Assembly (NCBI GenBank): GCA_020160755.1
Contig: JAIUPN010000002.1
Coordinates: forward strand, 62,001 to 126,000
DNA: 64,000 nt
DNA from: Pseudomonadota bacterium
GTDB lineage: Bacteria > Pseudomonadota > Alphaproteobacteria > Sphingomonadales > Sphingomonadaceae
Reading direction: 5' to 3'
Of the stretch, positions 1 through 64,000 are shown piece after piece. Under the pieces are notes generated by a model. It was not told the origin of the DNA. It made no database searches and saw nothing but the letters and a program-made list of their open reading frames with translations. The translations under genes were made by a program, and so were the position numbers. Numbering within the stretch: position 1 is the stretch's first letter; every line of letters starts with the position of its first letter.

Positions 1-222
1 TCGCTCCGCCGCCTCCGTCTGCGCCTTGTGGGGTAAAGCCGGCAAGGAGGGACGGGATTGGCTGGGATGGAAGGGAAGTATGGCGAGATAAAAGGGCTGC
101 CAGCCGCTTGGTCGAAGGGGCGCGCAAATCAGCGGGAAATCCATATGGCTCGCAATTGCCTGGCCATATGATGTCGAACATTACGAAGAAAATTCAGCGG
201 CTTGGAATATGGCAGGCCTGCC
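1..222. other. Intergenic region upstream of the relaxase, with an inverted repeat
   Basis: No convincing gene is seen here. The stretch contains an 8-bp inverted repeat, CATATGGC at 142-149 and GCCATATG at 163-170, with a 13-base loop, about 50 bases before the relaxase start. Position just ahead of a relaxase gene is where an origin of transfer or a relaxase-gene operator often lies, but no nick-site consensus could be recognised. The first bases may belong to a gene cut by the window edge; that cannot be decided. Confidence 0.4.
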
Positions 223-1968
223 GTGAGCGGTGACGACGGTGAGTTCAAGATCCGGCCGGGAAGGGTGCGGGACCGCGGGGCCGGGGCGTCACGCCGGGGG
301 CGGAGCCTTGCGGGGCAGGTGCGCCGCTCCATGGCGCGCAAGGGTTTCGCGCGCCGTCCGCCGGGGTCCGGCGGTGGCACCGGGCATCATGGCCGCGGCC
401 GCCGCGCGCTCGCGCGAGTGCGCTTCCGTGCCGACGGCCGCTGCGTCGTCGTCAAGGCGCGGATCGTGCGCCACAAGGGGCAGCGCTTCCGCTCGGCGCC
501 GCTCGCGCGCCATATCCAATATCTCGAACGCGACGGCGTCACCCGCGACGGCCGCGACGCCTCGATGTTCGACGCGGAGGGGGACGCAGCCGACCGCGCC
601 GGCTTCGCATCGCGCTGCGAGGATGATCGTCATCATTTCCGTTTCATCGTCAGTCCGGAAGATGCCGGGGAAATCGGCGACCTCAGGCGCTTCACCCGCG
701 ACCTCATGGCCGACATGGCAAAGGATCTCGAGACGCGCCTCGACTGGATCGCGGTCGATCATTGGAACACCGACAATCCGCACATTCACATCCTTGTGCG
801 CGGCGTCGCCGACGACGGCAAGGATCTTGTCGTCGATCGCGGCTATATGAGCGAAGGGCTGCGCTGGCGCGCCGAGGATCTCGCCACGCTCGAGCTCGGG
901 CCGCGCAGCGCGCGCGACATCGCCGATGCGCTCGCGCGCGAGGTCGACGCCGAGCGCTGGACGAACCTCGACCGGACGCTCGAGCGGATGGCAACCGAGG
1001 GTGCAGGCGAGATCGATCTTCGACGGGATGGGCGGGCCGATGGGCATCTTCATCGGCAGTTGCTTGGCCGGGCAGCGAAGCTCGAGGCGCTCGGTCTTGC
1101 CGAGCAGATCGAGTCCGGCATCTGGGTCATGCGCGGCGATGCGGAATCCGTGCTGCGCGACCTCTCGGTTCGCGGCGACATCATCAAGACCATGCACCGC
1201 GCATTGACCCGCGATGGCGGCCGCTTCGACCCGTCGGTGCTTGCTCTCCACGACGATGTGCCGACGGATCCGGTCATCGGCCGCCTCGTCGATCGCGGGC
1301 TTCACGACGAACTCGCCGGTAGCGCCTATGCGATTGTCGACGGCGCCGATGGACGCACGCACCATCTGCGGTTCGGCGACATCGAGTTGACCGGCGACGC
1401 GCGGCCCGGGGCCATCGTCGAGCTTCGCTCCTGGGCCGACGCGAAAGGGCAGATGCGGCAATCGCTCGTGACGCGATCGGACCTGCCGCTCGGCGCGCAG
1501 GTGACGGCGCCCGGCGCGACCTGGCTCGACCGTCAACTCGTCACCCGCGAGCCGGCTGCGAGCCATCAAGGCTTCGGACGCGAAATCCGTGATGCGATGG
1601 ATGCGCGGTCGCGCCACCTCGCCGGGCAGGGACTGGCGAGCCGCCAGGGGCAGCGCGTCATTCTCGCGCAGGGTCTCATCGATACCTTGAACGCGCGCGA
1701 TCTCGACGCGGCGTCCCGCTCGATCGCCGAGCGCACCGGCCTCGCGCACAGACCTTCGGGGTCGAATGACTATGTGAGCGGCATCTACCGCGAGCGCGTC
1801 ACTTTGTCTTCGGGCCGTTTCGCGATGATCGACGACGGGCTCGGTTTCCAGCTCGTTCCCTGGCGCCCGGCGCTCGACAAGCATCTTGGCCAGCATGTCA
1901 CCGGAACGATGACGCCCGGCGGCACCGTCGACTGGGCGCTCGGGCGCGGCAGGGGCATCGGGCTGTGA
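223..1968 (+). CDS. Relaxase/mobilization nuclease, DUF3363 (VirD2-like)
   Basis: This is the DNA-nicking relaxase that would cut oriT and pilot the strand into the secretion channel. The first 60 residues are basic and low-complexity, as usual in DUF3363 relaxases. A metal-binding motif, NPHIHILVRG, places the HxH pair at residues 187 and 189, with an HHFRF segment near 137. The C-terminal half matches the general build of DUF3363 proteins. A GTG start at 223 is chosen because the family begins close to SGDDxxFxIRPGR; a TTG at 202 would add seven residues. The length of 581 aa is normal for the family. The coupling-protein gene follows after 28 bases. Family assignment is firm; the exact start is not. 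Confidence 0.88.
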   Translation: MSGDDGEFKIRPGRVRDRGAGASRRGRSLAGQVRRSMARKGFARRPPGSGGGTGHHGRGRRALARVRFRADGRCVVVKARIVRHKGQRFRSAPLARHIQYLERDGVTRDGRDASMFDAEGDAADRAGFASRCEDDRHHFRFIVSPEDAGEIGDLRRFTRDLMADMAKDLETRLDWIAVDHWNTDNPHIHILVRGVADDGKDLVVDRGYMSEGLRWRAEDLATLELGPRSARDIADALAREVDAERWTNLDRTLERMATEGAGEIDLRRDGRADGHLHRQLLGRAAKLEALGLAEQIESGIWVMRGDAESVLRDLSVRGDIIKTMHRALTRDGGRFDPSVLALHDDVPTDPVIGRLVDRGLHDELAGSAYAIVDGADGRTHHLRFGDIELTGDARPGAIVELRSWADAKGQMRQSLVTRSDLPLGAQVTAPGATWLDRQLVTREPAASHQGFGREIRDAMDARSRHLAGQGLASRQGQRVILAQGLIDTLNARDLDAASRSIAERTGLAHRPSGSNDYVSGIYRERVTLSSGRFAMIDDGLGFQLVPWRPALDKHLGQHVTGTMTPGGTVDWALGRGRGIGL

Positions 1969-1996
1969 GGCCGGGCATCCATCATGGGAGGCGAGC

Positions 1997-4048
1997 GTGA
2001 ACGACAGGATTCTCTGGGGCCAGATAACGGCCGTGTTTCTGATCGTCCTCCTGGCGGTCTGGGGCGCGACACAATGGACGGCGGCGGCGCTCGCCTTCCA
2101 GCCCGAACTCGGCGAACCCTGGTTCCGCCTCGGTAATTATCCCGTCTATCCGCCGCCGGCCTTCTTCTGGTGGTGGTTCGCCTTCGACGCCTATGCGCCG
2201 CCAATCTTCTACAAGGGGGCGCTGATTGCGGCGTCGGGCGGGTTCGCCGCGATCATCGTCGCGATCGCCATGTCGGTATGGCGCGCCCGCGAACGGCAAA
2301 AGGCCGAGACCTATGGGTCGGCGCGCTGGGCGGGCCGGCGCGAGATACGCGCTGCCGGGATGCTCGGGAGCGAAGGGGTCGTGCTCGGCCGGTTCGGCAA
2401 AGCCTATCTGCGCCACGATGGCGCCGAGCATATTCTCTGCTTCGCACCGACACGGTCGGGCAAGGGCGTGGGGCTCGTCGTGCCCACTTTGCTCACCTGG
2501 CCGGGAAGCTGCATCGTCCATGACATCAAGGGCGAGAATTGGCAGCTGACAGCGGGCTTTCGCGCGCTGCATGGCCGCGTGCTGCTCTTCGATCCCACCA
2601 ACGCCAAATCCTCAGCCTATAACCCCCTGCTCGAAGTGCGCCGCGGCGAATGGGAAGTGCGCGATGTCCAGAATGTCGCCGATGTCCTCGTCGACCCCGA
2701 AGGCAGCCTCGAGAAACGCAACCATTGGGAGAAGACGAGTCATGCCTTGCTCGTCGGCACGATCCTCCATGTCCTCTATGCCGAGGAGGACAAGTCTCTG
2801 GCGGGCGTGGCAGCCTTTCTCTCCGATCCGCGGCGACCGATCGTCTCGACGCTGCGCCGCATGCAGACGACCCGGCATCTGGGGGACAAGGGCGTGCATC
2901 CCGTCGTCGCCGCGGCCGCGCAGGAATTGCTGAACAAATCGGACAATGAACGCTCGGGGGTGCTTTCGACCGCCATGTCCTTTCTCGGCCTGTATCGCGA
3001 CCCCGTCATCGCGGCGGTGACGGGCCGGTCCGAATGGCGGATTGCCGATCTGATGGCGGGGGACCGTCCGACCTCGCTCTATCTCGTCGTGCCGCCCGGC
3101 GACATCAGCCGCACCAAGCCGCTCATCCGCCTGATCCTCAACCAGATCGGACGGCGGCTCACCGAGGATCTCAATCCCGGCGCGCGGCCGCGGCGCCTGC
3201 TCCTGATGCTCGACGAATTTCCGGCGCTGGGCCGCCTCGATTTCTTCGAAAGCGCGCTCGCCTTCATGGCGGGATACGGGATCAAGGCCTTCCTGATCGC
3301 CCAGTCGCTCAACCAGATCGAGAAGGCCTATGGGCAGAATAATGCGATCCTCGACAATTGCCATGTCCGGGTGAGCTTCGCGACCAACGACGAGCGCACC
3401 GCCAAGCGCATTTCCGATGCGCTGGGGACTGCGACCGAAATGCGCGCGATGAAAAATTATGCCGGCCACCGCCTCTCGCCCTGGCTCGGCCATCTCATGG
3501 TCTCGCGCACCGAAACCGCCCGCGCGCTGCTGACGCCGGGCGAGGTGATGCAGTTGCCGCCCGGCGAGCAGATCGTGATGGCCGCCGGCGTGCCTCCGAT
3601 CCGGGCTGCGAAGGCACGCTATTACGTCGACCCCCGGTTCACGAGCCGCATTCTCGCACCGCCACCGCCTGCCCGGACGCCGAGACGGGCGGACGATGAC
3701 TGGACGCCGCGGCCGCAGGAGCCGGCGCCCGTTCTTCTGCTTCCCGGACCCGGACCCGGGCCTGCCGGACGCCGCGCATCGGCAGCGGAGGACGGCGACG
3801 CGAAAGCGGCGGCGCCGGCCGGGGGCGCGGCGGCGGAAGAGGGGGCCAATTCGGGAATCCGGCGGGAGCCGGGCCTTGCTGACCATGAGGATGTGGTCCC
3901 CGAACCCATGCCCGAGGTCAACGAGTTCGATTTCGATCGCGGCGGCGAGGGGAGCGACGCGGCGCGCGACCGGCGCGCCATGGACCGGGCGATGCAGCGC
4001 AATGCGCGCAACGCATCGCTCGATCCGGGCGATGGAATCGACCTGTGA
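1997..4048 (+). CDS. traG: Conjugal transfer coupling protein TraG/VirD4
   Basis: This is the type IV coupling protein, an inner-membrane ATPase that hands the relaxase-DNA complex to the Trb channel. The N-terminal 110 residues contain two or more hydrophobic segments. The Walker A motif PTRSGKG lies at about residues 151-157 and the Walker B motif LLLMLDEFPALG has its acidic pair at D406/E407. Residues from about 560 onward are rich in Pro, Ala and acidic residues and look disordered. The GTG start at 1997 follows the purine-rich GGGAGGCGAG. At 683 aa the length is typical. The stop overlaps the start of the next gene by four bases, so the two are probably translationally coupled. Confidence 0.93.
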   Translation: MNDRILWGQITAVFLIVLLAVWGATQWTAAALAFQPELGEPWFRLGNYPVYPPPAFFWWWFAFDAYAPPIFYKGALIAASGGFAAIIVAIAMSVWRARERQKAETYGSARWAGRREIRAAGMLGSEGVVLGRFGKAYLRHDGAEHILCFAPTRSGKGVGLVVPTLLTWPGSCIVHDIKGENWQLTAGFRALHGRVLLFDPTNAKSSAYNPLLEVRRGEWEVRDVQNVADVLVDPEGSLEKRNHWEKTSHALLVGTILHVLYAEEDKSLAGVAAFLSDPRRPIVSTLRRMQTTRHLGDKGVHPVVAAAAQELLNKSDNERSGVLSTAMSFLGLYRDPVIAAVTGRSEWRIADLMAGDRPTSLYLVVPPGDISRTKPLIRLILNQIGRRLTEDLNPGARPRRLLLMLDEFPALGRLDFFESALAFMAGYGIKAFLIAQSLNQIEKAYGQNNAILDNCHVRVSFATNDERTAKRISDALGTATEMRAMKNYAGHRLSPWLGHLMVSRTETARALLTPGEVMQLPPGEQIVMAAGVPPIRAAKARYYVDPRFTSRILAPPPPARTPRRADDDWTPRPQEPAPVLLLPGPGPGPAGRRASAAEDGDAKAAAPAGGAAAEEGANSGIRREPGLADHEDVVPEPMPEVNEFDFDRGGEGSDAARDRRAMDRAMQRNARNASLDPGDGIDL

Positions 4049-4485
4049 AAAAGCCCGCGGTCAAACGGACCTTCCGCCTCGATGCCGCGCTTTGCCGCGA
4101 ACTCGACGAGCGGGCGCGCAGCCGGCGCATGACGCGAACCGATATCGTCGAAGCCGCCCTCGCATCCTTGCTCACACCCGATCAGGAGGAGCGGCTCGAG
4201 GCGGTGCTTGCCCGGCGCCTCGACCGCCTGTCGCGGCAGATCGAGCGGCTCGAATGGCATATCGAGCTGTCGAACGAGACCGCCGCGCTGTTCATCCGAT
4301 CCTGGCTGACGAACAATCCGCCGCTCCCCGATGCGGCGCTGCAGGCGGCGCAGGCCACCGGCAAGAAGCGGTGGGAGGCGTTCGTCGATACCCTCGCGCG
4401 CCGGATGGAACTCGGGCCGAAGTTCCAGGAGGAAGTGTCGCGCGATAAGCCGTCCGGCACTCATTCCTCGCCGGCCGCGAAATAG
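4045..4485 (+). CDS. Ribbon-helix-helix (CopG-type) conjugal transfer protein
   Basis: This 146-residue protein begins with a short basic region and a segment RTFRLDAALCRELDERA followed by MTRTDIVEAAL, the beta-strand then helix-turn-helix pattern of CopG/Arc ribbon-helix-helix proteins. A similar gene commonly sits next to traG in sphingomonad trb elements. It may bind DNA to regulate transfer genes or assist the relaxosome; neither can be decided here. The GTG start overlaps the traG stop by four bases. Its 3' end overlaps the convergent JAB-domain gene by 25 bases. Confidence 0.72.
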   Translation: MKKPAVKRTFRLDAALCRELDERARSRRMTRTDIVEAALASLLTPDQEERLEAVLARRLDRLSRQIERLEWHIELSNETAALFIRSWLTNNPPLPDAALQAAQATGKKRWEAFVDTLARRMELGPKFQEEVSRDKPSGTHSSPAAK

Positions 4486-5531
4486 GCGGTAAGCCGGTGC
4501 GCGACTTCGGGCGCCAGCTGGATGAAGTTTCGCCGTCCGTCGGCGGGATCCGATGTGCGGACCAGGAGCTCGGCGTCGCAGAGCCGCTGGACCAGCCTCA
4601 GCGCGCTGCTCATCCCCAGCCCCGAGGCGATGCCGAGGCTGCTCGTCGACACCGGCTTCGCCTCGCCTTCATGAATGAAGAGGTCGATGAGCATGTCCCA
4701 CGCCGGCTCGCCGAATAGCTCATCATTGCCCAGAAGCTGTTTGCGCAGCAACCGCCGGCGCAAGGTCCGGCGCGCATTGGCGAGTGCGAGGTCGGCAACT
4801 CCCTTCTCTGTCTCGATGCGGTCGCGGTGCCCGTCCCCGAGGGTCAACGGCGGTCCCGGTCTTCCCCTCGGCGGAGCTTTGCCGGCGGCCAGCCTATGGT
4901 GCTCGCGCTGGGTGACGATAATATGGTCGATGAGTTCGACGTCGAGCGCCCGGCCGATGTCGCGCAGGAGTTCGGTGACGCGAATATCGCTGTCGCTCGG
5001 GGTCGGGTCACCGCTTGGATGATTATGGACCAGCAGGATAGCTGCCGCGTCCAGCTCGAGCGCGCGCCGGAAAATCGTGCGCGGATAAAGTGCCAGCTGC
5101 CGAACCGAGCCATGCTGCATTTGCTCGTCGGCGACGAGCCGGCGCGACGCGTCCAGAAACAGCACGCGAAGAATTTCCTCGGGCAGCGCGCCCATCGAGG
5201 TCTTGAGATATTCGATCAGTTTTGGGCTGGAGGGTTCGATCACGCGACCGAGCAATTCGGCGCGCATGGCTTCGAGGCCGGCCTCGCGCGCGGCAAGCAG
5301 AAGGCCTATGACCGGACTCTGCTTGCCGAGAATTCGCGCCAGCGCCTCGGGTGACCGCGACCAGATGCGATCGAGACTATGAAACTCGGCAAGTAGCGTT
5401 TCGGCTATCGATTGGCTGTTCTCGGGATCGATCGACGCGACGAGATGTACCAGGACGGCTCGCTGTCGCCGCGCGCCAGGCGTCGCTGGTGCCGCCAGGT
5501 TGCGAGGATGAGGATCGGCGGAACCAGCCAC
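4461..5531 (-). CDS. RadC-like JAB-domain protein fused to a MarR-like winged helix
   Basis: The first part matches the UPF0758/RadC family, with an LLAEFHSLDRIW region and the JAB metal motif HNHPSGDPTPSD encoded around 4993-5030. After that domain, about 130 more residues follow. They contain a helix-rich stretch, SLGIASGLGMSSALRLVQRL, and a wing-like part ending in FIQLAPEVAHRLTAYF, which resembles a MarR-type winged helix. RadC-like genes are frequent on mobile elements, but their biochemical role is poorly defined. The start is uncertain. No ATG exists near the domain; GTG at 5531 gives 356 aa and overlaps the upstream gene by 127 bases, whereas a CTG near 5450 would avoid most of the overlap. 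Confidence 0.75.
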   Translation of the reverse strand: MAGSADPHPRNLAAPATPGARRQRAVLVHLVASIDPENSQSIAETLLAEFHSLDRIWSRSPEALARILGKQSPVIGLLLAAREAGLEAMRAELLGRVIEPSSPKLIEYLKTSMGALPEEILRVLFLDASRRLVADEQMQHGSVRQLALYPRTIFRRALELDAAAILLVHNHPSGDPTPSDSDIRVTELLRDIGRALDVELIDHIIVTQREHHRLAAGKAPPRGRPGPPLTLGDGHRDRIETEKGVADLALANARRTLRRRLLRKQLLGNDELFGEPAWDMLIDLFIHEGEAKPVSTSSLGIASGLGMSSALRLVQRLCDAELLVRTSDPADGRRNFIQLAPEVAHRLTAYFAAGEE

Positions 5532-5878
5532 GAGGTCGCGACCTGCATCGTCAGATAAGCCGCCGGATGAATCTCCACATCGAGGAACCGGCTCGTGTGC
5601 GCGAGGAGCGGGAGTATATGGAGCACCGCGACGCACATGGGCCAGAAGCGATGCGCAAAAAGCGCGAGCAGGGTGGTTGCGGTCGCGCCGAACAGGTCGA
5701 TCGCTAGATGGCCCGTGTCCAGCGATGCGAATTCGACCGGTACGAAAGCGTGGAGCATCTTGTCCGCTCCCACCATGGTCAGCGCGATCGCGGCCATCGC
5801 GCGTTCGGGTCCGCCCCCGCGCCAGGCGGCATAGCCAAGAGCAACCAGCAAGAAAGCGAGGAAAAATGCCATGCGCAT
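5405..5878 (-). CDS. Small polytopic membrane protein, function unknown
   Basis: This 157-aa protein has a hydrophobic N-terminus (MRMAFFLAFLLVALGYAAW) and about three more hydrophobic segments, with a basic, polar tail. I do not recognise a named family. GAAAGG lies eight bases before the ATG. The 3' end overlaps the start region of the RadC-like gene in another frame, and both read toward the traG side. It sits in the minus-strand group between the two transfer operons, which suggests an accessory role in the mobile element. Confidence 0.6.
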   Translation of the reverse strand: MRMAFFLAFLLVALGYAAWRGGGPERAMAAIALTMVGADKMLHAFVPVEFASLDTGHLAIDLFGATATTLLALFAHRFWPMCVAVLHILPLLAHTSRFLDVEIHPAAYLTMQVATSWLVPPILILATWRHQRRLARGDSEPSWYISSRRSIPRTANR

Positions 5879-5919
5879 CGCCCGAACCTTTCATGCTGAT
5901 TGCTCCGGGTCAATCGGGG

Positions 5920-6252
5920 TCAGGCGGCCGCCGGAAGAGGCTCGGAAACCGCACCGGCGATCGCCGGGCATTCATGAAGGTCATAGCCCGCCGTCTCGCG
6001 TCCGATTTGCACGAGATCGCCATGGACGCGAAGGATGTCACCGCTCACATCGACCAGCGCCATCTGTGCCTTCGCGAGCCGCCGGATCGTTGCATGGCCG
6101 CTGGTGGCCGGCACCCCGATGGTATCGCGGCGTGCGGTCACGACACTTGTCATCAGCGAGGACACCGCGATGAGGGCATCGTCGACTCTGCCTTCCGCAG
6201 CCGGGACGTCGCGCTCGAGACGAGCTGCTGCGAAGTTGATTTCTTTGGACAT
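5920..6252 (-). CDS. Conserved small hypothetical protein of the transfer region
   Basis: This 110-aa soluble protein starts MSKEINFAAARLERDV and has no signal peptide or membrane segment. An excellent ribosome-binding site, AAGGAGAAGTC, precedes its ATG directly, so it is likely expressed. The composition is mostly helical with an Ala/Val-rich middle. I do not recognise a family. It lies between the membrane protein and the LuxR-type regulator, all on the minus strand, and may be co-transcribed with them. Confidence 0.62.
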   Translation of the reverse strand: MSKEINFAAARLERDVPAAEGRVDDALIAVSSLMTSVVTARRDTIGVPATSGHATIRRLAKAQMALVDVSGDILRVHGDLVQIGRETAGYDLHECPAIAGAVSEPLPAAA

Positions 6253-6314
6253 GACTTCTCCTTTTCCGGAAAGCGGGGGCGATCCGGCGATTGCTTGGGC
6301 ACAAGGGAAAGGGA

Positions 6315-6833
6315 TCAGCCGGAGATCAGCGTCGTCAGCGCCTGGGCGATGGCGAGCCCCGATAAGATGAGCAGGACCAGTGCGACCATCATGGCCGCCA
6401 TGATCAGCGCTCGCCTTGTCCGGGCATGGTCATGCCTCCAGAAATCCCTGAACGGCGGGCTGGCCTCCATCGGCCCGTCCGCCGCCAGGACACTGTCATT
6501 CAGCGCCATCGCGTCGGCCGGGCCTCCGTCCGGGAAGTGGGATGGCACGAGCGTAGGCGGCGGCGGAAGGTCGATCGGATCGCATGTGATCCGATCATAG
6601 GTCTGTTTGAGGCGGGCATAGACGATCGCGGTCTCGTCGCGGTTCGCCGTCCCCAATATGTCGCGCGCCTTGGTCAGCCGGAGATCGACGGTGGGCTTGG
6701 CGATTCCGAGCTGCCGCGCAATCTGCTTCGAGGTCTGTCGCTCGATCAGGAGATCGAGGCAGGCCCGCTGCTTGTCAGTGAGGCGCGCCCAGCGTTCGGC
6801 GTCCTCAAATGTGTGCGACCTCGAATCACTCAT
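6315..6833 (-). CDS. LuxR-type HTH regulator with C-terminal membrane anchor
   Basis: Residues about 15-65 of this 172-aa protein form a LuxR/sigma-4-like helix-turn-helix, with LTDKQRACLDLLIERQ followed by SKQIARQLGIAKPTVDLRL. A Pro-rich linker follows, then a basic patch and a single hydrophobic helix near the C-terminus containing LIMAAMMVALVLLILSGLAI. No receiver or autoinducer-binding domain is present. The ATG at 6833 is chosen because the HTH follows it directly; the frame stays open upstream to 6947. It is transcribed divergently from trbB and is the best candidate for a local regulator of the trb operon. Confidence 0.75.
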   Translation of the reverse strand: MSDSRSHTFEDAERWARLTDKQRACLDLLIERQTSKQIARQLGIAKPTVDLRLTKARDILGTANRDETAIVYARLKQTYDRITCDPIDLPPPPTLVPSHFPDGGPADAMALNDSVLAADGPMEASPPFRDFWRHDHARTRRALIMAAMMVALVLLILSGLAIAQALTTLISG

Positions 6834-7053
6834 GTTCACACTCTTGTCAAAATTGCCTCCGGCACAAGCCCCGGGGGTGATTCGCGGGGGCGCGGCCGCT
6901 CGTTCGCGATGACGGCGCCTACGCCATAGCCTGTCTTTCAACGCCACGCTGCGACGCGCTCAAAAGCTTGTTGAATTGGGGCAATCCCTGCGTCTCTTAC
7001 TCGGCCCCGTCGCACGGACACTCCGGTCCGGCGCCGCGAAACGGGGTCCTCCC
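6834..7053. promoter_or_regulatory. Divergent control region between the LuxR-type gene and trbB
   Basis: This 220-base stretch separates two divergent operons and should hold both promoters. I could not identify convincing -35/-10 pairs on either strand. A TTGACA hexamer on the minus strand lies too close to the LuxR-type start codon to serve as an ordinary -35 box for that start. Promoter content is inferred from layout only. Confidence 0.4.
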
Positions 7054-8034
7054 ATGGCAGCAGAACCGATCCGGCTCGAAGCGCGAAATCGCAGCGCGCG
7101 CATGTTGCAGACCGCATTCGGAGCGGCGATCGCCGGTTGGCTTGCCGACCCGCAAGTCGTCGAGATCATGCTCAATCCGGACGGCCGCCTCTGGGTCGAC
7201 CGCTTGGGTGCTGGCCTTTCGGATAGCGGCACATGGCTGAGTGCAGCCGATGGCGAACGCATCATCCGCCTCGTCGCGCATCATGTCGGCGCCGAAGTTC
7301 ATGCCGGAAGTCCCCGCGTATCGGCCGAACTGCCCGGCGGCGGCGAACGGTTCGAGGGACTGCTGCCGCCCGTCGTGATCGCTCCGGCCTTCGCGATCCG
7401 CAAGCCGGCGGCCACCGTTTTCACACTCGACGACTATGTGGGCGCGCGCATCATGGCGCCGGCTGCCGCCGCCTCGCTGCGACATGCGGTCGCCGGGCGG
7501 ATGAACATTCTCGTCGCCGGCGGCACCGGAACCGGCAAGACGACGCTCGCCAACGCGCTGCTCGCAGAGATCGCCGGCACCGATGACCGGGTCATCCTCA
7601 TCGAGGATATACGCGAGTTGCAGTGCGCCGCGCGCAATGTCGTCGCCATGCGCACCAAGGACGGGGTCGCATCGCTCACCGACCTCGTGCGCTCGTCGCT
7701 CCGCCTCCGGCCCGATCGCATTCCGATCGGCGAGGTGCGCGGCCCCGAAGCGCTCGATCTGCTGAAGGCTTGGGGAACAGGGCATCCGGGCGGGATCGGT
7801 ACGATCCACGCCGGAAGCGCGCTCGGGGCGCTCCGCCGCATGGAGCAGCTCATCCAGGAGGCGGTCGTAACCGTGCCGCGCGCGTTGCTTGCCGAAACCA
7901 TCGACCTTGTTGCCGTCCTCGTCCGCGATGGGACCGGCCGGCGCCTGTCCGAACTGGCGCGGGTAGACGGGCTCGATCCCGCCACCGGCGAATATCGCCT
8001 TGTCCCGCACACACAAGAAGGAGAAAGCTCATGA
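7054..8034 (+). CDS. trbB: Type IV secretion ATPase TrbB (VirB11 family)
   Basis: TrbB is the cytoplasmic hexameric traffic ATPase that powers pilus assembly and DNA transfer. The Walker A motif GGTGTGKTT lies at about residues 156-164, followed by an Asp box (ILIEDIRELQ), a Walker B region (RIPIGEVRGPEAL) and a His box (GGIGTIHAGSA), in the family's usual order. ATG at 7054 gives 326 aa, close to known TrbB; a TTG at 6976 would add 26 residues. It is the first gene of the trb operon, and its stop overlaps the trbC start. Confidence 0.93.
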   Translation: MAAEPIRLEARNRSARMLQTAFGAAIAGWLADPQVVEIMLNPDGRLWVDRLGAGLSDSGTWLSAADGERIIRLVAHHVGAEVHAGSPRVSAELPGGGERFEGLLPPVVIAPAFAIRKPAATVFTLDDYVGARIMAPAAAASLRHAVAGRMNILVAGGTGTGKTTLANALLAEIAGTDDRVILIEDIRELQCAARNVVAMRTKDGVASLTDLVRSSLRLRPDRIPIGEVRGPEALDLLKAWGTGHPGGIGTIHAGSALGALRRMEQLIQEAVVTVPRALLAETIDLVAVLVRDGTGRRLSELARVDGLDPATGEYRLVPHTQEGESS

Positions 8035-8363
8035 TCCGTGCCGCCCGGCAAGGCGCCCGCCGCGCCATGCTCACTTCGACCGCGATCGTCGTCGCGATGA
8101 TCGTCGCCGTCCCGGCCCATGCCGGCGGCTCGTCGATGCCCTGGGAAGCGCCGCTCCAGTCGATCCTCGAGAGCATCGAGGGTCCGGTCGCGAAGATCGT
8201 CGCGGTGATCATCATCATCGTTACCGGCCTCAGCCTTGCCTTCGGCGATACCTCGGGCGGTTTCCGCCGGCTGGTCCAGATCGTCTTCGGCCTGTCGATC
8301 GCCTTCGCGGCATCGAGCTTCTTCCTCTCCTTCTTCTCCTTCGGCGGCGGGGCGCTCGTCTGA
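8031..8363 (+). CDS. trbC: Conjugative pilin TrbC (VirB2 family)
   Basis: TrbC is the major pilin precursor. This 110-aa protein has a basic N-terminus and a signal sequence with a likely cleavage after AHA at about residue 31. Two long hydrophobic helices follow, including IVAVIIIIVTGLSLAF, and a Gly-rich end. Start ATG 8031 overlaps the trbB stop and follows AAGGAG. Its stop overlaps the trbD start by one base. Confidence 0.88.
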   Translation: MIRAARQGARRAMLTSTAIVVAMIVAVPAHAGGSSMPWEAPLQSILESIEGPVAKIVAVIIIIVTGLSLAFGDTSGGFRRLVQIVFGLSIAFAASSFFLSFFSFGGGALV

Positions 8364-8632
8364 TGGCACAGGAGGCCGACATTCCGGGCTTGTTCGCGCC
8401 GGTCCACCGCGCGCTCGCCGAGCCGATCCTGCTCGGCGGCGCGCCGCGCAGCCTGGCGATCGTCAACGGCACCCTCGCCGGCGCGATCGGGCTTGGCCTT
8501 CGGCTCTGGATCGCCGGCCTTGCCCTCTGGGCGATCGGCCATGCCCTTTCGGTCTGGGCGGCGCGGCACGACCCGCAGTTCGTCGACGTCGCCCGCCGCC
8601 ACCTCAAATTTCCTGTCTGGATGCGCCCATGA
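8363..8632 (+). CDS. trbD: Conjugal transfer protein TrbD (VirB3 family)
   Basis: This 89-aa inner-membrane protein begins MAQEADIPGLFAPVHRAL. It has a central hydrophobic pair of helices and a short basic tail ending PVWMRP, the classic TrbD/VirB3 layout. TrbD works with the TrbE ATPase in pilus biogenesis. It overlaps trbC by one base and trbE by four. Confidence 0.88.
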   Translation: MAQEADIPGLFAPVHRALAEPILLGGAPRSLAIVNGTLAGAIGLGLRLWIAGLALWAIGHALSVWAARHDPQFVDVARRHLKFPVWMRP

Positions 8633-11064
8633 TGAACCTCGCCGAATATCGCACCAAATCGGCTTCCCTCGCCGACTATCTTCCCTGGGTGGCGCTCGTC
8701 GCCGAGGGCGTCGTCCTCAACAAGGATGGCTCCTTCCAGCGCACTGCGCGCTTTCGCGGTCCCGACCTCGACAGCGCGACCCCGGCCGAACTCGTCTCGG
8801 TGACCGCGCGGCTCAACAATGCGCTGCGGCGGCTCGGCTCGGGCTGGGCGGTCTTCGTCGAGGCGCAGCGTGTTCCCGCGATATCCTATCCGGTCTCGGA
8901 TTTTCCCGACGCCGTCTCGGCGCTGGTCGATGTCGAGCGCCGCGAGCAGTTCCGCGAGGAAGGCGCGCATTTCGAAAGCTTCTATTATCTGACCCTGCTC
9001 TGGATGCCGCCCGCGGAAGAGGTCGCGCGTGCGGAAGCCTGGCTTTATGAGGGGCGCTCGGAGGCGGGAGTCGATCCCAAAGAACTGCTGAAAGGCTTTG
9101 TCGACCGCAGCGGGCGGCTCCTCCATCTGATCGAAGGCTTCGTTCCCGAGGCCGAATGGCTGGGCGACGGCGAGACACTCACCTATCTCCACAGCTGCGT
9201 CTCGACCAATCGGCAGCGCGTCCGCGTCCCCGAAACACCCGTCTACCTCGACGCGCTGCTGACCGACCAGCCGCTCGTCGGCGGGCTCGCGCCGCGGCTC
9301 GGCGAGCATCATCTCCGCACGCTGACGATCACCGGCTTTCCGACCGCGACCTGGCCGGGCCTGCTCGACGAGCTCAACCGGCTCGCTTTCGCCTATCGCT
9401 GGTCGACGCGCGCGATCATGCTCGACAAGACCGACGCGACGAAGCTGCTGACCAAAATCCGGCGGCAATGGTTCGCCAAGCGCAAATCGGTCGCCGCGAT
9501 CCTCAAGGAAGTGATGACCAACGAGGCCTCGGTGCTCATGGACTCGGACGCCTCGAACAAGGCGGCCGACGCCGACATGGCTTTGCAGGAACTCGGCGCC
9601 GATCATGCGGGCATCGCCTATGTGACCGCGACGCTGACGGTGTGGGACAAGGATCCCGCCATCGCGGCCGAAAAGCTGCGGCTCGCCGAGAAGGTCATCC
9701 AGGGCCGCGATTTCACCTGTACCGTCGAGGGCATGAACGGGGTCGACGCCTGGCTCGGGAGCCTGCCCGGGCATGTTTATGCCAATGTCCGCCAGCCACC
9801 CATTTCAACGCTCAATCTCGCCCACCTCATACCCTTGTCAGCGGTGTGGGCGGGGGCGGAACGGGACGAGCATTTCGGTGATGCCCCCTTGCTCTATGGC
9901 AAGACCGAAGGCTCGACTCCGTTCCGCCTCACTCTTCATGTCGGCGACGTCGGCCACGGCCTCGTCGTCGGCCCGACAGGCGCCGGCAAGTCGGTGCTCC
10001 TCGCGCTGATGGCGTTGCAGTTCCGGCGCTATGAGCATGGCCAGATCTTCGCCTTCGATTTCGGCGGCTCGATCCGCGCCGCGACGCTCGCCATGGGCGG
10101 CGACTGGCAGGATCTGGGCGGTGCCTTGCAGGATGACGGCGGCGGCGTCGCGCTGCAGCCGCTCGCGCGCATCGATGAGGCGGGCGAACGCGCGTGGGCC
10201 GCTGAATGGCTGGCTGCGCTCCTCGCGGGCGAAGGCGTGGCGGTCGATCCGGCCGCGAAGGAGCATCTCTGGTCGGCGCTGACGTCGCTGGCCACCGCGC
10301 CGGTCGTGGAGCGGACGCTGACCGGGCTTGCGGTCCTCCTCCAGTCGCAGGAATTGAAGCAGGCACTGGCGCCCTATCTGGTCGGCGGACCCTGGGGACG
10401 GCTCCTCGATGCGGAGGTCGAACGCCTCGGCGACGCGCGTGTGCAGGCGCTCGAGACCGAGGGGCTCGTCGGCGCCGCTTCCGCTCCCGCGGTGCTCGCC
10501 TATCTCTTTCACCGCATCGGGCAGCGGCTCGATGGCTCGCCGACCCTGATCATCATCGACGAGGGCTGGCTTATCCTCGACAGCCCGGCCTTCGCCGCGC
10601 AGCTGCGCGAATGGCTGAAAACGCTGCGCAAGAAGAATGCGAGCGTCATCTTCGCGACGCAGAGCCTCGCCGATATCGAGAGCTCGAGCATCGCGCCCGC
10701 GATCATCGAGAGCTGTCCGACGCGCATCTTCCTCCCCAATGAACGCGCCGCCGAGCCGCAGATCGCGCGGGTCTATGAGCGCTTCGGCCTCAACGACCGG
10801 CAGATCGAGATATTGAGCCGCGCGACCCCGAAGCGCGACTATTATTGCCAGTCGCGGCGCGGGAACCGGCTGTTCGAACTGGGCCTCGGCGAGGTCGCGC
10901 TCGCCTTCACCGCCGCGTCTTCCAAGACCGACCAGATCCGCATCGGCGAACTCGTCGCCGAACATGGCGGTGATGGCTTTGCCGCCGCCTGGCTGCGTGA
11001 GCGCCGCCTCGACTGGGCGGCCGATCTCCTCGCCAATCTCGAATCTTCCACCCTGAAGGAGTGA
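8629..11064 (+). CDS. trbE: Type IV secretion ATPase TrbE (VirB4 family)
   Basis: TrbE is the largest secretion ATPase, anchored at the inner membrane and needed for substrate transfer and pilus assembly. The N-terminal half carries the CagE/TrbE/VirB domain. The Walker A motif GPTGAGKS lies at residues 448-455, and the Walker B motif LIIIDEGWLIL is followed by an arginine-rich C-terminal segment. At 811 aa it matches the family. Two adjacent ATGs (8629, 8632) are possible; the first overlaps trbD by four bases. Confidence 0.94.
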   Translation: MMNLAEYRTKSASLADYLPWVALVAEGVVLNKDGSFQRTARFRGPDLDSATPAELVSVTARLNNALRRLGSGWAVFVEAQRVPAISYPVSDFPDAVSALVDVERREQFREEGAHFESFYYLTLLWMPPAEEVARAEAWLYEGRSEAGVDPKELLKGFVDRSGRLLHLIEGFVPEAEWLGDGETLTYLHSCVSTNRQRVRVPETPVYLDALLTDQPLVGGLAPRLGEHHLRTLTITGFPTATWPGLLDELNRLAFAYRWSTRAIMLDKTDATKLLTKIRRQWFAKRKSVAAILKEVMTNEASVLMDSDASNKAADADMALQELGADHAGIAYVTATLTVWDKDPAIAAEKLRLAEKVIQGRDFTCTVEGMNGVDAWLGSLPGHVYANVRQPPISTLNLAHLIPLSAVWAGAERDEHFGDAPLLYGKTEGSTPFRLTLHVGDVGHGLVVGPTGAGKSVLLALMALQFRRYEHGQIFAFDFGGSIRAATLAMGGDWQDLGGALQDDGGGVALQPLARIDEAGERAWAAEWLAALLAGEGVAVDPAAKEHLWSALTSLATAPVVERTLTGLAVLLQSQELKQALAPYLVGGPWGRLLDAEVERLGDARVQALETEGLVGAASAPAVLAYLFHRIGQRLDGSPTLIIIDEGWLILDSPAFAAQLREWLKTLRKKNASVIFATQSLADIESSSIAPAIIESCPTRIFLPNERAAEPQIARVYERFGLNDRQIEILSRATPKRDYYCQSRRGNRLFELGLGEVALAFTAASSKTDQIRIGELVAEHGGDGFAAAWLRERRLDWAADLLANLESSTLKE

Positions 11065-11787
11065 ATGACCATGAAGACGCCGATTTTCCATTGTGCCGCC
11101 GCGCTGCTCGTCACCGGGTTCGGCATCACGGCTGCGGCCGTGTCCGCCCCGGCCGCGGCCCAGGTGGGCGGGATCGTCCACGATCCCCGCAACTACGCCC
11201 AGAACATCCTGACCGCCGCGCGCACGCTCGAACAGATCAACAATCAGATCAAGCAGCTGCAGAATCAGGCGACGTCGCTGGCGAACGAGGCACGCAACCT
11301 GTCGGGCCTGCCCGTTTCGACGCTCGAGGAGCTGCAAGGTCAGGTCGACCGGACCCGCGCCCTGCTCGGCGAAGCGCAGCGGGTCGCTTTCGATGTCGGC
11401 GACATCCAGAAGGCGTTCGACGCGCGCTACAAGGGCGGCGCGCTGACGGGCACGCAGGCGGAAATGGTCGCCAATGCCGAAGCGCGCTGGAACGACAGCG
11501 TCGGTGCTTTCCAGGATGCGATGAAGGTCCAGGCGGGCGTCGTCGGCAATATGGGCGATGCGCGCCGCTCGATTACGACGCTGGTGACCGCGAGCCAGTC
11601 CGCGACCGGCGCCCTCCAGGCGGCACAGGCGGGCAATCAGCTGCTCGCGCTCCAGTCGCAGCAACTCGGCGATCTTGCCGCTGCGATCGCCGCGCAGGGG
11701 CGGGCGCAGATGCTCGATGCCGCCCGCGCGGCGGCTGCCGAAGCCGAAGGACGCGAGCGCTTCCGCCGCTTCCGCAAAGGCAATTGA
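11065..11787 (+). CDS. trbJ: P-type conjugative transfer protein TrbJ (VirB5 family)
   Basis: TrbJ is a periplasmic minor pilus component. A signal peptide with a likely cleavage after APAAAQ is followed by a long coiled-coil-prone stretch (LEQINNQIKQLQNQATSLAN) and an Ala-rich helical C-terminus. At 240 aa it is normal for TrbJ. The gene starts immediately after the trbE stop. A second ATG at 11071 is equally possible and removes two residues. Confidence 0.9.
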   Translation: MTMKTPIFHCAAALLVTGFGITAAAVSAPAAAQVGGIVHDPRNYAQNILTAARTLEQINNQIKQLQNQATSLANEARNLSGLPVSTLEELQGQVDRTRALLGEAQRVAFDVGDIQKAFDARYKGGALTGTQAEMVANAEARWNDSVGAFQDAMKVQAGVVGNMGDARRSITTLVTASQSATGALQAAQAGNQLLALQSQQLGDLAAAIAAQGRAQMLDAARAAAAEAEGRERFRRFRKGN

Positions 11788-11788
11788 G

Positions 11789-12040
11789 ATGGGCCGGGCG
11801 GCCAGGATCGCCGGCGCGGCAGTGCTGGGCGGAATCGCCATGACGCTCGCGCTCGTCGCCGTGACCCTGCCGCCCGCGCCTCGTGCGTCCGCCCCCCAGG
11901 TCTCCGGGGCGGACGCACACCCGGCGCCGGACGATGGGCTTCGCCGCTGCCGGACCATCACGACGGCCGACCCCGATTGCGAAGCGGTATGGGAAGCGAA
12001 GCGTCGCCGGTTTTTCGGTGAGCGGAGGAACGAGCGATGA
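11789..12040 (+). CDS. Putative entry exclusion protein TrbK-alt
   Basis: This 83-aa protein has an N-terminal hydrophobic segment (AAVLGGIAMTLALVAVTL), then a short periplasmic part with the two-cysteine pattern CRTITTADPDC and an EAVWEAKRRRFFG end, typical of TrbK-alt. The family name reflects position and similarity to entry exclusion proteins, which block redundant transfer between cells carrying the same element. It lies between trbJ and trbL, the standard place, and overlaps trbL by four bases. Confidence 0.83.
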   Translation: MGRAARIAGAAVLGGIAMTLALVAVTLPPAPRASAPQVSGADAHPAPDDGLRRCRTITTADPDCEAVWEAKRRRFFGERRNER

Positions 12041-13317
12041 ACGACACGGGCGTGATCGACCAATTTCTGTCGGTCTTTTCGACCTATATCGACAGCGGCT
12101 TCGGACTGCTCGGCGGCGAAGTCGGCTTCCTGTCGACGACGCTCATCGTCATCGACGTGACGATCGCGGCGCTGTTCTGGGCGTGGGGCGCCGACGAGGA
12201 TGTCATGCAGCGGCTCGTCAAGAAGACGCTCTATATTGGCGTCTTCGCGTTCATCATCGGTAATTTCCAGAGCCTGGCGACGATCATGCTCGAAAGCTTT
12301 GCTGGCCTTGGGCTGAAGGCGAGCGGCGGCACCATGGCGATCGGCGACTTCATGCGCCCGGGCGTCATTGCGGCGACGGGCCTCGATGCCGCGGAGCCGC
12401 TTCTTGATGCGAGCAAGGACCTATTGGGGCCTATCGGGCTCTTCACCAACTTCGTGCAGATATTGATCCTGCTGATCGCCTGGGTGATCGTCGTCCTCGC
12501 TTTCTTCATCCTCGCGGTGCAGGTCTTCGTGACGATTCTCGAGTTCAAGCTCGTCACGCTCGCGGGCTTCGTTCTGATCCCCTTCGCCTTTTTCGGCCGC
12601 ACCGCCTTCATGGCGGAGCGCGTCCTTGGCCATATCGTTTCCTCGGGCATCAAGGTGCTGGTGCTCGCCGTCATCACCGGGATCGGCACGACCCTCTTCG
12701 ATCGCTTCATGGGTGCCCAGATTGGCGCCGAGCCCGACATCGAGCAGGTGATGGCGATCGCGCTTGGCGCGCTCACATTGCTGGGTCTCGGTATCTTCGG
12801 TCCTTCGATCGCCAATGGCATCGTCGCGGGCGGTCCCCAGCTCGGCGCAGGCGCTGCGGCCGGCACGGCCGTCGCCGCCGGCGCCACGCTCGCCGCAGGC
12901 GCGGCGGGTGCGACGCTGGCCACCGGTGCCGCCGCCACCTTTGCGCGCGGCGCTGCGGCTGGCGCTACCCGCACTGCGGGCAGCGCATCGGGCTCCTACG
13001 CCGCAGGCGCGGCCGGGAAGAGCGGGGCGCAGGCGGTCGGTGCGGGTCTCGCCAGTGTCGCGCGCTCGGCGGCGAGCGCTGCGGCGTCCCCGCTTCGGCG
13101 TGCCGCCGAGCGGACCCGCGAGCAATTTGCGGCCGGCCGCGCGGGTCAGGCGGCGAAGGCCGGGTCGGCACCTGCTGCCGGCACGCCGCCCGCGTGGGCG
13201 ACCGCGATGCGGCAGCGGCAGGCGGTCGCGCAGGGCGCGATGGTCGGCGCGCAGACCCTGAAGGGCGGCGATAGCCACGGCGCTGGCTCCGCACCTGACA
13301 TCAGCGAAAGGGATTGA
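12037..13317 (+). CDS. trbL: P-type conjugative transfer protein TrbL (VirB6 family)
   Basis: TrbL is the polytopic inner-membrane core protein of the mating channel. Residues 1 to about 265 contain six or more hydrophobic segments, including ILLIAWVIVVLAFFILAVQV. The remaining 160 residues are extremely Ala/Gly-rich and low in complexity, which is usual for TrbL. At 426 aa it is typical. Start ATG 12037 overlaps trbK-alt. The stop is followed directly by trbF. Confidence 0.92.
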   Translation: MNDTGVIDQFLSVFSTYIDSGFGLLGGEVGFLSTTLIVIDVTIAALFWAWGADEDVMQRLVKKTLYIGVFAFIIGNFQSLATIMLESFAGLGLKASGGTMAIGDFMRPGVIAATGLDAAEPLLDASKDLLGPIGLFTNFVQILILLIAWVIVVLAFFILAVQVFVTILEFKLVTLAGFVLIPFAFFGRTAFMAERVLGHIVSSGIKVLVLAVITGIGTTLFDRFMGAQIGAEPDIEQVMAIALGALTLLGLGIFGPSIANGIVAGGPQLGAGAAAGTAVAAGATLAAGAAGATLATGAAATFARGAAAGATRTAGSASGSYAAGAAGKSGAQAVGAGLASVARSAASAAASPLRRAAERTREQFAAGRAGQAAKAGSAPAAGTPPAWATAMRQRQAVAQGAMVGAQTLKGGDSHGAGSAPDISERD

Positions 13318-13318
13318 T

Positions 13319-14005
13319 ATGATTTTCCGCAGGCCCTCCAATCATTATGGGATCTCGCCCGTCCCGGTCACGCCGCATCAGCGCGCGGGGCAGATCTGGG
13401 ACGATCGCATCGGCTCGTCGCGCGTCCAGGCGAAGAATTGGCGGCTCGCCTTTTTCGGCACCCTGCTTCTGTCAGGCGGCCTCGCCTCGGCTCTGGTCTG
13501 GCAGTCGCTGCGCGGCACGATCACGCCCTGGGTGGTCGAGGTCGACAAGCTCGGCGAGGCAAGGGCCGTCGCGCCCGCAGACGCCGACTGGTCGCCGACC
13601 GATCCGCAAATCGCCTTCCATCTCGCACGCTTCATCGAGCATGTCCGGTCGATTCCGGCCGACCCGATCGTGCTGCGCAAGGACTGGCTCAGCGCCTATG
13701 ATTTCACCACGGCGAGCGGCGCGCAGGCGCTAAATGAATATGCGAGGCTGAACGATCCCTTCGCGGAGATCGGCAAACGACAGGTCGCGGTCGATGTGTC
13801 GAGCGTGATCCGCGCCTCCAAGGACAGCTTTCGTATCGCCTGGACCGAGCGCCGCTATCAGGACGGCAGCCTTCTGGAGACGTCGCGCTGGTCGGCGATC
13901 GTCACCGTGACGGTTCAGCCGCCCCGTACCCCCGATGCTTTGCGGCGCAACCCGCTCGGCATTTTTGTCACCGCCATAAATTGGTCGAAGGAGCTCAGCC
14001 AGTGA
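13319..14005 (+). CDS. trbF: Conjugal transfer protein TrbF (VirB8 family)
   Basis: TrbF is a bitopic inner-membrane scaffold. The N-terminus MIFRRPSNHYG and the segment PYQRAGQxWDxRIGSS-like are typical; here the latter reads HQRAGQIWDDRIGSS. One transmembrane helix (LAFFGTLLLSGGLASALVW) precedes a periplasmic VirB8-like domain. Length is 228 aa. The stop overlaps the GTG start of trbG by four bases. Confidence 0.92.
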   Translation: MIFRRPSNHYGISPVPVTPHQRAGQIWDDRIGSSRVQAKNWRLAFFGTLLLSGGLASALVWQSLRGTITPWVVEVDKLGEARAVAPADADWSPTDPQIAFHLARFIEHVRSIPADPIVLRKDWLSAYDFTTASGAQALNEYARLNDPFAEIGKRQVAVDVSSVIRASKDSFRIAWTERRYQDGSLLETSRWSAIVTVTVQPPRTPDALRRNPLGIFVTAINWSKELSQ

Positions 14006-14838
14006 CGCGTTTTCTCGCTTTCGTGACCGCAGCCGCGTTCGCGTTTCCTGCCCTCGCGGCCCCCTCCGACGTCAAGATGCAAGTCGGCCGGGCCAATGAC
14101 GCGGCGCGCGTTCAGCCGGACCGCGCTACTTTTCTTAACGCGATCCAGAAATATGCCTGGGCCGATGGCGCGCTGTTCCAGATCTATACAGCCCCGGGGC
14201 AGGTCACCGACATCGCGCTGCAGGAAGGTGAAGAGCTCGTCGGACCCGGACCGGTCGCCGCCGGCGATACGGTCCGCTGGATCATCGGCGACACGCTGAG
14301 CGGCGCCGGTGTGTCGCGGCGCGTTCATATTCTCGTCAAGCCGACCCGCCCCGACATCATGACGAACCTCGTCATCAACACCAACCGCCGCACCTATCAT
14401 CTCGAACTGCGCGCAACGCCTTCGACCTATATGGCGGCAGTCAGCTGGTCCTACCCGGCCGATGAGCTAATCGCATTGCGAGCGGCCGAAACCGAGCGGG
14501 AGCGCACTGCACCCGTTGCGGGCGGCATCGACTTTGCGGCGCTCAATTTTGGTTATCGGATCAGCGGCGACAAGGTGCCCTGGCGCCCGCAGCGCGTCTT
14601 CGACGACGGCCGCCAATTGTTCGTCGAGTTTGGCGACGGCATTGCCGAGGGCGATATGCCCCCGCTCTTCGTGCTCGGCGACAAGGATGGTGCGGAGCTC
14701 GTCAATTACCGCGTGCGAGGCCGGTTCCTGATCGTCGACCGCCTGTTCGAACGCGCCGAACTGCGGCTCGGCAGCGGGCGCGGCGCGAAAAAGATACGGA
14801 TCGAGCGCGACGACAAGCGCCGTCGGGGGCGGTCATGA
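14002..14838 (+). CDS. trbG: Conjugal transfer protein TrbG (VirB9 family)
   Basis: TrbG contributes to the outer-membrane core complex. This 278-aa protein begins with a signal peptide ending FPALAAPSD and carries the VirB9/CagX region with NRRTYHLELRATPS and a C-terminal domain containing NYRVRGRFLIVDRLFERAEL. A GTG start at 14002 is chosen, inside the trbF stop; a longer frame would destroy the signal peptide. It overlaps trbI by four bases. Confidence 0.92.
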   Translation: MTRFLAFVTAAAFAFPALAAPSDVKMQVGRANDAARVQPDRATFLNAIQKYAWADGALFQIYTAPGQVTDIALQEGEELVGPGPVAAGDTVRWIIGDTLSGAGVSRRVHILVKPTRPDIMTNLVINTNRRTYHLELRATPSTYMAAVSWSYPADELIALRAAETERERTAPVAGGIDFAALNFGYRISGDKVPWRPQRVFDDGRQLFVEFGDGIAEGDMPPLFVLGDKDGAELVNYRVRGRFLIVDRLFERAELRLGSGRGAKKIRIERDDKRRRGRS

Positions 14839-16064
14839 GCGTGCCGGAACGGGAAGGGAAGGCAGAACCGCCTCCCGAAGCCCTAGCGGCGGAATGCCCC
14901 GTCGCGCCGTCCAGCCCCATCGGGTTTCGGCTTGAGGGCGAGATGCCGCCTGTAATGCGCCTCTCGCGCCGGGCGCTCGCGGTCATCGGCGGCGCGGCAG
15001 GCTTGGCGATCGCAGGTGCTCTGCTCTGGGCGCTGCGATCGCCTGCGCCCCAGGCCGGCAAGAATCTCTATGAAACCGATCGCCCCAACCGCTCGGAGGT
15101 CATTACGGGCGCGCCCGCGGATTATGGCGCGGTTCCGAAACTCGGGCCGCCGCTTCCCGGTGACCTCGGCCGGCCGATCGTCTCGGCGCAGAGGGAGGGT
15201 GAGATGATAACGCCGCCGCCCATGGCGCCTGTTCCACCGCCGACCGATCCACGACAGCGGGCGGCAGATCAGGCGCGCGAGCGGCGGATCCAGGAAAGCG
15301 ACGCGGCGCGTTCAAGCAATCTTTTCCTGGCAAGCGGGGGAAGCAGCGCCTCGGCCAATGCCGCGGAACAACCTGCGCCGCCCGCGGCGCAGGCGATCAT
15401 CCCGCCGGGCGCAGAAGCCCCGGCTCGTCCCTTTCTGAGGGGAGATGGTCCGCGCCGGACAGGCAGCGGCGAACGCATCGTCCCGCTCGCTTCGCCCTAT
15501 GTCGTGCAGGCCGGGAATATCATTCCGGCGGCGCTGATCACCGGCATCCGTTCCGATCTTCCGGGCCAGATCACAGCGCAGGTAACACAGAATATCTATG
15601 ACAGTCCGACGGGACGCATTCTCCTGATCCCCCAGGGCTCGCGCCTGATCGGAGAATATGACAGCGAGATCGTGGCAGGGCAAAATCGCGTGTTACTGGC
15701 TTGGGATCGATTGACCCTTCCCGGCGGCCGCTCGATCGCACTTGGCCGGCTTCCCGGGGCCGACGCCGCCGGAATGGCGGGGCTGGCGGATCGCACCGAC
15801 TATCATTGGGGCCATATGTTCAAGGCGGCGCTCGTATCGGCCCTGCTCGGCGTCGGCGCCGAACTCGGAGCGGACGACGACGACCGGCTCGTTCGTGCGA
15901 TCCGGTCGGGATCGCAGGATTCGATCGGCCAGACCGGGCGGCAAATCGTCGAACGGCAACTCGCCATACCGCCCACTATTACCATCCGTCCCGGTTTCGC
16001 GTTTCGGGTTATCGTCACTCGTGACCTGGTGCTGGAGCCGCTTTTCAGCGGTGAATCCCGATGA
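14835..16064 (+). CDS. trbI: Conjugal transfer protein TrbI (VirB10 family)
   Basis: TrbI spans both membranes and gates the channel. A cytoplasmic leader of about 45 residues is followed by one membrane helix, a Pro-rich periplasmic linker (PPPMAPVPPPTDPRQRA), and the VirB10 beta-barrel domain with LIPQGSRLIGEYDS and WDRLTLPGGRSIAL. At 409 aa it is normal. The stop overlaps the DUF2274 gene by four bases. No trbH is present between trbG and trbI. Confidence 0.93.
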   Translation: MSVPEREGKAEPPPEALAAECPVAPSSPIGFRLEGEMPPVMRLSRRALAVIGGAAGLAIAGALLWALRSPAPQAGKNLYETDRPNRSEVITGAPADYGAVPKLGPPLPGDLGRPIVSAQREGEMITPPPMAPVPPPTDPRQRAADQARERRIQESDAARSSNLFLASGGSSASANAAEQPAPPAAQAIIPPGAEAPARPFLRGDGPRRTGSGERIVPLASPYVVQAGNIIPAALITGIRSDLPGQITAQVTQNIYDSPTGRILLIPQGSRLIGEYDSEIVAGQNRVLLAWDRLTLPGGRSIALGRLPGADAAGMAGLADRTDYHWGHMFKAALVSALLGVGAELGADDDDRLVRAIRSGSQDSIGQTGRQIVERQLAIPPTITIRPGFAFRVIVTRDLVLEPLFSGESR

Positions 16065-16282
16065 GCAAGCTGCGGCTCGGACCCATCGCCGAGGATCGGC
16101 CGGTCAAGGTCACGGTTGAACTGTCGGGCGGCGTTATGCGCGATCTTGCTGACTATGCCCGCGTTCATGCCAGGGCCAACGGGCTCACCGAGCCTTTGCC
16201 GGTGGAGCGGCTGATTGCTCCGATGATCGAGCGCTTCATGAGCGGTGACCGCGAGTTCGGCAAGCTGCGGCGTCGATCCTGA
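16061..16282 (+). CDS. DUF2274 protein at the end of the trb operon
   Basis: This 73-aa soluble protein (starting MSKLRLGPIAEDRPVKVTVE) matches DUF2274, a small family found almost always directly after trbI. Its VTVELSGGVMRDLADYAR segment resembles ribbon-helix-helix proteins, so DNA binding is possible but unproven. It overlaps trbI by four bases and ends the operon, 27 bases from the convergent arsH gene. Confidence 0.82.
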   Translation: MSKLRLGPIAEDRPVKVTVELSGGVMRDLADYARVHARANGLTEPLPVERLIAPMIERFMSGDREFGKLRRRS

Positions 16283-16309
16283 TCGGCACCAGTTCGCGGC
16301 CACAAGACA

Positions 16310-17065
16310 TCACGCCCCCGGCAACTTGGCCAGCTGTGCGGGTGTCGGGATAGGGGCGTTGCGATCCTTGCGCTCCGAATAGCGGTCGACGAGCTGTTCG
16401 GCGTGGCCGCGCGTGAGCACGGTAAAGCGCACCAGCTCTTCGGCGACATCGACGATGCGGTCATAATAGCTCGACGGCAGCATGCGTCCTGCCTCGTCGA
16501 ACTCCTGATAGGCCTTCGCGACGCTCGACTGGTTGGGGATGGTGATCATCCGCATCCAGCGGCCGAGGATGCGCAGCGTGTTGACGCTGTTGAACGACTG
16601 CGATCCCGCCGAGACCTGCATCACGGCGAGCGTGCGGCCCTGTGTCGGACGGAGCCCTTTGTAGGCGAGGGGAAGGTGATCGACCTGCGCCTTCATGATG
16701 CCGGTAATCTGGCCATGGCGTTCGGGGCTGCACCAGACCTGGCCGTCGGACCAGATGGAATGCTGCCGCAGTTCCTCGACCGCCGGATGATCGTCGTCGG
16801 CGATGAGGTCGGGCATCGGCAGGTCGGAAGGGTCGAAGATGCGGGTCTCGCAGCCGAAAAGCTGGAGCAGACGCGCCGTTTCCTCGACGACGAGGCGCGA
16901 GTAGGAACGCTCGCGCAGCGATCCGTACAGAAGAAGGATGCGCGGCGCGGGATCGAGCGGCCCCAGACCAAACGCCGGCTGTGCGTGGAGATATTCGGGG
17001 CTCAATGCGGGAAAATGGTCTGCGTCGGAGAGCGCACGCAGGCGGCTGTGGGTCTGTTCTGTCAT
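16310..17065 (-). CDS. arsH: Arsenical resistance protein ArsH
   Basis: ArsH is an NADPH-dependent FMN reductase of the flavodoxin-like fold that oxidises trivalent organoarsenicals to less toxic pentavalent forms. The flavin-binding loop [13 protein letters not shown] lies near residues 45-57, with [20 protein letters not shown] in the middle, as in the family. At 251 aa it is typical. The gene ends the ars operon, starting six bases after acr3. Confidence 0.93.
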
Positions 17066-17070
17066 GATAC

Positions 17071-18138
17071 TCAGGCTTGTGAAGGAACGCTCGCCGGGAA
17101 CCAGCGACGTCCGAGGCGGAACGCAACGCTGACGAGGAGGATGAGGACGGGCACCTCGACAAGCGGGCCGATGACCGCTGCGAAAGCGATGGGCGAGGCG
17201 AGGCCGAAGGCGGCGATTGCGACAGCGATCGCCAGCTCGAAATTATTGCCCGCGGCGGTGAAGGCGACCGCGGTCGTGCGCGGATAGTCCGCTTCGATCA
17301 GCTTACCCATCCAGAAGCTGATGAGGAATTGCACCACGAAATAGATGGTGAGCGGGATCGCGATCCGGATGACGTCGCCGGGGATGGTGAGTATCTCGCT
17401 GCCCTTGAGGCTGAACATCGCGACAATGGTGAAGAGGAGCGCGACCAGCGTGACCGGGCCGATTTTCGGCAGGAATCGCGTTTCGTACCATTCTTCTCCC
17501 TTGGCGCGGGCGAGGACGCGGCGCGTCAGATAGCCTGCTAGGAAGGGGATGCCGAGATAGATGAGGACCGCCTCGGCGATCGTCCGGAAGCTGACGTCGA
17601 TGACGCTGCCTTCGAGTCCGAAGAGCGGCGGCAGGACCGTCAGGAAGAACCAGGCGTAGACGCTGAAGAAGAGGATCTGGAAGATCGAGTTGAAGGCGAC
17701 GAGTGCCGCGACATATTGATTGTCGCCTTTCGCAAGCTGGTTCCAGACGATCACCATCGCGATGCAGCGTGCGAGGCCGATGAGGATCAGCCCGGTCATA
17801 TATTCGGGCCGGTCCGAGAGGAAGATGACCGCGAGCGCGAACATCAGAACCGGGCCGATGATCCAGTTCTGGATCAGCGAGATGGCCAGGACGCGCTTGT
17901 CTTCGAAAACGCGTGGCAGTTCGTCGTAGCGCACGCGCGCGAGCGGCGGATACATCATCAGGATGAGGCCGATCGCGATCGGGATGTTCGTCGTGCCGAC
18001 CGACATGGCATCGATGGCGGCGGGCAACCCCTCGAAAGCTGATCCGAGCAATACGCCGACCATCATCGCAAGGAAGATCCACAGCGTCAGGTAGCGATCG
18101 AGGAACGTCAGGCGTTCGCGTTCGGCGGATGCGGTCAT
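17071..18138 (-). CDS. acr3: Arsenite efflux transporter, ACR3 family
   Basis: ACR3 is a ten-helix inner-membrane permease that exports arsenite. Family segments include [16 protein letters not shown], the conserved [17 protein letters not shown] with a neighbouring GLARCIAM cysteine thought to act in As(III) binding, and [12 protein letters not shown]. At 355 aa the ATG at 18138 fits well, seven bases after the arsC stop. An upstream in-frame start at 18192 would run into arsC and is rejected. Confidence 0.94.
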
Positions 18139-18145
18139 GGCTGGC

Positions 18146-18577
18146 TCAGGTGCGGACGCGATGACCGTCGGCATCGACCACCTGCTCACCATCTTCCTTG
18201 GCGAAGGCGCCGAACTGACCGGCCGGAAGAATGTCGAGGACTGCCTCGGACGGGCGGCAGAGCTTCACGCCGAGCGGCGACACGACGAGCGGCCGGTTGA
18301 TGAGGACAGGATGCGCCATCATCGCATCGATGAGCGCGCTGTCTTCGAGGCTCTCGTCGCCGAGCCCGAGTTCGGCGAAGGGTGTGCCCTTCTCGCGAAG
18401 CAATTCCCGCGGGGTAACGCCGGCCCGCGCGATCAACTGTTCGAGCAGCGCACGCGACGGCGGTGTCTTCAGATATTCGACGACATGCGGCTCGATCCCG
18501 GCATTGCGGATCATCGCGAGAGCGTTGCGCGAGGTTCCGCATTCGGGATTATGGTAGATGACGATATCGGTGGTCAT
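18146..18577 (-). CDS. arsC: Arsenate reductase ArsC, glutaredoxin-coupled type
   Basis: This 143-aa enzyme reduces arsenate to arsenite using glutathione and glutaredoxin. The catalytic cysteine is C13 in [12 protein letters not shown], and the oxyanion-binding arginines lie in INRPLVV and [13 protein letters not shown], as in the E. coli-type ArsC fold. It overlaps the preceding thioredoxin-type gene by four bases and precedes acr3, so reduction and export are coupled in one operon. Confidence 0.94.
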
Positions 18578-19095
18578 TGGGCCGACTCCGCTTGGCCGGT
18601 CGCACCTTCGGCGCGGCCGATTTCCTTGAGCTTCCGTTCCATTGCCATTTCGTCGATGCTATCGTGCGGCAGCGCGAGGAACAGCGAGATTCGGTTCGAC
18701 AGATAATGGAGCGCGCGCTCGAACGCCTCGCGCTGACCGGGGCCTTCGATCGCGGCCGGATCTTCAATCCCCCAATGAGCGCTCATCGGCGGCCCGGGCC
18801 AGATCGGGCATGTCTCCCCGGCAGCATTGTCGCAGACGGTAAAGATGAAATCGAAGCTGGTAGCGTTTGGTCCCGAGAATTCGTCCCAGCTTTTCGAGCG
18901 CAGACCGTCGGTCTCGAACCCGAGCTCATCGAGAAGCGCGAGCGCCTGTGCATGGACCGTGCCTTTGGGAAAGCTCCCGGCGCTATAGGCACGGAACCGC
19001 CCCTCGCCCATGCGGTTGAGCAGAGCTTCGGCTAGAATCGAGCGGGCGCTGTTGCCGGTACAAAGGAACAACACATTATAGATATTGTCGGTCAT
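18574..19095 (-). CDS. arsC: Arsenate reductase, low-molecular-weight phosphatase (thioredoxin) type
   Basis: This 173-aa protein has the phosphatase P-loop LCTGNSARS with catalytic C12 and two further cysteines, C88 and C96, in CDNAAGETCPIWPG. These make the three-cysteine relay of thioredoxin-coupled ArsC. It would reduce arsenate independently of the unrelated ArsC encoded next to it. ATG 19095 follows GAGAGAAG and is preferred over the frame's earlier start at 19140, which would overlap arsR. Confidence 0.9.
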   Translation of the reverse strand: MTDNIYNVLFLCTGNSARSILAEALLNRMGEGRFRAYSAGSFPKGTVHAQALALLDELGFETDGLRSKSWDEFSGPNATSFDFIFTVCDNAAGETCPIWPGPPMSAHWGIEDPAAIEGPGQREAFERALHYLSNRISLFLALPHDSIDEMAMERKLKEIGRAEGATGQAESAQ

Positions 19096-19126
19096 CGACT
19101 TCTCTCTCAGGGGCTGCATATGCCGA

Positions 19127-19456
19127 TCAGCAGCAGGCAAGGTCGGCGAGCAGCGGTTCGCACAGTTCAGCGCGTCCCTGACAACAGTCCTTTGCGAGGA
19201 AGAGCATCAGACCGCGAAGTGCGTCGATGTCCGCTCGTTGGATGATTTGCCGGCCGCGCCTTTCCGGTATTACCAAGCCTGCCTTCACCAGAACCGCGAG
19301 ATGCGTCGAAAAGCTACTCTGGCTGAGCCCCGACGCTTCGACGAGCTGTCCCGTCGATAGCCCTGCGGGCTCATGCTGAACGATCAAGCGAAATGCATCG
19401 AGGCGCGTAGGGTGCGCCAGAGCGGCAAGGATGGACAAGGCAGCATCGGTCTGCAT
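19127..19456 (-). CDS. arsR: ArsR-family arsenic-responsive repressor
   Basis: This 109-aa winged-helix repressor has the ArsR fold, with LAALAHPTRLDAFRLIV and the recognition region ASGLSQSSFSTHLAVL. The classical ELCVC motif is absent from the recognition helix region. Instead, five cysteines cluster at the C-terminus (C91, C92, C99, C108, C109), as in ArsR variants that bind As(III) outside the DNA-binding helix. No ribosome-binding site precedes the ATG. It heads the ars operon. Confidence 0.92.
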   Translation of the reverse strand: MQTDAALSILAALAHPTRLDAFRLIVQHEPAGLSTGQLVEASGLSQSSFSTHLAVLVKAGLVIPERRGRQIIQRADIDALRGLMLFLAKDCCQGRAELCEPLLADLACC

Positions 19457-19491
19457 ACATCGGGATTATCCGATGTATGCAGACCTGTCAA
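19450..19491 (-). promoter_or_regulatory. arsR promoter with perfect operator palindrome
   Basis: A perfect 14-bp inverted repeat lies at 19450-19463 (TCTGCATACATCGG) and 19470-19483 (CCGATGTATGCAGA), with a 6-base spacer. On the minus strand a consensus -35, TTGACA (19491-19486), is followed by GATAAT (19470-19465, 15-base spacer) or TAATCC (19468-19463, 17-base spacer). The palindrome therefore covers the -10 box and the arsR ATG (19456-19454), a layout suited to repression by ArsR. Transcription would begin at about 19456-19458, giving an almost or fully leaderless message. Confidence 0.8.
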
Positions 19492-19589
19492 TTCATATCG
19501 GAAATACACGATGGATCAGTTCGTCGACGCGCGCAATGGGCTTACGGCGCGGATGCCGGCGGGATGGCAACCGATTGGGGGTCGTCCCC

Positions 19590-21542
19590 CTACACAGACT
19601 GATTGCCAGCTCTGTCAGGCCGCCCGGCTCCGATGGCCCGTCGATTATACCAGAAGCCGAGGATTATGATGAGCAGCGCGGCGGCTTGCATCAGGATGAC
19701 TTGCAGCGTCGGATAGATACCCAGGATCGTGATCCGCGGCCAGCCGACCACGGGCATTATCGAGAGCATACCCGCCTCCTGCAGCGCCGCCGTGCCCTTG
19801 CCCGCCAATACGGTGGCAAGCACCGCCATGAGCGCCGAGCTGTACGTGAAGAATTTGCCGATCGGCAGCCGCTGGCTGTAACGGAGCATCGCCCAGGCTA
19901 TGGCGGTCAACAGGATGATCCCGGTCAAAAAGCCGCCGAAAACAGCTCCGCCGCTGCCTTGCGACGTCAGCGCGGCATAAAACAGGATGGTCTCGAACAC
20001 CTCGCGATAGACGGCGAGGAAGGCGAGCCCGAACAGGAACCAGGACGAGCGTTTCGAGAGCGCCGCGCTCAGCTTTGCGTGAATATAGCGCTGCCATTGA
20101 TCGGCTTGGGATTTTCCGTGCATCCAGATACCGACCGACAGCAGAATGACGGCCGCGAGCAAGGATCCGAAGCCCTCGGTCAATTCGCGACTCGCCCCGC
20201 TGACGCCGATGGCATAGGTCGCGAGCGCCCAAGTGAGGCCACCCGCGGCAAGGGCGGCAACCCAGCCAGCATGCACATAGCGCAGGGCTTCCGGGCGCTC
20301 GGCCTTTCGCAGGAAAGCGATGATCGCGACGACGACAAGAATTGCTTCCAGGCCCTCGCGCAGCAGGATCGTCAGGGCCCCGGCAAAGGCCGATGCGCTG
20401 CTCGCCTGTTCGGGGGCAAGCACCTGCTCGGCCTCGGTGAAGAGCGTATCGAGCCCTGAAATCTCGCGGCGGACTTCCGCGACGGGTGCGCCCTTCTGGA
20501 TAGCCGCGCGCACCGCGCCCATTGCCGTCTCGATCCGGGCCATGAGGGCGCCGTCGCGCGAGGCGAGGAGCGGCTCGAGGGGTTCGAACCCGTCAAGATA
20601 GGCGGACAGCGCAAGTTCCCCGGCTTGCTGCCTCTTCCCGGCAGCATATGCGGTGAAGCTCTGTTCGAGCCGCTCCCGCGCCAGCGCCAGCGATCCAGTT
20701 CCCGGCCCCGCGACGGCCTGAGGATTGGCCCTGAGATAGGCCATCACGGCGTCGGCCTCCGGTTGTCCGATCTTCGCACCGAGCGCCGCCGGCGTCATTG
20801 CCGTCAGGGTAGGCATGTCAGGCACCAGGCGGCGGACGGACGCGTCGGATTGCCAGATCCGCTCGCCCTGCGTCGTATCACGGAAAGCGAAGCGGCCGCT
20901 GTAGAAGGCGAGGGCCCAGCGATCGGCGGCAGGAAGGTCGGCGAAGCTCTGCATCCCCGTTCCGTCCAGACCTTGCTCGATCACCTGGTAGAGTCCAAAA
21001 AGGCTTCGTTCGCGGGCGCGTACCGCATCGGAAAAGGCGATCGGCGGTGGATCGAGCCTGGCTGCGTCGGGGCCGCGGCCATCGCCCGACATGCCGTGGC
21101 ATGATGCGCAATTCTGCGCATAGAGAGCGGCGCCCCTTGCAAGATCGGGACTTTGCGCCGGCGCAAGCGGCACCGGATAGGCGTTGAGCAACGCCGCCGC
21201 GACCGATCGGGCCTGCCGCGCAACCTCCTGCGGGCTTTCCTTGGCGACAACGGCGGCTTTCAACCGCTTCGCACCAGCCAGCAACCGCGCGCGCGCGCCT
21301 TTGGGTGGAAGCGCCGCAATCTTCGCGGCGGCCGAATCGGTGAACTCCAGCATTTCGGTATATTCGGCCTGGCTGACGACACGGCCGTCACGCACCGCGC
21401 CGGAATAGTCCACGGCGACATAATCGAGCAGGCGCCAGATCGTCTGCACCGAGGCCGTGTCGGCGCGTGCGATAGCCGGAAGCAGCAACAGCATGGCGAG
21501 CAACATGGCCGTGGCGCGCCGAAGCGTGGAGTATGCGCTCAT
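19590..21542 (-). CDS. Cytochrome c/FTR1-family iron permease
   Basis: This 650-aa protein joins three parts: a signal peptide ending near residue 27, a periplasmic domain with a haem-c site (CASCHG, C145/C148/H149), and a C-terminal FTR1-type permease with about seven membrane helices. The two FTR1 motifs are REGLE (395-399) and REVFE (513-517). FTR1 proteins transport ferric iron after oxidation, and the cytochrome could supply the redox step. It starts four bases after the CDF gene under a MerR-type promoter, so its physiological metal here is open. ATG 21542 is chosen over an upstream frame that overlaps the CDF gene. Confidence 0.9.
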   Translation of the reverse strand: MSAYSTLRRATAMLLAMLLLLPAIARADTASVQTIWRLLDYVAVDYSGAVRDGRVVSQAEYTEMLEFTDSAAAKIAALPPKGARARLLAGAKRLKAAVVAKESPQEVARQARSVAAALLNAYPVPLAPAQSPDLARGAALYAQNCASCHGMSGDGRGPDAARLDPPPIAFSDAVRARERSLFGLYQVIEQGLDGTGMQSFADLPAADRWALAFYSGRFAFRDTTQGERIWQSDASVRRLVPDMPTLTAMTPAALGAKIGQPEADAVMAYLRANPQAVAGPGTGSLALARERLEQSFTAYAAGKRQQAGELALSAYLDGFEPLEPLLASRDGALMARIETAMGAVRAAIQKGAPVAEVRREISGLDTLFTEAEQVLAPEQASSASAFAGALTILLREGLEAILVVVAIIAFLRKAERPEALRYVHAGWVAALAAGGLTWALATYAIGVSGASRELTEGFGSLLAAVILLSVGIWMHGKSQADQWQRYIHAKLSAALSKRSSWFLFGLAFLAVYREVFETILFYAALTSQGSGGAVFGGFLTGIILLTAIAWAMLRYSQRLPIGKFFTYSSALMAVLATVLAGKGTAALQEAGMLSIMPVVGWPRITILGIYPTLQVILMQAAALLIIILGFWYNRRAIGAGRPDRAGNQSV

Positions 21543-21546
21543 CTTG

Positions 21547-22182
21547 CTATGCCCGCGACGGGCGCAGTTCGGCGCGTGCGTTGCGTACGATCTCCGTTGC
21601 CGAATGCAGGAAGAGAAGGGCGATGACGCCCGCCACCAGAAGATCGGGCCAGGCGCTGCCCGTCCAGCCGACCAATATGGCCGCGACGATGACCGCGATA
21701 TTCGCGATCGCATCGTTTCGGCTGAACAGCCAGATGGCCCGCACATTGGCATCGCCGTCCCGAAATCGCGAGAGAACCAGCGCCGCGGTCACGTTCACGG
21801 CCAAGGCGACCACGCCGATGCCGCCCATGAGTTCGGCTTCGGGTGGCTCGGCATTTAAGGCCCGTGCCACGGCAAAGGCGATCACCCCCAGCCCGAGCGC
21901 ACCGAGGAACAGTCCCTGGGTCAGCGCGATCCGTGCCCGGCTTGCAGCAGACCAGCCGAGCGCCAGTAGTCCCACCAAAGTGATCGAACCGTCGCCAATA
22001 AAGTCGAGCGAATCCGCTTTGAGGGCCTGACTGTTGGCGATGAAGCCGCCGATGATTTCGCATACGCCGAAACCGAGGTTGAGTATGACCACGATCCAGA
22101 GCGCCCGTCGATAGGCGGGATCACGCTCGGCACGCACGGTGTCACCGGTGCAGCCGCAGTTACTGTCGTTGCTTTCGCTCAT
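21547..22182 (-). CDS. Cation diffusion facilitator family transporter (short form)
   Basis: This 211-aa membrane protein has about six hydrophobic helices and CDF-type metal residues in ADSLDFIGDG and FSRNDAIANIAVI. It lacks the usual cytoplasmic C-terminal domain and starts with a Cys-containing tail (SNCGCT). CDF proteins export Zn, Cd, Co or Fe in exchange for protons. It is the first gene after a MerR-type operator and is followed by the FTR1 gene. Confidence 0.85.
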   Translation of the reverse strand: MSESNDSNCGCTGDTVRAERDPAYRRALWIVVILNLGFGVCEIIGGFIANSQALKADSLDFIGDGSITLVGLLALGWSAASRARIALTQGLFLGALGLGVIAFAVARALNAEPPEAELMGGIGVVALAVNVTAALVLSRFRDGDANVRAIWLFSRNDAIANIAVIVAAILVGWTGSAWPDLLVAGVIALLFLHSATEIVRNARAELRPSRA

Positions 22183-22188
22183 CGCGTT

Positions 22189-22219
22189 GTCCTACATTCT
22201 CCAGTAACTGTAGAATCAA
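22189..22219 (-). promoter_or_regulatory. MerR-type operator/promoter for the CDF-FTR1 operon
   Basis: On the minus strand, TTGATT (22219-22214) and TAGGAC (22194-22189) form a promoter with a 19-base spacer, the over-long spacing typical of MerR-activated promoters. Between them lies a near-perfect dyad at 22196-22216, ATTCTACAGT and ACTGGAGAAT around one central base, with one mismatch. It fits TTGA-N2-CT-N11-AG-N2-TG, the same layout as the element at 30000-30026. The divergent regulator gene starts 19 bases away. Confidence 0.82.
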
Positions 22220-22237
22220 GACATTTCTGAGGTGCAT

Positions 22238-22660
22238 ATGGGCCGCGACGTAGGACTTCCCATCGGAGCGCTGGCGAGCCGGACGGGCACGAAGGTCAAT
22301 ACGATCCGCTATTACGAGGACATCGGCCTCTTGCCTCATGCCGCGCGCACTGCCTCCGGCCGTCGCAGCTATGGTCCCGAGGATGTCCGGCGCCTCGCGT
22401 TTATCCGGAGCGCGAGGGGGCTGGGATTTTCGATCGACGAAATTCGTTCACTTACCGCACTTGCGGCAGGGCCCGAGCAGGACTGCGCCGAGGTTCGGGC
22501 TCTGGCGGCGCGGCATTTGCTCGACGTCGACGAGCGTCTGGAACGCATGGCGCGCCTTCGCGCAGAACTCGCCCGGATCGTTCAGCTCTGTGAGGGCGGC
22601 CGCATAGCCGATTGCCGAGTGATTGAGGCGATCGAGGCGACGCTGCCGTCCGCGGTCTAG
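22238..22660 (+). CDS. MerR-family heavy-metal regulator (CadR/PbrR/ZntR-like)
   Basis: This 140-aa regulator has the MerR winged HTH (LASRTGTKVNTIRYYEDIGLL), a long dimerisation helix and cysteines C83, C118 and C126. The C-x7-C metal loop CEGGRIADC plus the distal C83 match divalent-metal sensors of the CadR/PbrR/ZntR group better than copper or mercury sensors. It would twist over-spaced promoters into an active form when metal binds. ATG 22238 lies six bases after GAGG; a GTG at 22232 is possible. It is divergent from the CDF-FTR1 operon. Confidence 0.9.
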   Translation: MGRDVGLPIGALASRTGTKVNTIRYYEDIGLLPHAARTASGRRSYGPEDVRRLAFIRSARGLGFSIDEIRSLTALAAGPEQDCAEVRALAARHLLDVDERLERMARLRAELARIVQLCEGGRIADCRVIEAIEATLPSAV

Positions 22661-22712
22661 CGGTAGTCCCGTGGACTCCATCATTCGGTCTTCATCTTGT
22701 TATCTTTCAAAT

Positions 22713-23318
22713 TCAGGGGTCGTCGCCCGCCGCGCCGCGAGTCTCCTTCCGGGCATCGCGCAGAATTTCGATGCCGCCCTTAATGGCAATCAGCGCAGTG
22801 GCGAACCCGACGAGCAAGTCGGGCCAGTTCGTGCCGAGCCACCAGACGAGGACGCCGGCGATCAGGATGCCGCCGTTCGAAACGAAGTCATTGAAGCTGA
22901 AGGTCGTTGCCGCGCGAAGGTTGACATCGGGATTGTGAATGCGCTGAAGCAGCTTCAGACAGGCATAGTTCACCACGGCAGCGACCGCCGACATAATCAT
23001 CATCGTCGCGCCGATCGGTTCGCTACCCTGAAAGTAGCGCCGCCCGACATCGAACAGGACGCCGGCCGCGAAGATCAATAGCATGACGCCCGACGCTGTA
23101 GCCGCGCGGGTCTTCCATTTGATGCCATGGCTTAGCGCGACAAGGCTCAGGGCATAGACCGCTGCGTCCGACAAATTGTCGAGACCATTGGCGATGAGGG
23201 CGCTCGAATCTCCCAGCGCGCCGGTTATGAGAAAGGCGATGGCGATCGCCGCGTTCAGGAAAAGAACAATTTGGAGGGTCCGCTTTTCGCGGTCGGTGCC
23301 CGCTGACTTGTCTATCAT
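22713..23318 (-). CDS. Cation diffusion facilitator family transporter (second, short form)
   Basis: This 201-aa inner-membrane protein has about six helices and CDF metal-site residues in ANGLDNLSDAAVY and FSFNDFVSNGG. Like its neighbour it lacks the cytoplasmic C-terminal domain. It follows czcA on the same strand across a strong hairpin, and converges on the MerR gene. It probably removes the same divalent metals from the cytoplasm that czcCBA then exports from the periplasm. Confidence 0.85.
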   Translation of the reverse strand: MIDKSAGTDREKRTLQIVLFLNAAIAIAFLITGALGDSSALIANGLDNLSDAAVYALSLVALSHGIKWKTRAATASGVMLLIFAAGVLFDVGRRYFQGSEPIGATMMIMSAVAAVVNYACLKLLQRIHNPDVNLRAATTFSFNDFVSNGGILIAGVLVWWLGTNWPDLLVGFATALIAIKGGIEILRDARKETRGAAGDDP

Positions 23319-23350
23319 TTAACGCTCCTCATACCCACCATCCCCAAAAG

Positions 23351-23378
23351 GAGGCGGAACCCTTTAGGGTTCCGCCTC
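23351..23378 (-). terminator. Strong hairpin between czcA and the CDF gene
   Basis: A perfect 13-bp inverted repeat, GAGGCGGAACCCT and AGGGTTCCGCCTC, is separated by two bases, so the real loop is four bases or more. On the minus strand it follows czcA by 57 bases and is followed by CTTTTGG, a weak U-tract. It could be an intrinsic terminator, an attenuator that lowers expression of the downstream CDF gene, or an mRNA-stabilising structure. Confidence 0.6.
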
Positions 23379-23435
23379 TGTTCGCGACTGGCCGCTTGCC
23401 GCCCATGCGATGCAGCAAACCGCCAAGGCCTGGCT

Positions 23436-27873
<4,438 letters not shown>

Positions 27874-27877
<4 letters not shown>

Positions 27878-29109
27878 GGAATATTCTCCGCAAGGGGAGC
27901 CGCATCGAAGCGGCCGGTCAGGCGATCGATTTCCGCGAGCAAATCGCGGTAGCGCGTCATGGCCTCGGCCCACTGACCCTGAATCTGGATGATGACGTCG
28001 GCGGCATCCTGCACATCGGCGAACAGGAAGCCGCCGCGGGCATAGCCTTCGCGCACCTGACCGAGCGTCTTCACCGCCTTGGGATAGACGTCGTTCATGA
28101 TGCCCTCGGCCCGCACCCGTGCGGCGTCGGCATCGGCGCGCAGCGACGCGAGGCGCCGCAGCCGTTCGAGGCGGCTCGCTTCGGACTGGAATTCGAGCTG
28201 CCGCCGTTCGGCCTGGGCCCGGGCGATATTGCCCTGGTTGCGATCGAAGCGTCCGAGCGGGATCGAGATTCCGCCGAGAACGGCGACATCATTGGTCTCG
28301 CGAAGGAAGCGAGTGCCGCCCGACACCGTATAGTCCTGGTGCGTGCGGCTTTGCTCGACGACAACCTGTGCCCGGGCGCGGTCGACGGCCGCGTCGAAGA
28401 CGGCCGCATCGGCCTCGGCGAGCGGTGGATCGCGCGGATCGGGCTTCTCGATCCCCTCGGCAATGACGAGGCTATCGGGCGTGCCGCCCCAGAAGGAGGC
28501 CAGCAGCGCGCGCGCCGACTGACGCTTCGCCTGGGCCTCCTTGAGCGCCAGTTCCGCTTCGAGGATACGAGCATCGGCGCGCGTCTCGACGAACAGCGGA
28601 TCCTTGTAACCCCGCACGCGGCGGATCGCCTCGCTGCGTATTTCCTTCTCGAGCTTGACGCGATCCTCGGCGATCCAGACCATCTGCTCGGCGATCTGGA
28701 CGTCGATATAGGCGCGCTGCACGTCCTGGGCGATGTCGAGCCGGACGAGCCGCCACTGCGCCTCGGCCAGAACGACCCCGCGCTCGGCAAGCGCCATCCG
28801 CGCCTCCCGCTTTCCGCCGCGCTCGAGCGGCTGCGAATAGGTGACGGTCAGTTCTGACTGTCGGAACAGGCCATAGCTGCCCGTGCCGACGCCATTGTCC
28901 ATATCGACCGAGACGGTCGGATTGGGACGAACGCGGGCTTGCAGCTGGTCGGCACGCGCGGCGTCGACCCCCGCTTCACCCGCTCTGAGCTCTGGCGATG
29001 CAGCGATGGCCCGCTCGACCGCCTGGTCGAGCGTTAGCGGCTGAGCCCATACGGACCCCGCCAGCAGCGCAGCCCCGGCCAACAGGGCGGCGCGCATATG
29101 AATATGCAT
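27874..29109 (-). CDS. czcC: Outer-membrane efflux channel CzcC (TolC family)
   Basis: This 411-aa outer-membrane factor has a signal peptide ending SVWAQPLTL and two repeated helical TolC units. The first includes LTLDQAVERAIAASPEL and the second ends with VREGYARGGFLFADVQDA. AGGAGTGA precedes the ATG. It is the first of the czcCBA genes and forms the exit duct for the pump. Confidence 0.91.
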
Positions 29110-29173
29110 GAATGATCACTCCTGAACGGTTCGGCTGAGCGCAGGCCGGGAAGGGCTGCGCGGCAGGCGTCGT

Positions 29174-29512
29174 TCAGGCGAGGGGCGGGTTCAGGGGAGG
29201 CGCGAGGGCGCGCGAAGCGAGGCGCGTGGCGGGCAGCGCGAAGTGCAGGCCGCCGGAAAAGCAGGATAGATCGTCATGGCCCGCAAGGGCCTGGTCGGAT
29301 GCGACCGGGCAATTATGGTGGCTGCCGTGGAGGTCGGCATCCTGCTGACCTTTTTGCGTGTCCTTGCCCGACGCATGGCCCGGTTCCGCATGGTGGGACA
29401 GATGCGAATCCGTCGCATGGTGCGTCATGCCCGCCATCGCCGGTGCAGCATTGTGGAGCCCGCTGAGAAGCAGGATTAACACAAGGAACAGCCGAAGGGG
29501 AGCGCCGGACAT
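29174..29512 (-). CDS. Small His-rich exported protein upstream of czcC
   Basis: This 112-aa protein begins with a clear signal peptide (LRLFLVLILLLSGLHNAAPAMA), followed by a histidine-rich segment (THHATDSHLSHHAEPGHASG) and two cysteines. It resembles in size and position the CzcI-type periplasmic proteins that precede czcCBA in other bacteria, but sequence identity to CzcI is not evident. A metal-buffering or sensing role in the periplasm is inferred. ATG 29512 is preferred to 29554 because it places the signal peptide at the start. Confidence 0.65.
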   Translation of the reverse strand: MSGAPLRLFLVLILLLSGLHNAAPAMAGMTHHATDSHLSHHAEPGHASGKDTQKGQQDADLHGSHHNCPVASDQALAGHDDLSCFSGGLHFALPATRLASRALAPPLNPPLA

Positions 29513-29561
29513 GCGCGCGCCCCTAACAGCGAATGGCTTGTTCCGGAAGTCCAAAACCGGA

Positions 29562-29966
29562 TCAGCCCTTTCGGGCGTCGCGTTCGGTCGCCGACCGGGC
29601 CGCCTCGATCAGTACCGCCAGGCCCTCCGGCAGCGGCATCGGATCGAAGGCGCTCACGTGCGCGCGTCCATTGTTCCCGGCCGGGAGCCGGCCGGTCAGC
29701 GAGCCGAGCGGGACGAGCAGGAACCGCATCGCCTGACCGGCGGCTTCGCGGCTATCGCCGAGTTCGATCGCATAGCGGAACATGTGCCAGTGCGAGGCCA
29801 GATGCGGGCCCATATAGGGCTGGCTCAAGATATGCTCCCATTCCAGCGCCCGCCACGCGGCGGCTTCATCGCCGAATCGTCTTGATTCGCGGAACAGGCG
29901 ACATTGGTCGCGCAGGAGCGGCGCGACGATGGCCCGGGTCAGCGGTTTTTCAGTCGATGTCATCAT
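29562..29966 (-). CDS. DUF3703 protein
   Basis: This soluble protein of about 134 aa has the DUF3703 pattern, with FGDEAAAWRALEWEHILSQ and PHLASHWHMFRYAIE. Its several histidines and tryptophans are conserved features of the family, which commonly sits beside heavy-metal resistance genes; its function is unknown. Two adjacent ATGs (29966, 29963) are possible. It is the first gene after the MerR-type element at 30000-30026 and probably heads the operon that continues to czcA. Confidence 0.8.
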   Translation of the reverse strand: MMTSTEKPLTRAIVAPLLRDQCRLFRESRRFGDEAAAWRALEWEHILSQPYMGPHLASHWHMFRYAIELGDSREAAGQAMRFLLVPLGSLTGRLPAGNNGRAHVSAFDPMPLPEGLAVLIEAARSATERDARKG

Positions 29967-29999
29967 GCAGGGTCCCCATTTTTGTCCAGGGAAGGCTTT

Positions 30000-30026
30000 T
30001 GCACCCTGTAGTAGATACAGGGTCAA
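30000..30026 (-). promoter_or_regulatory. MerR-type operator/promoter for the DUF3703-czcCBA operon
   Basis: On the minus strand TTGACC (30026-30021) starts an element containing a perfect 8-bp dyad at 30003-30023, ACCCTGTA and TACAGGGT around five bases, followed by TG. This matches known CadR/ZntR/PbrR operators closely and has the same TTGA-N2-CT-N11-AG-N2-TG layout as the element at 22189-22219. The -10 box is poor (CAAAAG at the expected 19-base spacing), as some MerR-activated promoters are. Confidence 0.82.
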
Positions 30027-30032
30027 GCCCTC

Positions 30033-30332
30033 ATGTTGCCGTTCGCCGCCTCAATGCGAGATTTCCGATTTACCGACCTGTCCGGCACGAATCCCGCCGC
30101 CCGTGCGCGGGCCAGTACAAAAAAGGATAGAAGCAATAGCGTAAGGCCGGAACTAAGATTGAAAGACAATCGTAGCACTATTGTGCTTAACGCCCGGTTG
30201 TTCGACGGATATCCTGTTCCTCTAGGCGGTGTAATAAGTATTTCTAAGACGGATACACGCCTTGGTTGCAATCATGAGATAACATTACAGCATCCTTTCG
30301 GGGGTTCGAATAGTGCCGCCGAAGTTGATTGA
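30033..30332 (+). CDS. Possible small PilZ-like protein or remnant
   Basis: A 99-codon frame opens with ATG at 30033. Its middle (RLKDNRSTIVLNARLFDGY then VISISKTDTRLGC) loosely recalls the RxxxR...SxxGxxL pattern of small PilZ proteins, but key residues are not clearly conserved. The stretch is much lower in GC than the rest of the window. It could equally be non-coding promoter DNA for the plus-strand metal operon or a decayed gene. No good ribosome-binding site precedes it. Confidence 0.28.
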   Translation: MLPFAASMRDFRFTDLSGTNPAARARASTKKDRSNSVRPELRLKDNRSTIVLNARLFDGYPVPLGGVISISKTDTRLGCNHEITLQHPFGGSNSAAEVD

Positions 30333-30381
30333 AAATCTTCTACTTTTCATCGCGCTATTTCGATGCTAGGGGCCGGTTCCA

Positions 30382-30744
30382 ATGCGACGGGTAATCCTCC
30401 TCTTGCTGACCTTTCTCCTTGCATCCGGAACGGTTGCAGGATCGCTCGCGCATGCGACCGAGGATCGGGCCGAGGCGAGCCTTTTTGTCGCGGCGATCGA
30501 AGCGGGCTGCGTGAGTGCGCCGGCTACCGAAAGCGCCGAGCCCGACAAGAAAAAATCGTCGCCCGGCGAAAAGCAGCAGGTGCCTGCCGCCGCTCATGGT
30601 TGCCATGGCCACCATTCGGGCGTCCCGGCGGAAACGCTTTCGGCAGCGACCGAAACGCCTGCCCCTGAAGCGCATACGCGCATCCTGACGGCCGCCTTGC
30701 CGCCCGTCGCCTACATCGGGACGTTCCGCCCTCCAATCGCCTGA
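30382..30744 (+). CDS. Small exported Cys/His-containing protein heading the second metal operon
   Basis: This 120-aa protein has a signal peptide (VILLLLTFLLASGTVAGSLAHA) and a periplasmic part with a metal-binding-like cluster, HGCHGHHSG, plus one further cysteine. The pattern resembles the small periplasmic proteins ahead of czc operons, and it mirrors the His-rich gene at 29174-29512 on the other strand. It starts the plus-strand operon, 65 bases before the outer-membrane channel gene. Function is inferred only from composition and context. Confidence 0.68.
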   Translation: MRRVILLLLTFLLASGTVAGSLAHATEDRAEASLFVAAIEAGCVSAPATESAEPDKKKSSPGEKQQVPAAAHGCHGHHSGVPAETLSAATETPAPEAHTRILTAALPPVAYIGTFRPPIA

Positions 30745-30809
30745 CGCTCTAGGTCTGCGCGCGCCCTTCGCGTGCGCTTCTCCCTGGAAACGTCAGGAGT
30801 CTCCTTTTC

Positions 30810-32117
30810 ATGAAATCCATAGTTGTCGCCGCGAGTATCGTGGCGCTCGTTGCAGGCGCAAATTCCGCGCCCGCCGCTGCCCAGTCGGCAGCGACGGAGC
30901 TGGTGGGACCGCCTTCTTCCGCAGGCGAGGCCGTGCGTACCGGCCCGCTTCCCGCTCGATTGTCCCTCGCCCAGGCGATGGAGGAGGCCGACGCGCGCTC
31001 GCCGCGCGTGGTTGCCGCCGAAGCCGAAGTGGAGGCCGCGCGCGGTCGCCAGCGTCAGGCGGGCTATCGCTTCAACCCCATCCTTAACGTCGATGTCGAG
31101 AATTTTGCAGGCACTGGCCCCTACTCGGGTCTGAATGGTCTCGAAACGACGGTCTCGGTCAATCAGCGTCTCGATATCGGCGGGCGCCGCCGCGCGCGCA
31201 TGACGCTCGCCGACGCCGAGTTTCTGGCCGCGCAATATCGGCTTGAGATTGCCCGCGCAGATCTCGCGCTCGAGGTTCGTAACCAGTTCGCGACCGCGCT
31301 CGCGGCCCGCGACAGTCTGGCGCTCGCGCGCGAGAATGAAGCGCGCGCTCGCGAACTCGTCCGCGTGGCGCAGGCAATGGTCGACACCGGGAACGAGCCG
31401 CCGCTGCGGGCCTTCCGTGCCAACGCGGCGCTGGTCCAGGCAACCGCCGAACTGCGCACCGCCGAGGCCGAGGAACGGACGGCGCGCCGTTCGCTGGCAG
31501 CGCTTCTCGGCAGCTCGGTTGCTCCGGCCGAACTGGTCGAAGGCGACCTGTGGGTGATGCCTGCCTCGGTTGACTCGCTGGCCACGCTCGACGTGCGGCT
31601 TGCCGAGACCGACCGCCTCATCGCCGAAGCTCGCCTCCAGGGGCAGCACGCCGACGGTCGCCTCGACCCATCGGTTGGCTTCGGGGTGCGGCAGCTTCGC
31701 GATACAGGTGATCGCGCGCTCATTGCGAATGTCTCGGTGCCGCTCCCGATCTTCGATCGCAACCGCGGCAACATCTCGGCCGCCAAGTCCGACGTTGCTG
31801 CCGCCATCGCGCGGCGGGAGAATGCGGTCGTCAACGCCGAGGCGAAAATCGCCAACGCCCAGGCCGAACTCGACGCCGCCCAAGCTCGCCTCGCGGCGCT
31901 TGAGGGCAGCGGCATCGAGCAGGCGCGCGAAGGTGTCCGGCTCGCCGAACTCAGCTACCGCGCCGGCAAGTCATCGCTCGTCGAATATATCGACGCGCAG
32001 CAGGCTTATGCGGCAACGCAGGCCGAGCTGATCGCGGCGCGCCAGGCCCGGGCCGAAGCCCGCGCCATCCTCTCGCGCCAGGCCGCCGCCGACGGCGATG
32101 CGGATCATCAGCCATGA
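30810..32117 (+). CDS. Outer-membrane efflux channel (TolC/CzcC family)
   Basis: This 435-aa TolC-type protein has a signal peptide ending SAPAAAQS and two helical repeats, with LSLAQAMEEADARSPRV in the first and LAELSYRAGKSSLVEYIDA in the second. It is paralogous to the minus-strand czcC but clearly diverged. The adaptor and HME-RND pump genes follow, so it forms the exit duct of a second tripartite metal pump. Confidence 0.9.
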   Translation: MKSIVVAASIVALVAGANSAPAAAQSAATELVGPPSSAGEAVRTGPLPARLSLAQAMEEADARSPRVVAAEAEVEAARGRQRQAGYRFNPILNVDVENFAGTGPYSGLNGLETTVSVNQRLDIGGRRRARMTLADAEFLAAQYRLEIARADLALEVRNQFATALAARDSLALARENEARARELVRVAQAMVDTGNEPPLRAFRANAALVQATAELRTAEAEERTARRSLAALLGSSVAPAELVEGDLWVMPASVDSLATLDVRLAETDRLIAEARLQGQHADGRLDPSVGFGVRQLRDTGDRALIANVSVPLPIFDRNRGNISAAKSDVAAAIARRENAVVNAEAKIANAQAELDAAQARLAALEGSGIEQAREGVRLAELSYRAGKSSLVEYIDAQQAYAATQAELIAARQARAEARAILSRQAAADGDADHQP

Positions 32118-32226
32118 GCGCGCCGAGCCTTCCAGTGGACGGGGGCGCATTCGCTGCCGTTCTTCCAAGTCAACAGGGGTGCGCCGCCGGTCGGCGCGCG
32201 AACCGCATCAACAGCGGAGATAGAAT

Positions 32227-33396
32227 ATGATCACCAAGGACAAGCGTCTCCTCGGCACTGTCGCGGGCGCCATGATACTCGCCGCCGTCACGGGCTTCGG
32301 CGTTGCACGTTGCACCGCCGACCCGGCCGCCGCACCGGCGGCCGAAGGCGAAAAGGAAGCGGCGAGCGAAGCCCTTCCGAGCAGCCTCGCCATCGCGCCC
32401 GATGCGATCAAGGCCGCCGAGATCGGCGTCGAGACGATCGGCGCCGGCGGACTCGGTTCGGAAATCATCTCGCAAGCGACCGTTACCGCCGCACCGAGCG
32501 GCGAGGCGATCGTCACCGCCCGCGCGGGCGGTGCGGTCACACGCCTCTTCAAGCGGTTAGGCGATCCGGTCAGCGCCGGCGAGACGATCGCGATCGTGCA
32601 GAGCCGCGACGCGGCCCAGATCGCGGCCGAACGGATTGCCGCCGATGCGCGCTCGACCCTTGCGCAGAAGAATCTCCATCGCGAGAAGACGCTGTTCGAT
32701 CAAAAGGTGTCGGCGCGGGTCGATTACGAGCAGGCGCAAGCCGAAGCGGCGGCCGCCGCAGCGGAGGCGCAACGCGCGCGTGCCGCAGCGAGCGCCGCGC
32801 AGGTTACGCGCGATGGCAGCAGCGTAATCGTGGCCAGCCCGATATCAGGGCGGATTACGGCGGAGAACGCCAGTCTGGGCGCCTTCGTCCAGCCCGAAAC
32901 CGAATTGTTCCGCGTTGCCGATCCCAGCAAGGTGCAGATCGAGGCCGCAGTCGGTCCGGCCGATGCACAGCGGCTCTCGCCCGGAGACCGCGCGATCATC
33001 GAACTTCCCGACGGGCGGACGATCGATGCCCGTGTGCGGGCTGTTACCCCCGGACTTTCCGGCGACACGCGATCGGCGACTGCCGTGCTCGATGTGCCCG
33101 GAGCGCTGCAGCCGGGCCTTGCAGTCCGGGTGCGTCTGCTTCCGGGCCGCGGCGCCGAAACCGGTGGGCCGGCACGGATCGTGATCGCCGACGAAGCGCT
33201 CCAGACGCTCGAAGGGCGCGACGTTGTGTTCGTCCGCACGAAGGACGGCTTCCGCGCGCAGCAGGTCACCGTCGGCCAGCGCAGCGCGGGCCGTGTCGAA
33301 ATCCTCTCCGGGCTGAAGCCGGGCCAGATCGTCGCGACCAAGAACGCATTCCTGCTCAAGGCCGAACTCGGCAAGGGCGCGGGCGAGGAGGAATAA
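32227..33396 (+). CDS. RND efflux periplasmic adaptor (CzcB-like)
   Basis: This 389-aa membrane-fusion protein has an N-terminal hydrophobic signal segment and an Ala/Glu-rich linker. A lipoyl-like part (GGAVTRLFKRLGDPVSAGET), a coiled-coil hairpin rich in Ala/Gln/Arg, and beta-barrel segments (NASLGAFVQPETELFRVAD) follow. It lacks the His/acid-rich insert of the other adaptor, so the two systems may differ in metal preference. The RND gene starts three bases after its stop. Confidence 0.9.
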   Translation: MITKDKRLLGTVAGAMILAAVTGFGVARCTADPAAAPAAEGEKEAASEALPSSLAIAPDAIKAAEIGVETIGAGGLGSEIISQATVTAAPSGEAIVTARAGGAVTRLFKRLGDPVSAGETIAIVQSRDAAQIAAERIAADARSTLAQKNLHREKTLFDQKVSARVDYEQAQAEAAAAAAEAQRARAAASAAQVTRDGSSVIVASPISGRITAENASLGAFVQPETELFRVADPSKVQIEAAVGPADAQRLSPGDRAIIELPDGRTIDARVRAVTPGLSGDTRSATAVLDVPGALQPGLAVRVRLLPGRGAETGGPARIVIADEALQTLEGRDVVFVRTKDGFRAQQVTVGQRSAGRVEILSGLKPGQIVATKNAFLLKAELGKGAGEEE

Positions 33397-33399
33397 ACC

Positions 33400-36300
33400 G
33401 TGATCGCGAAACTGATGGCGCTATCCGTCCGCGCGCGCTGGGCGGTACTCTTTCTCTTCCTCGTGATAGCCGGGCTCGGCGTATGGCAGCTGACCAAGCT
33501 GCCGATCGACGCGGTTCCCGACATCACCAACAAGCAGGTGCAAATCAACACGATCGATCCGCGTCTTTCGCCGGTCGAAATCGAGAAGCTCGTAACCTAC
33601 CCGATCGAAATCTCGCTCGCCGGCATTCCGGGGCTCGAGACGACACGCTCGATCTCGCGCAACGGATTCAGCCAGGTGACGGCAATCTTCACTGATGAAA
33701 CCGACCTCTATTTCGCGCGCCAGCAGGTGGGCGAACGGCTTCTCCAGGCGGGCGAGAATCTTCCCGATGGGGCCCAGCCGCAGATCGGTCCCGTGACGAC
33801 GGGTCTCGGCGAGGTCGTCATGTACACCGTGGGCTACAAGAACCCCGACGGGAAGGGCGCCAAGAAGGTCGCGGGCCAACCCGGCTGGCAGCCGGACGGC
33901 AGCTACCTGACCCCCGAGGGCGATATCCTCACCGACGAGATCGCCAAATCGGGCTATCTTCGCACGGTTCAGGACTGGATCGTCAGCCCGCAGCTCAAGT
34001 CTGTCGGCGGCGTCGCCGGCGTCGATTCGATCGGCGGCTATGCCAAGACCTTCGTGGTCGAGCCCGATCCGACCCGCCTCACCAGCTACGGTATTTCCTA
34101 TAGCGAACTTGGCGAAGCCCTGGAACGCGCCAACCTCGCGGTCGGTGCCAACTACTACAATCGGGCAGGCGAAGCCTATCTCGTGCGCGTCGATGCGCGC
34201 GTGCGCTCGGTCGACGAAATCCGCAACGCCGTCGTCGCGACGCGCGGCGGCGTGCCCGTCACGGTCGGACAGCTCGCCAATGTGAAAATCGGCGGCGACC
34301 TCAGAACCGGTGCGGGCAGCATGAACGGCAAGGAGGCGGTCATCGGCACAGTGCTCATGCTGATCGGGCAGAACAGCCGCACTGTTGCGGAGGATGTATC
34401 GGCGAAGATTGCGCAGGTGTCGAAAACCCTGCCGCCCGGCGTCGAAGTGAAGGTGGTGCTCGACCGCGCCAAGCTGGTGAACGCCACCGTCGGGACGGTT
34501 GAAAAGAACCTGACCGAAGGCGCGCTGCTCGTGGCGGCCGCGCTCTTCTTCCTGCTCGGCAACTGGCGTGCCGCGATCATCGCGGTGCTCGTTATCCCCT
34601 TCTCCTTCCTGATGATGGCGATGGGAATGAACGCCTTCCGGGTTCCGGGCAACCTGATGAGCCTCGGCGCGCTCGACTTCGGTCTGATCGTCGACGGGGC
34701 GGTGATCATCATCGAAAACTGCCTCGCCAGACTGGCGCACCGGCAGGAACATGAAGGGAGATTGCTCAACCTTCGCGAGCGCCTCGAGGAGACGATGCGT
34801 GCCAGCCAGGAGATGATCAAGCCGACCGTCTTCGGGCAGGCGATCATCCTGCTCGCCTTCGCGCCGCTGCTGATGTTCACGGGCGTCGAGGGCAAGACCT
34901 TCTCGCCGATGGCCATCACCATCATGCTCGCGCTCGTCGCCGCCTTCATCCTTGCCATCACGCTGGTCCCGGCGCTCGTCGCGCTGATGATCCGCGGCAA
35001 GGTTGCCGAGAAGGAAGTCTGGGCAATCCGCAAGTCGAAGGAGCGCTATCTCCCGCTGCTCGATAAGGCGCTCGCAAAGCCTTGGGCTTTCATCGCCGGC
35101 GGCTTTGCCTTCTTCGTCCTTGCCATCCCGGCCTTCGGACTGCTGGGCTCGGAATTCATTCCGCAGCTCGACGAGAAGAATATGGCGCTCGCCTCGACGC
35201 GCGTGCCTTCAGTGAGCCTCGAACAGTCATTGGCTATGCAGCGCAACGTCGAGACGGCGATCTCAAGCCTGCCCGAAGTCGAGCTGATGTTCTCGAAAAC
35301 GGGTACAGCCGAGGTGGCGACCGACCCGATGCCGCCAAACATCTCGGACGGCTTCGTGATCCTGAAACCGCAGGACCAGTGGCCGGCGGACGTCAATTCG
35401 AAGGCCGATGTCGTTGAGCGCATCGAGAAGGCCGCCGGGGGCCAGCTCGGCCAGCTTTACGAGGTTAGTCAGCCGATCCAGCTTCGTTTCAACGAACTGA
35501 TCGCGGGTGTGCGCGGAGACGTCGCCATCAAACTCTACGGGGACGACCTCGACAAGATGTCGCTCGCCGCGAACGAGATGGTGCGCGTGCTCCAGGGCAT
35601 TCCGGGTGCGGGTAGCGTCAAGGCCGACCAGGTCGGTGGCGCTCCGACGCTCGACGTGAAGCTCGATCGCAATGCGATCGCGCGCTACGGCCTGTCGGTG
35701 CAGGAAGTCGCCGACACGGTGTCGGCCGCACTCGGCGGCCGCGAATCCGGCCTGCTTTATGAAGGCGACCGCCGGTTCGACATCACCGTGCGCGTGCCCG
35801 ATGCCACCCGCGTCAATCTCGACGACATCCGCGCGCTTCCTGTCCTCCTTCCCTCGGAAGGCGGCAATCGCGGGCAGATACCGCTCGCGCAGGTGGCGCA
35901 GATCCGGCTGACCGAAGGGCTCAACCAGATCAGCCGCGAGAATGGCAAGCGGCGCGTCGTCGTGCAGGTGAACCTCGAAGGCCGCGACGCGGGGTCCTTC
36001 GTGGCAGAAGCGCAGGCGAAGATCGCTAATGTGAAGCTCCCGGCGGGCTACTATCTCGAATGGGGCGGGCAGTTCGAAAGCCTGCAGGCCGCATCGAAGC
36101 GGCTCTCCATCGTGGTGCCGCTCTGCTTCGCGGGCATTTTCATCCTGCTCTACATGGCGCTCGGCACCTTCGGCCGCGCAACCGCCGTGTTCCTCGCGGT
36201 CCCTCTGGGTCTCGCGGGCGGGGTATTCACGCTGGCGCTTACCGGGATCAACTTCTCCGTGTCTGCGGCGGTGGGCTTCATCTGTCTCGCAGGTGTTGCG

Positions 36301-36642
36301 GTGCTCAACGGTCTCGTCGTGATGACGGCGATCCGAGAACGGCTCGAGAATGACGTCCCGCTCACGGAGGCAATCCGTGAGGGCATGACCGAGAAGATGC
36401 GCGCGGTGATCATGACCGGTTTCGTGCCCGCGATCGGCTTCGTGCCGATGGCGATCGCGACCGGAACCGGCGCCGAAGTGCAGAAGCCGCTCGCGACCAC
36501 CGTCATCGGCGGCCTCATCGCGGCGACTATCCTGACGCTTCTCGTCCTGCCCGCGATCGCCAAGGTCTTACTCGGGTCGAACTGGCAGCCCGGTTTCATG
36601 AAACGCAAATCCGAACCGGCCGGCACGCCGGTCACTGAATAG
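33400..36642 (+). CDS. Heavy-metal RND efflux pump, CzcA family (second copy)
   Basis: This 1080-aa pump has the full RND layout. Its proton-relay helix, [15 protein letters not shown], is the divalent-cation form, so a Cu/Ag CusA role is unlikely. Compared with the minus-strand CzcA it has an extra stretch of about 30 residues in the first periplasmic loop (around GWQPDGSYLTPEGDILTDE). A GTG start at 33400 follows GGAGGAATAA. It is followed after nine bases by the DUF190 gene. Confidence 0.92.
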   Translation: MIAKLMALSVRARWAVLFLFLVIAGLGVWQLTKLPIDAVPDITNKQVQINTIDPRLSPVEIEKLVTYPIEISLAGIPGLETTRSISRNGFSQVTAIFTDETDLYFARQQVGERLLQAGENLPDGAQPQIGPVTTGLGEVVMYTVGYKNPDGKGAKKVAGQPGWQPDGSYLTPEGDILTDEIAKSGYLRTVQDWIVSPQLKSVGGVAGVDSIGGYAKTFVVEPDPTRLTSYGISYSELGEALERANLAVGANYYNRAGEAYLVRVDARVRSVDEIRNAVVATRGGVPVTVGQLANVKIGGDLRTGAGSMNGKEAVIGTVLMLIGQNSRTVAEDVSAKIAQVSKTLPPGVEVKVVLDRAKLVNATVGTVEKNLTEGALLVAAALFFLLGNWRAAIIAVLVIPFSFLMMAMGMNAFRVPGNLMSLGALDFGLIVDGAVIIIENCLARLAHRQEHEGRLLNLRERLEETMRASQEMIKPTVFGQAIILLAFAPLLMFTGVEGKTFSPMAITIMLALVAAFILAITLVPALVALMIRGKVAEKEVWAIRKSKERYLPLLDKALAKPWAFIAGGFAFFVLAIPAFGLLGSEFIPQLDEKNMALASTRVPSVSLEQSLAMQRNVETAISSLPEVELMFSKTGTAEVATDPMPPNISDGFVILKPQDQWPADVNSKADVVERIEKAAGGQLGQLYEVSQPIQLRFNELIAGVRGDVAIKLYGDDLDKMSLAANEMVRVLQGIPGAGSVKADQVGGAPTLDVKLDRNAIARYGLSVQEVADTVSAALGGRESGLLYEGDRRFDITVRVPDATRVNLDDIRALPVLLPSEGGNRGQIPLAQVAQIRLTEGLNQISRENGKRRVVVQVNLEGRDAGSFVAEAQAKIANVKLPAGYYLEWGGQFESLQAASKRLSIVVPLCFAGIFILLYMALGTFGRATAVFLAVPLGLAGGVFTLALTGINFSVSAAVGFICLAGVAVLNGLVVMTAIRERLENDVPLTEAIREGMTEKMRAVIMTGFVPAIGFVPMAIATGTGAEVQKPLATTVIGGLIAATILTLLVLPAIAKVLLGSNWQPGFMKRKSEPAGTPVTE

Positions 36643-36651
36643 GAGAGGATC

Positions 36652-36996
36652 ATGCAAAAAGCGTCCAAGCTCTTGCGCGTCTATACCGACGAGTCTGCCT
36701 TCTTCGGCGATCAACGTGTCTTCGAGTTCATTGCCGAACTCGCCCGCCAGCAAAAGCTGGCGGGGGTGACCGTCCTCGAAGCGGTCCTCGGTTTCGGACG
36801 CTCGGCGCATCTCCATCGCAAGCATGCGCTGGAGAATGACCGGGCGGTCGTGATCGAGATCATCGACGAGGAGCAGCGGCTCCGCGACTTTGCGGCGCAG
36901 CTGACCGAAATACCGGACGTCGGGCTAATCACGCTCGAAGCGGTCGACATCCTCGGCGGGAAATCCGCCGCGGAGCCTCCCGATGTCCAGAGCTGA
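36652..36996 (+). CDS. DUF190 (PII-like) protein
   Basis: This 114-aa soluble protein matches DUF190, whose members have the ferredoxin-like PII fold and often accompany transporters. Family features are LLRVYTDESAFFGD, GVTVLEAVLGFG and the RAVVIEIIDEE strand. A role in sensing or modulating the RND pump is plausible but unproven. It starts nine bases after the pump gene; AGGAG precedes the ATG. Confidence 0.87.
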   Translation: MQKASKLLRVYTDESAFFGDQRVFEFIAELARQQKLAGVTVLEAVLGFGRSAHLHRKHALENDRAVVIEIIDEEQRLRDFAAQLTEIPDVGLITLEAVDILGGKSAAEPPDVQS

Positions 36997-37012
36997 CCGG
37001 CAAATTGCCGGT
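36996..37012 (+). terminator. Hairpin at the stop codon of the DUF190 gene
   Basis: ACCGGCAA (36996-37003) and TTGCCGGT (37005-37012) form an 8-bp inverted repeat overlapping the stop codon, followed by TTCC. The U-tract is short, so it may be a weak terminator or attenuator before the SRPBCC gene. Confidence 0.45.
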
Positions 37013-37077
37013 TTCCACCGCGGCGCAGGTCCCCGGCCTGCGTCGCGGACCAGCTTGCCGGAGCGAGGGGGCGGCCG

Positions 37078-37548
37078 ATGTTTTCGGTAGGCTCCTCGCT
37101 CCGCCTGCCGGTCCCGATCGGGCGGGTATGGCGGCTGATCGTCGACATCGAGCGGTACGGTGACTGGCATCCGACGCTCCGCTTCACCGATCGCCCCGGT
37201 GATGAAGAGCGACTGGACTATGTCTACTCCCCGCGCGGGCCGCGAGGCCCCGAGCTGTCGGCCGAGGGCCGGATCACCGGTCTCGACTGGCTCTCGGGTT
37301 TTTCATGGCGGACGGGCCTGCGCGGTCTGCTCGTCATCGAGGAAAGCTACCGGCTCGAAAAGCTCGGTCAGGGTGTCGAGGTGACCCACCGGCTCGACTG
37401 CCGCGGGTTCTTCTCCTGGCTCGGCTATCCCTTTCTGCGCCGTGCCTGCTCGGTTTTCCTGCGCCGCTCGAACGCAGCGCTCGAAAAGCATTTCCGCCGC
37501 ACCACCGTCCAGTCCCGCTACGCGCGGCCGAGCGGACGGCGCGCATGA
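37078..37548 (+). CDS. SRPBCC (START-like) family protein
   Basis: This 156-aa protein has the helix-grip pattern of SRPBCC proteins, with VPIGRVWRLIVDIERYGDWHP at the start and VEVTHRLDCRGFFSWLGYPFL near the C-terminal helix. Such proteins bind hydrophobic ligands. A related gene lies after the HAE pump at 43517. Its role within a metal-efflux operon is unknown. Confidence 0.8.
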   Translation: MFSVGSSLRLPVPIGRVWRLIVDIERYGDWHPTLRFTDRPGDEERLDYVYSPRGPRGPELSAEGRITGLDWLSGFSWRTGLRGLLVIEESYRLEKLGQGVEVTHRLDCRGFFSWLGYPFLRRACSVFLRRSNAALEKHFRRTTVQSRYARPSGRRA

Positions 37549-37627
37549 TTTTAGTTTCGAAACCTGGCCGTCGGAGGCCCCTCTCATTCGCCCCCCTCAC
37601 CACGGGCAGGGATCTCCGGCGGTAAGG

Positions 37628-37672
37628 GAGGTGCGGGAGCCGGGTCGCATCCCGCAGAGGCTCCCGCACCTC
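37628..37672. repeat. Long perfect hairpin upstream of the P-type ATPase gene
   Basis: A perfect 14-bp inverted repeat, GAGGTGCGGGAGCC (37628-37641) and GGCTCCCGCACCTC (37659-37672), encloses a 17-base loop. It lies in the 190-base gap between the SRPBCC and ATPase genes. No U-tract follows on either strand, so a regulatory mRNA structure or a repetitive palindromic element is as likely as a terminator. Confidence 0.65.
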
Positions 37673-37738
37673 ATCCTGCCGTGCGTTTAACATGCGCCCC
37701 GATCGCAATGCCGATCGCCAAGAGAAAAGGATGGCATC

Positions 37739-40279
37739 ATGAGTGACCAGTTGCGGCTCGATATTCCGCTTCTCCTTCCCGAGGTCGCCGATACCGCCGA
37801 CCGCTGCGTCGCGCGCCTCACGAGCGAACTCGAAGGACGTGACGGCGTCGACAAGGTCCATGTTGTTCGCTCAAGCGACGGTTCGCCGCCGCAGCTCTGC
37901 ATTCACTATCGGCCGGACATACTCCCGCTCGAACGGGTGCGCCAGCTGGCGCGCAGCGCCGGCGCCGTACTCACCGGTCGATATCAGCATCTCTTCTGGA
38001 ACGATCTCGAAGGTGTCGGCCACGCCCGGCGTGCGCGGACGATCGGGCTGCGCCTTCGCGAAATTCCCGGCGTGATCGAGGCCGAAGTCGGCGCGGCGGG
38101 GACGTTGCGCGCCGAGTTCGAGCGCTCGGAAACCTCCATCGAGACGATCAGAAAGATACTTTTGGATATGGGCGTTACCCGGAAATCGGCCGCCGTCGCC
38201 GCGGCTGTCCCGGCCCAAGAAGGCCACATCCATGGTGACGATGGCCATGATCACGGCCCCGATCATGCCCATGGGCCGGACCATAAACATGGCCACAAGG
38301 GATCGGATGATCATGATCATGGTCATGATCATGGCGGAATATTCGGTGAGCGCACCGAGCTGATCTTTGCGCTCCTCTGCGGCCTCGTCCTCGGCATCGG
38401 CTTCGCCATCGAGAAATCGGGCGTCGCTCCCGAATGGGTCAGCTTCGGCTTCTATCTCGCGGCCTATGGCTTCGGCTGCTGGTTCACCGTCCGCGAAGCG
38501 ATCGAAAATCTGAGGCTCAAGCGCTTCGAGATCGACACGCTCATGCTCGTTGCCGCAGCGGGCGCGGCGGCGCTAGGGGCATGGGCCGAAGGCGCGCTGC
38601 TGCTCTTCCTCTTCAGCCTTGGTCACGCCCTCGAACATTATGCCATGGGACGAGCCAAGCGCGCTATCGAGGCGCTCGCCGAACTCGCGCCGCAGACCGC
38701 GATCGTAAAGAGCGCCGACGGCAGCACGCGCGAAGTGTCGGTCGAACTGCTGCAGATCGGCGACACCGTCGTCGTCAAGCCCAACGAGCGGCTCCCGGCC
38801 GACGGATTCGTGACAGTGGGCCGCACCGCGGTCAATCAGGCGCCCGTCACCGGCGAAAGCGTGCCCGTCGACAAGGAACCGGTGGCGGACCGGGTGCTGG
38901 CCGCCGCCAAGCCCGATGGGCTCGATGCGAAATATCGTGTCTTTGCGGGCACCATCAACGGCTATGGCGCGATCGAGATCGCGGTCACGCGGCTTGCCGC
39001 CGACACCACGCTCGCCAAGGTCGTCAAGATGGTGAGCGAGGCGGAAACGCAGAAGTCGCCGACCCAGCGCTTCACCGACAAGTTCGAGCGCATTTTCGTG
39101 CCGAGCGTGCTCGCCCTCGTGTTCGTCCTGCTCTTCGCCTGGGTCGTCGTCGATGAGCCTTTCCGCGACAGCTTCTACCGCGCAATGGCGGTCCTCGTCG
39201 CGGCAAGCCCATGCGCGCTCGCGATCGCGACGCCGAGCGCTGTGCTTTCGGGCGTCGCGCGCGCCGCGCGCGGCGGGGTGCTCGTGAAAGGCGGCGGGCC
39301 TCTCGAGAATCTGGGATCGCTGACCGCGCTCGCCTTCGACAAGACGGGTACATTGACCGAGGGCAAGCCGCGCATCACCGATGTCGTGCCCGCTACCGGC
39401 GTGCCCAAGGAAGAGTTGCTTCGCATCGCCGTCGCGGTCGAGCGGCTCAGCGACCATCCGCTTGCCGCCGCGATCGCGCGCGATGGCGAGGCCATGCTGA
39501 CCTCGGCGCGCGTGCCGGTGGCGGACGACCTCAACAGCCTCACGGGGCGCGGCGTTACCGCGAAGGTCGAAGGCGAGACTGTCCAGATCGGAAAGGTGGA
39601 GATGTTCGGGACCGACGGCATCGCGCCGATCGGCGACGAAGTGGCGACGGCGATTGCCGGCCTTCGCGAACAGGGCCGCACGACGATGGTGGTCCGTATG
39701 GGCGACCGCGATCTGGGCGCGATCGGTCTGATGGACACGCCGCGCGAAGCGGCGCGCACGGCGATCGCTAGGCTCCGCGAGCTCGGGATCAGACGTATGA
39801 TCATGATCTCGGGCGATCACCAGAAGGTCGCCGAGTCGATCGCCGCCGAAGTCGGGATCGACGAGGCCTGGGGCGACCTGATGCCCGATCAGAAGGTCGA
39901 CGCCATTCGCGATCTCAAGGCCGAGCAGCCGGTGGCCATGGTGGGCGACGGGGTCAATGACGCGCCCGCGATGGCGAGCGCAACCGTCGGCATCGCCATG
40001 GGCGCCGCTGGGTCGGACGTCGCCCTCGAAACCGCCGATGTCGCGCTCATGGCCGACGATCTTGCCCATCTGCCCTTCGCCATCGGGCTCAGCCGGCAGA
40101 CGCGGCGGATCATCCGCCAGAATCTCGTAGTGAGCCTCGGCGTCGTGGTCGTGCTCGTGCCGGCAACCATCCTCGGGCTGGGCATCGGCCCCGCGGTGGC
40201 CGCGCATGAGGGCTCGACACTGGTCGTGGTCGCCAACGCGCTACGGCTCCTCGCCTATCGCGACCGCAGCGCGGCCTGA
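37739..40279 (+). CDS. Heavy-metal translocating P-type ATPase with His-rich segment
   Basis: This 846-aa P1B-type ATPase exports metal ions from the cytoplasm. Two degenerate heavy-metal-associated-like folds without CxxC occupy residues 1 to about 155. A very histidine-rich segment at about 160-205 follows (HGDDGHDHGPDHAHGPDHKH). The membrane metal-site motif is SPC (490-492), phosphorylation is at D534 in DKTGT, and the hinge is GDGVNDAPA. SPC plus the final-helix HEGSTLVVVANALRLL are features of P1B-4 (Co/Zn/Cd-type, CzcP-like) pumps. AAAAGG precedes the ATG. Confidence 0.92.
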   Translation: MSDQLRLDIPLLLPEVADTADRCVARLTSELEGRDGVDKVHVVRSSDGSPPQLCIHYRPDILPLERVRQLARSAGAVLTGRYQHLFWNDLEGVGHARRARTIGLRLREIPGVIEAEVGAAGTLRAEFERSETSIETIRKILLDMGVTRKSAAVAAAVPAQEGHIHGDDGHDHGPDHAHGPDHKHGHKGSDDHDHGHDHGGIFGERTELIFALLCGLVLGIGFAIEKSGVAPEWVSFGFYLAAYGFGCWFTVREAIENLRLKRFEIDTLMLVAAAGAAALGAWAEGALLLFLFSLGHALEHYAMGRAKRAIEALAELAPQTAIVKSADGSTREVSVELLQIGDTVVVKPNERLPADGFVTVGRTAVNQAPVTGESVPVDKEPVADRVLAAAKPDGLDAKYRVFAGTINGYGAIEIAVTRLAADTTLAKVVKMVSEAETQKSPTQRFTDKFERIFVPSVLALVFVLLFAWVVVDEPFRDSFYRAMAVLVAASPCALAIATPSAVLSGVARAARGGVLVKGGGPLENLGSLTALAFDKTGTLTEGKPRITDVVPATGVPKEELLRIAVAVERLSDHPLAAAIARDGEAMLTSARVPVADDLNSLTGRGVTAKVEGETVQIGKVEMFGTDGIAPIGDEVATAIAGLREQGRTTMVVRMGDRDLGAIGLMDTPREAARTAIARLRELGIRRMIMISGDHQKVAESIAAEVGIDEAWGDLMPDQKVDAIRDLKAEQPVAMVGDGVNDAPAMASATVGIAMGAAGSDVALETADVALMADDLAHLPFAIGLSRQTRRIIRQNLVVSLGVVVVLVPATILGLGIGPAVAAHEGSTLVVVANALRLLAYRDRSAA

Positions 40280-40323
40280 GAGGCCAACGCGGCGGCGAGG
40301 CGAGACCGGAAAGGGGAGAGCGG

Positions 40324-43300
40324 ATGAACTTCAAGAATATCTCGGCCTGGTCCATCCGGAACCCGATCCCGCCGCTCGTCATGTTCTTCGGCCTGACGGT
40401 CGCGGGGATCGTCTCCTTCCTCATGATGGGGGTCCAAAGCGATCCCGACATCGATTTTCCGGGCGCGATCGTCATCATCGCGCAGCCGGGCGCCGCACCC
40501 ACCGAACTCGAAACGCAGGTCACCCAGCGCGTCGAAGCGGCGGTGCGCACGATCGAGGGGATCGACGAGCTCAACTCGACCGTCACCGAGGGCCAGTCGC
40601 AGACCTTCGTCCAGTTCGCGATCGGGACGCCGATCGACCGGGCGGTCACCGATATCCGCGACAAGATCACCCAGATAAGGAGCAACCTGCCGAACGGCAT
40701 CCTCGAACCGCAGGTCATCCGCCTGTCGACCTCGGGCAATACGCTGGCTTATTGGTCGGCTTCGGCCACCGACATGACGCTCGAGGAATTGAGCTGGTAT
40801 GTCGATAATGTCGTCGCCAAGCGGCTGATTGCCGTCCCCGGCATGGGCGACGCCTATCGACGGGGCGGCGTCAGCCGCGAAATCCGCGTCATCCTCAACC
40901 CCGAACGCATGCGCGCTTACGGCCTGACTGCCGCCGCGGTGAACACCCAGCTCGTCCAGCTCAACGTCAACGCCGCGGGCGGCCGGATGGAGGTCGCTGG
41001 ATCGGAACAGGCGGTGCGCATCCTCGGCAATGCCAGTAGCGCGAACGCGCTCGGCGAAACCCTGATCTCGGTCGGCACCAACCGCACCGTGCGCCTCGCG
41101 GACATCGCCGAGGTCAAGGACCTCTACGCCGAGCAGCGCTCGGTCTCGAAGCAGGACGGACGGCAGGTGCTGACCTTCGGGTTCGAGCGCGCGAAGGGCG
41201 CCTCCGACGTCACCGTCTATGACGCGGCGGTCGAGGAGTTGCGCAAGCTCGAGAAGGAAAACCCCAAGATCAAGTTCACCGAGCTGTTCAGCGATATCGA
41301 ATATACCAAGGGCCAATATCATTCGGCGATCAACGCGATGGTCGAGGGCGCGATCCTCGCGGTCATCGTCGTCTTCCTGTTCCTGCGCGACTGGCGCGCG
41401 ACCCTTATCTCGGCGCTCGCAATCCCGCTCTCGGCGGTCCCGACCTTCCTCTTCATGGACCTGATGGGCTTCTCGCTCAACATGATGACCCTGCTCGCGC
41501 TCAGCCTTGTCGCCGGCGTCCTCGTCGACGACGCGATCGTCGAGATCGAGAATATCGTCCGCCACATGCGGATGGGCAAATCCGCTTACCAGGCCTCGAT
41601 CGACGCCGCCGACGAGATTGGCCTGGCCGTGCTCGCGACCACCATGACGATCGTCGCGGTCTTCCTGCCCGTCGGGCTGATGCCGGGGGTCGCCGGACAA
41701 TATTTCAAGAATTTCGGGCTGACCGTCGTCGCGGCGGTGCTGATGAGCCTCGCGGTCGCGCGCATGATCACGCCGATGCTCGCCGCTTATTTTCTCTCCG
41801 CGCAGGGTCCGCAGAAGCATGGCGAAGGCCCGCTGATCGACACCTATATGCGCGTGCTGCGCTGGAGCCTCGATGCCAGGGCCGCCGATGCGGCCCGCGC
41901 CCGAGGCGATCGCTGGAAATGGCTCGCCTACATCAAGGATCACCGGCTCTGGGTCGTCGGTATCGGGGTACTCGCGCTCTTCGCGACCATCTTCAGCTTC
42001 TCGCTGCTCCCGATGACCTTCCAGCCGTCGATCGATTCCGACACGAGCCGCGTCGCAATCCAGCTCGCTCCGGGTGCAACGCTCGAACAAACCGAGGCAG
42101 TGGCCGACGAGGTGACCGATCTCATGAAGCGCGACCCGCTCGTCGAATCCGCCTTGTCGCGGATCGATGTCGGCACGGCGACGGTCTATCTGAAATTGCG
42201 CAAGGACCGCGAACTCACCTCGACCGAGTTCGAAAAGGACCGCGCGCCGCGGCTGGCTGCGGTTCCCGATGCGCGCATCAACTTCCAGTCGCAGCATGGC
42301 GGCGGTGGCGGCAGCAGCCGCGACATCTCGATCACACTCGGCAGCGACGACCCGAAGAAGCTTGAAGATGTCGGCAACCGGCTGCTTGCCGAAATGGCCA
42401 AGGTGAAGGAAATCCGCTCGCCGCGCGTCGAGGGCAATCTTCAGCGCCCCGAGATCGTCATTCGCCCGCGCTTTGCGCTCGCCGCGCAGCTCGGGGTGAC
42501 GACACAGGCCCTCAGCCAGTCGATCCGCGTCGCGACGCTTGGTGAGATTGACCAGAACAGCGCGAAATTCTCGCTATCCGATCGGCAAATCCCGGTTCGC
42601 GTCGCGCTCGCGGAAACCGCGCGCGAGCGGCTCGATACGCTCCGCAATATGCCGGTCCCGACCCGCAACGGCGGAACGGTGCCGCTCTCGGTCGTCGCTG
42701 AGATCGGCTTTGGCGCCGGCCCGACCCAGATCAATCGCACCAATCAGGTGCGCCAGCTCACCATCGGGGCCGACCTCGCCCCGGGTCTGGTGACGGGTCA
42801 GGCGATGGAAAAAGTCGAGGCGCTGCCCGCGCTCAAGCAGCTTCCCGCCGGCGTCACGCGGCTCGTGCTCGGCAGCGCCAAATGGCAGGCCGAGATGCTG
42901 CGTAACTTCGCAATCGCGGTGGTGTCGGGCATCTTCCTCGTGCTCGCCGTTCTGATCCTGCTCTATCGCAAGATCATCCCGCCCTTCGTCAACATGGGTT
43001 CGCTGCTGCTCGCCCCGCTCGGCGGTGCGATCGCGTTGCTCTTGACCGGCTATCCGCTGTCGCTCCCCGTCTTCATCGGGGTGCTGATGCTGCTCGGTAT
43101 CGTCGGCAAGAACAGCATTCTGCTCGTCGATTTTGCGATCGAGGAAATGGCGTCCGGCGTGCCGCGCGACGAGGCGATCGTCGACGCGGGGCACAAGCGC
43201 GCGCAGCCGATCCTGATGACCACGGTCGCGATGGTCGCGGGCATGATCCCGACCGCGCTGTCGCTCACCGGCGACGGTGCATGGCGCGCGCCGATGGCGG

Positions 43301-43503
43301 TCACGGTGATCGGCGGTCTCATCCTTTCGACGATGCTGACGCTGCTGATCGTACCGGCGTCCTTCAGCCTTGCGGCGGGCTTCGAGCGCCGGATGGCCCC
43401 GCGCCTGCGCCGCTGGTTCACGACCGGCGGCGCGCACGCCGACCCATCGCCTGCGGGCGTCACCGACATCGGCGCGGGGCAAAGCCCGGCGGCCGATCGA
43501 TAG
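40324..43503 (+). CDS. RND transporter of the HAE (drug/lipid efflux) type
   Basis: This 1059-aa protein has standard RND topology, but its fourth helix reads GVLVDDAIVEIENI, the double-Asp signature of HAE pumps rather than metal pumps. It begins MNFKNISAWSIRNPIPPL. No adaptor or channel gene lies beside it, so it may borrow partners from the upstream operon or elsewhere. It starts 45 bases after the ATPase gene and is followed by a second SRPBCC gene. Confidence 0.9.
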   Translation: MNFKNISAWSIRNPIPPLVMFFGLTVAGIVSFLMMGVQSDPDIDFPGAIVIIAQPGAAPTELETQVTQRVEAAVRTIEGIDELNSTVTEGQSQTFVQFAIGTPIDRAVTDIRDKITQIRSNLPNGILEPQVIRLSTSGNTLAYWSASATDMTLEELSWYVDNVVAKRLIAVPGMGDAYRRGGVSREIRVILNPERMRAYGLTAAAVNTQLVQLNVNAAGGRMEVAGSEQAVRILGNASSANALGETLISVGTNRTVRLADIAEVKDLYAEQRSVSKQDGRQVLTFGFERAKGASDVTVYDAAVEELRKLEKENPKIKFTELFSDIEYTKGQYHSAINAMVEGAILAVIVVFLFLRDWRATLISALAIPLSAVPTFLFMDLMGFSLNMMTLLALSLVAGVLVDDAIVEIENIVRHMRMGKSAYQASIDAADEIGLAVLATTMTIVAVFLPVGLMPGVAGQYFKNFGLTVVAAVLMSLAVARMITPMLAAYFLSAQGPQKHGEGPLIDTYMRVLRWSLDARAADAARARGDRWKWLAYIKDHRLWVVGIGVLALFATIFSFSLLPMTFQPSIDSDTSRVAIQLAPGATLEQTEAVADEVTDLMKRDPLVESALSRIDVGTATVYLKLRKDRELTSTEFEKDRAPRLAAVPDARINFQSQHGGGGGSSRDISITLGSDDPKKLEDVGNRLLAEMAKVKEIRSPRVEGNLQRPEIVIRPRFALAAQLGVTTQALSQSIRVATLGEIDQNSAKFSLSDRQIPVRVALAETARERLDTLRNMPVPTRNGGTVPLSVVAEIGFGAGPTQINRTNQVRQLTIGADLAPGLVTGQAMEKVEALPALKQLPAGVTRLVLGSAKWQAEMLRNFAIAVVSGIFLVLAVLILLYRKIIPPFVNMGSLLLAPLGGAIALLLTGYPLSLPVFIGVLMLLGIVGKNSILLVDFAIEEMASGVPRDEAIVDAGHKRAQPILMTTVAMVAGMIPTALSLTGDGAWRAPMAVTVIGGLILSTMLTLLIVPASFSLAAGFERRMAPRLRRWFTTGGAHADPSPAGVTDIGAGQSPAADR

Positions 43504-43516
43504 AGGAGTGAAGTTG

Positions 43517-44002
43517 ATGGAGTTCGAGCGGGAGCATGACCTCCCCTATAGTCCGGAACAGATATGGGCGGTCCTCGGCGATTTCGAGAACCACCGGATC
43601 TGGAATCCCTATGTCCGGATCGAGCGGCTTGCCGAGGACCCGATCGCGATCCGCTATTCGATGCGAATGGATCCCAACAAGCCCAAGTTTCTCGAAGTCT
43701 CCGCGACGGTCCTTTCCGCGCGCTCCGGCGAGGAACTGATTCTCGACGTAAAGCCGAGCTTCATCCTCCAGTTCGAGGAGAGCTATATCCTGACCCGGAC
43801 GCCGGAAGGGACCAAATTCCTCCATCGCTATCGCTGCCGCGGACCTTTTGCCTGGCTCCGGCTTCCCGGCATCCAGACGAGCTTTCAAAGGATGCTCGCA
43901 TCGATCGACGGCATCCTGCTCAGCTACCTCAAGTCCAAGTACAGCAAGCCGCAATCGCCGCCGCGGCGGCCCAAGTCGAAGTTCAAAGGTGGTCGGCGAT
44001 GA
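43517..44002 (+). CDS. SRPBCC family protein (second copy)
   Basis: This 161-aa protein begins with a helix-grip pattern, YSPEQIWAVLGDFENHRIWNP, and ends with a basic tail (PPRRPKSKFKGGRR). It shares the CRGxFxWLxxPxxxxxF feature with the SRPBCC protein at 37078, so the two are probably paralogues. ATG 43517 sits eight bases after AGAGGAG; in-frame GTG and TTG codons lie just before it. It overlaps dsbB by four bases. Confidence 0.8.
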   Translation: MEFEREHDLPYSPEQIWAVLGDFENHRIWNPYVRIERLAEDPIAIRYSMRMDPNKPKFLEVSATVLSARSGEELILDVKPSFILQFEESYILTRTPEGTKFLHRYRCRGPFAWLRLPGIQTSFQRMLASIDGILLSYLKSKYSKPQSPPRRPKSKFKGGRR

Positions 44003-44433
44003 CGAGCTTTCCGATGCTCGCGCCGCACAAATGGCGTCCGCTCGGCGCGGCCTGGGCAATTGCCCTCCTGTCGAGCCTAGCTGTCCTCTTCGTCGGTGAG
44101 GTCATGGGCCAGGCGCCGTGCGATCTCTGCTGGTTCCAGCGCGCTTTCATGTTTCCGCTCGCGATCATTCTCGGCATCGCGGCGTTCATGTCGGACCGCG
44201 CCGTCGTTCCTTATGGGCTGGCGCTGGCTTTCGGCGGCGGTCTCGTCGCTTTCTATCACAGCCTGCTCTACGTCGGCGTCATTCCGGCCCAGATCGTCCC
44301 CTGTACCGGCGGCCCGTCATGCTCGGGAGAGAGCATGGCAATCGGAGGCGTGCCGCTGCCCCTCCTGTCGCTGGCCGCGTTTGCGCTCATCCTTATCCTC
44401 TTGCTCAACTTCCAAAGGAGACTGAAATCATGA
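43999..44433 (+). CDS. Disulfide bond formation protein DsbB family
   Basis: This 144-aa inner-membrane protein has four hydrophobic helices and the two DsbB cysteine pairs: CDLC (C41/C44) followed by WFQR, and C102/C108 in PCTGGPSC. It re-oxidises a DsbA-type partner and passes electrons to quinone. ATG 43999 overlaps the SRPBCC stop and its own stop overlaps the DsbA-like gene, so the redox pair is translationally coupled. Confidence 0.92.
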   Translation: MTSFPMLAPHKWRPLGAAWAIALLSSLAVLFVGEVMGQAPCDLCWFQRAFMFPLAIILGIAAFMSDRAVVPYGLALAFGGGLVAFYHSLLYVGVIPAQIVPCTGGPSCSGESMAIGGVPLPLLSLAAFALILILLLNFQRRLKS

Positions 44434-45074
44434 ACAGACGTATCGGTGTCGTTGCCACGCTTGTCCTCTCGGCACTCGCCTTCACCGGCGGCGCGATGCT
44501 CTACAGCGGAACCGCCGAGGGCGAACCCACGAAGAAGGTCGTGGCGGGGCCGGTCGACAGCCTCATTCGTCCGCACTCTCCAATCATCGGTCCAAAGAAT
44601 GCGCCGGTGACCATCGTCGAATTCTTCGACCCCTCGTGCGAGGCCTGCCGCGCCTTCTATCCGACGGTGAAGGGCATCGTCGCCAAATATCCCAAGGATG
44701 TGCGTCTCGTGATGCGCTACCTGCCGCTCCATCCCGGCTCGGCCGAGGCGATCGTGATCCTCGAAGCCGCGCGCGTGCAGGGCAAGCTCCAGCCCGTAAC
44801 GGCGGCGCTGCTCGAGGCGCAGCCCGACTGGCACGACGGCAAGATGGACGGTGCCTGGGCCGCGGCCGAGAAGGCCGGCCTCAATGTCGCGAAGGCGCGC
44901 GCGATGCCGACCACCGATGCAATGGCCTGGATGGAGCAGGACATTGCCGACGCGCGTGCGGTCGGCGTCAAGGGCACCCCGACCTTCTTCGTCAATGGCG
45001 AGATGCTCGTCCAGCCGAGCCCCGAACAGGTCGAGGCCAAGGTTCAGGCCGCGGTCGCGGCGATGGGGCAATGA
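44430..45074 (+). CDS. DsbA-family thiol-disulfide protein
   Basis: This 214-aa protein has an N-terminal membrane/signal segment (VATLVLSALAFTGGAMLY) and a thioredoxin-like domain. The active site is C70-EA-C73 in FFDPSCEACRAFYP, with the cis-proline loop VKGTPTFFVNG. The CxxC dipeptide is EA rather than the PH of classical DsbA, which may lower its oxidising power. It follows DsbB directly and likely works with it to fold periplasmic proteins of this locus. AAAGGAG precedes the ATG. Confidence 0.92.
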   Translation: MNRRIGVVATLVLSALAFTGGAMLYSGTAEGEPTKKVVAGPVDSLIRPHSPIIGPKNAPVTIVEFFDPSCEACRAFYPTVKGIVAKYPKDVRLVMRYLPLHPGSAEAIVILEAARVQGKLQPVTAALLEAQPDWHDGKMDGAWAAAEKAGLNVAKARAMPTTDAMAWMEQDIADARAVGVKGTPTFFVNGEMLVQPSPEQVEAKVQAAVAAMGQ

Positions 45075-45236
45075 GCCGGAGCGGGGTGTCCCTTGACGGG
45101 GTAGCGAGCCGCTCCAGCATCTCGTCCTGCCGCAGCACTGGCCCGAGTGATCCACCGGCTCGTGTTCGGGTGCGATATTCACAGTGCGTTCAATGACGAA
45201 GGGGGAGTTTGCAGGTTCGTAAAAGGAGAGACAGAC

Positions 45237-45542
45237 ATGCGAAAATTTGTGCAGTTCGCGGCGGCGCTGCTCGCATTTGCGATCCCGGGCACCGCAATGG
45301 CTCAACATCATGGTGATCGTGGCGGCTGGAGTGGCAGCCATGATGCTCCGCGCGGACATGACCGCGATTACCGGCCCATTCGGCACAGCGCCCCCACTTA
45401 TGGCCACGACCGGGGCTATCGTTCCTACGATCCCTATTATCGCGGCAACGCTCATCGGTTCGAGCGGCGCGATCAATACGAACGGCGCTACCAGAAGAGG
45501 CGACAGCATCATCATCACCGGGGCCGTCACTGGCGAGGCTAG
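45237..45542 (+). CDS. Small secreted His/Arg/Tyr-rich protein
   Basis: This 101-aa protein has a clear signal peptide ending GTAMAQ. A mature part follows, made almost wholly of His, Arg, Tyr, Gly and Asp, ending in QKRRQHHHHRGRHWRG. A strong ribosome-binding site (AAAAGGAGAG) precedes ATG 45237, chosen over an upstream in-frame start because it gives the signal peptide. The mature sequence could bind metal ions. I do not recognise a defined family, though it recalls RcnB-like periplasmic proteins. Confidence 0.7.
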   Translation: MRKFVQFAAALLAFAIPGTAMAQHHGDRGGWSGSHDAPRGHDRDYRPIRHSAPTYGHDRGYRSYDPYYRGNAHRFERRDQYERRYQKRRQHHHHRGRHWRG

Positions 45543-45797
45543 GCGCGGCGAATGCCGTCTCCGCGTCAGGTAGAGCGACCTCTCTGATCGACAACAACCT
45601 TGCCTTGGTGCGCAAAGCCAGGGAGGGCATCGTCGGCGACGATAGCAGAGCCGCTTCAAAGGCCGGCGTAAGGCTGCGCCAACAAGCAGGCCGTGCTGAC
45701 CTTCGAGCCGTTTGCCAGCGCAGGGCCGTTCATACGCGGTCACAGTTTCATGGATATCATTCGGGTAACCGGATTGGAGCCGCATCGCCCGCCGGGG
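45543..45797. other. Intergenic region between metal island and TonB/CRTAC1 operon
   Basis: These 255 bases separate a plus-strand gene from a minus-strand gene (convergent). I see no supported gene, no clear terminator with a U-tract and no mobile-element ends. It marks the border between the metal-resistance island and the nutrient-uptake region. Confidence 0.4.
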
Positions 45798-47288
45798 CTA
45801 CCGCTCACGGATCACGAGTTCGGTCCCGGCATAGCGCTCCGGGCGAACATGCTCGATCCGCTGCGTCCGGCGGCTCGCCCTGTTCATGAAGGTGACTTCG
45901 ACGGTCACCGGCGTCATGGAGGCGAGGCCGAAGTGGACCGGCTGGGTGCCTTGCGAATTATAGCCTTCGCCGGTCGAGACCAGACGCGTCGCGACGATCT
46001 GGCCGGCGGCGTCGTAGAGCCGGACTTCGGCGCCCATGCGAGTGAAACGCCCCGCCTTGTCGAGGACGCGCACGGAAAGGCTGCGGCGGGCGGTTTGCTT
46101 GCCCAGATCGTTATGGAAGAGGAAATGGCCGCCGGTCGCGGTGTATCCGCGTGTGACCGAGAGATCGAGCGCGCCGTCGCGGTCATAGTCGATCCACTGG
46201 ATGCCATGATCGGCGACGTTGAGCGCCGAACCGGCGGGCAGGATGTTCTCAAAGCCCTTGCCTCCGAGGTTGCGATAGAGGCGGTTTGCGGGCTGCTGCG
46301 CGCCCGATTTGCCGGTGTAGGCGGTAACGAAGAGGTCGAGCCAACCATCATTGTCGAAATCGCCCCAGGCGGCGCCGACCGCATGATTGTCCTCCGCGAG
46401 GCCGAGCTCGGGCGCGACATTCTCGAAGCTGCCGTCGCCCTTGTTGCGGTAGAGGATATTGACGCCGTAGCTCGCGACAAACAGGTCGAGTTCGCCGTCA
46501 TTGTCATAGTCGCCGACCGCGCAGCCGACGCTGCCGTCTTCGGCCGAACGGCCGGGGCGGTCCATGCCGAGCGCGGGAGCGACGTCGACGAAGCGACTGC
46601 CGTCGTTGCGCCACAGTGCGTCGGTTGCGCCCGACTGGTTGGCGAGGAAGAGATCGAGATCGCCATCGCGGTCGTAATCGAACCAGCAGGCACCCACGGT
46701 CGGCCGCGCGTCGTCGCCCGCCTGTTCGGCGTCGACGCGCACGAAATGGCCCGCATCCTGGCGAAACAGTGCATTGGGGCCAGCGCGGTCGGCAGTAAAA
46801 AGGTCGAGGTCGCCGTCATTGTCGTAATCGACCCAGTTCGATTGCCGCGCCGAGCGTCCGGGAACGACGGGCGTGAGGTCCTGGCGGACGAAGCGGCGGC
46901 CGCTCTCATTGCGGAACAGAAGGTTGGCTTCGGTCGCCTTGGTGGCGCCGGCATAGAGATCGAACCAACCATCGCCGTCATAGTCGCCCCATGACAGCCC
47001 GCGCATCTCGGCGCCGGAGACGGGCAGGCCCATCGCGGCACCGATGCTGGTGAAATGGCCGCGGTCGTTGCGGTAGAGGCGAATTTCGCCGGTCTTGATC
47101 GACACGGCGAGGTCGAGATCGCCATCACGGTCGAAATCTGCCCAGCTGTTGGAGAGCGAGCCGGGAATGGTGAAATCGGCGGTCTGGACGGGCGCGAAGG
47201 CGGGAACGGTCGTCCCGGCCGCCCCGCCGCCGGCAATGCCGGTCGAAAGGGCGGCCCAGGACAGGATCCGCATCAGTTCATCGCGCAT
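45798..47288 (-). CDS. CRTAC1-family protein (FG-GAP/VCBS repeats, ASPIC/UnbV)
   Basis: This 496-aa exported protein has an N-terminal signal segment and at least seven repeats with calcium-binding-like cores such as WADFDRDGDLDLAV, WGDYDGDGWFDLYA and VGDYDNDGELDLFV, forming a beta-propeller. The C-terminus carries an ASPIC/UnbV-type domain (MGAEVRLYDAAGQIVATRLV). CRTAC1 proteins are often encoded beside TonB receptors and may bind ligand or act outside the cell. It starts 27 bases after the receptor gene. Confidence 0.88.
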   Translation of the reverse strand: MRDELMRILSWAALSTGIAGGGAAGTTVPAFAPVQTADFTIPGSLSNSWADFDRDGDLDLAVSIKTGEIRLYRNDRGHFTSIGAAMGLPVSGAEMRGLSWGDYDGDGWFDLYAGATKATEANLLFRNESGRRFVRQDLTPVVPGRSARQSNWVDYDNDGDLDLFTADRAGPNALFRQDAGHFVRVDAEQAGDDARPTVGACWFDYDRDGDLDLFLANQSGATDALWRNDGSRFVDVAPALGMDRPGRSAEDGSVGCAVGDYDNDGELDLFVASYGVNILYRNKGDGSFENVAPELGLAEDNHAVGAAWGDFDNDGWLDLFVTAYTGKSGAQQPANRLYRNLGGKGFENILPAGSALNVADHGIQWIDYDRDGALDLSVTRGYTATGGHFLFHNDLGKQTARRSLSVRVLDKAGRFTRMGAEVRLYDAAGQIVATRLVSTGEGYNSQGTQPVHFGLASMTPVTVEVTFMNRASRRTQRIEHVRPERYAGTELVIRER

Positions 47289-47315
47289 GATGCGGACTCC
47301 TGAGGATGGTGGGGA

Positions 47316-49790
47316 TTAGAAATCGAGCGCGATCCGGCCATAATAGTAGCCGCCATATTGACCGAACGGCCCGGCGCCATAAGGCGCGAGCCCGATGGTG
47401 TTGGCGACGGTCGTGCGGTCGGGATAGACGTCGAAAATATTATAGGCGCCCGCGGCGACCCGAAACGTCTCGGTTACGCCGTAGGAGACCTCGAGATCGG
47501 TGATCCACTTGGCGCCGAAGCTCTGGTCGTTGACGGGAAGGCCCCCGACGAGATTATCGAGCGACTTGAATTTGTCGTAGCGCGTTTCCTTGACGTTAAT
47601 CGTGAAGGGACCGGATTCGAAGTTGGCGCCGAGGATCAGCTTGGTCTTGGGAGTCGAGGTGAACCAGCCCTGCGTGCGCCGATCGAACAGGGTGAGGCCT
47701 AGGCCTGCGAGCTCGCTCGGGTTGGCTGCGATCTTCCGGATGTCGGTATCATTATAGTTGAAACCGACGCTCGTGCGCAGGCGTCCGGCGCTGCCGACGT
47801 CGAACGCATAGGTGCCGACGACATCGACGCCCCGGGTGCGGGTGTCGACGGCGTTGGTGAAGAAGCGCACCGACTGGTCACCCGAGAAGCCGTTGGCGAT
47901 CAGGATGTTCCGGATCCCCGTTCCCGACAACAGGCCGGTGAGGGTGATGCGGTCGTCGAGATCGATCTGATAGGCATCGACCGAGAGCGAGAGACCCGAC
48001 GCCGGCGTCAGCGTGAAGCCGAGGCTGTAGTTCTTCGACTTTTCGGGCTTGAGGGGCTGCGCGCCGAGCGCCTGCGCGACCGCCGAGTTCGTTTTCACGA
48101 TCTTGGTGAGCACCGGGATATAGACGCCGCCGACAAGGTTGATCGACGTCGAGGTCTGCGCGAAGTCCTGCTGCGCCAGCGAGGGCGCGCGGAAGCCGTT
48201 GCTGAACGCACCTCGCAGTGCGAGCCAGTCGGTCAGCTCATAGCGTGCGCTCACCTTGCCGCTGAAGACGCTGCCCGAGCTGTCGTCGAAATGCTCGAAG
48301 CGCCCCGCCGCGGTGACGAGGAAGCGCGGGCTGACGTCGAGCGCGAGATCGACATAGCCCGCCCAGATGTTGCGGTTCACGTCCGCGGCATCTTCGGGGG
48401 TAACGACGATCGCACCCTGCGCCCCGACCTGTGCCGGGCGCCCGGCGAGTGGGCCGGTCGGGTAGAAATAACCCCCGGCACGGTAGCTGTCGACGTCGAG
48501 CGGCTTGGTGACGTAATTCTCGTAGCGATATTCGGCACCCATCGAGACCTGAAGCGCCGTCTCGCCGCCGAGCTCGATACGGCGGGTGAGATCGAGGTTG
48601 TTGGTCCACTGGTCGAACGCCGAACTGAAGGTCTTGAACTCGGTCGGGCTCGACGGACCGATCGACGCGTTGAGCGTATTTTCGGCGCCATTCTTGGCAT
48701 AGTTGCGGCCATAAGTGCTGCTGAGATCGATGTTCCAGCCCGCAGTCTCGCCGCGAAGGCCGCCGGTGAATTGGAAGTCGGTTTCCTGCAGCGTGTAGTA
48801 AGGCGTGAAGCCGTCGGGATAGATCTGGATGATGTTCTGGTTGCTGTTCGGGCGGCGGCCGGCCTGGCCGACGCGCGCGTCGCGATAGCCGAAGGTGCCA
48901 TCCGAGTAGAAGGTGACGTTGCCGAGCGGCAGGACGAGCGTTTGCGCGACCTTGACGTCCTTCACGTCGGGGAGGCCACCTTGATAGGTGCGGCGATTGG
49001 CGGTGAGCTCGCGCGGATCGGGTACACCGCCGGCGAGCGGGAAATAAAGCGCCCCGGTTACGTCGGTGTTGCGCACGGCGGCGTTGGCCTTCTTGCCTTC
49101 GACCGACAGTGTGAACGAACCGCCGTCGCCGAGCGCGAAGCCGTGCGAGACGCTGCCCGAGATGGTCTCTCCGTCGCTGCCGCTGCCGTCTCGGCCATAG
49201 CGCTGGCCGGCTTCGAACGTCGCCTTGCCGCCCGAGTCGTTGGTTTTCAGGATGACGTTGATCACGCCCGCGATCGCATCCGAGCCATATTGCGCCGAGG
49301 CGCCATCGCGCAGGACTTCGATGCGCTCGATTGCGCTCGACGGGATGAGGTCGAGATCGACCGGGTTGCCGCCCTGCGACGTCGCGCCCGAGTTGAAGTC
49401 GATGATCGAGCTGTTGTGACGGCGCTTGCCGTTGACCAGCACGAGGACATGGACGCCCGAAAGGCCGCGAAGGCCCGCGGGGCGCGTCAGGCTGTTGAAC
49501 GACGAGCTGCCCACGGTCGTCGACTGGAACGACGGCACGAGCTGCGTCAGCGCGTCGCGCAGCTGCATGCCGCCGCCGAGCTTTTCAAGCTCTTCGCCGC
49601 CGATCACGTCGATCGGGGTCGGGCTCGAAATGACGGTACGAGCTTGGCCACGGGTGCCGGTGACGATGATTTCGGACTGGGAGGCCGTTTCACCGGCGTC
49701 GTCGGCCGGGGCATCCTGCGCGAAGGCAGGCATGGAAATGGCGGCGGCGACGCAGGACGCCCCCACCAGCAGTCTCGTATATTTTTGCAT
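47316..49790 (-). CDS. TonB-dependent receptor
   Basis: This 824-aa outer-membrane receptor has a signal peptide ending SMPAFAQD, a TonB-box-like SEIIVTGTR, a plug domain with LRGLSGVHVLVLVNGKRRHN and IERIEVLRDGASAQYGSDA, and a 22-strand-type barrel ending in the aromatic RIALDF. The ligand cannot be read from sequence. It is the third gene of an operon headed by an ECF sigma factor. Confidence 0.93.
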   Translation of the reverse strand: MQKYTRLLVGASCVAAAISMPAFAQDAPADDAGETASQSEIIVTGTRGQARTVISSPTPIDVIGGEELEKLGGGMQLRDALTQLVPSFQSTTVGSSSFNSLTRPAGLRGLSGVHVLVLVNGKRRHNSSIIDFNSGATSQGGNPVDLDLIPSSAIERIEVLRDGASAQYGSDAIAGVINVILKTNDSGGKATFEAGQRYGRDGSGSDGETISGSVSHGFALGDGGSFTLSVEGKKANAAVRNTDVTGALYFPLAGGVPDPRELTANRRTYQGGLPDVKDVKVAQTLVLPLGNVTFYSDGTFGYRDARVGQAGRRPNSNQNIIQIYPDGFTPYYTLQETDFQFTGGLRGETAGWNIDLSSTYGRNYAKNGAENTLNASIGPSSPTEFKTFSSAFDQWTNNLDLTRRIELGGETALQVSMGAEYRYENYVTKPLDVDSYRAGGYFYPTGPLAGRPAQVGAQGAIVVTPEDAADVNRNIWAGYVDLALDVSPRFLVTAAGRFEHFDDSSGSVFSGKVSARYELTDWLALRGAFSNGFRAPSLAQQDFAQTSTSINLVGGVYIPVLTKIVKTNSAVAQALGAQPLKPEKSKNYSLGFTLTPASGLSLSVDAYQIDLDDRITLTGLLSGTGIRNILIANGFSGDQSVRFFTNAVDTRTRGVDVVGTYAFDVGSAGRLRTSVGFNYNDTDIRKIAANPSELAGLGLTLFDRRTQGWFTSTPKTKLILGANFESGPFTINVKETRYDKFKSLDNLVGGLPVNDQSFGAKWITDLEVSYGVTETFRVAAGAYNIFDVYPDRTTVANTIGLAPYGAGPFGQYGGYYYGRIALDF

Positions 49791-49863
49791 GGTCTTGCTC
49801 CTGAATACGGAAAATCGTTCCCCCGGTGAACCTGCGATTTTTTGTTTTCCGCTTGTTCGGCGC

Positions 49864-51069
49864 TTATCCTGCGGCCCTCAACTTGCGCGGTGGCGCTGCG
49901 GTGTCCTGCGAAAGGGTGTCGAGCCCTTGCCGCAAATCCGCGATGAGGTCATCCACCCTTTCGAGCCCGATGTGCAATCTTAGCAAGGGGCCGGGATAGC
50001 TGAGCTTGTGGGTCCGGGCCTTGAGCTGCGGGTCGACGGGAATGGCGAGGCTCTCATAGCCGCCCCAGCTGAAACCGAGACCGAAAAGCTTGAGCTGCTC
50101 GACCATCGCGGCGACAGCCGTTTCGGGCGCGGGCTGGAGTACCGCGCCGATCAGGCCGCAGATGCCCGTGAAATCGCGCTTCCAGATCGCATGACCCGGA
50201 TCGCTCTGCAGCGCGGGGCACATCACCGAATGGACTTCGGGCTGCGCCTCGAGCCATTTGGCGACCTGAAGCGCGGCGGCGCCATGCTGCGCGAGACGGG
50301 TATGGAGCGTCCGCAGACCGCGGATCGCCATATAAGCGTCGTCGGGCGATACCGCCCAGCCGGTCTCATAGCTCGACGCCGCGAGCAGTTCGGCGGCATG
50401 GCCCTTCGTCGCGGCGAGCCCCATGAACACGTCCGAATGGCCGCAGACATATTTGGTGAGCGATTGGATGCTCACGTCGACGCCGTGATCGAGCGGCTTG
50501 AAGAGGACGCCGGCCGACCAGGTATTGTCGATCACGGTCATGATCCCGGCTTCCTTCGCCATTGCGGCGATCGCCGGGATGTCCTGCATTTCGAAGCTCA
50601 GCGAACCGGGGGATTCGAGAAAGATCACGCGGGTCTTCGGCGTTATCATCGCGCGGATGGCTTCGGCATCGTCGGCGGGATCGAAGTAGCGCGCGGTGAC
50701 GCCGTAGCGCGCGAGTGTGCCGGCAAGGAAACGCCGGGTCGGATTATAGACGGTGTCGCAGGCGAGAACTTCGTCGCCGGCGGAGAGCAGCGCGAGCAGC
50801 GTGCCGGTGATCGCGGTGAGCCCCGAGGGATAGATGAAGGCTTCATCGGCGTTCTCGAGATCGCGCAGGGCATCGCGCAGCGTGCGCTGGGTCGAGAGGC
50901 CGACGCGGCCGTAGGTTACCTTGCCGCCGTCGTAGAGCGCCTCACAGCTGGGCAGGAGAACGGTCGAGCCGCGCTGGATCGGCGGACCGGGGGTCCGCTG
51001 GAGCGCGTCGCACGGGGTATCGCCGTGGATGAGCCGCGTCTGCTCGTGAACCATACTGCAAAGCGTCAT
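49864..51069 (-). CDS. PLP-dependent Cys/Met-metabolism enzyme (cystathionine beta-lyase-like)
   Basis: This 401-aa enzyme belongs to the trans-sulfuration family. The PLP-binding lysine is K206 in SIQSLTKYVCGHSD, D181 lies in TVIDNTWSAG, and the phosphate-contacting YGR is at 53-55. Family members cleave or form C-S bonds in cystathionine, methionine or related amino acids. The MetC-type subgroup is favoured by KYVCGHSDVFMG, but the substrate is not certain. It sits between a sigma factor and a TonB receptor, an unusual place for a housekeeping MetC. A second ATG at 51054 is possible. Confidence 0.88.
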   Translation of the reverse strand: MTLCSMVHEQTRLIHGDTPCDALQRTPGPPIQRGSTVLLPSCEALYDGGKVTYGRVGLSTQRTLRDALRDLENADEAFIYPSGLTAITGTLLALLSAGDEVLACDTVYNPTRRFLAGTLARYGVTARYFDPADDAEAIRAMITPKTRVIFLESPGSLSFEMQDIPAIAAMAKEAGIMTVIDNTWSAGVLFKPLDHGVDVSIQSLTKYVCGHSDVFMGLAATKGHAAELLAASSYETGWAVSPDDAYMAIRGLRTLHTRLAQHGAAALQVAKWLEAQPEVHSVMCPALQSDPGHAIWKRDFTGICGLIGAVLQPAPETAVAAMVEQLKLFGLGFSWGGYESLAIPVDPQLKARTHKLSYPGPLLRLHIGLERVDDLIADLRQGLDTLSQDTAAPPRKLRAAG

Positions 51070-51083
51070 CTATATTTTCTTTC

Positions 51084-51773
51084 TCAGATGGAATTGGAGA
51101 GGAGTTTCTGCCGCTGCGGCGACACGCCGTTGCGATGTGCCGCGACGAGATCGCTGCGGCGGACGACCGAGAGCGCCTTGGCGGCCTTGGTCACATGTTT
51201 TTCGATGGCGCTCGTCGAGATGTTGTAGCGGTTCGCGAGGCTCTTCAGGCTCGACCCCTCGACCCGGATCGCGACGAGGATTTCCTGCGTCCGCTCGGGG
51301 AGCTGGCTGAGCATGGTCTCGACAGCGCGGACCTCATCCTTGGCGAGCAGGATGCGCAGCGGCGACATCTCGTCGACCGGATGGTCGGGCTCGTCGAGCT
51401 GGCAATGGCAGTCGCTGCGGCGCGTCGTCTGGCGGCGGTGGCGGTCGATGAGCGCGGCCTGCGCAGCCTGGAACAGATAGCATTTGGGATGGGCGACCGC
51501 GGCGGCATCGGCGCGGCGAATGATGCTGAGGAGAACATCCTGGAGAATGTCGTCGAGGTCGGCGACCGGGACGCGGCGGCGGAGATATTTCCTGAGCAGC
51601 GGGAGGTGCGGCCAGAAAGCTTCGACAAGATCGGGCGCGGCGTTGTCGGACGGCAAAGCGGGAGGGGCCGGCGGCTTTTCCGGAGGTGGAGCGATAAGTT
51701 CGAACGTCTGCCAGCCATCGCCGGCCGTGACGTTTTCAGTCTCATACTCGGCCCCATAGGCACTGAATGTCAT
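51084..51773 (-). CDS. ECF-type RNA polymerase sigma factor (FecI-like)
   Basis: This 229-aa protein carries sigma-70 region 2 (VADLDDILQDVLLSIIRR) and region 4 (LPERTQEILVAIRVEGSSLK followed by ISTSAIEKHVTKAAKAL), the FecI pattern. About 45 extra residues precede region 2 and are Pro-rich. No FecR anti-sigma gene lies beside it, so control must be by another route. AAGGGGA precedes the ATG. It heads the operon with the PLP enzyme, TonB receptor and CRTAC1 gene. Confidence 0.88.
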   Translation of the reverse strand: MTFSAYGAEYETENVTAGDGWQTFELIAPPPEKPPAPPALPSDNAAPDLVEAFWPHLPLLRKYLRRRVPVADLDDILQDVLLSIIRRADAAAVAHPKCYLFQAAQAALIDRHRRQTTRRSDCHCQLDEPDHPVDEMSPLRILLAKDEVRAVETMLSQLPERTQEILVAIRVEGSSLKSLANRYNISTSAIEKHVTKAAKALSVVRRSDLVAAHRNGVSPQRQKLLSNSI

Positions 51774-52089
51774 CGTGCGTCCCCTTGTGACGACATTTTA
51801 TGACATGGATGCCGGGATGAATTCATCACCGACTTTGGCGGGAATTTGACGAATGTTGGGATATTTGAACCGATAATTCGGTATTTGGTCGATCAAATGA
51901 TCGAAATCCTACATGAACAATGTCGGTCCGGTCGAATCATCTGTCCCGGAGTCGCCTCGGAACTGCAACATTTGGTGAGGGGCCGCAAAACTTCCTCGCG
52001 GAATCGCGCTTTGGGCGATGGGGTGTTCGGTTCGTAGCGCGTCAAAGCCAAGGGGCCTCCCGCATCGGGGAGGCAGGAGGAGTGATCGC
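51774..52089. promoter_or_regulatory. Divergent regulatory region with two palindromes
   Basis: These 316 bases hold no supported gene and separate the sigma-factor operon from the symporter-Lrp operon. The middle is AT-richer. Two palindromes lie close together: ACCGA/TCGGT at 51869-51882 and TCGATCA-AA-TGATCGA at 51889-51904; the latter overlaps a second dyad, ATTTG/CAAAT, at 51883-51898. They could bind the nearby Lrp-type regulator. GGCAGGAGGAG precedes the symporter start. Confidence 0.6.
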
Positions 52090-53415
52090 ATGGCGAGAAC
52101 CTGGCTTATTTTGTCGGCGCTGGTCGCTGGACTGGCGCTGGGCGTGGGATGGACGCGGCTCGGGCTCGCCGGTCTCATCGATGCGGTAACGATTGCGGAC
52201 AGCATCGGCGGTATCTGGCTCGACGGACTCAGAATGACGATCATCCCGCTCGTCGTCTCGCTCCTGATCACCGGGATCGCAAAGACGGTCGATAGCGCGC
52301 GCGGCGATCGCGTCGCGATGCGCTCGGTCGTCACGTTCATTGCGCTGCTATGGATTTCGACCGCGATGGCGGCGCTCCTCATTCCCGCGCTGCTCGGTAT
52401 CTTCCCGATGCCGGCCGACGCCGCGCGCTCGCTCACGGGGAGCCTTACGACATCGGCCCATGTCGAGGCGCCAACGGTCGGGATTGCCGCCTTCCTCCGC
52501 TCGATCGTACCGACCAATCCGTTTGCCGCGGCCGCGAACGACGCGCTTCTTCCGCTCATCCTCTTCACCGCGGTCTTTGCGGTTGCGCTGGCGCGGCTGC
52601 CCGCGGTGCAGCGCGAGCCGGTGACCGCATTCTTCGACACGATCGCGAGCGCGGTGCTGCTCATCGTCGGCTGGGTGCTCGCGCTCGCGCCGATCGGCGT
52701 GCTCGCGCTGGCCTTCGGGGTTGGCGCGCGCGCCGGCACCTCGGCGATCGGCGCGCTCGCCCATTATGTCGTGATCGTGTCGAGCGCCGGGCTTGCCGCC
52801 TGGGCGCTCGCCTATCCGGTCGCGGTATTCGGTGGCCGCGTGCGTCTTCTCACCTTCGCGAAGGCGGTCGCACCCGCGCAGGCGGTCGCGCTCAGCACCC
52901 AGTCGTCGCTCGCCTCCTTGCCGCCGATGCTGAAGGCATCGACCGATCTCGGGGTCGACCGCTCGGTGTCGCGCGTATCGCTGCCGGTCGCGGTCGCGAT
53001 CTTCCGCGTTACGAGCCCGGCGATGAACCTCGCGGTCGCCATCTATGTCGCGCACTGGCTTGGCATATCGCTCGCGCCGTCCACGATCGCGGCGGGCGCC
53101 GCGGTGGCAGCGATCACGACGATCGGGTCGGTGAGTCTGCCTGGACAAGTGAGCTTTCTGACCTCGATCGCGCCAATCTGCGTCGCGATGGGTATTCCGA
53201 TCGAGCCGCTCGCCCTGCTGATCGCGGTCGAGATGATCCCCGATCTCGTGCGGACGGTTGGCAATGTAACCATGGATGTCGCTGCGACGACGGCGATCGC
53301 ACGGATGGGGCCGGCGTCGGATGCCGTCAGTGAGGGCGCCGATGGATATGGAGGCGGCGAGGATGACGCCTCGCCGCGACCCGCGCCTTCTTTCGTTGGC
53401 GCGCAAGACGTTTGA
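52090..53415 (+). CDS. Dicarboxylate/amino acid:cation symporter (DAACS family)
   Basis: This 441-aa inner-membrane transporter has eight or more helices and two re-entrant loops. Family signatures are LRMTIIPLVVSLLITGIAK, the serine-rich hairpin ALSTQSSLASLP and FRVTSPAMNLAVAIYVAH. DAACS proteins import glutamate, aspartate, serine or dicarboxylates with sodium or protons. ATG 52090 follows a strong AGGAGGAG site. The Lrp-type gene follows after 12 bases. Confidence 0.88.
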   Translation: MARTWLILSALVAGLALGVGWTRLGLAGLIDAVTIADSIGGIWLDGLRMTIIPLVVSLLITGIAKTVDSARGDRVAMRSVVTFIALLWISTAMAALLIPALLGIFPMPADAARSLTGSLTTSAHVEAPTVGIAAFLRSIVPTNPFAAAANDALLPLILFTAVFAVALARLPAVQREPVTAFFDTIASAVLLIVGWVLALAPIGVLALAFGVGARAGTSAIGALAHYVVIVSSAGLAAWALAYPVAVFGGRVRLLTFAKAVAPAQAVALSTQSSLASLPPMLKASTDLGVDRSVSRVSLPVAVAIFRVTSPAMNLAVAIYVAHWLGISLAPSTIAAGAAVAAITTIGSVSLPGQVSFLTSIAPICVAMGIPIEPLALLIAVEMIPDLVRTVGNVTMDVAATTAIARMGPASDAVSEGADGYGGGEDDASPRPAPSFVGAQDV

Positions 53416-53427
53416 AGGAGGAAAACC

Positions 53428-53907
53428 ATGACCCGCGTTTCACTCGACGATGCCGACGTCCGGATCCTGGGATTTCTTCAGGAGGATGCGACGCTCTCGG
53501 TCGCGGCCGTCGCCGCCAAGGCCAATATGTCGCAGAATGCTTGCTGGCGGCGGATCAAGCGGCTCGAGGAAAGCGGGGTGATCTCGCGGCGCGTCACGAT
53601 CCTCGACGCCAGTGCGCTCGGTCTCGACCTTACGGTCTTCGTGAGCCTGCGCGCTTCCGAGCATAGCGAAGCCTGGCTCGAGATGCTCAACTCGGCGATT
53701 CGCGACATTCCGGAGGTCGTCGAATTCTACCGGATGACCGGCGACGTCGATTATCTGCTCAAGCTCAGGGTCGAGAATATGGCCGCCTATGACGCGGTCT
53801 ACCGGCGCATCATCCGGTCGATCCGGCTCACCGATGTGAGCTCGGCCTTTTCGATGGAAGAAATCAAGTTCACCACCGCGCTGCCGCTCACGGCGCGCCC
53901 GTCCTGA
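53428..53907 (+). CDS. Lrp/AsnC-family transcriptional regulator
   Basis: This 159-aa protein has an N-terminal HTH (LDDADVRILGFLQEDATLSV then SQNACWRRIKRLEESGVI) and a C-terminal RAM domain with VVEFYRMTGDVDYLLKLRV that binds amino acids. It probably senses an amino acid brought in by the symporter encoded just upstream and controls this locus. GAGGAAAACC precedes the ATG. Confidence 0.92.
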   Translation: MTRVSLDDADVRILGFLQEDATLSVAAVAAKANMSQNACWRRIKRLEESGVISRRVTILDASALGLDLTVFVSLRASEHSEAWLEMLNSAIRDIPEVVEFYRMTGDVDYLLKLRVENMAAYDAVYRRIIRSIRLTDVSSAFSMEEIKFTTALPLTARPS

Positions 53908-53934
53908 CCTTCAAGACGGGCGCGGCGCGGGGCG

Positions 53935-55182
53935 TCAGCGCGTGTAGCGCTTGCCGAGTTCGGTGGCGCGCGAGGTCAGCGGCTGCTCCTTGCCTGCGAT
54001 GAAGATCGCGGTCGGCTGGGTCAGCGGCTCGAGCGGATCGCCGTCCCAGATCACGATGTCCGCTGCCTTACCCGCTGCGATCGAACCCATCTGGTCGGCG
54101 ACGCCGAAGATGCGGGCGGGTGCGAGCGTGAGCGCCTCGATGCCGGCGGCATAGGGAAGCCCGCGCGATACGGCGAGGCCGGCATTATAGCGCATCTCAC
54201 GGACGCGGTGGCCGGCGTCATTGCCGCCGATCGCAATATCGACCCCCGCTGCCTTCAGGATCGACGCGTTCTGGAGCGAGGCACCGAGCATGTCGAAGTT
54301 CGCTGGGATGTTCGAGGTCGGATTGATGAGCACGGGGACCTTCGCCGCCGCGATTTCGTCGGCGACGCGCCAGGCTTCCTCGGCGCCGGACAGGATGATC
54401 TTGAGCTTGTAGTCGCGCGCGAGCTTCAGCACCTGCTGGATGTCGGCGGCGCGGTGGACGACGACGATCAGCGGCATCGTGCCGGCGAGCACGGGCTTCA
54501 GCGCCGCGACGTCGGCCTGCGAGAGCTCGAAGGGATATTCGTCACGCGGTGCCTGGCGTGCGAGGTCGAAAATCTGGCGCAGCTGTACGAATTCCGCGGC
54601 GCGCGAGCCGCCGATGCGGGCGGCACCGTCCTCGCCGAGTTCGAGCATCATGCCGATCCCGGGCCGGTGGAGGATAGCCGCGCCCTCGCCGAGCGAGATC
54701 AGCGCCGCCTTGCCCGCGAATGGCAGTTCGCGTTCCTTGTCGCTGTCGTCATAGTCGGGCATCACGACCGCATGGGTGACGCCGCCGAGCCGCGCGATAG
54801 GTATGAGCGTCGACGCCGGGTTAAGCCCGTACTGGACGTCGAACGAGGCGCTGATCCCCGAATTATGCGTCTTGTTGTCGACCGAACCGTCGACCGAGCT
54901 GACCTCGAGTAGGCCGAGCGCGGTGTTCACCGCGATGAGCCCCGGAGTGACCGTCGCGCCCTTGGCGTCGATCGTGCGCACGCCTGACGGGACGGCGACA
55001 TTTGCGCCGGCGGCAGCGATGCGCCCATCGCGCACGAGGATCGTGCCATTCTGGACCTCGCCGACGGGGCCGGGGGTCAGAAGATGCGCGTTGGTGATCG
55101 CGAAGGTCTGCGCTGCGACCGGTGAGGCGGTCGCAGCGAGGGCCAGGGCGATGCCTGTGAAAACTGGGAGCCGTCGTTGCAT
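53935..55182 (-). CDS. Amidohydrolase-family protein with degenerate metal site
   Basis: This 415-aa exported protein (signal peptide ending SPVAAQ) has the amidohydrolase fold, including TVTPGLIAVNTALG and the C-terminal GSIAAGKAADIVIWDGDP. Where its neighbour has the metal-binding HSH, it reads N86-T87-A88, so two of the histidine ligands are missing; an aspartate in IGGNDAGH remains. It probably binds metal poorly or not at all and may be a partner subunit. ATG 55182 lies one base after the neighbour's stop. Confidence 0.85.
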   Translation of the reverse strand: MQRRLPVFTGIALALAATASPVAAQTFAITNAHLLTPGPVGEVQNGTILVRDGRIAAAGANVAVPSGVRTIDAKGATVTPGLIAVNTALGLLEVSSVDGSVDNKTHNSGISASFDVQYGLNPASTLIPIARLGGVTHAVVMPDYDDSDKERELPFAGKAALISLGEGAAILHRPGIGMMLELGEDGAARIGGSRAAEFVQLRQIFDLARQAPRDEYPFELSQADVAALKPVLAGTMPLIVVVHRAADIQQVLKLARDYKLKIILSGAEEAWRVADEIAAAKVPVLINPTSNIPANFDMLGASLQNASILKAAGVDIAIGGNDAGHRVREMRYNAGLAVSRGLPYAAGIEALTLAPARIFGVADQMGSIAAGKAADIVIWDGDPLEPLTQPTAIFIAGKEQPLTSRATELGKRYTR

Positions 55183-55183
55183 C

Positions 55184-56650
55184 TCATTCCTCCCCGACCG
55201 GTTGGCCGATTTCAAAATCGCTTCGGTAGCGCGTGGCGGGATCGCTCGTGTCGAGAACGAGCGCGCCGTCGATGAAGACCTTCTCGGCGATGGCGTAGAC
55301 GCTGAACGGATTCTTGCTCCACAGCACGACGTCGGCCATCTTGCCCGGCTCGAGCGAGCCGGTCTTGTCGGCAATGCCCATGATCTTCGCGGGATTGAGG
55401 GTGATCCACTTGATCGCCTCCTCCTGCGGAATGTCGATCCCCGCGCGGCGCCCGGCGGCGATCGCGACCGCACTTTCGACGTTGAGGCGCTGGATCAGTC
55501 GCTGCTCGTCCGAATGGATCGCAACGCAGACGCCCGCCTTGCTCAGGATCGCGGCATTTTCCTCGATCGCGTCATAGGCTTCCATCTTGAAGCCCCAGCG
55601 CGTCGCCCAGGTCGCGACGCAGACATCGTCGGCGACGAGCAGGTCGGCGATCTTGTAAGCCTCGACCGCATGGTGAAAGGCGCGCGTCTTGTAGCCGAAC
55701 TCGTGGCCAACATCGAGCATCACCGCCATTTCGTCGGCGCGGTAGCAATGGTTCTGAACGAGGATGTCGCCCTTCAGCACGCCCGCAAGCGTTTCGAGCC
55801 CGAGGTCGCGCTTGGGCGCCTCGCCGCCTTCGCCGCGCGCGCGCTTCTTTTCATAGGCATCGACCTTGCGGCCATATTCGGCGGCGTCGATCCAGGCGCG
55901 GCGGAAGCCCGCGACTTCGCCCATGCGCGTGGCGGGGGCGCGGCCGCGGCTGCCGTAGCGACCTTTCGGATTCTCGCCGCAAGCCATTTTCAGCGTGTAG
56001 GGCGCGCCCGGGAATTTCATCTGCTGGACGGTCACCGCGGGTACATTCTTCACGCTCACGCCGCGGCCGCCGAAGAGGTTGGCCGAACCCGGCAGGATGA
56101 GCAGGCTGGTGACCCCGCCGGCGCGGGCCTTGGTAAATACGGGATCCTGCGGCCAGATCGAATGCTCGGCCCAGACATGCGCGGTATAGGGGTCGATATT
56201 TTCGTTGCCGTCGGCGTGACCCTGGACGCCGGGCGCCGGGAAGACGCCGAGGTGCGAGTGGGCGTCGATGATGCCGGGGGTGACCCACTTGCCGCGCCCG
56301 TCAATGACGCGCGCGCCCGAAGGGACGGCGACATCGGCGCCGACCGCGACGATCTTGCCTGCCGCCATCAGCACGGTGCCATCGTCGATCCGAGTGCCGG
56401 TGCCGGTCAGGATCGAGGCGCCGACGATTGCCGTGTCGGCGGCGGGACGCGGTTGGTAGGTGCTCGCGAACGGTGCGGGCGCCGGCGCTGCCGCCGGTTC
56501 CGCGGGCGGCGGCGGGGTGCTGGCAGGACGCGCCGGAGAGACGTCGGCGGCGCAGCCCGCGAGAAGGGCGAGCGCGGTGCCGAGAAGCGCGGCTCGCGCG
56601 GCGCGGCGGCCGCGAGCCGGGGAGATGGTGTCGAAGAAATGTCGTGTCAC
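55184..56650 (-). CDS. Amidohydrolase, lipoprotein, imidazolonepropionase-like
   Basis: This 488-aa enzyme has a lipoprotein signal with lipobox LAGC (C33), a Pro/Ala-rich linker and an amidohydrolase TIM barrel. Metal ligands are visible: H131 and H133 in DAHSHLG, H301 in QNHCYRADE, H326/H327, and D381 in IHSDEQ. It would hydrolyse a cyclic amide, imide or peptide-like bond in the periplasm. It directly precedes the degenerate paralogue and the two probably act together. Confidence 0.9.
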   Translation of the reverse strand: MTRHFFDTISPARGRRAARAALLGTALALLAGCAADVSPARPASTPPPPAEPAAAPAPAPFASTYQPRPAADTAIVGASILTGTGTRIDDGTVLMAAGKIVAVGADVAVPSGARVIDGRGKWVTPGIIDAHSHLGVFPAPGVQGHADGNENIDPYTAHVWAEHSIWPQDPVFTKARAGGVTSLLILPGSANLFGGRGVSVKNVPAVTVQQMKFPGAPYTLKMACGENPKGRYGSRGRAPATRMGEVAGFRRAWIDAAEYGRKVDAYEKKRARGEGGEAPKRDLGLETLAGVLKGDILVQNHCYRADEMAVMLDVGHEFGYKTRAFHHAVEAYKIADLLVADDVCVATWATRWGFKMEAYDAIEENAAILSKAGVCVAIHSDEQRLIQRLNVESAVAIAAGRRAGIDIPQEEAIKWITLNPAKIMGIADKTGSLEPGKMADVVLWSKNPFSVYAIAEKVFIDGALVLDTSDPATRYRSDFEIGQPVGEE

Positions 56651-56736
56651 GCCGGGATCACCTTGTGCGAAACGATGGGAAGGGCGGTATTCCGGCCGCC
56701 GCGTTGGGGGGACGCGGCGGCCGGGCGGGAGGTGCG

Positions 56737-59700
56737 TCAGAAAGTCTTGCGGACGTTGACGTACCAGTAGCGCGGGATCGGCGAATGAAGCGAACCCATG
56801 TAGCCGAAGCCGCTCGAATCAATCGGCGGTTGCGCATTGGTAATGTTGCGAACCCCGACACGCAGTTGGGTTCCATCGGTGAACCCGCCTTTAAGGTCAT
56901 ACTGCACATACAGGCTCGCGGTGGTGTACGCCTTTACGATCAGGTTTTCTCCGCCGATCGAAATGTCGTTGTCGATGACGCTGCCGGTGTAGCTTACAAA
57001 GCCGCCGGCCGTGAATTGCCCAAGCTTCCAGGTAAGCGAGGCCGAGCCGCGCCATTTTGGGAAGGCGTCGCGGCGAACCTGATTACCGCCTTCCGGAATG
57101 ACCGTGTCGATGTTGATGTCGCCCGCCGCGCGCGCATCGAGCAGGACCCGGATGTCAGGGGACACGTCGCGGAAATATTTGAGCAGATAGGCCGCGTTGG
57201 CGGACATGGTGAAATCGCCGATTCCCGTGTCGCGAAGCCCGACGTTGAGCCCGAAATCGATCCCGCGCACCGTCTGTGGTTCCAGGTTGCGATACTGGTC
57301 GTCGACATATTGCACCCGACCGACCGGTGCGATGCCAGTCCCGGCGAACAATGCGATATCGTCGGCAGTCGGCGCCAGGCGGACCACGGTGGGATCGCTC
57401 GACCCCTGAAGGCGGAGGAGATAATCGCTGATGAGCGCGTTGCCTTCGCCGAATACGCCGACGATGCCCTTCTGCTTGACCTGCCAATAGTCCACCGTGA
57501 AGGTGGTGCGGAGTCGGCCGGTATTGAAGGCCGGCGGCTGGAGCACAGTACCGATCGTCCAGGTGGTCGAGGTTTCCGGCTTCAGGTCGGGGTTGCCCGC
57601 GCGCCGTCCGGTGGTAACAAAACCTTGGGCGCAAGCGTCGAAGCTGGTGATGCGGCCCGCGCGCAAATCGGCCTCGCAGCGGATATAATCGGTCCGCGTA
57701 TTGCCGCGTGTGATGATCGTTGCCTTGGTCTGCTCGAGGTTCGGCGCGCGGAAGCCTTGCGCCCACGAGCCGCGGATTCGCCAGCCATCGAAGAGGTCCC
57801 AAGCGGCGGCCACCTTGGGTTTCGCGATGCTGCCGAAATCCGAATAATGCTCGTAGCGGCCCGCCAGCTGTAGCTCGAGGCTGCGAATGAGCGGAACATT
57901 CATTTCGGGCGCGATCAGTGGCACGGCCAGTTCGGAGTAGGCAGCGAAAACCGTGCGCGAGCCCTTGGTGTCGGGGGTCGGGCTGACGCCGAACAAGTCG
58001 GATGGCTGGACAATACCGGTGACCGTGTCTGTCCAGGTGATTGTTCCGTCGACGCGCTCGTCGCGGTCGTCGAGATAGGAATCGCGACGCAGCTCAAAGC
58101 CAAGCGCCATGCCGACGTTGCCGGCGGGCAACGTCAGAAGATCGGCCTTCGATGCCCGAAAATCCCACTGCGCCAGCGTAGATTTGCCCGCGCGAACAGT
58201 CTTGATCGCGATAGCGTCGAGAGCGGCCTGATTGCTAGGTGTCGTGTCGGGACCGGTCGGATTGGTCGCGCTGCCGCCATTGAACGGATTATAGGCATCG
58301 GGCGTCGAGAGCGCGAGGCTTTGCTGGAGAAGCGTGGCGCTGATCCCATCCTGAACATCGCGGACCGTTGCTTGCGAATAGAGCGCCGCCGTCTCCCAGT
58401 TGAAACCGAGCGCCTCGCCGCGAAGCCCCAGCAATGCCCGGAACTGGCGGTTGGTGACATCGACGACGGTTGGTCCCATGTCCACAAAACGATAGCTTGT
58501 GATCGTCACCGGCAGGCCGGCGGCGGGCGCGTCGATCCCCGCGAGGCGGTTCGGGTTTAACGTGCCATTGGCGAAGGTTACGGGGCCAAAGGGGTTCCAG
58601 TAGTTGGACGCCGGCACCGTCATCTGGATCGAACCGATCGAGAAGACGCTGTCCTGGATGCTCCGCGTCTTGGCATAATAATAGCCGGCTTCGCCGAAGA
58701 CGGTCAGATTGTCGCTGAGGTCATAGTGGCCGTTCGCGAACACGTTGACACGATCCAGCCGGGGAATAATCGAAAGCGGATAATTGGCTTGGGCGTCCCA
58801 CCTTGTGTTGCGATCAGCGCCGGTCGTGGCACGCGTCGCATCATCGATACAGATCCCGCCCCCCAGATCGGCCGAGCAGCCGCCATTTGCTGTCGGCTGG
58901 ATCGAAAACACCCCGCCCGTGGTCGTGATATTGGTCGTTCCGCGGCGTACGCGAACGCCGGTGGTGAAATTGCCCCACTGGGACAAAGTGCTGGTGTCGT
59001 CCAAGCTGTTCGAGCCAGCGAACACTGTCCCCGCGAAATCGTCGAAGAAGCGGTGATCGGATGTCGCGGTATAATCCTGGTCCTGTGAGGACAGCGCCGT
59101 GCGGTTGGTGTAGTTGAACAGCAGCGAAATATTGCCGCGATTCTCGGCGAAGTCGGTGCCGAGATAACCTGAGCCGTTGAATTCGCGCAGCCCCGTTCCC
59201 TCTGCTCCGCCATATTGGACCGACAAACCGCCGCCGTTCACATTGTCGCGAAGGATGGTGTTGACCACGCCCGCCACGGCGTCGGTGCCATAGAGGGCTG
59301 CCGCGCCGTCGCGGAGCACTTCGACGCGCTGGATACCGAAGACCGGGATTGAGTTGCTATTATAGGTGATGACCGGCGCCAGCGACGTGCTCGCCTGGCT
59401 GCTTGGGTGCTGCACAAGCCGGCGCCCGTTGAGCAGGACCAGCGTGTTGCCGACTCCCAGTCCGCGCAGATCGATGGACCCGACGTCGCCGCGCGCGAAA
59501 TTGCTGCTCGTCTGACCATTGCTGCTGTTGAACGACTGGTCGCTCATTTGCGGGATCGACCGCAACAGTTCGTCGCCCGACACCGCAGCGGTCGCCGCAA
59601 TCTCGTCCTCGCCGACCACGGTTACGGGCAAGGCTTCGGTGATCTTGGTGCCAGCGATGCGACTGCCGGTCACGACGATTTCTTCGCCGCGGGGAGCCGT

Positions 59701-59832
59701 TTGCGGCTCGGTCGCGGCCTGGGTCTCCGCCGCCTGTTCCTGGGCGGCCGCGTTTTGTGCGGCGATCATTCCGATCAGCGATGCTGCGGCGAGAATATGC
59801 TTGCGGTAGTTCGAATATGTGCGGTTCGTCAT
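56737..59832 (-). CDS. TonB-dependent receptor, large
   Basis: This 1031-aa receptor has a signal peptide ending NAAAQEQ, a TonB-box-like EEIVVTGSRIAGTKI, the plug motifs LRGLGVGNTLVLLNGRRLV and IQRVEVLRDGAAALYGTDA, and a barrel ending in YVNVRKTF. Such long receptors in sphingomonads often take up peptides or oligosaccharides; the ligand is not known. ATG 59832 is preferred to the frame's earlier start because the signal peptide follows it. It precedes the amidohydrolase pair. Confidence 0.92.
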   Translation of the reverse strand: MTNRTYSNYRKHILAAASLIGMIAAQNAAAQEQAAETQAATEPQTAPRGEEIVVTGSRIAGTKITEALPVTVVGEDEIAATAAVSGDELLRSIPQMSDQSFNSSNGQTSSNFARGDVGSIDLRGLGVGNTLVLLNGRRLVQHPSSQASTSLAPVITYNSNSIPVFGIQRVEVLRDGAAALYGTDAVAGVVNTILRDNVNGGGLSVQYGGAEGTGLREFNGSGYLGTDFAENRGNISLLFNYTNRTALSSQDQDYTATSDHRFFDDFAGTVFAGSNSLDDTSTLSQWGNFTTGVRVRRGTTNITTTGGVFSIQPTANGGCSADLGGGICIDDATRATTGADRNTRWDAQANYPLSIIPRLDRVNVFANGHYDLSDNLTVFGEAGYYYAKTRSIQDSVFSIGSIQMTVPASNYWNPFGPVTFANGTLNPNRLAGIDAPAAGLPVTITSYRFVDMGPTVVDVTNRQFRALLGLRGEALGFNWETAALYSQATVRDVQDGISATLLQQSLALSTPDAYNPFNGGSATNPTGPDTTPSNQAALDAIAIKTVRAGKSTLAQWDFRASKADLLTLPAGNVGMALGFELRRDSYLDDRDERVDGTITWTDTVTGIVQPSDLFGVSPTPDTKGSRTVFAAYSELAVPLIAPEMNVPLIRSLELQLAGRYEHYSDFGSIAKPKVAAAWDLFDGWRIRGSWAQGFRAPNLEQTKATIITRGNTRTDYIRCEADLRAGRITSFDACAQGFVTTGRRAGNPDLKPETSTTWTIGTVLQPPAFNTGRLRTTFTVDYWQVKQKGIVGVFGEGNALISDYLLRLQGSSDPTVVRLAPTADDIALFAGTGIAPVGRVQYVDDQYRNLEPQTVRGIDFGLNVGLRDTGIGDFTMSANAAYLLKYFRDVSPDIRVLLDARAAGDINIDTVIPEGGNQVRRDAFPKWRGSASLTWKLGQFTAGGFVSYTGSVIDNDISIGGENLIVKAYTTASLYVQYDLKGGFTDGTQLRVGVRNITNAQPPIDSSGFGYMGSLHSPIPRYWYVNVRKTF

Positions 59833-60010
59833 GCCATGTCCCCTTGTTTCGACCCGATCGGCGCGTCGTCCTCCGTGCGGCGGATGGATTTCTCCCCATC
59901 TCGTCTCGCTATGACGCAAGTTATCGACGTATCCCCATCAACATTGGCGCAGAAAATTACAACCTTTTGCACTACAGCGAAATTTTCCAGTTTCTGCCGC
60001 CTGGCGCCGT
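59833..60010 (-). promoter_or_regulatory. Leader region of the large TonB receptor gene
   Basis: These 178 bases lie between ridA and the receptor gene on the same strand. The stretch next to ridA (about 59940-60000) is AT-richer than its surroundings. A separate promoter for the receptor-amidohydrolase genes probably lies here, but no -35/-10 pair is convincing. Confidence 0.35.
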
Positions 60011-60472
60011 TCAGGCCAGTTCGATCACCGCATCGACCTCGACCGCGAAGTTGAACGGCAGACGGTAAACGCCGATCGCCGAGCGGGCATGTTTTCCGGC
60101 TTCGCCGAACACGTCGACGATGAGGTCCGAGCAGCCATTCATTACGGCCGGGATCTCGTAGAATTCGGGACCTGCCTGGACGTAACCGCCGAGCCGGAGA
60201 ACGCGAGCAACGCGGTCGAGATCGCTGTCGGCGGCCGCCTTGAATTGCGCGATGAGATTGATCGCGCAGAGCCGCGCGGCAATGATGCCGTCGGCGAGGC
60301 TGCAGTCGGCGCCGACGGTGCCCTTGATCCCGCCGCTGGCATGGGTCGAGAGCTGGCCCGAGATCTGGACGATATTGCCAGAGCGCGTCGATGATACATA
60401 GTTTGCGACGGGCGGGCAGACCTGGGGCAGTTCGATCCCGAGACTGGCGAGACGGCTTTCGATACGTGACAT
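60011..60472 (-). CDS. RidA/YjgF family protein
   Basis: This 153-aa protein matches the larger RidA subfamily, with VSSTRSGNIVQISGQLS at the start and DLDRVARVLRLGGYV in the centre. RidA enzymes deaminate reactive enamine/imine intermediates that PLP enzymes release. A PLP lyase-like gene is encoded about 9 kb away in the same locus, which makes a linked role plausible. AAGGAG precedes the ATG, two bases after the symporter stop. Confidence 0.9.
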   Translation of the reverse strand: MSRIESRLASLGIELPQVCPPVANYVSSTRSGNIVQISGQLSTHASGGIKGTVGADCSLADGIIAARLCAINLIAQFKAAADSDLDRVARVLRLGGYVQAGPEFYEIPAVMNGCSDLIVDVFGEAGKHARSAIGVYRLPFNFAVEVDAVIELA

Positions 60473-60474
60473 AT

Positions 60475-61761
60475 TCACTCCTTGGCTGTGAGAGAGGGTA
60501 GTTGTTCGGCGGGTGCGGGCGTGCCGGCAGCGGCTTCGCTCGCCATGCGGCGACCCTCCCAGCGGTCGATGACCGCGGCGGCGACCGAATTGCCGACGAC
60601 GTTGGTCGCCGAGCGGCCCATGTCGAGCAGATGGTCGACCGCGAGGATCAGGAGCAGCCCGGCCTCGGGCAGTTTGAAGTAGGCGAGTGTCGCCGAGATC
60701 ACGACGAGCGACGCACGCGGGACGCCCGCCATGCCTTTCGACGTCACCATGAGCAGGAGCAGCATGGTGATCTGCTGGCCGATGGTCATGTCGATGCCAT
60801 AGGCCTGCGCGATGAAGAGCACGGCGAAGGTGCAATACATCATCGAGCCGTCGAGATTGAAGCTGTAGCCGAGCGGCAGGACGAAGGAGACGATGCGGCG
60901 GTTGACGCCCTGCTTCTCGAGCTCCTCCATCGTCTTCGGATAGGCGGCTTCCGAGCTGGCGGTCGAAAAGGCGAGGAGCACCGGAGTGCGGATGCCGCGG
61001 AACAGTCCGAAGGCGCGCGTGCCGATGATCGCGAGCGCGGCGAGGAAAAGCACAAGCCAGAGCGCGCCGAGCGAGAGATAGAAGCCCGAGACGAAGCCCG
61101 CATAGGTCACGAGGACGCCGGGGCCCTGCGTCGCGACGGTCGAGGCGAGCGCGGCGAAGATTGCGACCGGGGCGGTCTTCATCACGAAGCCGGTTACCTT
61201 GAGCATGATCGCGGCGACCTGCTCGACGAGGGCGAGCACGGCGGGAGCCTTGTCGTCGATGGCGGCCACCGCCGAGCCGACGAGGACCGAGAAGACGACG
61301 ATCTGGAGGATCTCGTTCTCGGCCATCGCCTGGACGATCGATTGCGGGATGAGGTGGGTGACGAATTGCTTGAGCGAGAAATCGCCGGTCGCGACGACGC
61401 CTTCAGCGCCGGTTGTCGGCAGGTCGAGCGCAAGGCTCGCGCCCGGCTGGAGCAGGTGGACCATGACGAGCCCGATCGAGAGCGACACGATCGAGGCCCC
61501 GATGAACCAGCCCATCGTCTTCGCGCCGACGCGGCCGATCGCGGCGGCGTCTTCCATATGCGCGATCCCAGCAACGAGGGTCGCGAAGACGAGCGGCGCG
61601 ATGATCATCTTGATGAGCCGCAGAAAGAGGTCGGTAAGGATCGAGAGATTGTCGGCGATTTCGGCGGCTCTTGCGGCCGGGTAATGCGAATTCACGAACC
61701 AGCCCGCCGCAATCCCGGCGACCATGGCGAAGATGAGGATGAAGGCGAAAGCTCTGTTCAT
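60475..61761 (-). CDS. Dicarboxylate/amino acid:cation symporter (DAACS family), second
   Basis: This 428-aa transporter shows all DAACS signatures: LFLRLIKMIIAPLVFATLVAG, the serine-rich AFSTASSEAAYPKTM, YSFNLDGSMMYC, and VDHLLDMGRSATNVVGNS. It is closer to classical GltP/DctA than the other symporter at 52090. It likely imports an acidic or neutral amino acid or dicarboxylate released by periplasmic hydrolysis. ATG 61761 gives the usual length. RidA follows directly. Confidence 0.92.
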   Translation of the reverse strand: MNRAFAFILIFAMVAGIAAGWFVNSHYPAARAAEIADNLSILTDLFLRLIKMIIAPLVFATLVAGIAHMEDAAAIGRVGAKTMGWFIGASIVSLSIGLVMVHLLQPGASLALDLPTTGAEGVVATGDFSLKQFVTHLIPQSIVQAMAENEILQIVVFSVLVGSAVAAIDDKAPAVLALVEQVAAIMLKVTGFVMKTAPVAIFAALASTVATQGPGVLVTYAGFVSGFYLSLGALWLVLFLAALAIIGTRAFGLFRGIRTPVLLAFSTASSEAAYPKTMEELEKQGVNRRIVSFVLPLGYSFNLDGSMMYCTFAVLFIAQAYGIDMTIGQQITMLLLLMVTSKGMAGVPRASLVVISATLAYFKLPEAGLLLILAVDHLLDMGRSATNVVGNSVAAAVIDRWEGRRMASEAAAGTPAPAEQLPSLTAKE

Positions 61762-61964
61762 GACTGTCCCGTTCCGGCTTCGCCCCGGCCGGGGCGTACA
61801 GGAAGCAGAGACGCAAGTGCGGCGCGGTTCCGCAGCAGCAATGCGGTCGACAAGCGCATATTGTTGCGACATGGCGGGCGCGGACCGAACAGGCTGGTGG
61901 GGATATCTACCGCCGCTGCGTCAAAGCAGGGCAGGGCGACAATCAGACAATCGAGGAGACGCGC
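61762..61964. promoter_or_regulatory. Divergent promoter region between symporter and amidohydrolase 3
   Basis: These 203 bases separate two divergent transcripts and should hold both promoters. No clear palindrome or consensus promoter was found by eye. GAGGAGACGC at the right edge is the ribosome-binding site of the amidohydrolase. Confidence 0.4.
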
Positions 61965-63764
61965 GTGGCCAGTTTTCGGAAGATGATCGTAGCGGGAACG
62001 GCGCTCGCCGCCGGCCTTGGCTGGGCGAGCCAGTCGGTACTCGCCGAACCGGGCGGCGAGCTGGTCGCGATCACCGGCGCGACGATCTTCGATGCCACGG
62101 GCAAGGATCCCTATCGCGGCACCGTCGTCGTGCGGGATGGCCGGATCGATGCGGTCGGAGCTGACGTCAAGGCTCCCAAGGGCGCGAAGATAGTGCGTGC
62201 CGACGGCAAGGCGCTGCTCCCGGGCTTCATCGACGTCCATACGCACTGGTCGCCGTCGGGCTCGCCCGCCGCGCTGCCGCAGATCGCCAACGCTTACCTC
62301 TCGAGCGGCGTGACGACCGTGAACGACTTCCACCAGCAGCCCGAAGCCTTCGCGCCGCGCCGCGCCTGGCTCGCCGACATCTACGCGCCGCACGTCAACT
62401 TCGTCGCGCGCATGAGCACGCCGGGCGGCCACGGCGCCGACTGGGGTGACACCAATACCACCAAATGGGTCGCGACCGCCGAGAGCGCGCGGCGCGAGGT
62501 GCAGGCGCTCCAGCCCTATCGCCCCGACTATATCAAGGCTTTCGCCGACGGCTGGCGCTACGGCCAGCTGCCCGAGGAAACCTCGATGAACGTCGAGACC
62601 CTCGCCGCACTCGCCGACGAGGCGCACAAGCATGGCCAGCGCGTGCTCACTCATACGGTGACCGTCGAACGCGGCAAGCTCGCCGCCGACGCCGGCATCG
62701 ACGTGATCGCGCACAGCATCCAGGACGGCGTGCTCGATGCCGACGCGATCGCCCGGATCAAGAAGGCGGGCACCTTCTACGCCCCGACGCTCGCCATCTA
62801 TCAGCTGAAGCCCGACGAGATCGGCCCCGGGCGCAAGGACGATGCCGCGACGCGCCTGCGCATTCGCAAATATGGCTTCGCCGAAGAGAATGTCCGCAAT
62901 CTCCACGCGGCCGGCGTCACGATCGCGGTCGGGACCGACGCGGGGATCGGCGGTGCGAAGCACGGCGTCTCGACGCTCCAGGAAATGGAATTGCTCGTTG
63001 CGGCTGGCCTCACGCCGAAGGCGGCGCTGCTCGCGGGCACGTCGAATAGCGCGCTCGCGCTCGGACTTTCGGCCGACCGCGGCACGATCGAGAAGGGCAA
63101 GCGCGCCGATCTTGTGCTCATCGACGGCAAGCCGTGGGAAGCGATCGGCGATGTCGAGAAGATCGACCGTGTTTTCGTCGACGGCAAGCTCGTCCATGGC
63201 GCCGGGGTGAAGCTGCCCGCGGGCAACCTCGCCACGACGCTCCCGGCGTTGCCCGCCGAGGCGCTGATCGACGATTTCGAACGCGCCGATGGACGGAGCT
63301 CGCTCGACACGCTCCGCCTCACCGACATGGATGGCGGCGTCGAGCGTTCCTCGGTGGTCACCAACCGCGTGACCCACGCGGGCGGCGACGGCTCGGCGCT
63401 TGCCTTCGCGGTGCAGATGTCGCTCAAGGACAAGCCCGAGGGCGGCATCCTCGTGCCCTTGAGCCGTGGTTCGGTCCGTCCGGTCGATGCGCGCAAGTTC
63501 GCAGGCGTCCGGCTCGATATGCGCGGCGCCGGCCGCTATCTCCTCGTGGTCAACACGCTCGCAGGCGAATTCACCGCGCCGATCGAAGCGAAGGAAGGCT
63601 GGTCCGAGCTGCGCGTGCCCTTCTCCGCGCTCGTGGCGACGCGCCCCGGCCGCGGCGATGCGCCGTCCTGGCGCGGCGACGATCTCGTGCAGGTCGGTGT
63701 CGTCGTCCAGCGCGAGGCGGGCGCAAGTTCATGGGGCGAAATCGACAATCTTCGCTTTTACTGA
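61965..63764 (+). CDS. Exported amidohydrolase with C-terminal CIA30-like domain
   Basis: This 599-aa protein starts with GTG after GAGGAGACGC. A signal peptide ends near SVLAEPG. The amidohydrolase barrel shows H92/H94 in DVHTHW, later HTVTVERG and AHSIQDG, and the aspartate in VGTDAGIGG, so its metal site is intact. From about residue 425 a second domain follows (FERADGRSSLDT to WGEIDNLRFY) that resembles the CIA30/galactose-binding-like fold found at the end of some amidohydrolases. Substrate is unknown. It diverges from the symporter-RidA operon. Confidence 0.9.
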   Translation: MASFRKMIVAGTALAAGLGWASQSVLAEPGGELVAITGATIFDATGKDPYRGTVVVRDGRIDAVGADVKAPKGAKIVRADGKALLPGFIDVHTHWSPSGSPAALPQIANAYLSSGVTTVNDFHQQPEAFAPRRAWLADIYAPHVNFVARMSTPGGHGADWGDTNTTKWVATAESARREVQALQPYRPDYIKAFADGWRYGQLPEETSMNVETLAALADEAHKHGQRVLTHTVTVERGKLAADAGIDVIAHSIQDGVLDADAIARIKKAGTFYAPTLAIYQLKPDEIGPGRKDDAATRLRIRKYGFAEENVRNLHAAGVTIAVGTDAGIGGAKHGVSTLQEMELLVAAGLTPKAALLAGTSNSALALGLSADRGTIEKGKRADLVLIDGKPWEAIGDVEKIDRVFVDGKLVHGAGVKLPAGNLATTLPALPAEALIDDFERADGRSSLDTLRLTDMDGGVERSSVVTNRVTHAGGDGSALAFAVQMSLKDKPEGGILVPLSRGSVRPVDARKFAGVRLDMRGAGRYLLVVNTLAGEFTAPIEAKEGWSELRVPFSALVATRPGRGDAPSWRGDDLVQVGVVVQREAGASSWGEIDNLRFY

Positions 63765-63950
63765 TTCCCGCGCGGCGCCGCTTACGGCGGTCTGCCGCAA
63801 AGCGAGCGATCCTTGCTCCATCCGTGTCAGACTCGGTTGGGCAATATAGGAGTGGGGTAAACTCGTTTCGCTGCGTCTCTTTCTATTGAGAGCGGATGCA
63901 TTTGCTCAGAATCGCGCGTCCGCTGTTCCTGGAAGGAGTATTCGCTGATC

Positions 63951-64000
63951 ATGGAGGAGGACCGGGCTGCATGGACTTTAGCAGCGGATGTCCCGCTCGC
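63951..64000 (+). CDS. Possible gene start cut by the window edge
   Basis: An ATG at 63951 opens a frame without a stop to the window end (MEEDRAAWTLAADVPLA). GGAAGGAG lies about 13 bases before it, a loose spacing. Sixteen codons are too few to assign a function, and chance openness cannot be excluded. The 186 bases before it hold no recognised feature. Confidence 0.25.
   Translation, partial: MEEDRAAWTLAADVPL

What the first reader, a model, noticed from the sequence alone, without database searches (positions are those of the whole stretch)
45798..63764. Candidate undescribed uptake and degradation system for a cyclic or peptide-like nitrogen compound
Fourteen neighbouring genes combine two TonB receptors, two DAACS symporters, three exported amidohydrolases, RidA, a PLP C-S enzyme, a CRTAC1 protein, an ECF sigma factor and an Lrp regulator. 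Together they describe a route: outer-membrane uptake, periplasmic ring or amide opening, import of the amino acid, PLP cleavage, and RidA removal of reactive imines. I know of no named system with this full set.
Basis: inference. Interest (0 to 1): 0.7.

Follow-up and report, generated by a model that had tools for sequence, protein, structure and literature searches.

The report
Self-regulated amide and peptide scavenging island
Twelve neighbouring genes in a Sphingopyxis bacterium are inherited as one block and share a promoter-like DNA signature that is almost absent from the rest of the genome and that the block's own sigma factor is predicted to read, so the block is likely a single switchable system for taking up and cutting a still unidentified peptide or amide nutrient.

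Summary
The gene set is real, but holds 12 genes with a family match, not 14. It behaves as one unit: orthologues of AH1 and of CBL, CRTAC1 and the ECF sigma factor (probes from two of the four same-strand gene runs) occur in exactly the same 12 of 80 Sphingopyxis genomes; gene order is kept in 10 of 11 relatives, the eleventh being split by contig ends. New here: a bipartite promoter-like motif, TGGGG-N15-GCGTCA, correctly oriented upstream of DAACS1-Lrp, TonB2-AH2-AH1 and AH3. It occurs 4 times in the 4.3-Mb genome, 3 of them here; in the genus the fuller motif gives 39 hits, 36 of them the three expected copies in each of the 12 island genomes. The island's ECF factor is the likely reader (inferred). 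AH1 has lost the metal-binding histidines and is probably a non-catalytic partner of AH2. The substrate is most likely a peptide or N-acyl amino acid: the resident paralogue of the AH pair sits beside an oligopeptide symporter, and several relatives add a fourth amidohydrolase and peptidase genes behind a variant of the motif. The C-S lyase's role, substrate and inducer are unknown. New variant of a known kind.

The parts
45798..47288 (-). CRTAC1 family protein (FG-GAP repeats, ASPIC/UnbV domain), likely exported
   Evidence: Pfam PF13517, PF07593; orthologue in 12 of 80 genus genomes
47316..49790 (-). TonB-dependent receptor 1 (TonB1)
   Evidence: Pfam PF00593, PF07715
49864..51069 (-). Cystathionine beta-lyase type PLP enzyme (CBL), an accessory copy; a paralogue about 51% identical is elsewhere in the genome
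   Evidence: TIGR01324 above cut-off; island orthologue in 12 of 80 genomes; YGR, SLTK and SWGG motifs kept (their meaning is recalled)
51084..51773 (-). ECF sigma factor, no anti-sigma gene among the island genes; predicted reader of the shared motif
   Evidence: Pfam sigma-70 regions 2 and 4; orthologue (79-100%) in the same 12 of 80 genomes, next best 37%
51816..51830 (.). Palindromic GATGAATTCATCACC upstream of the ECF operon; candidate operator (Lrp site is a guess)
   Evidence: form varies in relatives, not found as such in G355; near-matches in the window are no more than chance
52019..52044 (+). Shared motif copy 1, TGGGG-N15-GCGTCA, facing DAACS1-Lrp
   Evidence: ends 45 bases before the start at 52090
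52090..53415 (+). DAACS1, SDF-family symporter; lacks the NMDG motif, keeps D..R...N
   Evidence: Pfam PF00375; (motif names recalled); start refined
53428..53907 (+). Lrp/AsnC family regulator
   Evidence: Pfam PF01037, PF13404; 97-100% identical in L050-L060, 94% in L013, 80% in G355
53935..55182 (-). AH1, amidohydrolase-fold protein without the metal-binding histidines; likely non-catalytic partner of AH2
   Evidence: HxH replaced by NxA; first His kept in 0 of 120 listed homologues; start 1 nt after the AH2 stop
55184..56650 (-). AH2, amidohydrolase with metal-ligand pattern intact; N-terminus looks like a lipoprotein (by eye)
   Evidence: Pfam PF07969; best PDB match 3ooq; HxH kept
56737..59832 (-). 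TonB-dependent receptor 2 (TonB2)
   Evidence: Pfam PF00593, PF07715; start
59912..59937 (-). Shared motif copy 2, facing TonB2-AH2-AH1
60011..60472 (-). Rid family protein (YjgF_endoribonc), RidA-like
   Evidence: Pfam PF14588, PF01042; best PDB match 3d01; not at the locus in L013 and G355
60475..61872 (-). DAACS2, SDF-family symporter resembling aspartate/glutamate carriers (start possibly 61761)
   Evidence: Pfam PF00375; best PDB match aspartate transporter 9bgz; not at the locus in L013 and G355
61898..61923 (+). Shared motif copy 3, facing AH3
61965..63764 (+). AH3, amidohydrolase with C-terminal CIA30-like domain, likely exported dipeptidase or carboxypeptidase
   Evidence: Pfam PF01979; CIA30 match below its curated cut-off; PDB relatives 8ihq, 3mtw; HxH and GTD kept
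63853..63878 (+). Variant motif copy 4, TGGGG-N15-GCGTCT; in several relatives it precedes an AH4 (amidohydrolase) operon that is missing here

Best explanation
These twelve genes are one co-inherited island, and three of its predicted transcription units carry the same bipartite promoter-like motif, which the island's own ECF sigma factor is predicted to read, so that outer-membrane uptake, amide-bond cutting outside the cytoplasm and amino-acid import would likely switch on together to feed on a peptide or N-acyl amino acid. Proposed steps: the Lrp-type regulator senses an amino acid and controls the ECF operon (inferred, weak). The sigma factor then transcribes DAACS1-Lrp, TonB2-AH2-AH1 and AH3, and in several relatives an AH4 operon (motif shown; its reading by this sigma factor inferred). 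TonB1 and TonB2 bring the compound through the outer membrane; AH2 with its inactive-looking partner AH1, and AH3, release amino acids (inferred from family). DAACS2, which resembles aspartate/glutamate carriers, and DAACS1 import them (inferred). CBL breaks a C-S bond or otherwise acts on one released amino acid, and RidA clears the reactive enamine (inferred, weakest; RidA and DAACS2 are optional).
For: One unit: orthologues of AH1, CBL (52), CRTAC1 (95) and ECF (118) in the same 12 of 80 genus genomes; 10 of 11 relatives hold all 12 genes in the same order and orientation, the eleventh (G166) is split over two contigs that together hold them; G355 in another genus keeps 9 of 12 together, rearranged, with AH4-M14 following. 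One regulon: TGGGG-N15-GCGTCA 4 times in the genome, 3 in the island, reversed control 0; 1 of 2000 shuffles of the three upstream regions gave any shared 5+6-base word at equal spacing of 12-19; fuller motif: 36 of 39 genus-wide hits are the island's, control 0 in all 80; in G355, whose ECF is 44% identical, the motif stands before TonB2 and, as GCGTCT, before AH3. Peptide or amide substrate: paralogous AH pair beside an oligopeptide:H+ symporter in the own genome and in Qipengyuania citrea; some relatives add M14, M20 and creatininase-family genes; AH3's best PDB relatives include an arginine carboxypeptidase, 3mtw. AH1 inactive.
Against: No substrate, inducer or transcript was measured. The ECF operon and DAACS2-RidA lack the motif, so the sigma factor's own control is open. 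The motif consensus was built from the same promoters that the genus scan then found; absence elsewhere is the informative part. The simple core alone has background hits in most genomes (59 of 80 have at least one). In L013 the DAACS1 copy reads ACGTCA. G181, G177 and G188 carry one further copy of the fuller motif with identical sequence, the last two without the ECF orthologue. G224 has AH4-M14 with a variant motif but no ECF, AH1, CBL or CRTAC1 orthologue. RidA and DAACS2 are not at the locus in L013, nor they and DAACS1 in G355. A POT symporter was seen near the AH pair in 4 of 11 non-island loci, one of them the query locus itself and one at 31% identity, and in 0 of 11 island loci. AH1 and most homologues (101 of 120) still show Asp at the column of the last metal ligand, so loss of the site is not total.
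Confidence: 0.6

Rival explanations
1. One reading: the system opens a cyclic nitrogen compound (hydantoin, diketopiperazine, pyroglutamyl peptide) with exported amidohydrolases and then degrades the amino acid with the C-S lyase and RidA.
For: Amidohydrolase fold, Rid and PLP enzymes are present.
Against: D-hydantoinase (37-41 bits against 393), dihydroorotase and allantoinase models are far below cut-off; one of the three amidohydrolases lacks the metal-binding histidines; genes added in some relatives include M14 and M20 peptidases and an MFS carrier. RidA and DAACS2 are missing from the locus in two relatives.
Confidence: 0.1
2. Sulfur scavenging: the compound is a sulfur-bearing peptide or cysteine S-conjugate; the island's lyase is the key enzyme, freeing a thiol or sulfide, pyruvate and ammonia via 2-aminoacrylate, which RidA clears.
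For: CBL is a retained, accessory paralogue in the sigma-factor operon, conserved in G355; in the ten island genomes whose right flank was read, an MBL-fold gene and a TauE-type (sulfite exporter) gene lie right of the island, from about 0.2 to 11 kb after AH3.
Against: The MBL-TauE pair also adjoins AH4-M14 in G224, which lacks the island, so it may simply be the chromosomal neighbour; no other sulfur gene was recognised in the island; CBL-fold enzymes can do other chemistry (racemase, recalled); RidA is not conserved with CBL.
Confidence: 0.2
3. The shared motif is an operator for Lrp or another regulator rather than an ECF promoter; the ECF factor serves other genes.
For: Lrp is in one of the motif-led units and is among the best conserved island proteins; the ECF operon itself lacks the motif; G177 and G188 have one copy each without the ECF orthologue.
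Against: Two unlike boxes at a fixed 15-base spacing, always in the direction of the gene and 41-79 bases before its start, fit a sigma promoter better than a symmetric Lrp site; three island copies go with the ECF orthologue in 12 of 12 genomes.
Confidence: 0.2
4. Four unrelated operons that merely lie together.
For: Each family is common by itself; related modules occur separately, for example CRTAC1-TonB-ECF-FecR-penicillin amidase in Sphingobium sp. V4.
Against: Probes from those two runs occur in the same 12 of 80 genomes; nine genes kept together in another genus after rearrangement; shared motif.
Confidence: 0.06

Closest known systems
FecI/FecR/FecA-type ECF systems for TonB-receptor genes
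   Same: An ECF sigma factor is encoded beside TonB receptors and probably controls one of them.
   Different: No FecR anti-sigma gene and no signalling domain on either receptor; the FecI model is missed (49.9 bits against 260); the likely targets include hydrolases and symporters.
ong cluster for oxidised chitin in Pseudoalteromonas (PMC9537276, passages read)
   Same: Per those passages: two transporters, a D-aminoacylase-type enzyme, a D-amino acid deaminase type enzyme and a RidA-family protein, upregulated together on the substrate.
   Different: MurR/RpiR regulator, beta-hexosaminidase and sugar kinase there; hydrolysis by OngB is cytoplasmic; no ECF factor, CRTAC1, DAACS or Lrp in the eight genes listed.
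cog1228 prolidases and carboxypeptidases of the amidohydrolase superfamily (Xiang 2009, 2010; titles seen in the reference list of PMC13081902; substrates recalled)
   Same: AH3 has the solved member Cc2672 (3mtw) among its best PDB matches and keeps HxH and GTD.
   Different: Here in a sigma-factor island; AH3 has a CIA30-like extension and misses the curated Xaa-Pro dipeptidase cut-off (137.5 against 500).
Sphingobium sp. V4 plasmid locus (NZ_CP081002.1, L017)
   Same: CRTAC1 (62%), TonB1 (43%) and ECF (31%) relatives beside an amide hydrolase and a carrier.
   Different: Has a FecR-domain gene, a penicillin-amidase family protein (PvdQ model below cut-off) and an MFS carrier in place of the amidohydrolases and DAACS.
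Thermotoga amidohydrolase 3ooq (organism recalled)
   Same: Best PDB relative of both AH2 (244 bits) and AH1 (86 bits).
   Different: Single protein with intact ligands; here a duplicated pair, one member without the metal-binding histidines.

Membership tests
FecI/FecR/FecA cell-surface signalling | FecR-type anti-sigma gene next to the ECF gene | tested here: not met
   No FecR match among the 12 proteins
FecI/FecR/FecA cell-surface signalling | N-terminal signalling (secretin/STN) domain on the TonB receptor | tested here: not met
   Only Plug and barrel domains on both receptors
FecI/FecR/FecA cell-surface signalling | FecI-family sigma factor by curated model | tested here: not met
   NF041727 49.9 bits, cut-off 260
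ECF sigma factor (general) | Sigma-70 regions 2 and 4 only | tested here: met
   PF04542 and PF08281 above cut-off; TIGR02937 62.5 against 42.9
ECF regulon of this sigma factor | Shared promoter motif limited to genomes with the factor | tested here: met
   36 of 39 hits in the 12 ECF genomes' islands; 66 of 68 genomes without the factor have none, two have one each
ECF regulon of this sigma factor | Factor transcribes from the motif | not testable with these tools
   Needs a transcription assay
Hydantoin or cyclic-ureide utilisation | Hydantoinase, dihydroorotase or allantoinase family membership | tested here: not met
   Models matched only far below curated cut-offs
ong cluster | Beta-hexosaminidase, KdgK kinase, MurR/RpiR regulator | tested here: not met
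   None among the 12 proteins
Cystathionine beta-lyase (TIGR01324) | Model score above cut-off | tested here: met
   486 bits against 365.9; physiological substrate untested
Catalytic amidohydrolase (AH2, AH3) | HxH and further metal ligands | tested here: met
   HxH present in AH2 and AH3, GTD in AH3; beta-5 and beta-6 His and beta-8 Asp positions of AH2 read from its alignment with 3ooq
Catalytic amidohydrolase (AH1) | HxH and further metal ligands | tested here: not met
   Among 120 listed homologues first His 0, second His 0, beta-5 His 1, beta-6 His 0; Asp at the beta-8 column remains in 101
Bacteroidetes-style SusC/SusD locus | SusD-like lipoprotein and SusC-type receptor | tested here: not met
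   No SusD match among the 12 proteins; SusC/RagA models below cut-off
mlr microcystin degradation genes (recalled) | mlrA, mlrB, mlrC, mlrD | not tested
   No genome-wide search was made

The most novel reading that the evidence does not exclude
A self-contained, co-inherited nutrient regulon: an ECF sigma factor without an anti-sigma partner, with its own nearly genome-unique promoter code (GRTGGGG-N14-YGCGTCANNGC), drives a dedicated outer-membrane-to-cytoplasm line for amide nutrients whose periplasmic enzyme is a two-subunit amidohydrolase, one catalytic (AH2) and one a conserved partner without a working metal site (AH1).
Probability: 0.4. Interest if true: 0.68.

Novelty: new variant of a known kind. 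Interest (0 to 1): 0.55.

Why it matters
Sphingomonads carry many TonB receptors and exported amidohydrolases of unknown substrate (general knowledge). Here a sequence-level regulatory signature names the likely members of one such system, ties it to one sigma factor, and makes the unknown substrate testable by a simple induction experiment. It also points to a class of amidohydrolase gene pairs in which one partner has lost its metal-binding histidines, a clue to two-subunit enzymes that annotation calls 'amidohydrolase family protein' twice.

Tried and rejected
Rejected: a further gene at 44268-45785 (antisense ORF). Rejected: a simple TGCGTCANAGC box as the marker; alone it occurs 7 times in the genome against 8 for the control pattern, so only the two-box form with fixed spacing is specific. 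Rejected as part of the system: the MBL-TauE genes right of AH3; in some relatives a larger set (M20, IclR, ketopantoate reductase, SDR, polysaccharide deacetylase-like, AH4, MFS, M14, creatininase-family; complete in G171, G173 and G166) lies between, and G224 has MBL-TauE without the island. The GATGAATTCATCACC palindrome before the ECF operon was not enriched in the window and is not found as such in G355: kept only as a guess. A looser motif scan of non-island AH-pair loci gave only scattered single hits. Literature: searches listed no paper that, by title and start of abstract, describes this set (open-access library only); I read passages of PMC9537276 and PMC13081902, the rest as search listings. 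No tRNA and no Rfam match at gathering threshold in the window.


Full report
What is there. The window lies at C2:62001-126000 of a 4.3-Mb genome of 20 contigs; named loci nearest to it are from Sphingopyxis and a Sphingomonadaceae bacterium (the genome itself is unnamed). Between 45798 and 63764 there are twelve genes with a family match: CRTAC1, TonB1, CBL and ECF on the minus strand; DAACS1 and Lrp on the plus strand; AH1, AH2, TonB2, Rid and DAACS2 on the minus strand; AH3 on the plus strand.

One co-inherited block. I asked the same 80 genus genomes for four proteins, three from the ECF run and one (AH1) from the TonB2 run. Orthologues were found for AH1 in 12 of 80 (89-100% identity), CBL in 12 of 80 (91-100%), CRTAC1 in 12 of 80 (81-100%) and ECF in 12 of 80 (79-100%), and the 12 are the same genomes each time. 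The other genes were not probed genus-wide. More distant paralogues of AH1 (mostly 40-46%) and of CBL (about 51%) exist in nearly all genomes, so the island copies are accessory. Of the 11 relatives, 10 show all twelve genes in the same order and orientation; G166 is split over two contigs that together hold them. A MAG labelled Altererythrobacter (L013) has AH3 directly beside TonB2, without Rid and DAACS2 at the locus. In a sample of 397 family genomes, AH1 at E <= 1e-105 occurred in 4: the own genome, G355 (71%), and G328 and G370, which carry a different tandem type at 53-57%. G355, in another genus, has AH3, TonB2, AH2, AH1, CRTAC1, TonB1, CBL, ECF (44%) and Lrp together but rearranged, with AH4 and M14 following; DAACS1, DAACS2 and Rid were not found in the 46 kb of that contig that I read. 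Co-retention after rearrangement argues for a common function.

One regulon. Aligning the upstream regions across relatives (output partly cut) showed a GCGTCA element in each, and 15 bases before it TGGGG. The spacer sequences differ between the three promoters, the spacing does not. TGGGG-N15-GCGTCA occurs 4 times in the whole genome, 3 times in this 18-kb island, each facing DAACS1, TonB2 or AH3; the backward control has 0. In the window a weight matrix gives these three 42, 42 and 29 bits, the next best 6.9 (the matrix was trained on them and their orthologues). Shuffling the three upstream regions produced any shared 5+6-base word at equal spacing in 1 of 2000 trials. Across 80 genomes the fuller motif gave 39 hits: three in each of the 12 island genomes, all in the island, and one identical sequence each in G177, G181 and G188; the control gave none. 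The simpler core has background hits (59 of 80 genomes have at least one), so the fuller form is the useful one. In L013 two copies are exact and the DAACS1 copy reads ACGTCA. In G355 the motif stands before TonB2, and a GCGTCT form before AH3. The ECF operon and DAACS2-Rid have no copy.

Which protein reads it. Two unlike boxes at a fixed distance, one direction, 41-79 bases before the start codons, is what an ECF promoter looks like (established knowledge), and the three copies go with the island ECF gene in 12 of 12 genomes, while 66 of 68 genomes without the gene have no copy. That the factor reads the motif is inference; no transcription was measured. There is no FecR gene among the twelve and no signalling domain on the receptors, so the FecIR mode of activation does not seem available. 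How the sigma factor is switched on is open; Lrp acting on the ECF promoter is a guess.

A fourth promoter and a lost operon. A GCGTCT form of the motif lies beyond AH3 in 9 of 9 genomes examined for it, the own one included (ten loci), and an exact form in G166; G176 and G198 were not examined. In G166, G168, G171, G173 and G202 it precedes AH4; of these five, four also have M14, four a creatininase-family gene and three an MFS gene. AH4 orthologues (84-100%) are found in 6 of the 12 island genomes and in G224, which lacks ECF, AH1, CBL and CRTAC1 orthologues. In the window's genome, G172, G181 and G206 the motif now faces an MBL-fold gene. I read this as loss of the AH4 operon.

AH1 is not a normal amidohydrolase. 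AH1 and AH2 both match 3ooq best, and AH1 starts one base after the AH2 stop. In AH1 and the 120 homologues listed (best of 3788 at E <= 1e-20; one is probably the window's own) the HxH pair is gone: first His in 0 of 120, second in 0 of 120, beta-5 His in 1 of 120, beta-6 His in 0 of 120, while Asp stands at the beta-8 column in 101 of 120. AH2 keeps all these positions. The pairing recurs in other loci. AH1 is therefore likely a structural or regulatory subunit of AH2 (inferred).

Substrate. The resident AH pair of the same genome lies beside an oligopeptide:H+ symporter (TIGR00924, 366.5 bits against 130.2), as does a pair in Qipengyuania citrea; in all, 4 of 11 non-island AH-pair loci had a symporter homologue, counting the query locus and one at only 31% identity, and 0 of 11 island loci. 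DAACS1-like genes accompany the non-island pair in 3 loci (L065, L067, L069). AH3's best PDB matches are 8ihq, named only 'amidohydrolase family protein' (an ochratoxin hydrolase as I recall), and relatives including the arginine carboxypeptidase 3mtw. DAACS2's best PDB match is an aspartate transporter. I therefore prefer a peptide or N-acyl amino acid, at about 55%; a sulfur-bearing one is possible because of CBL. A cyclic compound has no specific support.

Novelty. Open-literature searches listed no description of this set; closed journals are not covered. The parts are known families; the combination, its nearly genome-unique promoter-like code and the amidohydrolase partner without metal-binding histidines make it a new variant of ECF-linked TonB nutrient systems.

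Noticed in passing
window 1997-13317: Type IV secretion and conjugation genes (coupling protein, T2SSE-type ATPase, TrbE/VirB4-like, TrbL-like).
   Followed up: no
window 33400-43503: Heavy-metal efflux block left of the island (CusA/CzcA RND pump, P-type metal ATPase, second RND pump); found next to the island in G172, G181 and G189, 3 of the 7 left flanks compared.
   Followed up: partly
window 19590-21752: Protein with FTR1-type iron permease and cytochrome c domains.
   Followed up: no
L017 (Sphingobium sp. V4 plasmid) 11779-21401: Related module: CRTAC1, TonB receptor, ECF, FecR-domain protein, penicillin-amidase family protein and an MFS carrier.
   Followed up: partly
L061-L064, L099, L100: Tandem double AH2-AH1 pairs, with an M16 peptidase gene nearby in L061, in other sphingomonads; no TGGGG-N15-GCGTC site in these six loci.
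   Followed up: partly
G177:C82:6006, G181:C1:4004683, G188:C12:6137: One further copy of the full motif with identical sequence, two of the three in genomes without the ECF orthologue; what it precedes was not looked at.
   Followed up: no
window 51774-51830 and L098 near 17130: GACATTTTATGACA just upstream of the ECF gene is conserved in most relatives aligned and in G355, suggesting the ECF gene's own promoter or operator.
   Followed up: partly
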